DNA of 21,287 bases from a virus, in the IMG/VR virus record IMGVR_UViG_3300035698_023036, positions 1 through 21,287 of that record, one strand, 5' to 3'. Of this stretch, positions 1 through 21,287 are shown piece after piece. Position 1 is the stretch's first letter. Every line of letters starts with the position of its first letter. A program made the translations under genes and the position numbers. Under the pieces are notes generated by a model that ran no database searches, had not been told where the DNA came from, and saw nothing but the letters and a program-made list of their open reading frames with translations.

Positions 1-95
1 AGTGGCGGAAAATCTCAGGGCCAAACCGTCTGCCCGAAGTGATCCAGGGGATTGCTTTCAAGGACGGGATCAAGCAACTTCAAAACGCCGCCTGA
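1..95 (+). pseudogene. IS256-family transposase, C-terminal fragment (cut by window edge)
   Basis: An open frame runs from the window edge to TGA at 93-95. It reads WRKISGPNRLPEVIQGIAFK followed by DGIKQLQNAA. The pattern W-R-x-(L/I)-x-G-x-x-x-L-x-x-V-I-x-G-(I/V)-x-F-x-D-G-I is the characteristic C-terminus of IS256/Mutator-type DDE transposases. Only the last 30 residues are in the window, so whether the rest is intact cannot be judged. It differs clearly from the IS256-type C-terminus at the right edge of the window, so the two are different elements. Confidence 0.82.
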
Positions 96-127
96 TCACG
101 CCGTCACCAACTTTTGGGCATAACTCC
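1..127 (+). mobile_element. Right end of an IS256-family insertion sequence
   Basis: The end of the element is inferred about 30 bp after the transposase stop. The sequence from about 105 to 127 (ccaacttttgggcataactc) resembles, in inverse orientation, the sequence just outside the stop of the other IS256-type transposase (gagttattgtcaaatctggt, about 21162-21181). Both share GAGTTAT...CAAA...TGGTG read inward. I take this as the terminal inverted repeat. The opposite end is outside the window, so the target-site duplication cannot be checked. Confidence 0.55.
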
Positions 128-480
128 TCAAAAGATACGATCGTATCAATGGGCGCGTTTTCCTCATCTTGCAGATAGTGACATAGTTCCACGAACAGAT
201 CAGCAAACTCTTTAGGTCCGCTTTCCCGAACCTGCTTGTTCTCCATGATATGAAACGCAACATTGTAAACGACTTTCGAGGAGATGCCGCTCCCGCCATT
301 GCTGCCCGCATAAGGCATCTCGAGGTAAGATCGGATGATCAGTTCATCCTGAACGGTGAGGCGACGTTTCCCAGACAAGATTTTGCTGACCACAGAGACG
401 TCGCGCCCAAGCGCTTTTGCCAGACCAATCCTGGTCTTGTTCGGCTTATCCAAACCGTCAAAAATCCAAGTCAAATCCAT
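70..480 (-). CDS. XRE-type HTH regulator, 3' end replaced by IS256 sequence
   Basis: This encodes 136 residues. Residues about 10-50 form a Cro/CI-type helix-turn-helix (NKTRIGLAKALGRDVSVVSK, then ILSGKRRLT), as in phage-type or plasmid repressors. The remainder has no S24 peptidase motif and I do not recognise it. The last ~18 codons lie in the IS256 end and are antisense to its transposase stop, so the original C-terminus has probably been lost and the listed stop belongs to the insertion. A partly palindromic site at 562-581 upstream could be its operator. Target and function are unknown. The gene may be a remnant of an older mobile element next to tRNA-Glu. Confidence 0.6.
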   Translation of the reverse strand: MDLTWIFDGLDKPNKTRIGLAKALGRDVSVVSKILSGKRRLTVQDELIIRSYLEMPYAGSNGGSGISSKVVYNVAFHIMENKQVRESGPKEFADLFVELCHYLQDEENAPIDTIVSFEELCPKVGDGVIRRRFEVA

Positions 481-561
481 GGACCATCCCCTTCGGTCTT
501 ACCAAGCTGAACCAGCAAGCAGCACATTAAGGTGTCAGGAAATATTCGCAAACCGCTATCC

Positions 562-581
562 GGTAACAACATTGTGATACC
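562..581. promoter_or_regulatory. Possible operator upstream of the HTH gene
   Basis: GGTAACAACATTGTGATACC is an imperfect inverted repeat (arms GGTAACA and TGATACC, 6 of 7 matching) about 80 bp upstream of the HTH gene start. Its size and symmetry suit a dimeric XRE repressor. No second copy was seen, so this is only a candidate. Confidence 0.25.
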
Positions 582-611
582 CAAAAATGGCACCGTATTA
601 ACAAAACACAG

Positions 612-639
612 TAAAATCGCCCGATGCAAGCAACGGGCG
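612..639 (-). terminator. Likely Rho-independent terminator for tRNA-Glu
   Basis: On the minus strand downstream of tRNA-Glu the arms CGCCCG (634-639) and CGGGCG (618-623) enclose a 10-nt loop and are followed by ATTTTA. The stem is short but GC-rich, and the U-run is weak. Confidence 0.45.
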
Positions 640-700
640 GAGACCACTATTAAGTGGCTCAAAATATATAAAAATGAGAATTGCTCTAACACTTTGGAAT

Positions 701-727
701 GCGTGCCACCCAAGAAAGGTGGCACGC
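701..727. repeat. Perfect 10-bp inverted repeat overlapping the tRNA-Glu 3' end
   Basis: GCGTGCCACC (701-710) and GGTGGCACGC (718-727) are perfect complements with a 7-nt spacer. The right arm is the 3' acceptor strand plus CCA of tRNA-Glu. In the primary transcript the trailer could pair with the 3' end of the tRNA and compete with the acceptor stem. No U-tract follows, so it is not a classical terminator. Confidence 0.6.
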
Positions 728-795
728 CCTACGGGACTCGAACCCGTGTTTCCGCCGTGAAAGGGCGGCGTCCTAGACCGCTAGACGAAGGGCGC
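720..795 (-). tRNA. tRNA-Glu (anticodon UUC)
   Basis: The reverse complement folds as a cloverleaf. The acceptor GCGCCCT pairs with AGGGCGT (G-U at the first pair). The anticodon stem CCGCC/GGCGG encloses loop CTTTCAC with anticodon TTC, and the T-loop is GTTCGAGTC-like. CCA is encoded at 720-722. The 76-nt length is normal for this isoacceptor. Confidence 0.95.
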
Positions 796-883
796 TTCGG
801 AAGTGGCTTATAGAGAGGATTCTTGGGGGTAGCAACCCTCATAATCCCTTCGGGAGTTTTTTTTTATTTTGGGGGCTGAGAAT

Positions 884-924
884 TGAAGAAAACCCAAACG
901 GAGAGGGCCGAATTCTCCGTTTGG
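884..924 (-). terminator. Rho-independent terminator after gloA
   Basis: The arms CCAAACGGAGA (894-904) and TCTCCGTTTGG (914-924) are perfectly complementary over 11 bp with a 9-nt loop. On the minus strand they are followed by GTTTTCTTC. The hairpin lies about 40 bp after the gloA stop, in the correct orientation. Confidence 0.8.
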
Positions 925-965
925 TGGATGTCGAATAGTCGGTGTGGTGTTGTCGGAACAATGCT

Positions 966-1385
966 TTACCAATGGCCGGTATTCGGCATTGAAGCCCATG
1001 GCTCCTGAGACGGCAAAGCGTCACCTTCTTGCAACAGTTCGAACGAAATGTTGTCCGGAGACCGTACGAATGCCATATGCCCGTCACGCGGCGGGCGATT
1101 GATTGTGACTCCCATGTCCATGAGTTTTTGGCACAGTGCATAGATGTCAGCCACCCGATAGGCCAGATGGCCGAAATTGCGTCCCTCGCCATAGGTTTCC
1201 GGATCCCAATTATAGGTCAGTTCAACCTGTGCGGATTCATCGCCTGGAGCTGACAAGAAAATCAGGGTAAAGCGTCCCTTTTCATTCTCGATACGGCGGT
1301 TTTCCTGCAGTCCCAAGCCTTCGCAGTAGAATTTGAGAGATGCGTCCACGTCAGTCACACGCACCATTGTATGAAGGTATTTCAT
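966..1385 (-). CDS. gloA: Lactoylglutathione lyase (glyoxalase I), VOC family
   Basis: This cytosolic metalloenzyme converts the hemithioacetal of methylglyoxal and glutathione to S-lactoylglutathione, the first step of methylglyoxal detoxification. The 139 residues cover the two beta-alpha-beta-beta-beta modules of the vicinal oxygen chelate fold. The four metal ligands are visible as H5, E55 (QVELTYNW), H73 (FGHLAYRV) and E116 (SFELLQ). The typical N-terminal HTMVRV and the spacing match bacterial, nickel-type short GloA proteins. The gene appears to be transcribed alone and is followed by a strong terminator. Length is close to the E. coli enzyme (135 residues). Confidence 0.93.
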   Translation of the reverse strand: MKYLHTMVRVTDVDASLKFYCEGLGLQENRRIENEKGRFTLIFLSAPGDESAQVELTYNWDPETYGEGRNFGHLAYRVADIYALCQKLMDMGVTINRPPRDGHMAFVRSPDNISFELLQEGDALPSQEPWASMPNTGHW

Positions 1386-1830
1386 GTAAAGATCTCCATG
1401 ATACGGGACGGTTATGTTGCCCGCTCAATGTTATGCAGACGCAGGATTACGCCTCCAATTTACCGGTTATTCCGTCAGCTTACCGCTTCCTCCAGAACAT
1501 AGGCAATGCGTCATCAAAGGGAAGAATTGATTGAGCCGCCGTCGGGTTTTTGGTCTGAAACGGTTTGGACCCTGAATCCACCACCAGCAAGTTGCTTGAT
1601 GAACAGGGCTGTCACAGTGTTTAATAATCATAGAATCATTTGCCGCGCATCGGGTCACGTCGAGCCTCGATATTTGATGTTGTTGCATCAGAAAAATACG
1701 CGTGGCATCTATAGTTCAAGGCAGTTGGTGATTCTGACATGTTACCAGCGTCTGGCATTAACTTTTACTGCGGCAGATGACGTGGATTGGTTGATATCCA
1801 GATAGGGGCTTGGTCAAGAGGGCAGTGTAA
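1386..1830. other. 445-bp intergenic region between gloA and the cold-shock gene
   Basis: This divergent intergenic stretch must hold the promoters of gloA (leftward) and the cold-shock gene (rightward). I see no convincing gene in it. Only short overlapping frames without recognisable features occur. A long untranslated leader is common in cold-shock mRNAs and could account for part of the length. A purine-rich stretch (caagagggcag) 8 nt before the ATG at 1831 can serve as ribosome binding site. Confidence 0.4.
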
Positions 1831-2463
1831 ATGGGCGCAAAACAGCCAGACGATGCAGTTTCTGCTCAGACCAATGATAAGGTTTCCTCCGCCAGGGCGA
1901 GCGGGCACTCCGGTTTGGACAATCAAACCGTGCCCGAAATACCTGTTGATGTTCAAGTCGTGGCCGGAGCCATCAAATGGTTCGACGTGTCCAAGGGATA
2001 TGGTTTCATCATTCCCGACGATGGCAGCAACGACATCCTGCTTCATGTAACAACGTTGCGTCGTGATGGCTTTCTGACCGCACTGGAAGGTGCACGCGTC
2101 GTCTGTGAAGTCACCCATCAGAGCAAGGGCCTGCAGGCCTTCCGTGTGCTGTCTATGGATTATACGACAGCGTCTCAGCCATCGACTTCAGATCCGGCAC
2201 GCACCCACACACAGGTTGAGCCTGAGAGCGAGATGACACTCGTCACCGTCAAATGGTTCAATCGGACGAAGGGCTTCGGATTTGTTACCGAAAGCGAAGA
2301 CGCACCCGATATTTTCATCCATATGGAGACTTTGCGTCAATTTGGCCTCACCGAATTGCGCCCGGGCCAACAGGTGCTGGTACGCTATGGCAAAGGTCCA
2401 AAGGGGCTGATGTGTGCCGAGGTTCGTCCGGCTGAAGGCCCTGGCCAACCTGTTTCACACTGA
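1831..2463 (+). CDS. Two-domain cold-shock protein
   Basis: The 210-residue protein has two cold-shock domains. The first covers about residues 45-110, with RNP1 KGYGFI (55-60) and RNP2 DILLH (68-72). The second covers about 137-198, with KGFGFV (147-152) and DIFIH (160-164). Each begins with the KWF motif, and they are joined by a low-complexity linker rich in Thr, Ser and Pro. Such tandem proteins are common in Alphaproteobacteria and bind single-stranded RNA or DNA, acting as RNA chaperones in the cytoplasm. The N-terminal 40 residues are disordered-looking. The first domain has diverged (VTTLRRDGF), as is usual for these proteins. The DUF192 gene follows in the same direction. Confidence 0.9.
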
Positions 2464-2579
2464 ATTTTAGCTGTCTCACACTAAATTTGGCCTGTTTGTC
2501 ATGACAAGGATTGCCTGCAACGACTCATTTGGGTGAAGTTGCCGCACATCCATCGCCGCGATCAAAGGCCTATCATCTC

Positions 2580-3098
2580 ATGAATATCAATTTCAGTCGT
2601 GCAGCACTCCGCCAGATGCTTGGCTCGGCATGTCTCGCACTCACATTGCTGATCTGCGCGACTCAGCAAGATGTGTTCGCCCAACAGCCGCAAATCATCG
2701 CTCCCAGTCCTGTCTTTTTGGCCATAGAGACTCAATCGGGCACAGAGCGTTTCATTGTCGAAATCGCGGATGAACAGGCGGAGCGTGAAGTCGGCCTGAT
2801 GTTTCGGGATGAGATGGCGCAGAACCAGGGCATGTTGTTTGATTTCGGCACCGACCGCATGGTGACCATGTGGATGCGCAATACTCCGCTGTCACTGGAT
2901 ATGGTCTTTATTGATCGGTCTGGAACCATTGTGCGGGTGGCTGAGCGCACCACACCGTTTTCGCCCGCCATTATTTCATCAGGGCAGCCCGTACGCTACG
3001 TTTTGGAGCTCAATGCAGGTGTTGCATCGACAAAAGGCATTCGAACCGGTGACACGGCAAAACACCCCCTGATCACCAGGAACCTTGGCACTGACTGA
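2580..3098 (+). CDS. Secreted DUF192 family protein
   Basis: From ATG 2580 this gives 172 residues. There is an N-terminal signal peptide (MNINFSRAALRQMLGSACLA, then LTLLICA) with likely cleavage after FAQQ, so the protein is probably periplasmic. The DUF192 signatures follow: REVGLMFR, GMLFDF, MWMRNTPLSLDMVFID and YVLELNAG. The family's function is not established. A longer frame opens at 2511, but it would place 23 polar residues before the signal peptide, so 2580 is preferred. The order cold-shock gene, DUF192, tRNA-Pro, NDUFS4-like gene is, from memory, a recurring arrangement in Hyphomicrobiales. Confidence 0.88.
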   Translation: MNINFSRAALRQMLGSACLALTLLICATQQDVFAQQPQIIAPSPVFLAIETQSGTERFIVEIADEQAEREVGLMFRDEMAQNQGMLFDFGTDRMVTMWMRNTPLSLDMVFIDRSGTIVRVAERTTPFSPAIISSGQPVRYVLELNAGVASTKGIRTGDTAKHPLITRNLGTD

Positions 3099-3240
3099 CC
3101 GGTCGGCATTCTCTGAAAACCTTAAAAATAGCTGGGCGATTCATAGTTTTTGAGATTTCCCCAAAACGGCCCTTGTCGTGGCCCGATAGTCCGTGTAATA
3201 GGCGTGTCTCTGGCGTAGGAAACTGCTTCAGATATTGGTA

Positions 3241-3317
3241 CGGGGTATAGCTCAGCCTGGTAGAGCACTGGTTTTGGGAACCAGGGGTCGAGAGTTCGAA
3301 TCTTTCTGCCCCGACCA
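3241..3317 (+). tRNA. tRNA-Pro (anticodon UGG)
   Basis: A complete 77-nt cloverleaf is visible with acceptor CGGGGTA-type start and CCCCGACCA end. The anticodon stem CTGGT/ACCAG encloses loop TTTGGGA with anticodon TGG, and the T-loop is GTTCGAATC. CCA is encoded. Confidence 0.95.
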
Positions 3318-3341
3318 TCTTTCATCCCATTTGGATCGTCT

Positions 3342-3380
3342 TGAAGTCGCTTTTTTAGCGCTTCAACACGCGACTTTTTG
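3342..3380 (+). terminator. Terminator after tRNA-Pro
   Basis: AAGTCGC (3344-3350) pairs with GCGACTT (3370-3376), followed by a run of five T. An internal alternative hairpin (TGAAG/CTTCA with CGCT/AGCG) also forms. It lies 25-60 bp downstream of the tRNA, in the correct orientation. Confidence 0.6.
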
Positions 3381-3507
3381 ACTGTTTTCGAACGGGCGCA
3401 CAGTGTTTGGAGTAGAGTTCAGGAAAATCCCAATTCGGTTCTTGCCACATCATGGATGCTGGCTGTATCTATGGGGTCAACAGTCTGCTGCAAACGAAGA
3501 GATCAAA

Positions 3508-3813
3508 ATGGTCGCACGCATTTATCAGCCAACCAAGAATCCCATGCAATCAGGACGCGGCAAGACCGGGAACTGGGTTCTTGAGTATGTGCGGGAAACT
3601 CCACGGAAAATCGAACCATTGATGGGGTACACCTCCTCAACGGATATGAAGCAGCAGATCAGGTTGAACTTCGACAGCCAGGAAGAGGCTGTTGCCTACG
3701 CTGAGCGCAATGGCATTGCCTACCAGCTTGCCAATCAGAAACAGCGCAAGATCCGGACAACCTCTTATTCGGAAAACTTCAGGTTTGACCGCAAACAATC
3801 GTGGACCCATTAG
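3508..3813 (+). CDS. NDUFS4-like accessory subunit of NADH:quinone oxidoreductase (ETC complex I subunit)
   Basis: From ATG 3508 the protein has 101 residues. It matches the alphaproteobacterial homologues of the mitochondrial 18-kDa complex I subunit. Visible marks are the N-terminal ARIYQPTKNPMQSGRGKTG, NWVLEY, the central GYTSSTDMKQQIRLNF and F-S-x-x-E-A-V-A-Y-A-like block, and the C-terminal K-x-R-x-x-S-Y-S-E-N-F-x-F-D-R-x-x-x-W-T-H ending. It is a peripheral membrane-arm-independent subunit on the cytoplasmic side of complex I. A longer frame from 3403 has no family similarity in its extra 35 residues, so the ATG with upstream aacgaagag is chosen. It lies immediately before tRNA-Arg. Confidence 0.9.
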   Translation: MVARIYQPTKNPMQSGRGKTGNWVLEYVRETPRKIEPLMGYTSSTDMKQQIRLNFDSQEEAVAYAERNGIAYQLANQKQRKIRTTSYSENFRFDRKQSWTH

Positions 3814-3828
3814 CCGTTCCACCATCAA

Positions 3829-3905
3829 GGCCCCGTAGCTCAGCTGGATAGAGCAGCGGACTTCTAATCCGCAGGTCATAGGTTCGAATCCTATCGGGGT
3901 CACCA
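3829..3905 (+). tRNA. tRNA-Arg (anticodon UCU), integration target
   Basis: A 77-nt cloverleaf is visible. The acceptor GGCCCCG pairs with CGGGGTC. The anticodon stem GCGGA/TCCGC encloses loop CTTCTAA with anticodon TCT. T-stem ATAGG/CCTAT and encoded CCA complete it. The 3' 48 bp are repeated at 19671-19718 beyond the integrase gene. The element therefore integrated into this gene and rebuilt its 3' part from its own attP copy. Confidence 0.95.
3858..3905 (+). other. attL core (3' part of tRNA-Arg)
   Basis: This 48-bp stretch, running from the anticodon stem to CCA, matches 19671-19718 at 46 of 48 positions. The two differences (A3878/G19691 and T3894/C19707) are the two partners of one T-stem base pair. 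Confidence 0.9.
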
Positions 3906-4035
3906 CCACTTAACTCAATAAAAACAATCACTTATAAATTTGATGCGGTTTCCGTTCCGCGCTTCCGTGTTGCATCATGTTGCAATCTGTATCCATTGGG
4001 TTCCAACGGTTTCCACACAAGTTCGGCTGGTCCAT

Positions 4036-4052
4036 GCGACATATACGCGACA
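4036..4052 (+). promoter_or_regulatory. Candidate integrase arm-type site, left arm
   Basis: GCGACATATACGCGACA contains two GCGACA hexamers with an 11-bp period. It matches GCGACATGGACGCGACA at 19616-19632, inside the right end, at 15 of 17 positions and in the same orientation. In the circular form the two sites would flank the core, as arm sites of tyrosine integrases do. Confidence 0.4.
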
Positions 4053-4061
4053 TGAAAAGGC

Positions 4062-4081
4062 AAATCCGCCACGCGTGGCGG
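4062..4081. repeat. Palindromic repeat copy 1
   Basis: The segment aaatccgccacgcgtggcgg contains the 16-bp perfect palindrome CCGCCACGCGTGGCGG (4066-4081). A second copy lies inverted at 4601-4619, sharing 19 bases, on the other side of the small gene at 4153. The role is unknown. Binding of a dimeric regulator or a replication protein is possible. Confidence 0.7.
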
Positions 4082-4152
4082 TTATGGTCTGGCTTGATAT
4101 GCCTGCAACTTTCGGTGCAAGATATCGTAGTTCCATACTACAGCGAGATAAA

Positions 4153-4422
4153 ATGAGTGATCTTGAAATCAAAGGACAGTTTATTGATGATGTACCCTAC
4201 AGTGGATTGGTCGAGCGATTGCTTCAGATTTCTCTGGTTTGCGTCGTTGGCAGCGAGTCCCAAGAGCACCTATCAAAGTCTGATTTGATAGAATTGCTAG
4301 ATCAGATATCTGGTTTAACGCAAGACGCGCTCCAATTTTCATGCGCTGATATTGAAGATATTGAGCGCATGAACAAATCTATTCTGGCTGGAATGGTAGC
4401 TACAAGAGAACCGCTGAATTAG
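4153..4422 (+). CDS. Small unknown acidic protein at the left end of the element
   Basis: The ATG at 4153 gives 89 residues: MSDLEIKGQFIDDVPYSGLV continuing to ATREPLN. I do not recognise the family. It is acidic, predicted mostly helical, and has two Cys but no clear motif or membrane segment. The same frame is open back to 3940, but that part covers the arm-site candidate and a 16-bp palindrome and looks non-coding. It is the only rightward gene at this end, separate from the structural operon. It is bracketed by the inverted 19-bp repeats, which fits an accessory (cargo) gene such as a superinfection or helper-interference factor; that role is only a guess from position. Confidence 0.5.
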   Translation: MSDLEIKGQFIDDVPYSGLVERLLQISLVCVVGSESQEHLSKSDLIELLDQISGLTQDALQFSCADIEDIERMNKSILAGMVATREPLN

Positions 4423-4834
4423 CACAATGTGCGAATATGTCGTGAAATAGATGTATCCAGATTTGGATGTATCGATATGGCGTTTCATTGTGGGATTTTC
4501 CCATATTGACCCTGGCGTAATTTTGCGCTGGCATTTCCAGTCCTCCGATTACTAGAGGACTAGGCCGCGCAGTCGTACTCATATGAGGACAACTGAAAAG
4601 CGCCACGCGTGGCGGATTTAGCCTCCATATTCAGCGCCCCCAACTTTGGGGTGGTTAGGTGCGTCCACTTTTGGACACATCTATTTTACCTTCATGGGTT
4701 TTCCATAAAATTGTGGAATACTATCGGAGATAGCGACCAGGCTGCCAACTGTGTCGATATCGACACGGTTCAACCATGTTCATATGTACACAGTTCAATC
4801 AGCGCAATTTCGCCGTTGTCGCCAATTGGCGACA
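4423..4834. other. 412-bp non-coding region rich in short palindromes
   Basis: No convincing gene is present. The region holds many short inverted repeats: ATCCA/TGGAT (4455-4468), AGTCCTC/GAGGACT (4539-4561), CTCATATGAG (4578-4587), CGCCACGCGTGGCG (4601-4614) and CCCCAACTTTGGGG (4638-4651). It also holds GTCCACTTTTGGAC (4663-4676), GTGTCGATATCGACAC (4751-4766) and TGTCGCCAATTGGCGACA (4817-4834). Three fit the loose form YCCA-N4-TGGR, and two share TGTCG...CGACA arms. The last abuts the stop of the tape measure gene. Possible roles are operators, a replication or packaging site, or structured RNA. Confidence 0.55.
4601..4619. repeat. Palindromic repeat copy 2 (inverted relative to copy 1)
   Basis: The segment cgccacgcgtggcggattt is the reverse complement of aaatccgccacgcgtggcg in copy 1 (4062-4080). 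The core CGCCACGCGTGGCG is a perfect 14-bp palindrome at 4601-4614. Confidence 0.7.
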
Positions 4835-6796
4835 TTACCTCTGAACTGCCTTTGGTCTCGCACCAAATCGCGCCATTGCCTTGTCATGTTTACCGCTCCC
4901 CAATGCCGCACCGCTGGCATCTACTGATTGTTTCACCGATGCGTTCACGATTGCTGGCGCGGCTTGTTGCACCACCTTTACAGCCTGTTCGCTCGAAACT
5001 TGCTCGATGTATGGCGTCATATTGCCAGCACTATCAGCGGAAATTCCCATTGTCACATGGACCTCAACCGGCCTTGAGTAACCGCTAGCCGATCCACCCT
5101 TAGGAATGATTGTCTCACCGCGTTCAAGAATTGCCGGGACTTCGTTTGGCTTAAGGCCCGCAACACCGCCGCCATGATATCGTGGCGCACCGTTGAAGAC
5201 CGAAGACGCGACGGCGCGTGAAGCACCGCCAGAAGCCCCGACCACGCCGCCGGAATGGTAGAGCGCGCCCAGAGTCACGCCAGATGCTCCGGCGGCCACA
5301 CTCCCTGCGTTAGATTCAGTGCTAAAGCCGCCACCACTTCCCAACACACTGCTGATGAAGCTGCTGATACCGCCACCGCTGAACAGGGAATCGGCTGCTA
5401 TCTGAGCCAATTTATCCAGAACGCTGTCCAGAGCCTTATTGAGGGACACCGTAAAACTCTCACCAGCTCGCAATCCACCTATCAGTGTGCTGAAAGCATC
5501 CCTGCCCACATCGTTCAGGACAGTTTGCTGCTCGGTCAACTGGTCAAATTGGTCAAGGCTGTTTCCGGTATATCCTGCCAGCAAATCGAGCGCGGATCCC
5601 TGATTGTTGATAGAGGTCGTAATCTTGTCGCGAATGATGACTTCTTGCTCCAACACAGCGTTCGTATTGCCAAGCCAGCTATCCCGATTAAAGCCGGAAC
5701 CGAGCGCGCTACCGCTGGACATGTTTTCATTCAATTGTGTTGCTGCCCTTGAGCGCATTTCACCCTTGATGGTGTCTATGCCTTGTAGCGTCCGTTCATA
5801 GCGTGGCCCTTGTTTGTAGAACTCCGCCAAGGCCTCAAGTCTTTTCAGGTCTTTCTGAAGCGTCGAGCCTCTACGGTCTTCAAGCGATTTGGTAGCCTGG
5901 ACAATGCCGTTGATGTTTTTGGCCATTGCACCGGCAAGGCGCGCTGTCTCTGTCATCAACGGCATAAGTTCAATCAGGGCTTGCTGCATGTTTATGCGCA
6001 GCACTTGTGATGCAACACCGAATTTTGTTTCCAGTTCTTCAGCGCTGTTCAGAAGTTCCTTATCGATCACAATTCCCAACTCACGGGCGCGCTTCGCAAC
6101 GTCATCAAATGCAGAAGAGCCACCAACCAAAACCCTTGTCAGTTCAACGCCGGTCCTGCCGAATGCGGTAGTTGCCAGTGCAGCCCGTTCTGTAGCCGTG
6201 CTGGCCCTCGCTGTAGCATCTGCAAGAATGCGCAGCCGTTCCTCTTGGCTTGATGTGCTTTGGAATGCCTTCAGCAGTTCCGGGTTCATCTTCTTGAGCT
6301 GAGTGTAGAGCGTGCCTTGACCGCTGGCTGCAAGGCCAGAGTTTTTGGTGAACACCACAAGTGCAGCGTTCAGTTTCTCCTGAGAGATTGATGATTCATT
6401 CGCTGCAAGTCCCAGGGCTTGAAAGAAGTCGCTGTCTAGCCCTGTATCGCGGGCAGTCTTGGCGATCTTGTCAAAATCAGCCGCCGCCGCTTGTGCTCCC
6501 TGAAACGCTTTCCGAACCGATAATATGCCTGCCACAGCACCGACGGCTGCACCCTTCAATCCTCCAAACGCTCTGCCGAAATCTCCTACGCGCTTTGATG
6601 TGGTGGCAAGGGACTGGTTTATGCGACGGGTGGACCGGTCCATGTCGTTTGCCATCTGCTTGGTGGCTGTGGTCGATCCTTTGCGCATTTGAGCGTAGGT
6701 TTTCTGGGCTGTTTTTTCAGCCTTTATCATCTGCTTTTCGAAGTCCTTAATCCGGGCTTCGAGTTTTGTTACCAGAACGTTTTCATCGCCTGCCAT
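4835..6796 (-). CDS. Short phage tail tape measure protein
   Basis: The 653-residue protein begins with a coiled coil (about 8-65), then an alanine/glycine-rich hydrophobic stretch (about 78-95). The C-terminal half has the classical Gly/Ser-rich segments followed by YHSGGVVG, YHGGGVAGLKPNEVPAILER and GETIIPKGG, the signature of lambda-type and minor-tail tape measure proteins. In phages it sets tail length, coats itself with chaperones, fills the tube and enters the host envelope. At about 1.5 angstrom per residue it would specify a tail near 100 nm. It follows terL by 12 bp with a good ribosome binding site (taggag) and is the last gene of the operon. It is odd here because no tube or tip genes accompany it. 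Confidence 0.88.
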   Translation of the reverse strand: MAGDENVLVTKLEARIKDFEKQMIKAEKTAQKTYAQMRKGSTTATKQMANDMDRSTRRINQSLATTSKRVGDFGRAFGGLKGAAVGAVAGILSVRKAFQGAQAAAADFDKIAKTARDTGLDSDFFQALGLAANESSISQEKLNAALVVFTKNSGLAASGQGTLYTQLKKMNPELLKAFQSTSSQEERLRILADATARASTATERAALATTAFGRTGVELTRVLVGGSSAFDDVAKRARELGIVIDKELLNSAEELETKFGVASQVLRINMQQALIELMPLMTETARLAGAMAKNINGIVQATKSLEDRRGSTLQKDLKRLEALAEFYKQGPRYERTLQGIDTIKGEMRSRAATQLNENMSSGSALGSGFNRDSWLGNTNAVLEQEVIIRDKITTSINNQGSALDLLAGYTGNSLDQFDQLTEQQTVLNDVGRDAFSTLIGGLRAGESFTVSLNKALDSVLDKLAQIAADSLFSGGGISSFISSVLGSGGGFSTESNAGSVAAGASGVTLGALYHSGGVVGASGGASRAVASSVFNGAPRYHGGGVAGLKPNEVPAILERGETIIPKGGSASGYSRPVEVHVTMGISADSAGNMTPYIEQVSSEQAVKVVQQAAPAIVNASVKQSVDASGAALGSGKHDKAMARFGARPKAVQR

Positions 6797-6808
6797 TGTC
6801 TCAGTCTC

Positions 6809-8410
6809 CTAAACGTATGCCATGTCATCTGACCAATCGTCAGACCCATAAAAGCTTTTTGGCGTGTCATCGGCAGCGCACCGGGCGACAGCCATTGCAG
6901 TAGCAACCGCGCCGTCGATCCGGTCTTTGGATTTGCCTTTGTGGAATGATTTATTTTCAGCCTTGTCGATCTGAACTGCAACGTTGTCGAAGTTCCAGCG
7001 CAAGATTGGATGCCCGCCATGCCTGAGTTTGCGGCCAACAATTGCGCGTTCCAGCTCTTTTATAGCCGGACCCATGGTCACCCAACCCTGCCGCATTGAT
7101 GCCGTTGGGTAGCCAGCGTCTGTCAGCGGACCCATAACCTGTTGCGCCATGTGAGGATCAAAGGCGATTTCCTGCACGCTGAATCGTTCGCACAAGTACC
7201 GAATGTGCGCTTCGACGGTTCGATAGTCGATCACGTTCCCAGCTGTCGGGATGATGAAACCTTCTTCAGCCCACTGCGGGTAGGGCACGCCGTCTCTGTC
7301 AGCTCTGCTTTGCAGATTGTCGGCCGGGCAGAAATACCACGGCCAGATATCGAAACCGTCATCAGAGCTTCCCCAACACGCCAACACTGCTGTCAGATCG
7401 GTAGTGGCTGACAGATCTACTGCAAGCCAACACGGCGCACCTTCCAGAAAGTCCAGATCGACTGGCACATTGCCTTCGTCATAAACCCCCATATCCACAA
7501 ATGGGCTTGCGCTGTGGTCCAGCCATACATTCAGATTGAATTGTCGAAAATCATCACGGTCAGACGGCTTTTCCTTGGCTTCGCGCGCCAACTGTCGCAG
7601 CCCATCGATATCCGGAAAACCTTCAGCCAGTCCGGGATTGACCTGATACCATAGCTTTTCATCCTCCCAATCGGCCTTTGCGTCCATTTCAAACAGTATC
7701 GGCAAAAAGCCTGGATCAATTACATCGCCATTTGCCACTTTGCGCGCATAGGACAGCGTATCGAAGGCAAGGTTTTCTTGCCCGCGTCCGGCTTGCGTGA
7801 TTGTGAACAGAAGCGTGTTGGGAACCTTTACAAGGCCTGTGCGAAGTGCCTTCCACAAGTCTCTGTTTTTCCACGCAATCAACTCATCGGCCAAAACGAA
7901 ATTCGGCGTCTTGCCAAGCTGCGCTCCACCATCAGATGATATGGCCCGGAACTCCGATCCTGATTTCGGATGCTCTAGTTCAAAGGTGGACGCTTTTTCC
8001 TTGGCAGCACGCTGCAGCCATGGCGTTGCCTGGACAATGGAAAGTGCTTCATCAAAGGCAATTGCGGCCTGATCCTCAGCCGATGCGCCAACAAGCGCCT
8101 GTCCACCAGTAATACGCTCATATCCAAATGTGTGCAGCAATGCGAGCGCCGCGCCGATGGTGGTTTTGCGTCCGCCGCGTGGCATCAGGCAAAACACATT
8201 ACGAATGATGCGGTTTTCCTTGGCATCTCTTGGACCATAAACGCGCCTGATTATCCGCTCCCAAAACATGGGAAGCTGAAAGGCCTTATCGGGCGCGGTG
8301 CTTTTCGGGTGCTTCAGAGCCTTGATAAACTCGATTGCCCGTTGACCGTGTCCATAAGGATCATCAATTTTGGAATCGTCAAATATCCAGTCCGGGCGGC
8401 GCACCATCAT
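6809..8410 (-). CDS. terL: Terminase large subunit (HK97-type)
   Basis: This is the ATPase and nuclease motor that cuts concatemeric DNA and drives it through the portal into the prohead. In the 533 residues the Walker A region is PRGGRKTT (77-84), a variant form, and Walker B is FVLADE (171-176). The RNase H-like nuclease follows, with acidic residues D332 (AVDLSATTDLTAV), D418 (AFDPH) and D499 (KDRIDGAVA). Length is normal. The start overlaps the terS end by 32 nt, and a second ATG follows directly. It sits near the 3' end of the structural operon, after the connector genes, rather than in front of the portal as in most HK97-type phages. Confidence 0.93.
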   Translation of the reverse strand: MMVRRPDWIFDDSKIDDPYGHGQRAIEFIKALKHPKSTAPDKAFQLPMFWERIIRRVYGPRDAKENRIIRNVFCLMPRGGRKTTIGAALALLHTFGYERITGGQALVGASAEDQAAIAFDEALSIVQATPWLQRAAKEKASTFELEHPKSGSEFRAISSDGGAQLGKTPNFVLADELIAWKNRDLWKALRTGLVKVPNTLLFTITQAGRGQENLAFDTLSYARKVANGDVIDPGFLPILFEMDAKADWEDEKLWYQVNPGLAEGFPDIDGLRQLAREAKEKPSDRDDFRQFNLNVWLDHSASPFVDMGVYDEGNVPVDLDFLEGAPCWLAVDLSATTDLTAVLACWGSSDDGFDIWPWYFCPADNLQSRADRDGVPYPQWAEEGFIIPTAGNVIDYRTVEAHIRYLCERFSVQEIAFDPHMAQQVMGPLTDAGYPTASMRQGWVTMGPAIKELERAIVGRKLRHGGHPILRWNFDNVAVQIDKAENKSFHKGKSKDRIDGAVATAMAVARCAADDTPKSFYGSDDWSDDMAYV

Positions 8411-8789
8411 CAGGCTTGCCTCCTTTCTGGAAGTCTTTCTTTGATCGCGCAGCGGGTGACAATCCCAATTCTGCAGCCAGTCGAGCGCAGATATCCTGAT
8501 ATTTGGTCATCTGGGTTGATGCAGGGTTTGTTTTGATCATGCCGTTGTTGCCGCGAATTACGATGCCAGATTTTTCAATCTCTTTCTGGCAGTCCCGGAC
8601 TAGCCGAATCGCGATCACATAGTTTTGCAGCAACGGCAAAACCGACGGAACCAATAACCTGCGATGCATCAGATCCGTGGCAGCAACTTTCCATTCAGCC
8701 TTTTGATAACTGTTCAGACCGGTTGGAACACGCGGCAAGGCCGTCAGGGCGTCAGTGAGGGGCTTCACTGTAGCTTTTGCACCCTTCAT
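8379..8789 (-). CDS. terS: Terminase small subunit, P27 family
   Basis: It recognises the packaging site and presents DNA to the large subunit. The 136 residues show the P27-family layout: a helical N-terminus with W-K-x-x-A-x-D-L, the central C-Q-K-E-I-E-K-S-G segment, NPA (about 89-91), and the C-terminal LAAELGLSPAARSKKDF signature. Its ATG overlaps the stop of the preceding adaptor gene as TAATG, which indicates translational coupling. Having its own small and large terminase means packaging specificity is probably the element's own and not borrowed from a helper. Confidence 0.9.
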   Translation of the reverse strand: MKGAKATVKPLTDALTALPRVPTGLNSYQKAEWKVAATDLMHRRLLVPSVLPLLQNYVIAIRLVRDCQKEIEKSGIVIRGNNGMIKTNPASTQMTKYQDICARLAAELGLSPAARSKKDFQKGGKPDDGAPPGLDI

Positions 8790-9112
8790 TATGAAACCTC
8801 GCCACGGGCGATGGTGCGCAGTTCCAGACCCTTTCGACGGCCTATCTCTTTGATCTCGATCAGATTGTGCTGGCGGCCGTCATACTCGACCACATCAGAC
8901 AACAGGATATCGTTTCTGAAGCGCGTCCGGAACACGGTCAAGACTTCTGTGCTTTCACCATAGGATTTGATTGCTTCGTCTGTGCTGGCAGTGATGATCT
9001 GGGCGCGCAGAGTGTGCAGAGTTGACAACGTGCCAGACGGTGCACCGAAAGCATCCAGCGTGGTTGCTTCCCGTTTGATCAAAACCTGTTTGTCCAGCTT
9101 GCCCGCTCTCAT
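8789..9112 (-). CDS. Head-tail adaptor (head closure) protein
   Basis: The start ATG at 9112 overlaps the preceding stop as ATGA and gives 107 residues: MRAGKLDKQVLIKREATTLD and onward. The pattern M-x-x-G-x-L-D-x-x-(V/I)-x-(I/L)-x-R, a middle strand RAQI, and F-R-T-R-F-R-x-D-I-x-x-x-D-x-V-x-Y-x-G-R-x-x-x-(L/I)-x-x-I-x-E is the SPP1 gp16-like / phage_H_T_join family. It caps the connector after DNA filling and provides the platform for tail docking. Confidence 0.9.
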   Translation of the reverse strand: MRAGKLDKQVLIKREATTLDAFGAPSGTLSTLHTLRAQIITASTDEAIKSYGESTEVLTVFRTRFRNDILLSDVVEYDGRQHNLIEIKEIGRRKGLELRTIARGEVS

Positions 9113-9561
9113 AGGTTTGCCACCCATGTTTCCTGCACAAGCGCATTGATTGTGATTACACCGTGCGCGGTCTCGCCGTCAGGATCACGCATTGTGCGAG
9201 AATCTTCGATAAAGGCATCACAGATCGCGTTTTCTGGATCATCCATTGTTTCAGAATCGTAGGTTTCGAAATATCGACTTGTGCGCATAGCCCGCCTGAT
9301 CGCACTCATGATGCTGTGAAGCTCATTCATACCCTTTTCACGGGTCCAGATATGGACGTTCAAAAAAACCCGCGACACGTCACGCTGCAGCAAATCCTGA
9401 CCAAGCATTGTCTGAGTTTCGCCCATGATTATTGAGGGAAACAGTTCGGGACGGGAACTCAGATCAAGAACGCTAGTCGCTGGCACAAGCGCAATAACTG
9501 CTGCTGTGTTTACAAGCCTGTCTCTGATCGCAAACTGCAGGGTGCGTGCGGGGTCCATCAC
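9109..9561 (-). CDS. DUF3168 tail terminator (tail completion) protein
   Basis: The 150 residues show the DUF3168 pattern: P-A-x-x-L-Q-x-A-I-R-D-R-L at the start, a central FPSIIMGETQT, then VFLNVHIWTREKGMNELHSI and the terminal R-D-P-D-G-x-x-x-H-G-V-I-x-x-x-A-L. Members (SPP1 gp17, lambda gpU type) form a ring that ends the tail tube and joins it to the head. In an element without a tube gene it could act as the fitting to a helper tail. It overlaps the gp10-like gene by 4 nt and the adaptor by 4 nt. Confidence 0.87.
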   Translation of the reverse strand: MMDPARTLQFAIRDRLVNTAAVIALVPATSVLDLSSRPELFPSIIMGETQTMLGQDLLQRDVSRVFLNVHIWTREKGMNELHSIMSAIRRAMRTSRYFETYDSETMDDPENAICDAFIEDSRTMRDPDGETAHGVITINALVQETWVANL

Positions 9562-9989
9562 TTACCCCAATTGTCTTTGACGGCCTTATTCACGGCACGT
9601 TTGATGCGGGCAAGAGCTCGTTTTTTGTTCAACCGATAGGCAGGCCAGAAGAACGGCTGCGCAGGTGCCAGAGTTGTCCCATACTCCACCAGATGCGGAT
9701 ATCTTACCTTGTGATTTCCTACTGTGATGACCGCCGCATTTTCTGGCACGGTGTATGATCCGCCTGGCTGTGAATGCGCCGGTGTTCGATTGCCTGCCGT
9801 CGTGACTGCAATACTGTCGATCAGATCGCCAGAATCCTTGGACGATTCCGCAAGCTGGCGCATTGTAGCTGCCATTTCTTCAGCGGATTTATTGATTGCA
9901 GGCTGGACGATTTCCTGCACCGCTTTGGTGATCGAGCGCATCTGCTTGCTGAGATTGCCAATTCCGCCATCATCAATCATCAGAACCAC
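9558..9989 (-). CDS. HK97 gp10-like head-tail joining protein
   Basis: The 143 residues have a basic helical N-terminus and the typical C-terminal block with PHLVEYGTTLAPAQPFFWPA followed by YRLNKKRALARIKRA. V-E-(Y/F)-G-T and P-(A/R)-P-F-x-x-P-A mark the HK97 gp10 / minor structural family, found between the connector and the tail terminator. The first start (GTG 9989) overlaps the connector stop; ATG 9980 (MIDDGG) is an alternative that shortens it by three residues. Confidence 0.87.
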   Translation of the reverse strand: MVLMIDDGGIGNLSKQMRSITKAVQEIVQPAINKSAEEMAATMRQLAESSKDSGDLIDSIAVTTAGNRTPAHSQPGGSYTVPENAAVITVGNHKVRYPHLVEYGTTLAPAQPFFWPAYRLNKKRALARIKRAVNKAVKDNWGK

Positions 9990-10564
9990 CGTGTGCGGTA
10001 GTTAGAGATTGTATCAGAAACACCCATTGGCATTTCATTGGCGGCCATTCCAATAATTGAGGCTTCCCGGTTTTCGTAAAGGTGCGCTGCCAACATCAGG
10101 ACAGCGCCTTTCAGGTCGGCAGGAACACTTGCAGCGTCTGCACCATAGCCAGCATTGAACGTGATACGGACACTGGCATTTGCAAAACCGACTGTCGGCC
10201 ATGTCACATTTTGAGATGGTATAATCGCGACGCCAACATCACTGCCAAGCCCGGAAATAAAATACTGATCGCTTGCCAGCGTCTGCCATACCCAATCTGC
10301 ATCGAGGTACTGTACGCTTGCCACGCTCACCACTGGATCACGGGGCAGGGCGATAAAGTTTGGCAGTCCGTCCAGCGTCAGAAGATAGTCCGCATGGGTA
10401 AGAGCCCGACCCGTATCACGCTCAACGCGAAGCTGTGCGGCACGAATGAAGCTTTCCAGAAAGGCATTGGTGTCTGGATGACCATCTTCAAAATTCAGAT
10501 GACTTTCAAACTCTGCAACCGTCGCGGCAAGAGGTACATCTGTTGTTATTGTCTTCAAATCCAT
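9980..10564 (-). CDS. Head-tail connector, gp6 / phiE125 gp8 type
   Basis: The 194 residues match the size of the phiE125 gp8 family and include an N-terminal HK97 gp6-like connector fold. Marks are E-S-F-I-R-A-A-Q-L-R-V-E-R-D-T-G-R-A-L, L-P-R-D-P-V-V-S-V-x-S-V-x-Y-L-D, the strand ITFNAGYG, and V-P-A-D-L-K-G-A-V-L-M-L-A-A-H-L-Y-E-N-R-E. It forms the ring below the portal. The ribosome binding site aaaggtaaaggt precedes the ATG. Upstream there is a 200-bp gap after the HNH gene. Confidence 0.9.
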   Translation of the reverse strand: MDLKTITTDVPLAATVAEFESHLNFEDGHPDTNAFLESFIRAAQLRVERDTGRALTHADYLLTLDGLPNFIALPRDPVVSVASVQYLDADWVWQTLASDQYFISGLGSDVGVAIIPSQNVTWPTVGFANASVRITFNAGYGADAASVPADLKGAVLMLAAHLYENREASIIGMAANEMPMGVSDTISNYRTRWF

Positions 10565-10765
10565 ACCTTTACCTTTCTTTGCTCATTCAAAATCTTAAAT
10601 CAGTGCTTTTTTGCGTTTCACTCCCCCACCGGTCCCAAAGCAGTCTCCAAAAGTTTGGAACCACCCCCCGGTGCGTTCAAAGCTGCCGCGGTAACTGCTG
10701 TACTGTGCAACTGGTGCTGTGCCGTGAGCGCCTGACCGAATAGGGTTTGATGCTGGTTGAAAGTC
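10565..10765. other. Gap between hnh and connector genes with nested inverted repeats
   Basis: No secure gene is seen. TCCAAAAGTTTGGA (10646-10659) is a perfect 6-2-6 inverted repeat, enclosed by CACCGG (10627-10632) and CCGGTG (10668-10673) beside C-runs. HNH-encoding cos phages usually keep their cos site near hnh and terS, so this is one candidate cos region. A minus-strand frame running through the gap to 10618 (ending ALGPVGE) cannot be ruled out as a small gene. Confidence 0.3.
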
Positions 10766-11158
10766 TCAATGGCTTCTGACGTGGCTGTGTGCTTCCTGTG
10801 AGCCTCTTGAGCCACCTTGGCTGCTCCGCTCGATGGATTGCTTGCGTGATGCATGGCAATGAGTGCAAAGGGGCTGCCAGTTTGCTTTATTCCAGAACAG
10901 GCGTTTATTGCCTCTATGAGGCAGGACATGGTCAACCAGGGTCGCAGGCTGCCTGCACATCCTGCATTGTGTATTCTGCTGTAGGTACTCAGTGCGTGCC
11001 TTGCGCCATTCATGGTCATATCCTCTTTTGCTGGCCGATGGCCTTGTTGCCTCGTAATGGGCGTTGTTCTCTTTGGTGCGCTTGATCTCACATGGGCAGC
11101 GCCGACCGCTTGGTATCCTTGTGCCGCATCCACATATGTTGGCTGCTTTGTAAGGCAT
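10766..11158 (-). CDS. HNH endonuclease
   Basis: ATG 11158, preceded by caggagacaccc, gives 130 residues. An N-terminal Cys cluster (CGCG...CPC) is followed by the HNH fold: zinc pairs C65/C68 and C98/C101, D76-H77 in VDHV, N93 in NKANWQPLC, and H102 in HCHASR. Small HNH proteins of this type cooperate with the terminase in cos-site cutting in HK97-type phages and are also found in capsid-forming satellites. The C-terminus (SSQGGSRGSQEAH) is low complexity but usual for the family. A longer frame from 11233 has no family support in its added part. Confidence 0.87.
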   Translation of the reverse strand: MPYKAANICGCGTRIPSGRRCPCEIKRTKENNAHYEATRPSASKRGYDHEWRKARTEYLQQNTQCRMCRQPATLVDHVLPHRGNKRLFWNKANWQPLCTHCHASRKQSIERSSQGGSRGSQEAHSHVRSH

Positions 11159-11174
11159 GGGTGTCTCCTGTGTT

Positions 11175-11214
11175 GTCAGCGAGTGAGTTAACCGTTGGGC
11201 ACCCACTCGCTGAC
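11175..11214. repeat. Hairpin upstream of hnh (11-bp arms)
   Basis: GTCAGCGAGTG (11175-11185) and CACTCGCTGAC (11204-11214) are perfect complements with an 18-nt loop, 17 bp upstream of the hnh start. No T-run follows on either strand, so it is not a typical terminator. Possible roles are RNA processing, translational control or a packaging site. Confidence 0.65.
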
Positions 11215-11288
11215 TGTTGGCATCCACCAACATGCGGAGCGCACATCCCGTGAGCTCCAGTGACCTGCAATGCCGGGCCGAAAGGATA

Positions 11289-11345
11289 AGAGCCAGGAAC
11301 CCGACATTGCTTAAGGGTGGTCATTCCTCCAAACTTCCTGGCTCT
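11289..11345. repeat. Hairpin just after the capsid gene (11-bp arms)
   Basis: AGAGCCAGGAA (11289-11299) and TTCCTGGCTCT (11335-11345) are perfect complements around a 35-nt loop, beginning 7 bp after the capsid gene stop. It could stabilise the capsid mRNA 3' end or attenuate transcription into hnh. The T-run of a terminator is absent. Confidence 0.65.
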
Positions 11346-11351
11346 ATCTCG

Positions 11352-12521
11352 TTATGTTGCTGAAACTTTGAGCTTCTTGAGCGCTTCAGTCTTCAACACC
11401 TTTGCACCTGTGCGACGGCGGAAATGGAACCGCGTTTGGCCTGTGGTTGCGAGTGTGAACGGATCGCGAAGCGCTGCAAGTTGAATGCGGTCAATGATGC
11501 GATAGCCTTGGCGCAAATCCCCAAACATGATCGGATAAGAATCTGCCTCAATGTCTGGTGCGTCGGGTGCTTCTACAACTGGACGGCCAAGCAATGTGGC
11601 TGGCTGACCTTCAGCAAGGCCTTCCTTCCAGATGTAACTGCCATCGCCGTCTTTCAGTTTGCGGACTATGCCCATTGTCGATCGGTTCATGAGCCAAACG
11701 CCATTGCGTGCATAGAACGATGGCAAGGCGTAAAACAGATCGATCATGCAATCCGCATTATCCAAAGAAGCTGTAGAACCTGTTATGGTCTCTCCAATGC
11801 CAGTGGCTGTCCACAAGCCTTCTGGCTGACCAGATCCGGTGCCATCAACGAATGCTGCACCCTCTAAGCGGCCAAATTCTTCAGACGCATCAGCAGAGAT
11901 CTCACCTTGGAGATTGTAGGCATTATCTTCCAAAAGGGCATTTGAAACATCGACATAACAAGCCGCCTCGTGCGGTGTTAGGCTTTCCTGACCATAGGTG
12001 CCTTCTGTGGATGCGCGTGCTCCAGTTTCAGCAACCCATGCTGCTGTCATTGTGCCAGTGCGCTTCGGCATTTGGACTTCGCCTGCCGTGATGGTCATTA
12101 CCCGCGCATACTGCCGGATGGGCGACCATTCAACCAAACCCTTGATAATTTCATTGGCAAAGACTTCTGGTGCCAAATAGCCGCCGCCATTTGCTGCGGT
12201 AGTAAGGTTTCGCGTTTCGATATCTGACAGTGCAGCATCGCCGCGTTGCAGATATCGACCGAATGCCCGCTTCTCGATTGCGGTTTCAGAGTTATCATCA
12301 TCATCAGCCTTTTTGCTACCGGGGCGATTAACCCGAAGCTCAAGCTTCTTCACCGTGGCTTTGATGTCAGACAGGCTGTCATCCAGTTTTTTGTCGCTGT
12401 CTTTCTGGAAAGTTTCAACACTGGAACGCAGTTCTTCAACTGCGGTTGTCACTGTTTCCAGTTCATCCAGTTCCAGATCGTCGTCTGGTTCGTTTCGTGT
12501 TTCGAGTGCCAAATTAATCAT
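11352..12521 (-). CDS. Major capsid protein (HK97 gp5 fold)
   Basis: ATG 12521 overlaps the protease stop as ATGA and is preceded by aaaaagga, giving 389 residues. Residues 15-65 form the charged coiled coil of the delta (scaffold-like) domain, and the mature shell protein probably begins near 100-110. Family marks include TTAANGGGYLAPEVF (107-121), PIRQYARV, AAWVAETGA, LLEDNAYNLQGEI, FVDGTGSGQPEGL and the C-terminal G-D-x-x-x-G-Y-x-I-x-D-R block with LRDPFT. It assembles the icosahedral head and is cleaved by the upstream protease. A longer frame starting at 12563 lies inside the protease gene and is rejected. Confidence 0.95.
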   Translation of the reverse strand: MINLALETRNEPDDDLELDELETVTTAVEELRSSVETFQKDSDKKLDDSLSDIKATVKKLELRVNRPGSKKADDDDNSETAIEKRAFGRYLQRGDAALSDIETRNLTTAANGGGYLAPEVFANEIIKGLVEWSPIRQYARVMTITAGEVQMPKRTGTMTAAWVAETGARASTEGTYGQESLTPHEAACYVDVSNALLEDNAYNLQGEISADASEEFGRLEGAAFVDGTGSGQPEGLWTATGIGETITGSTASLDNADCMIDLFYALPSFYARNGVWLMNRSTMGIVRKLKDGDGSYIWKEGLAEGQPATLLGRPVVEAPDAPDIEADSYPIMFGDLRQGYRIIDRIQLAALRDPFTLATTGQTRFHFRRRTGAKVLKTEALKKLKVSAT

Positions 12522-13063
12522 GGCCGTGGTCCTTTTTTCAATGAGCGCGAAGCCTTGCGGCATGCGAGTACCAAGGCCGCCGCGCCCTCGTTCATGCGGC
12601 CTAATTCGGTTCGTACAAATTCAATCCTTGCCCCTGGTGCACTCGGAAGCGCCACAAGGCTGATTTCCTTCAGATCGATCTGTTTGAGAATTCGTGTGTT
12701 TTTCTGTCGGCTTTGCTTCTGGATGATAAATCCAATCGATAGGCCATCCAGAGCGCCAGCTTTCAGCAATGCGAGTGCTTCTTGACCGCGCCGGGTTTCA
12801 GTGACAATCTTGCCAGAGACCGCTAGCCCGCGTTCATCTTCTGTCACGCTGTCCCAGACGCCAATTGGTTCAGATTGATCGTGAGCCCAAAGCATCAACG
12901 GGCGCGTTTTCCGGCTCTTGTGGCTGCTTAGAGAAAGGGCAAACGCGCCACGCTCCAAAACTTCATTGTGTCCGTTTCGCTCGTTCCATACTGCGGCATG
13001 ACCTCGGATCAAGCCTGTATCGGTTGGCGCTTCGAAGCGTACTGAGAGATCAAGCTGGCGCAT
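12518..13063 (-). CDS. Prohead maturation protease, HK97 family (U35)
   Basis: The serine protease removes the delta domain of the capsid protein during maturation. In the 181 residues the catalytic His is H61 in LMLWAHD and the Ser is S109 in DGLSIGF. The typical start (L-S-V-R-F-E, G-H-A-A-V-W-N) and the S-L-V-A-x-P-S-A-P-G-A segment are present. Its start overlaps the preceding gene by 14 nt and its stop overlaps the capsid start by 4 nt, so the order portal, extra gene, protease, capsid is translationally coupled. Confidence 0.93.
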   Translation of the reverse strand: MRQLDLSVRFEAPTDTGLIRGHAAVWNERNGHNEVLERGAFALSLSSHKSRKTRPLMLWAHDQSEPIGVWDSVTEDERGLAVSGKIVTETRRGQEALALLKAGALDGLSIGFIIQKQSRQKNTRILKQIDLKEISLVALPSAPGARIEFVRTELGRMNEGAAALVLACRKASRSLKKGPRP

Positions 13064-13565
13064 CTGCTTCAGCCTGTTCAGTTTCAGAGTTGGTGGATTG
13101 TTCCATCTCGGCTTGGATCAACCGAGCCTTTTCAAGGATTTCCTCCCGTTCCAAATCGCCATCGATATCCGGATCGCTCCATGCAGGCGTATAATTTGCC
13201 AAGGTGTCGATCTGGGCGCGCAACCATGTGGCCGCATTGATCACGCGAATCTTGGCTTCTTTGGTGATGGGCACCGGCTTGCCGTCTTCAAACACTTCCC
13301 AGTCAATAATTGTATCTGCCAGAAACTCGACAATTTTCTCGTCTTTTTCCTTGGCGTTTCGCGGCTGGTTGCGGCTCGAATAGCGCTCTGATCTTGGATT
13401 AAGCCAATCCTCAAGATCAAACCGCAACTGTTTCTGTGCCGGGCTATCGGGTCCGATGATTTTGACGCGAATTCCTGTTGGCAATGCCGTGGCCGGATTC
13501 AAGATGTCGTGCCAAATGCCCTTGGTTTGCAATTTGACATTGCGATGAAGTTTTGAAAGATCCAT
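13050..13565 (-). CDS. Tail-assembly-chaperone-like protein (tentative)
   Basis: ATG 13565 overlaps the portal stop as TGATG and gives 171 residues. The layout P-A-T-x-L-P-T-G-I-x-V-x-I-x-G-x-D-S near 25-42, a charged helix, then W-E-x-x-x-x-G-K-P-x-P-x-T-x-E and W-x-x-x-Q/A-x-D-x-L recalls a family of siphophage proteins that I associate with tail assembly chaperones. This rests on remembered patterns, not on a search. The C-terminus is acidic and disordered-looking. It sits between portal and protease, where head phages normally have nothing, far from the tape measure gene it might serve. It could instead be a head accessory or scaffold protein. Confidence 0.8.
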   Translation of the reverse strand: MDLSKLHRNVKLQTKGIWHDILNPATALPTGIRVKIIGPDSPAQKQLRFDLEDWLNPRSERYSSRNQPRNAKEKDEKIVEFLADTIIDWEVFEDGKPVPITKEAKIRVINAATWLRAQIDTLANYTPAWSDPDIDGDLEREEILEKARLIQAEMEQSTNSETEQAEADAPA

Positions 13566-14758
13566 CAAGCAGATTCCTTTGACGGTGTTGTGTTTGGATT
13601 TTGAAAGACGTCACCCCCCGCGTAGGGCGGCAGGTTTTCGCGGGCGCGGATTTCGTTCGGGCTCATGATCCGGGATGAAATCAGCTTGCCGTAGGCTTCT
13701 GATCGGCTGGACAGGTCAGAGCGCATGAAATCGTCCAAAAGATACTCGGCGCTGTGTGTGGCTTGTTCGTCTTCTGAGAACAGCTTGAGTCGGCACTCGC
13801 CTTCCCATTGCTTGATCCAGCGCATCAGACTGAAGCGAACAAAGGTCATGCCCATCTCGGAAGCATTGCCCCAAGTTGCGCGGCCAAGTTCGTAAAGCAT
13901 GTGAGGCGGAACCCGGAAAATGCGGCCGATTTCTTCAACAGCAAATCTGCGCAGTTCCAGATATTGCGCATCAACGCTGGACAGAGCCATCTGGGTAAAG
14001 CTTGCACCGTCATAAATGAATGCAGTCCGCCCGGCATTGTCGCTGCCTTCCTGAGCGGCTTTCCATCCAGCGCGCATTCGGGTGATGACTTCAGGCGAAA
14101 CATTGCCCGGAACAGAAATCACTCCGCCTGGCTTTGCTCCGTTTTTGAACAATGAAGCGCCATGCTGTTCCAGAACCAGAGCCAATCCGATTGCGTCTTT
14201 GCATTGCTGCACCGGGGATTCACCGCTGACACCATCGAGTGAGGGCGCTTTGATGTGGATCACGTCCTGAAATGGGTAGATGTGCTTCGAGGTTGTTTGC
14301 TGGTGAACATATGACGGTTCACCGGTCAGATCGTTGGTTTCAATCGTGACCTGTTCTGGTGACAGTCGAATAAGCTCTCGTGGAACATCATCAACCCGAT
14401 TGACGAATGCAAAGCCGTTGCCGTGCAATAACGCGTCTCTGGTGATCTGCTCTCTCAGCTCGCTGGCTGTTGTGAAGGCGTTGGCCTGATCGTGCAGCAA
14501 CCCGTAAACCGGGTGGTCTTTGTCGCGGCTCTTGGAGCCGTCTTCGCCTCGCACGTACACGTGCAGGGGAAGCTGCCCCAATGGTTCCGCAATAGCCTGA
14601 ATGGCCGCTCTGGAAGCCGTGCATTGCATCGCTGTCCGAGCATTGACCGAAACACCGGCCTTTGACGGTGATGCCCCGAACAAATCCATCAGCCATTGCT
14701 GCGGATTAGCGAGTGAGCGGGTCTCTTGAAGACCGAATATACGGTTCCATAATTTCAT
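13565..14758 (-). CDS. Portal protein (HK97 gp3 / phage_portal family)
   Basis: It forms the dodecameric ring at one capsid vertex through which terminase pumps DNA. The start ATG 14758 (MKLWNRIFG) gives 397 residues; a GTG at 14773 in the same frame would add five. Visible marks are QWLMDLFG, TAMQCTASRAAIQAIAEPLG, LPLHVYVR, DHPVYGLLHDQANAFTTASE, LHGNGFAFVNR, IRLSPEQVTIE, VIHIKAPSLDG, the LFKNGAKPGGVIS clip region, and FRVPPHMLYELGRATWGNAS toward the C-terminus. The length is normal, if on the short side. It starts the capsid gene series. Confidence 0.95.
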   Translation of the reverse strand: MKLWNRIFGLQETRSLANPQQWLMDLFGASPSKAGVSVNARTAMQCTASRAAIQAIAEPLGQLPLHVYVRGEDGSKSRDKDHPVYGLLHDQANAFTTASELREQITRDALLHGNGFAFVNRVDDVPRELIRLSPEQVTIETNDLTGEPSYVHQQTTSKHIYPFQDVIHIKAPSLDGVSGESPVQQCKDAIGLALVLEQHGASLFKNGAKPGGVISVPGNVSPEVITRMRAGWKAAQEGSDNAGRTAFIYDGASFTQMALSSVDAQYLELRRFAVEEIGRIFRVPPHMLYELGRATWGNASEMGMTFVRFSLMRWIKQWEGECRLKLFSEDEQATHSAEYLLDDFMRSDLSSRSEAYGKLISSRIMSPNEIRARENLPPYAGGDVFQNPNTTPSKESA

Positions 14759-14773
14759 GGAGCCAATATACAC

Positions 14774-14830
14774 GAAATGAGCAGGAACAAAAGTGGATCA
14801 AATCTGGAATTATATAGTGTTTTCTGTGGT
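14774..14830 (-). promoter_or_regulatory. Possible promoter of the capsid operon
   Basis: The minus strand holds a perfect TATAAT (14809-14814) about 50 bp before the portal start, in an AT-rich gap between an HTH gene and the portal gene. The -35 region 17 bp upstream is poor, as expected for an activator-dependent late promoter. The HTH protein encoded just upstream is a possible activator. Confidence 0.35.
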
Positions 14831-15067
14831 TTAGTGGTTTTTTTCTGAATCAGAATAATCCGCACTTGTGATCCAGCGGGTCAATTCCGTTTTGGTCGAG
14901 ACCCATTTGCCAGCACGCTTGCGAATTGGTGCATCGGTTTTTACGATTCTATCGAAGCGTTCAACAGTGCAGTTCAGGAAGTACGCAATCTCCTCTCTGC
15001 CCCAGATAATCTCATGCCTGAGTGTTGCAGGCGGATTGAAAGTTCTTTTTGTCGGTTCATTCATCAA
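14831..15067 (-). CDS. Small winged-helix DNA-binding protein
   Basis: The 78 residues contain a MerR/HTH_17-like wing-helix at about 21-67: IIWGREEIAYFLNCTVERFD, then the wing IRKRAGKWVS and T-E-L-T-R-W-I. This fold is used by excisionases, AlpA-like activators and Nu1-type DNA packaging proteins. The ATG overlaps the stop of the DUF6074 gene as ATGA. Its position directly before the capsid genes suggests a late-gene regulator or an extra packaging-site binding protein. Confidence 0.72.
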   Translation of the reverse strand: MMNEPTKRTFNPPATLRHEIIWGREEIAYFLNCTVERFDRIVKTDAPIRKRAGKWVSTKTELTRWITSADYSDSEKNH

Positions 15068-15381
15068 AAATTGCTCTTATCGTTGTTTGTTTTTTGGGCA
15101 TGATAGAGAATTGTAGCCAGCTCTTGCTGAACAGCATCGAAGAAATGATCGACCTCATTTTCGATTTCATCATCGGTCAAAATGGTCTTGCTCAAATCCG
15201 CCCTGTGCCAATCGCACTGACGATTCCAATAACTTGATGCATCTTTGCCCTGTTTGCGGGAAAGGACTTCAGCGACTCGGCGAATCTTTCCAACACGACG
15301 ATTCAGCGGAAACGCCAACACGACTGCAGTATCTGGCTGCTTGCTCATGGCCCTGAAAAGTGGAAGGTCATCGTGCATCAT
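15064..15381 (-). CDS. DUF6074 family protein
   Basis: Starting at MMHDDLPLF it has 105 residues. The DLPLF start, V-V-L-A-F-P-L-N-R-R-V-G-K-I-R-R-V-A-E-V-L, the Y-W-x-x-Q segment and the C-terminal DHFFDAVQQEL match DUF6074, a family I know from rhizobial phages and integrated elements. Its function is not known. An upstream TTG at 15393 or a downstream ATG at 15348 are alternative starts. A 10-codon frame with a strong Shine-Dalgarno sequence overlaps its start. Confidence 0.75.
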   Translation of the reverse strand: MMHDDLPLFRAMSKQPDTAVVLAFPLNRRVGKIRRVAEVLSRKQGKDASSYWNRQCDWHRADLSKTILTDDEIENEVDHFFDAVQQELATILYHAQKTNNDKSNF

Positions 15382-15400
15382 GAAAAACGCCAAAATCCAT
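15368..15400 (-). CDS. Possible leader peptide MDFGVFHDAR
   Basis: A ten-codon frame begins with ATG at 15400, preceded by gaggggtcc (15405-15413), a far better ribosome binding site than that of the DUF6074 gene. Its stop lies inside the start region of that gene. It may deliver ribosomes by translational coupling. Evidence is positional only. Confidence 0.25.
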   Translation of the reverse strand: MDFGVFHDAR

Positions 15401-15578
15401 TTTCGGACCCCTCTTTTGTTGTGTTTGACTGCAGAAAGACCCGCGCTTCGCTTGCGGCAAGTTCCTCGCTTCGCTGCGGCTCTGTTTTTTTAAAAAGGGA
15501 ATACTGGGCAGGGAAGAAGGCGGCAGTTTTGCCCTCAGCGCTGAACTCCTCAATGTGCTTTTTTTTGATTTGCCTTGA

Positions 15579-16184
15579 TCAATATCCACCTGACTGCCTC
15601 CTGTATTCCAATGCCGTGTCTGTGTCTTTTTTTGTGCTGTCATCTACAGAGCCATATTCTGAGCCCGCTCTGTTACTTAGGTGTTCATCTGTAAGGTGTT
15701 TGTCATCTAAGGTGTTAGGGGCCCAAATTTGGTCTGTCGGGAGGTGACGAATTTGGTCTGTCGAGAGGTGACGAATTTGGTCTGTCGAGATTTTCTGACG
15801 TACCAAATCTGCCCTGTCAGAAACTCGCTTATCACGGATCATCATCAAGTTGTCCCTGATCAAATTCGACCGCTTTGTGAGAAAAATGTATGAGTTTGAT
15901 TTCTGCCGGTTTCCACGTTTGACACTCAACCAACCAGTTTTTTTAAGATTTTGGATACCCCTTCGAGCCCGTCTAATTCCACTCTCGTGCAACTCGCCCA
16001 TTTGATCGGCAATCGTCCTTTGCGATGGATAACAGGCGAGCGTGTCCTTGTTGACGTGCTTCAGAAGCACTAGAGCCACACGGACGCCCAGGTCTGAAAC
16101 CTGCTTATCACCTGTGATTAATTGCTGCAGCTCTAGCTTCTGGCTGGTGAATGATTTGGCGTCTTTTTCTTCTGCTGCACTCAT
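15579..16184 (-). CDS. HTH replication-initiator-like protein with internal iterons
   Basis: The 201 residues start with a winged-helix domain of HTH_36 type (about 28-105): SDLGVRVALVLLKHVNKDTL, CYPSQRTIADQMG, and RRARRGIQNLKKTGWLSVKR. This is the domain of plasmid and phage replication initiators. The C-terminal third contains an 8-residue repeat (STDQIRHL twice, then PTDQIW, 133-154) encoded by 24-bp tandem DNA repeats that look like iterons. I infer that it binds these repeats as origin. It has no helicase or primase motif, so host or helper enzymes would do elongation. The ATG overlaps the TOPRIM gene stop as ATGA. Confidence 0.72.
   Translation of the reverse strand: MSAAEEKDAKSFTSQKLELQQLITGDKQVSDLGVRVALVLLKHVNKDTLACYPSQRTIADQMGELHESGIRRARRGIQNLKKTGWLSVKRGNRQKSNSYIFLTKRSNLIRDNLMMIRDKRVSDRADLVRQKISTDQIRHLSTDQIRHLPTDQIWAPNTLDDKHLTDEHLSNRAGSEYGSVDDSTKKDTDTALEYRRQSGGY
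15726..15790. repeat. Tandem 24-bp iterons, likely replication origin
   Basis: Three direct copies begin with AATTTGGTCTGTCG and continue RGAGGTGACG. They lie at 15726-15749, 15750-15773 and 15774-15790; the last is partial. A degenerate further copy (aaatctgccctgtcag) lies at about 15805-15820. The period of 24 bp is close to two helical turns. The copies differ at one base. They lie within the rep-like gene, as do origins in several phages and plasmids. Confidence 0.75.
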
Positions 16185-17104
16185 TCAGCACCACCTTCCA
16201 GAAGATCGACCACTTCAGGCCATTTCCAATAAAGTTCTTTCAAATGGGTTTTGGCTTCGTCTTCACGATCCTTGACCGCATCCCATGCCGCCTGATCGGT
16301 AATGCAGGATTGCAACTCCTTGCGCACCAGATCGGAAATCACACGCGGTTCCAGGGCGTCCAGTTCCCATGAACTATCGCCATACAAGCGCCTGTATTCA
16401 TGGGCGCGTGTGTCGGTTTCCTTGGCTGGATTAGGTGGTGGCCGGTAGCTTTCAATTTGATCCATATTCAAGGCAATGCGCCTGATTTCAACGTCATGTC
16501 CTGAGAACAAAGAGCACCGGGTTTGATTGTCGCGGGTCATATCGAGCCCGGATGGATCGTGGTCACCCAAGTGAATAATCACCGGACGCTTGCCCGCTTC
16601 ACATGCTTGGCGGAACCGTTGCCCGCCACGCCAGCTTTCAGACGCTGACAGATAGCCTTTGCAGGCCAAATAGGTAGCGCGATACTCTTTGCATACGCTC
16701 TCGATTGTGCCGGTCAGAGCGTCTTTTTCAATCCAGACTTCGGGATAGATTTCTTGATCCAACCATGGATCAATGATGATCTTGCGCTCAAGCCCATAGA
16801 GAACACTACGCGGATCACTCTCACCACTGACACGCAATGCTGTGCGTCCGCGATCCTCAATTGCCTGCCATGAAATCAAGCCAGCCTCTCGGCCTTTGGA
16901 AATGAGATTACCGAGCGCCTTGTAGCTGCGCTCGATGTTGTCCAGATAGGCCCGGCTGACAAATTGATAGTACAGTTGACGCAAATTCAGCGTGAGTCGA
17001 TAGCCTTCATATTCCGCAATAATCGCGTTTGCCTGCGCAATGCGGTCAAGGCTGTTTTGTTGGAAATTGTGTTCCTTGAACTGTTCCAGCATCAAGAGGT
17101 CCAT
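16181..17104 (-). CDS. TOPRIM protein related to Topo VI-A / Spo11
   Basis: The 307-residue protein has an N-terminal winged-helix region with NLRQLYYQF (Y45-Y46), the position of the catalytic tyrosine in Topo VI-A and Spo11. A TOPRIM domain follows: E126 in EVWIEKDAL and the D-x-D motif in LGDHDPSGLDM (D181, D183). The C-terminal 90 residues include L-D-A-L-E-P-R-V-I. Function is inferred only: a DNA-cleaving or topoisomerase-type activity in replication or recombination. It sits in the replication module, where many satellites carry a primase-helicase. Similar proteins occur in alphaproteobacterial phages, usually as hypothetical. The first ATG overlaps the upstream gene by 13 nt; ATG 17092 is an alternative. 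Confidence 0.78.
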   Translation of the reverse strand: MDLLMLEQFKEHNFQQNSLDRIAQANAIIAEYEGYRLTLNLRQLYYQFVSRAYLDNIERSYKALGNLISKGREAGLISWQAIEDRGRTALRVSGESDPRSVLYGLERKIIIDPWLDQEIYPEVWIEKDALTGTIESVCKEYRATYLACKGYLSASESWRGGQRFRQACEAGKRPVIIHLGDHDPSGLDMTRDNQTRCSLFSGHDVEIRRIALNMDQIESYRPPPNPAKETDTRAHEYRRLYGDSSWELDALEPRVISDLVRKELQSCITDQAAWDAVKDREDEAKTHLKELYWKWPEVVDLLEGGAE

Positions 17105-17703
17105 TCGTCTTCTGAACGGTTGTGATCGTATTCATCACCACTCGGCTCGGAACAGCTGTCTCCGTCCATGATATCCATAACCGTCAACAGGGCATTCACT
17201 ACGGATGAAATTACCTCCCTCAGATGGAAGTCTTGTTCTGCAGTGATGGTCTGATTTTGGGTATAGGCAGTACGCTCTATATCGTTGAATAGACTAAGCA
17301 GAACCTTGCCGTTCGCGCTTGGCTCCTCGAAGCACCCTTCATTGAAATTGGTTGGCATTTTCAGCCATTGAATCTTGGCTTTCAGGTCTTGGAGCGTGAG
17401 CGCTGGCATTGCTGCCAGTTGCTCGTCAATGCGATAGGATTCGTTCCAAAGCGCTTGCTCTTGCGGGCTTTCTTCTGCTGTCCCAGGCATTGCGTTGATC
17501 TGGTCGTAAATCTCTGCATATCGGTTAACGAGTGCTGGAATTGAGGGCAGACGGTTACCCTCAAGGGCGATCCCGATCATTGCATTATTCAAGGTCTGTG
17601 TGCTATTGGTTCCCATGTCCAAATCATTCCTTTGCGGGCTTGGTAGGATTACGGCTCGGCGGGAGTGCAATCCCGACCGGGCCATTTTTGTTTGCGCGTT
17701 CAT
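17092..17703 (-). CDS. Unknown protein in the early operon
   Basis: ATG 17703, overlapping the previous stop as ATGA and preceded by gagg at good spacing, gives 203 residues. I do not recognise the family. The middle is predicted helical (PALVNRYAEIYDQINAMPGT, SYRIDEQLAAMPALTLQDLK), and the C-terminus is strongly acidic and Ser/Asp-rich (DSCSEPSGDEYDHNRSEDEW). No enzyme motif or membrane segment is visible. The Y-x-x-I-Y-D-Q-I-N and alanine-rich E-Q-L-A-A-M-P pattern suggests a helical bundle. Coupling with xis-like and TOPRIM genes points to regulation or replication. Confidence 0.7.
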   Translation of the reverse strand: MNAQTKMARSGLHSRRAVILPSPQRNDLDMGTNSTQTLNNAMIGIALEGNRLPSIPALVNRYAEIYDQINAMPGTAEESPQEQALWNESYRIDEQLAAMPALTLQDLKAKIQWLKMPTNFNEGCFEEPSANGKVLLSLFNDIERTAYTQNQTITAEQDFHLREVISSVVNALLTVMDIMDGDSCSEPSGDEYDHNRSEDEWTS

Positions 17704-17888
17704 GCTGTGACCTCGCTGAAGAACTGTTCCAGCGTCTTGCGATCTGCGACCCAACGGCCGCCGACTTTTTTGGCTGGCAGTTCACCGGTCGAGAGCATGT
17801 AGAAGGTTTGGCGCTGGTTCCTGCCAATGAACGCGGAAATCGTTTCCACCCCCCAAAGCAGCTCTAAATTTTCTGGATTTTTGTTCAT
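17700..17888 (-). CDS. Excisionase / AlpA-like winged-helix protein
   Basis: ATG 17888, preceded by aaaggtgg, gives 62 residues. They contain an HTH_17 fold: ELLWGVETISAFIGRNQRQT, F-Y-M-L-S-T-G-E-L-P-A, wing KKVGGRWVADRKTLEQFF. It is the first gene of the leftward operon, opposite the integrase pair. This is the place of excisionase or of AlpA, the activator of many Gram-negative PICIs. The longer frame (from 17939) would start upstream of the likely transcript start, so the downstream ATG is preferred. Confidence 0.8.
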   Translation of the reverse strand: MNKNPENLELLWGVETISAFIGRNQRQTFYMLSTGELPAKKVGGRWVADRKTLEQFFSEVTA

Positions 17889-17926
17889 AAAAGTTCCACC
17901 TTTGTTCATGTGCGTTTGCGTTGTCA

Positions 17927-18004
17927 TTAACGTTAACATACGCCTGTCAATTGCATTGTAAAGAGTTTTGTGCCAATTGGTGCCACTAAATTTGAGGTTT
18001 TGGC
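17927..18004. promoter_or_regulatory. Divergent early promoter region with palindromes
   Basis: The 120 bp between the xis-like and RHH-like genes must hold both early promoters. Leftward, TTTACA (17957-17962, minus strand) and TATGTT (17935-17940) are 16 bp apart. The palindrome TTAACGTTAA (17927-17936) covers the -10, a natural repressor position. GTGCCAATTGGTGCC (17970-17984), with core CCAATTGG, lies on the rightward side. A similar core occurs in TGTCGCCAATTGGCGACA at 4817-4834. Confidence 0.45.
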
Positions 18005-18448
18005 ATGTCTAATGATAAAGAGAAGGGACAAAGGCGTGTCTACGTGCTCCCACATGATCTGGTCGAACGCATCGTTGAATATCAAAATGAGATGGGTATA
18101 GCCTCGGAAGTAGAGGCCGCTCGGCGACTGTTAGATGAGGCTCTTATGCGCCGAGACGATTGGCGTTCAATCGCCAAACGGTTCAAGGAACGGTTGACAG
18201 AAACCCGCGTTCTGACTGACATAGCAAAAGATGTTTTGATCGGACACCCGCTTGTGTCGAAGGTAGCTTTTAAGACCAATTCCGTTGAATTCAGCTTGTC
18301 TACTGATGAAAATGTGGAGATCAATAAATCAGGAGAAGTAACCGCCCAAGACGAACATGGGCGCTACATGGAATATGAGCCCAAGTCAAAAATGCGGGTC
18401 ACTGGAAGTAGCTTTGCAGTGGATATGGACGACGAGCCACCTTTCTAA
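18005..18448 (+). CDS. Ribbon-helix-helix-like protein co-transcribed with integrase
   Basis: The 147 residues begin with a ribbon-helix-helix-like segment (about 9-48): QRRVYVLPHDLVERIVEYQN, E-M-G-I-A-S-E-V-E-A-A-R-R-L-L-D-E-A-L. A helical linker and an acidic beta-rich C-terminus follow. Ribosome binding site gagg precedes the ATG. It ends 2 bp before the integrase ATG, so the two are probably one operon. It could be the element's repressor, the only candidate given the absence of a CI-type protein, or an integration accessory factor. I do not recognise the C-terminal half. Confidence 0.72.
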   Translation: MSNDKEKGQRRVYVLPHDLVERIVEYQNEMGIASEVEAARRLLDEALMRRDDWRSIAKRFKERLTETRVLTDIAKDVLIGHPLVSKVAFKTNSVEFSLSTDENVEINKSGEVTAQDEHGRYMEYEPKSKMRVTGSSFAVDMDDEPPF

Positions 18449-18450
18449 CG

Positions 18451-19614
18451 ATGTCAGTCCGCAAGCGCACATGGACCACATCTAGCGGCGAGGCCAAGGC
18501 CGCATGGGCTGTTGATTATCGCGATACGGGCGGTAAGCGACGACTGAAGACATTCCGCCTCAAGAAAGACGCTGATTCGTTTGCCGCCACCAGTCATGTG
18601 GAAGTTGCATCCGGAAGGCATGTCGCGGATAGGGGTAGCGTCACGGTTGCGCAGGCCGGTATGCTGTGGATTGATGCTTCGGAAGCTGCTGGACTGGAAC
18701 AAAGCACCGTCAACCAATATCAGCAACACACAAGACTGCATATCAATCCGTTTATCGGTGATGCGCTGCTATCAAAACTGACAGTGCCGCTTGTCCGTAA
18801 GTTTTCAGACGATCTGCGCGCAGCTGATAGATCCATGGCGATGGTGCGCAAGGTTCTAGTGTCGCTGGGTTCACTGATCGCAGATGCGCAGGAAAGGGGC
18901 TTGGTTGGCCGTAACGTGGTCAGAGACATGCGCGGACGCCGTAAGAGCATAGACAAGACAGAGAAGCGCCAGAAAGGCCGTCTGAAGGTCGGGATTGATA
19001 TTCCCACACCGGAAGAGGTCAAAGCGATCCTGTCAGTGCTTGAAGGCCATTGGCGGCCAATAATTCTAACGGCGGTCCTGACAGGTATGCGGGCATCTGA
19101 ACTGCGCGGCTTGTCATGGGCTGGTGTCGATCTGGATAGAAATGAAATCAGGGTTTATCAGCGTGCGGACAGGTTTAACCGGATCGGTCCACCCAAGTCC
19201 GTTGCCGGTGAGCGGACTATACCAATCACACCCATGGTTGCGACTGAATTGAAACAATGGAAAGAACTGTGCCCTGCAGGCGACCTTGATCTTGTGTTTC
19301 CAACTGGCTCGGGCAATGTGGAAAGCCACTCAAATCTCCGCAGCCGTGGTCTGATTCCATTTGTGGAGCGGGCAGGGGTGATAGACCGAGACGGAAACGC
19401 CAAGTATTCAGGATTGCATTCTCTGCGCCATTTCTATGCATCCTGGTGCATCAATCGGAAAGAGGATGGCGGCTTAGGCCTTCTGCCAAAGACCGTTCAA
19501 GAGCGAATGGGGCATTCATCCATCACCATGACATTGGACGTCTATGGACACCTGTTTCCGCGCAACGATAACACTGAAGAAATGGCCGCTGCTGAAGCGG
19601 TGCTGTTTAATTGA
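18451..19614 (+). CDS. int: Tyrosine recombinase integrase
   Basis: This enzyme catalyses site-specific integration at the tRNA-Arg 3' end. The 387 residues comprise an arm-binding N-terminus, a core-binding SAM-like domain (about 64-165) and the catalytic domain. Catalytic residues are R214 (TGMRASEL), K249 (GPPKS), H323 and R326 (GLHSLRHFYAS), H355 (MGHSS) and nucleophile Y365 (TLDVYGHLFP). All six are present and the frame is intact. It ends 56 bp before attR, the usual int-att arrangement. No separate ribosome binding site is clear, so coupling to the upstream gene is likely. Confidence 0.96.
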   Translation: MSVRKRTWTTSSGEAKAAWAVDYRDTGGKRRLKTFRLKKDADSFAATSHVEVASGRHVADRGSVTVAQAGMLWIDASEAAGLEQSTVNQYQQHTRLHINPFIGDALLSKLTVPLVRKFSDDLRAADRSMAMVRKVLVSLGSLIADAQERGLVGRNVVRDMRGRRKSIDKTEKRQKGRLKVGIDIPTPEEVKAILSVLEGHWRPIILTAVLTGMRASELRGLSWAGVDLDRNEIRVYQRADRFNRIGPPKSVAGERTIPITPMVATELKQWKELCPAGDLDLVFPTGSGNVESHSNLRSRGLIPFVERAGVIDRDGNAKYSGLHSLRHFYASWCINRKEDGGLGLLPKTVQERMGHSSITMTLDVYGHLFPRNDNTEEMAAAEAVLFN

Positions 19615-19615
19615 C

Positions 19616-19632
19616 GCGACATGGACGCGACA
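19616..19632 (+). promoter_or_regulatory. Candidate integrase arm-type site, right arm
   Basis: GCGACATGGACGCGACA has two GCGACA hexamers with an 11-bp period, lies just after the integrase stop and 38 bp before attR. It matches the left-arm candidate at 4036-4052 at 15 of 17 positions. Confidence 0.4.
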
Positions 19633-19670
19633 CAGTGGAAAATAAATAAACGATTACAGCGACTTGATAG

Positions 19671-19718
19671 GGACTTCTAATCCGCAGGTCGTAGGTTCGA
19701 ATCCTACCGGGGTCACCA
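19671..19718 (+). other. attR core (displaced tRNA-Arg 3' half)
   Basis: The stretch holds the 3' part of tRNA-Arg from the anticodon stem to CCA without a 5' half. It matches 3858-3905 at 46 of 48. Its T-stem reads GTAGG/CCTAC instead of ATAGG/CCTAT. By the normal mechanism this is the original chromosomal 3' end. Confidence 0.9.
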
Positions 19719-19737
19719 TTTTTTACATTGTGTACAG

Positions 19738-19910
19738 TGTCCAACCCGGAGACATAGGTAACAGTTTGTACCCAAGACATGGGTGACACTTTCCTGCCGA
19801 ACAGGTTGTCGATAGTTTACAATGCTTTTTGCTCCAAATCGATATATCCCAGATCATAGTGCATGAAGCGTAAGCGCGTGGTGAACCCGCCCTGCTTTGA
19901 ACGGTCGTGA
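19738..19910 (-). pseudogene. IS481-type transposase C-terminal remnant
   Basis: On the minus strand, the frame ending at TAA 19817-19819 reads GGFTTRLRFMHYDLGYIDLE followed by QKAL. This resembles the C-terminus of IS481-family transposases. In the same frame after the stop come I-D-N-L-F-G-R-K-V-S-P-M-S, a segment usual in related proteins, so the TAA may itself be a nonsense change. The 5' part is missing, with an IS66 element following. The stretch ends near 19738 with tgtccaacccggag, resembling an IS end. Confidence 0.55.
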
Positions 19911-19913
19911 GAG

Positions 19914-19945
19914 ATAATGTCCATTAGCGATTAGATGGACATTAT
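19914..19945. repeat. Inverted repeat at the IS66 junction
   Basis: ATAATGTCCAT (19914-19924) and ATGGACATTAT (19935-19945) are perfect 11-bp complements with a 10-nt loop, directly in front of the IS66 tnpA gene. The structure may belong to the tnpA leader. Confidence 0.6.
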
Positions 19946-19954
19946 CGGAGCGGG

Positions 19955-20308
19955 TTGTTGGCGAGGCGGCATAGGCGGAAGTGGAGTGATGACGAGAAGC
20001 GAATGATCTGTGCACAGACGCGGGTGCGCGGTGTGTCGGTGTCGCAGGTTGCGCGTCGGTACGATGTGAATGCGAACCAGGTGTTCAACTGGCTGAAGGA
20101 GCCGCGTTTCGCGGATGCGGAACCACCAGAAGCCGAGATTGCTTTTCTCCCTGTAGAAATAACTGAAGCACGGGGCATGACTGTTCAGGGTGACCGCACT
20201 GAACCCGGCACGCTGGAGATTGATCTGGCCTGCGGTCATCGGCTCCGGATCAACGGACCATACGATGGCGATGCTTTGGCGCGGTTGATCCGGGGCCTCT
20301 CCTCATGA
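19955..20308 (+). CDS. tnpA: IS66 TnpA (orf1) accessory protein
   Basis: The 117 residues from TTG 19955 have an HTH segment: [40 protein letters not shown]. The C-terminal tail I-A-F-L-P-V-E-I and the [15 protein letters not shown] block are usual in IS66 orf1 proteins. Its exact start is uncertain because the frame opens earlier. It overlaps tnpB by 4 nt (ATGA). The frame is intact, unlike its partners. Confidence 0.8.
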
Positions 20309-20690
20309 TCCCCGTCCCAGCATCGACGAAGGTGTGGCTGGCTGCGGGCGTCACTGACATGCGAAAGGGGTTCAACGGTCTCTCGGCTCTGGCTCAGGGT
20401 GTGCAGAAGCGCGATCCATTCTCGGGGCACCTGTTCGTTTTTCGCGGACGTCGCGGTGATCTGGTCAAAGTCATCTCCCTCTCAGGCATGCAAGCATGCC
20501 CTGCCGGGCAGTGGGATGGGACGGACAAGGCGCGTGTCTGTTTTCCAAACGCCTGGAGAAGGGCCGGTTTGTCTGGCCCTCGGCGGCGACCGGAAAGGTG
20601 ATGCTGTCGCCCGTGAAACTGTCGATGTTGCTGGAGGGGATCGACTGGCGCGCGCCAGAAAGGATATGGCGTCCGTTGACCGCCGGATAG
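20305..20690 (+). pseudogene. tnpB: IS66 TnpB (orf2), broken by a 41-bp insertion
   Basis: The gene starts [20 protein letters not shown], the usual TnpB N-terminus, and reads to DLVKVI. The normal continuation [20 protein letters not shown], ending in LLEGIDWRAPE, resumes in another frame at 20517. The 41 bp in between (20476-20516) are not family sequence and shift the frame. They contain GGCATGCAAGCATGCC and CTGCCGGGCAG hairpins. TnpB is therefore not made intact. Confidence 0.82.
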
Positions 20691-20768
20691 TCGGCACTAG
20701 CCTGCAAAAACAGCATAGGTTTGCGGGTTTACAATTACGTCAAGTATCTGAATCTGCTATAACTCCTC

Positions 20769-21105
20769 ATGCGCGAAGCCCCTACAGATTTGCCCGATGA
20801 CGTCGCCGTATTGCAGGCGATGATCGTCTTGCAGAACGAGAAGTTGTCGATCTTCGAGACAGAGATCAAATAGCGCGATTACCGGATCGAGAAGCTCAAG
20901 CACGAATTGGCTTGCTTGCGACGCCACCGGTTCGGAACGCGATCCGAAGCCCTTGATCAGCTTGAGTTAACCCTCGAAGACGAAGAGATCGCCCGGGCGG
21001 TTGAGGCCCCTGTTGATGGAGATGTCACCGACCCCACGACCGACGCGCCCAAGGGCAAACCGAAGCGCAAGCCATTGCCAGATCATCTGCCTCGCAATGG
21101 CATCC
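20769..21105 (+). pseudogene. tnpC: IS66 transposase TnpC, N-terminal fragment with amber codon
   Basis: The frame from ATG 20769 (MREAPTDLPDDVAVLQAMIV) resembles the IS66 TnpC start. It has TAG at 20871-20873, codon 35, and then continues IEKLKHELACLRRHRFGTRS and P-L-P-D-H-L-P-R-N, the typical leucine-zipper and zinc-finger front part. After about 21105 similarity is lost, and the DDE catalytic domain is missing. The gene is inactive. Confidence 0.82.
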
Positions 21106-21161
21106 GATTATTGACAACTAAGCGACCCGAAAACCATTCTGGCCTTTTTGCCTCGGCACAA

Positions 21162-21287
21162 GAGTTATTGTCAAATCTGGTGTTTGAGGGTTTTGGGTCA
21201 TGCGGCGATCTGGTCTGGTTGGGTGATTTCAATTCCGTCTTTGAACGTGACGCCTGTGATGACTTTGGCCAGGTAATCAAAGCCGCG
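21162..21287 (-). mobile_element. End of a second IS256-family element
   Basis: The C-terminal end of an IS256-type transposase and the adjacent sequence gagttattgtcaaatctggt, similar to the IS end at 105-127, mark the edge of an element running off the window. The 57 bp between the IS66 fragment and this edge are not assigned. Confidence 0.55.
21198..21287 (-). pseudogene. IS256-family transposase, C-terminal part (cut by window edge)
   Basis: The minus frame reads RGFDYLAKVITGVTFKDGIE followed by ITQPDQIAA and TGA. L-x-x-V-I-x-G-V-x-F-x-D-G-I-E is the IS256/Mutator C-terminus. Only 29 residues are visible, so whether the gene is complete is unknown. Confidence 0.82.

Follow-up and report, generated by a model that had tools for sequence, protein, structure and literature searches.

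A probable capsid-forming satellite of an alphaproteobacterium, with predicted tail-shaft genes of its own

Published phage satellites steal capsids, tails, or both, and the capsid-forming PICIs (cf-PICIs; Alqurainy et al. 2023, as described in PMC10690885) provide their own head and packaging functions and take tails from a helper. A 15.8 kb element integrated in an alphaproteobacterial chromosome, contained in a viral record of 21,287 nucleotides (IMG/VR IMGVR_UViG_3300035698_023036; hereafter the window, meaning this stretch at its full length), raises the question of which parts of a virion such an element would build itself, and which it would borrow.

The integration site is a tRNA-Arg(TCT) gene (3829..3905, plus strand; ARAGORN), whose 3' half forms attL (3858-3905) and is directly repeated as attR (19671..19718, plus strand; 48 nt, 96% identity with attL), with a tyrosine integrase inside the right boundary (18451..19614, plus strand; Pfam Phage_integrase, phrog_1). 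The att site is unoccupied in four relatives (L186-L189), where the left flank continues through the tRNA into the bases that follow attR in the window; in the nearest of them, the bases after the tRNA are those of window positions 19719-19733. The site is therefore empty in these relatives and the element boundaries are right, in agreement with the integrase and paired att sites reported in the first-pass annotation. Searches of the same four relatives with TerL and tape measure gave no match, hence neither a helper nor a sister element can be named from them.

The head, neck and packaging genes all lie on the minus strand and comprise a portal protein (13565..14773; Pfam Phage_portal, E 4e-95); an S78 prohead protease (12518..13063; Pfam Peptidase_S78); an HK97-fold major capsid protein (11352..12563; Pfam Phage_capsid, E 2e-82); an HNH endonuclease (10766..11233; Pfam HNH, phrog_2323); a gp6-like head-tail connector (9980..10564; Pfam Phage_connect_1, phrog_442); an HK97-gp10-like neck or tail completion protein (9558..9989; Pfam HK97-gp10_like); a gp17-like tail terminator (9109..9561; Pfam Tail_completion_gp17, phrog_176); a head closure or head completion protein (8789..9127; Pfam Phage_HCP); and the terminase small (TerS, 8379..8789; Pfam Terminase_4) and large subunits (TerL, 6809..8410; Pfam TerL ATPase and nuclease, phrog_9, E 4e-131). 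The Pfam and PHROG profiles thus uphold the head and packaging set listed at first pass, with structural frames that abut and none of which is broken.

That earlier inventory was one of a head only, having overlooked a tail tape measure protein of 653 residues, the largest gene of the element (4835-6796, minus strand; PHROG tape measure families, best E 7e-21), and left unnamed a tail assembly chaperone of 172 residues (13050-13568, minus strand; phrog_313, E 6e-10, with a 20-member family alignment). The AlphaFold model of the chaperone has a pLDDT of 87.6, and its top PDB match is the HK97 chaperone 2OB9, at a non-significant score. With tape measure and chaperone both present, the element has part of a tail-shaft module, beyond the head alone. 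A tail tube gene was sought in the window by six-frame profile search, with other tube proteins as queries, and with PHROGs on the remaining ORFs, and none was found; the earlier statement that tube, tip, fibre, lysis and CI genes are missing from the window also held against Pfam and PHROG profiles and tip, fibre and lysis queries.

Related loci place this partial module in context. TerL and gene order define a family of 79 loci; 71 lie in alphaproteobacterial genomes, and the tape measure stands immediately behind TerL in 51 of the 79. The att-bounded members (n=31) span 15.0-18.5 kb (median 17.5), and the test proposed in the first-pass annotation, that a capsid-forming satellite should have numerous 14-18 kb counterparts between tRNA att sites and that these should lack tip and lysis genes, came out in favour of that reading. 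Tail genes were counted in the 65 loci having portal, capsid and TerL: tube protein, terminator, chaperone and tape measure occur together in 31; terminator, chaperone and tape measure without the tube in 11, the window among them; and 13 are head-only. The tube protein of the relatives belongs to phrog_158, and its model is lambda gpV-like (Foldseek E 3e-8). A few members carry extra distal-tail genes (gpM in five, Dit in three, and in L003 a tail assembly protein of phrog_32), suggesting that the set borrowed from the helper would vary among members.

The C-terminus of the tape measure in the window matches phage tape measures, with 56-77% identity to those of autonomous phages over residues 534-597, and residues 1-378 share 40% identity with the tape measure of a satellite; a search of viral contigs with this protein gave no match. 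Where a full prophage is co-resident, the C-terminus of the satellite tape measure can resemble that of the prophage (65% in L072; match rank 1 in L059, where Dit is also 52% identical), as can gpM (61% in L013), the co-resident prophage being the best match in some genomes, not all. Martelella lutilitoris GH2-6 contains three satellites (L012, L013 and L016) and the full prophage L155, with tape measures of 632 aa in L013 and 1040 aa in L155; in Martelella mediterranea, L072 is accompanied by L156. By per-decile count, the best autonomous match of each satellite tape measure falls in the C-terminal part in 28 cases, the N-terminal in 14 and the middle in 10, although C-terminal similarity of tape measures is also usual among autonomous phages and hence not satellite-specific. 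A clean split between a satellite-like N-terminus and a phage-like C-terminus across all satellites was weaker in this count, and is kept for the window and selected co-resident pairs. In 80alpha, tape-measure C-termini bind Tal at the tail tip (PMC11661146).

On this gene content, the element is probably a cf-PICI-like integrated satellite that assembles a head from its own genes and guides the formation of a chimeric tail. The earlier reading as a capsid-forming satellite stands as the best one, but its corollary that such elements take their tails from helpers is incomplete, given that the element itself encodes a tape measure, chaperone and terminator, and that nearly half of the relatives counted have a tube gene as well. 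Under the proposed scheme, induction by a helper phage would lead to excision of the satellite, replication from its own initiator, and filling of its own head, with a capacity of ~16-18 kb, with satellite DNA. The satellite tape measure would be loaded with its chaperone and dock by its C-terminal end on the helper tip complex; helper tube protein would then polymerise along it, and the satellite terminator and neck would cap the tail and connect it to the satellite head. In roughly half of the relatives the tube protein too would come from the satellite, the helper then giving only tip, adsorption device and lysis.

A plain capsid-forming satellite would instead take the whole tail from its helper, tape measure included, its own tape measure and chaperone being vestigial or put to another use, for example interference with helper tails. 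This alternative is doubtful, although the head-only relatives must take complete tails, the tube protein is missing from the window, and cf-PICIs are described in PMC10690885 as helper-dependent for their tails. Against it, tape measure, chaperone and terminator remain intact together in many lineages, and purifying selection is seen in relatives, with dN/dS of 0.05 for the tape measure and 0.01 for the tube in the pair L013/L072, and of 0.13 for the tape measure in the pair L030/L031, which has no tube; PLEs, moreover, build in their own tape measure (PMC12987554).

Decay of a prophage, in which deletions have stripped a siphophage of its tail tube, tip and lysis genes, is improbable in the light of gene order. 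The chaperone lies between portal and protease and the tape measure after TerL, a rearrangement unlike the canonical order of Labrenzia phage vB_LagS-V1 and constant in 65 of the 66 loci tested with ten marker genes, a recurrence that excludes chance. L010, a relative with a tube gene absent from the window, and the TerL tree, along which the tube was repeatedly gained or lost (no fewer than 11 changes are forced), are compatible with deletion, but all frames in the window are intact and sizes across the family are narrow. No full-length prophage with a TerL of this clade occurs in the data searched, nor did phages, viral contigs, genomes and a class-wide sample yield one with the same order at ≥50% TerL identity, leaving the deletion source considered at first pass without a candidate in those data. 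L144 and L145 were rejected as full-length relatives, having the canonical order yet a TerL identity of just 33-34%.

Still less likely is a small but complete phage with tip and lysis proteins that have diverged beyond recognition. Sixteen tip, fibre and lysis queries, run with positive controls, found no match in the 79 loci; in alphaproteobacterial siphophages the tip is a large protein whose gene follows closely on that of the tape measure, a place where this family has a chaperone, small genes or nothing; and the accessory proteins scanned resemble replication, regulation and defence genes. Such a phage would account for the 31 relatives with a head plus a complete tail shaft, and could draw on accessory genes of unassigned function and on the limited reach of sequence searches. 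A PF13550 tip protein is present in all 20 host genomes searched, always away from the satellite. Exploitation of a host gene transfer agent (GTA) tip in place of a phage tip is barely credible: a GTA-sized tip protein (~1300 aa) does occur in most of those 20 genomes, but GTA tape measures, at ~200 aa, have no more than a weak match to the satellites, confined to a short motif. Record MW091529, an 18-kb 'phage' sequence whose capsid is related, was dropped on account of its GTA-like layout beside efflux genes.

Compared with cf-PICIs as described in PMC10690885, the window shares, by profile matches, its own capsid, protease, portal, head-tail connectors, TerS, TerL and HNH endonuclease, together with an integrase and att site, PICI size and a lack of tip and lysis genes. 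It differs in adding tape measure, chaperone and terminator, to which many relatives join the tube protein, where cf-PICIs have no tail-forming genes and take the whole tail from the helper; in host range; probably in replication, with its HTH_36 initiator candidate and topoisomerase-family protein; and in placing terS-terL behind the connectors, followed by the tape measure. The label 'cf-PICI-like' is preferred because these tail genes are present, and the feature may not be absolute, as some published cf-PICIs are likewise capsid-forming with a tape measure candidate, the legend to Extended Data Fig. 10b of PMC12987554 describing gene maps on which putative tmp genes and int are marked. The PLEs of Vibrio cholerae are the one shown case, from 2026, in which a satellite makes part of a tail, with the chimeric tails of PLE11 as precedent (PMC12987554); they similarly encode a tape measure and tail assembly chaperone with no tube gene, and their chimeric tails have been demonstrated. 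PLEs differ in hijacking the helper capsid, where the window has its own capsid gene, in encoding a baseplate hub protein, and in parasitising a contractile-tailed lytic phage. Satellite-encoded tape measures being already known from PLEs and some cf-PICIs, the element is a variant, not a first case.

The Streptomyces satellites MulchRoom and MiniFlayer also have their own capsid and packaging genes but differ in virulent helpers, terminal repeats, lack of replication genes and no reported tape measure (PMC10690885). vB_LagS-V1 and Rhizobium phage 16-3 share a homologous neck (gp10, 35-44%; 44% between the window protein and its vB_LagS-V1 counterpart) and tape-measure C-terminus, but both are complete 39-60 kb phages that follow the canonical order and encode tube, tip and tail fibre, plus an endolysin in vB_LagS-V1; the window has none of the tube, tip, adhesin and lysis genes of a complete temperate siphophage. 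From a GTA it is set apart by its integrase, att sites, empty sites in relatives and lack of a tip gene. The earlier suggestion of a new lineage is supported insofar as the search of phage records gave no TerL at ≥60% identity.

For the family as a whole, there is about an even chance that it represents an alphaproteobacterial lineage that encodes the head and, in about half of its members, the whole shaft (tube, chaperone, tape measure and terminator), borrowing from the helper only the tip that chooses the cell, with the tape-measure C-terminus as docking key and repeated switching between head-only, tape-measure-only and full-shaft states. If so, the family would show how far a satellite can become self-sufficient while its tip stays borrowed. 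The family occurs in dozens of alphaproteobacterial species and includes head-only, tape-measure and full-shaft versions, a natural experiment on the benefit to a satellite of setting its own tail length and on the determinants of helper specificity. Elements of this kind, some of which have candidate defence genes, would also form a route of gene transfer among plant-associated and marine bacteria.

Set beside PICI-type regulators and pri-rep replication, the window has a weak AlpA-like HTH, an HTH_36-type initiator and no primase, whereas some relatives do have primases. The candidate replication initiator is O-like (15579..16184, minus strand; Pfam HTH_36, phrog_270, phrog_391), and its gene contains three 24-bp direct repeats (15726..15797, plus strand; repeat search) that may be origin iterons and, being in frame, also encode a protein repeat. 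Beside it lie a protein annotated in PHROGs as DNA topoisomerase (16181..17104, minus strand; phrog_6247, E 4e-99) and an early protein with no assigned function (17092..17616, minus strand; codon-model gene call, no PHROG). The AlpA-like HTH protein, a weak excisionase or regulator candidate (17700..17888, minus strand; HTH_17, E 0.008, below cut-off), has family members that adjoin int in other loci. Directly upstream of int, the product of 18005..18448 (plus strand; phrog_16979, E 6e-40, no PHROG function) is presumably a DNA-binding regulator. Smaller genes include a DUF6074 protein (15064..15393, minus strand; Pfam PF19551), a small HTH-like protein upstream of the portal that recurs in the family (14831..15067, minus strand; family matches, no Pfam), and, at the left end, a small ORF with a weak coding signal (4153..4422, plus strand; codon-model gene call, no PHROG).

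The 21,287-base virus record carries an element bounded by 48-nt repeats at 3858-3905 (attL, the 3' half of a tRNA-Arg TCT, by repeat search and tRNA call) and 19671-19718 (attR, 96% identical to attL). Four whole genomes from the window's taxonomic order match its left flank at up to 93% identity over 2.9 kb, and in them that flank passes through the tRNA straight to the bases following attR; the site is therefore empty there and the 15.8-kb element exactly bounded, at the ends proposed by the first-pass annotation. IS66-type accessory genes (TnpA/TnpB-like by sequence; 19955-20601) lie immediately right of attR, so that the right flank can be compared with that of relatives only to a limited extent. 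At the left end, near-identical CGCCACGCGTGGCG palindromes in opposite orientation (4062-4090 and 4596-4624) flank a poorly coding 0.5 kb, and may be terminators or a packaging site.

Profiles support the identities first assigned to the integrase, portal, protease, capsid, HNH, connector, gp10-like, terminator, head closure, TerS and TerL genes, and searches of the window with profiles, PHROGs, and six-frame and tube-protein queries likewise found no tube, tip, fibre, lysis or CI genes, as claimed. Two tail genes had been overlooked: the tape measure, the largest gene (4835-6796; PHROG E 7e-21), and a tail assembly chaperone between portal and protease (phrog_313, a 20-member family), for whose AlphaFold model (pLDDT 87.6) the best PDB match, non-significant, is the HK97 chaperone. 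Three in-frame 24-bp repeats within the replication gene (15726-15797), encoding a (T/S)DQIRHL repeat, are candidate iterons.

TerL searches identified 7 viral contigs and 71 alphaproteobacterial genome loci, mostly in Hyphomicrobiales and Rhodobacterales, whose gene maps share a module of portal, (chaperone), protease, capsid, (128-aa protein), HNH, (tube), connector, (gp10, terminator, head closure), TerS, TerL and (tape measure), brackets denoting optional genes. Ten marker genes keep the same order in 65 of 66 loci; in 51 of 79, TerL is immediately followed by the tape measure. The many similar-sized elements at tRNA sites that the first-pass annotation suggested seeking were found: 31 att-bounded elements span 15.0-18.5 kb (median 17.5), nearly all at tRNA genes. 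No TerL of at least 60% identity was found among isolated phages; in a class-wide sample of 385 genomes, three apart from the centre genome had TerL of at least 50% identity, and the centre genome itself carries a second element with the full kit except the tube. The 128-aa protein, of the functionally unannotated family phrog_5707, is encoded directly 3' of the capsid gene in L020 (6333-6719) and 48 other loci, including head-only elements, is lacking in the window, and is likely a head decoration protein. In the Devosia rhodophyticola locus L055 (9956-13206), two TerL genes stand in tandem, and a partial portal, a connector and large ORFs come after the second; the arrangement represents a fusion or recombination of two elements.

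A six-frame search of the 79 loci with sixteen queries for tip, fibre and lysis proteins, drawn from alphaproteobacterial and comparable phages, gave no match, with positive-control matches obtained in other phages and prophages. Each of the 20 host genomes searched has matches to the tip family PF13550; these lie at GTA clusters and prophages, and never at satellites. Accessory proteins in the first 25 families of each list resemble primases, helicases, regulators and candidate defence genes; rarer content may exist. A sewage 'bacteriophage' record (L190; MW091529.1), with a GTA-like structural cluster (~180-aa tape measure, peptidase, 1272-aa tip) and then efflux genes, is probably host chromosome.

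Thirty-one loci encode a 161-aa major tail protein (phrog_158, E 8e-21), the model of which matches lambda gpV (8k36; Foldseek E 3e-8, probability 1.0). Among the 65 loci having portal, capsid and TerL, 31 encode tube, tape measure, terminator and chaperone; 11, the window included, have these without the tube; the tape measure occurs alone in eight and with the chaperone in two, and 13 have none. Other genes of the family are chaperones of the Phage_TAC_6, _11 and _18 types, and a few elements encode gpM or Dit. Tube presence requires 15 changes on the TerL tree, at least 11 of them being forced by supported branches, and the kits have thus, on this phylogenetic reckoning, been repeatedly exchanged or lost. 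Seven elements (L020, L027, L032, L042, L049, L053, L060) carry two paralogous major tail proteins, adjacent or nearby, and one (L003) a phrog_32 tail assembly protein.

That the element is a decaying prophage is very improbable, given dN/dS in relatives (L013 versus L072: TerL 0.03, tape measure 0.05, tube 0.01; L030 versus L031, both without a recognised tube: tape measure 0.13) and given a satellite gene order unlike that of canonical siphophages such as vB_LagS-V1 (TerL-portal-protease-capsid-connectors-tube-chaperone-tape measure-tip).

The favoured reading, a satellite that completes a chimeric tail with helper parts, is consistent with the window's tape measure, in which residues 1-378 align with other satellites (40%) and residues 534-597 with autonomous phages (56-77%); the tape measure of 80alpha binds the tip protein Tal through its C-termini (PMC11661146). 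Full prophages with tip genes are co-resident in several host genomes, and resemble their satellites in the last 229 tape-measure residues (L072, 65% identical), in Dit (L059, 52%, with the best C-terminal match among all satellites), or in gpM (L013, 61%, with 47% over the last 74 tape-measure residues); for L030, too, the co-resident match ranks first in its set. The satellite generally has a shorter tape measure than the prophage (632 versus 1040, 706 versus 937, 686 versus 750), L052 being an exception with the longer protein. These pairs point to a helper link suggestively, short of proof, because phages of related hosts tend to be related and because unrelated phages, too, commonly have similar tape-measure C-termini.

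A helper would trigger excision and replication, ~16 kb of DNA would enter the satellite's own head, and the window's tail would be chimeric, with tape measure, chaperone, terminator and neck from the satellite and tube and tip from the helper; in the 31 relatives the tube would also be satellite-encoded, leaving the tip to the helper. A published parallel is PLE11, in which the satellite tape measure is part of the virion and tails are ~10 nm shorter (PMC12987554). Its head and packaging are cf-PICI-like and its tail strategy PLE-like, and by the tests made it is a member of neither. A satellite tape measure is not by itself new, since cf-PICIs with putative tmp genes are listed in PMC12987554; a literature search whose reach excluded the main cf-PICI papers found no description of satellites encoding a tube protein. 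Satellites L012, L013 and L016, all from the same TerL clade, share one genome, that of Martelella lutilitoris GH2-6; one has a full tail-shaft kit and two are head-only, and the head-only pair may use the tail shaft of their full-kit neighbour.
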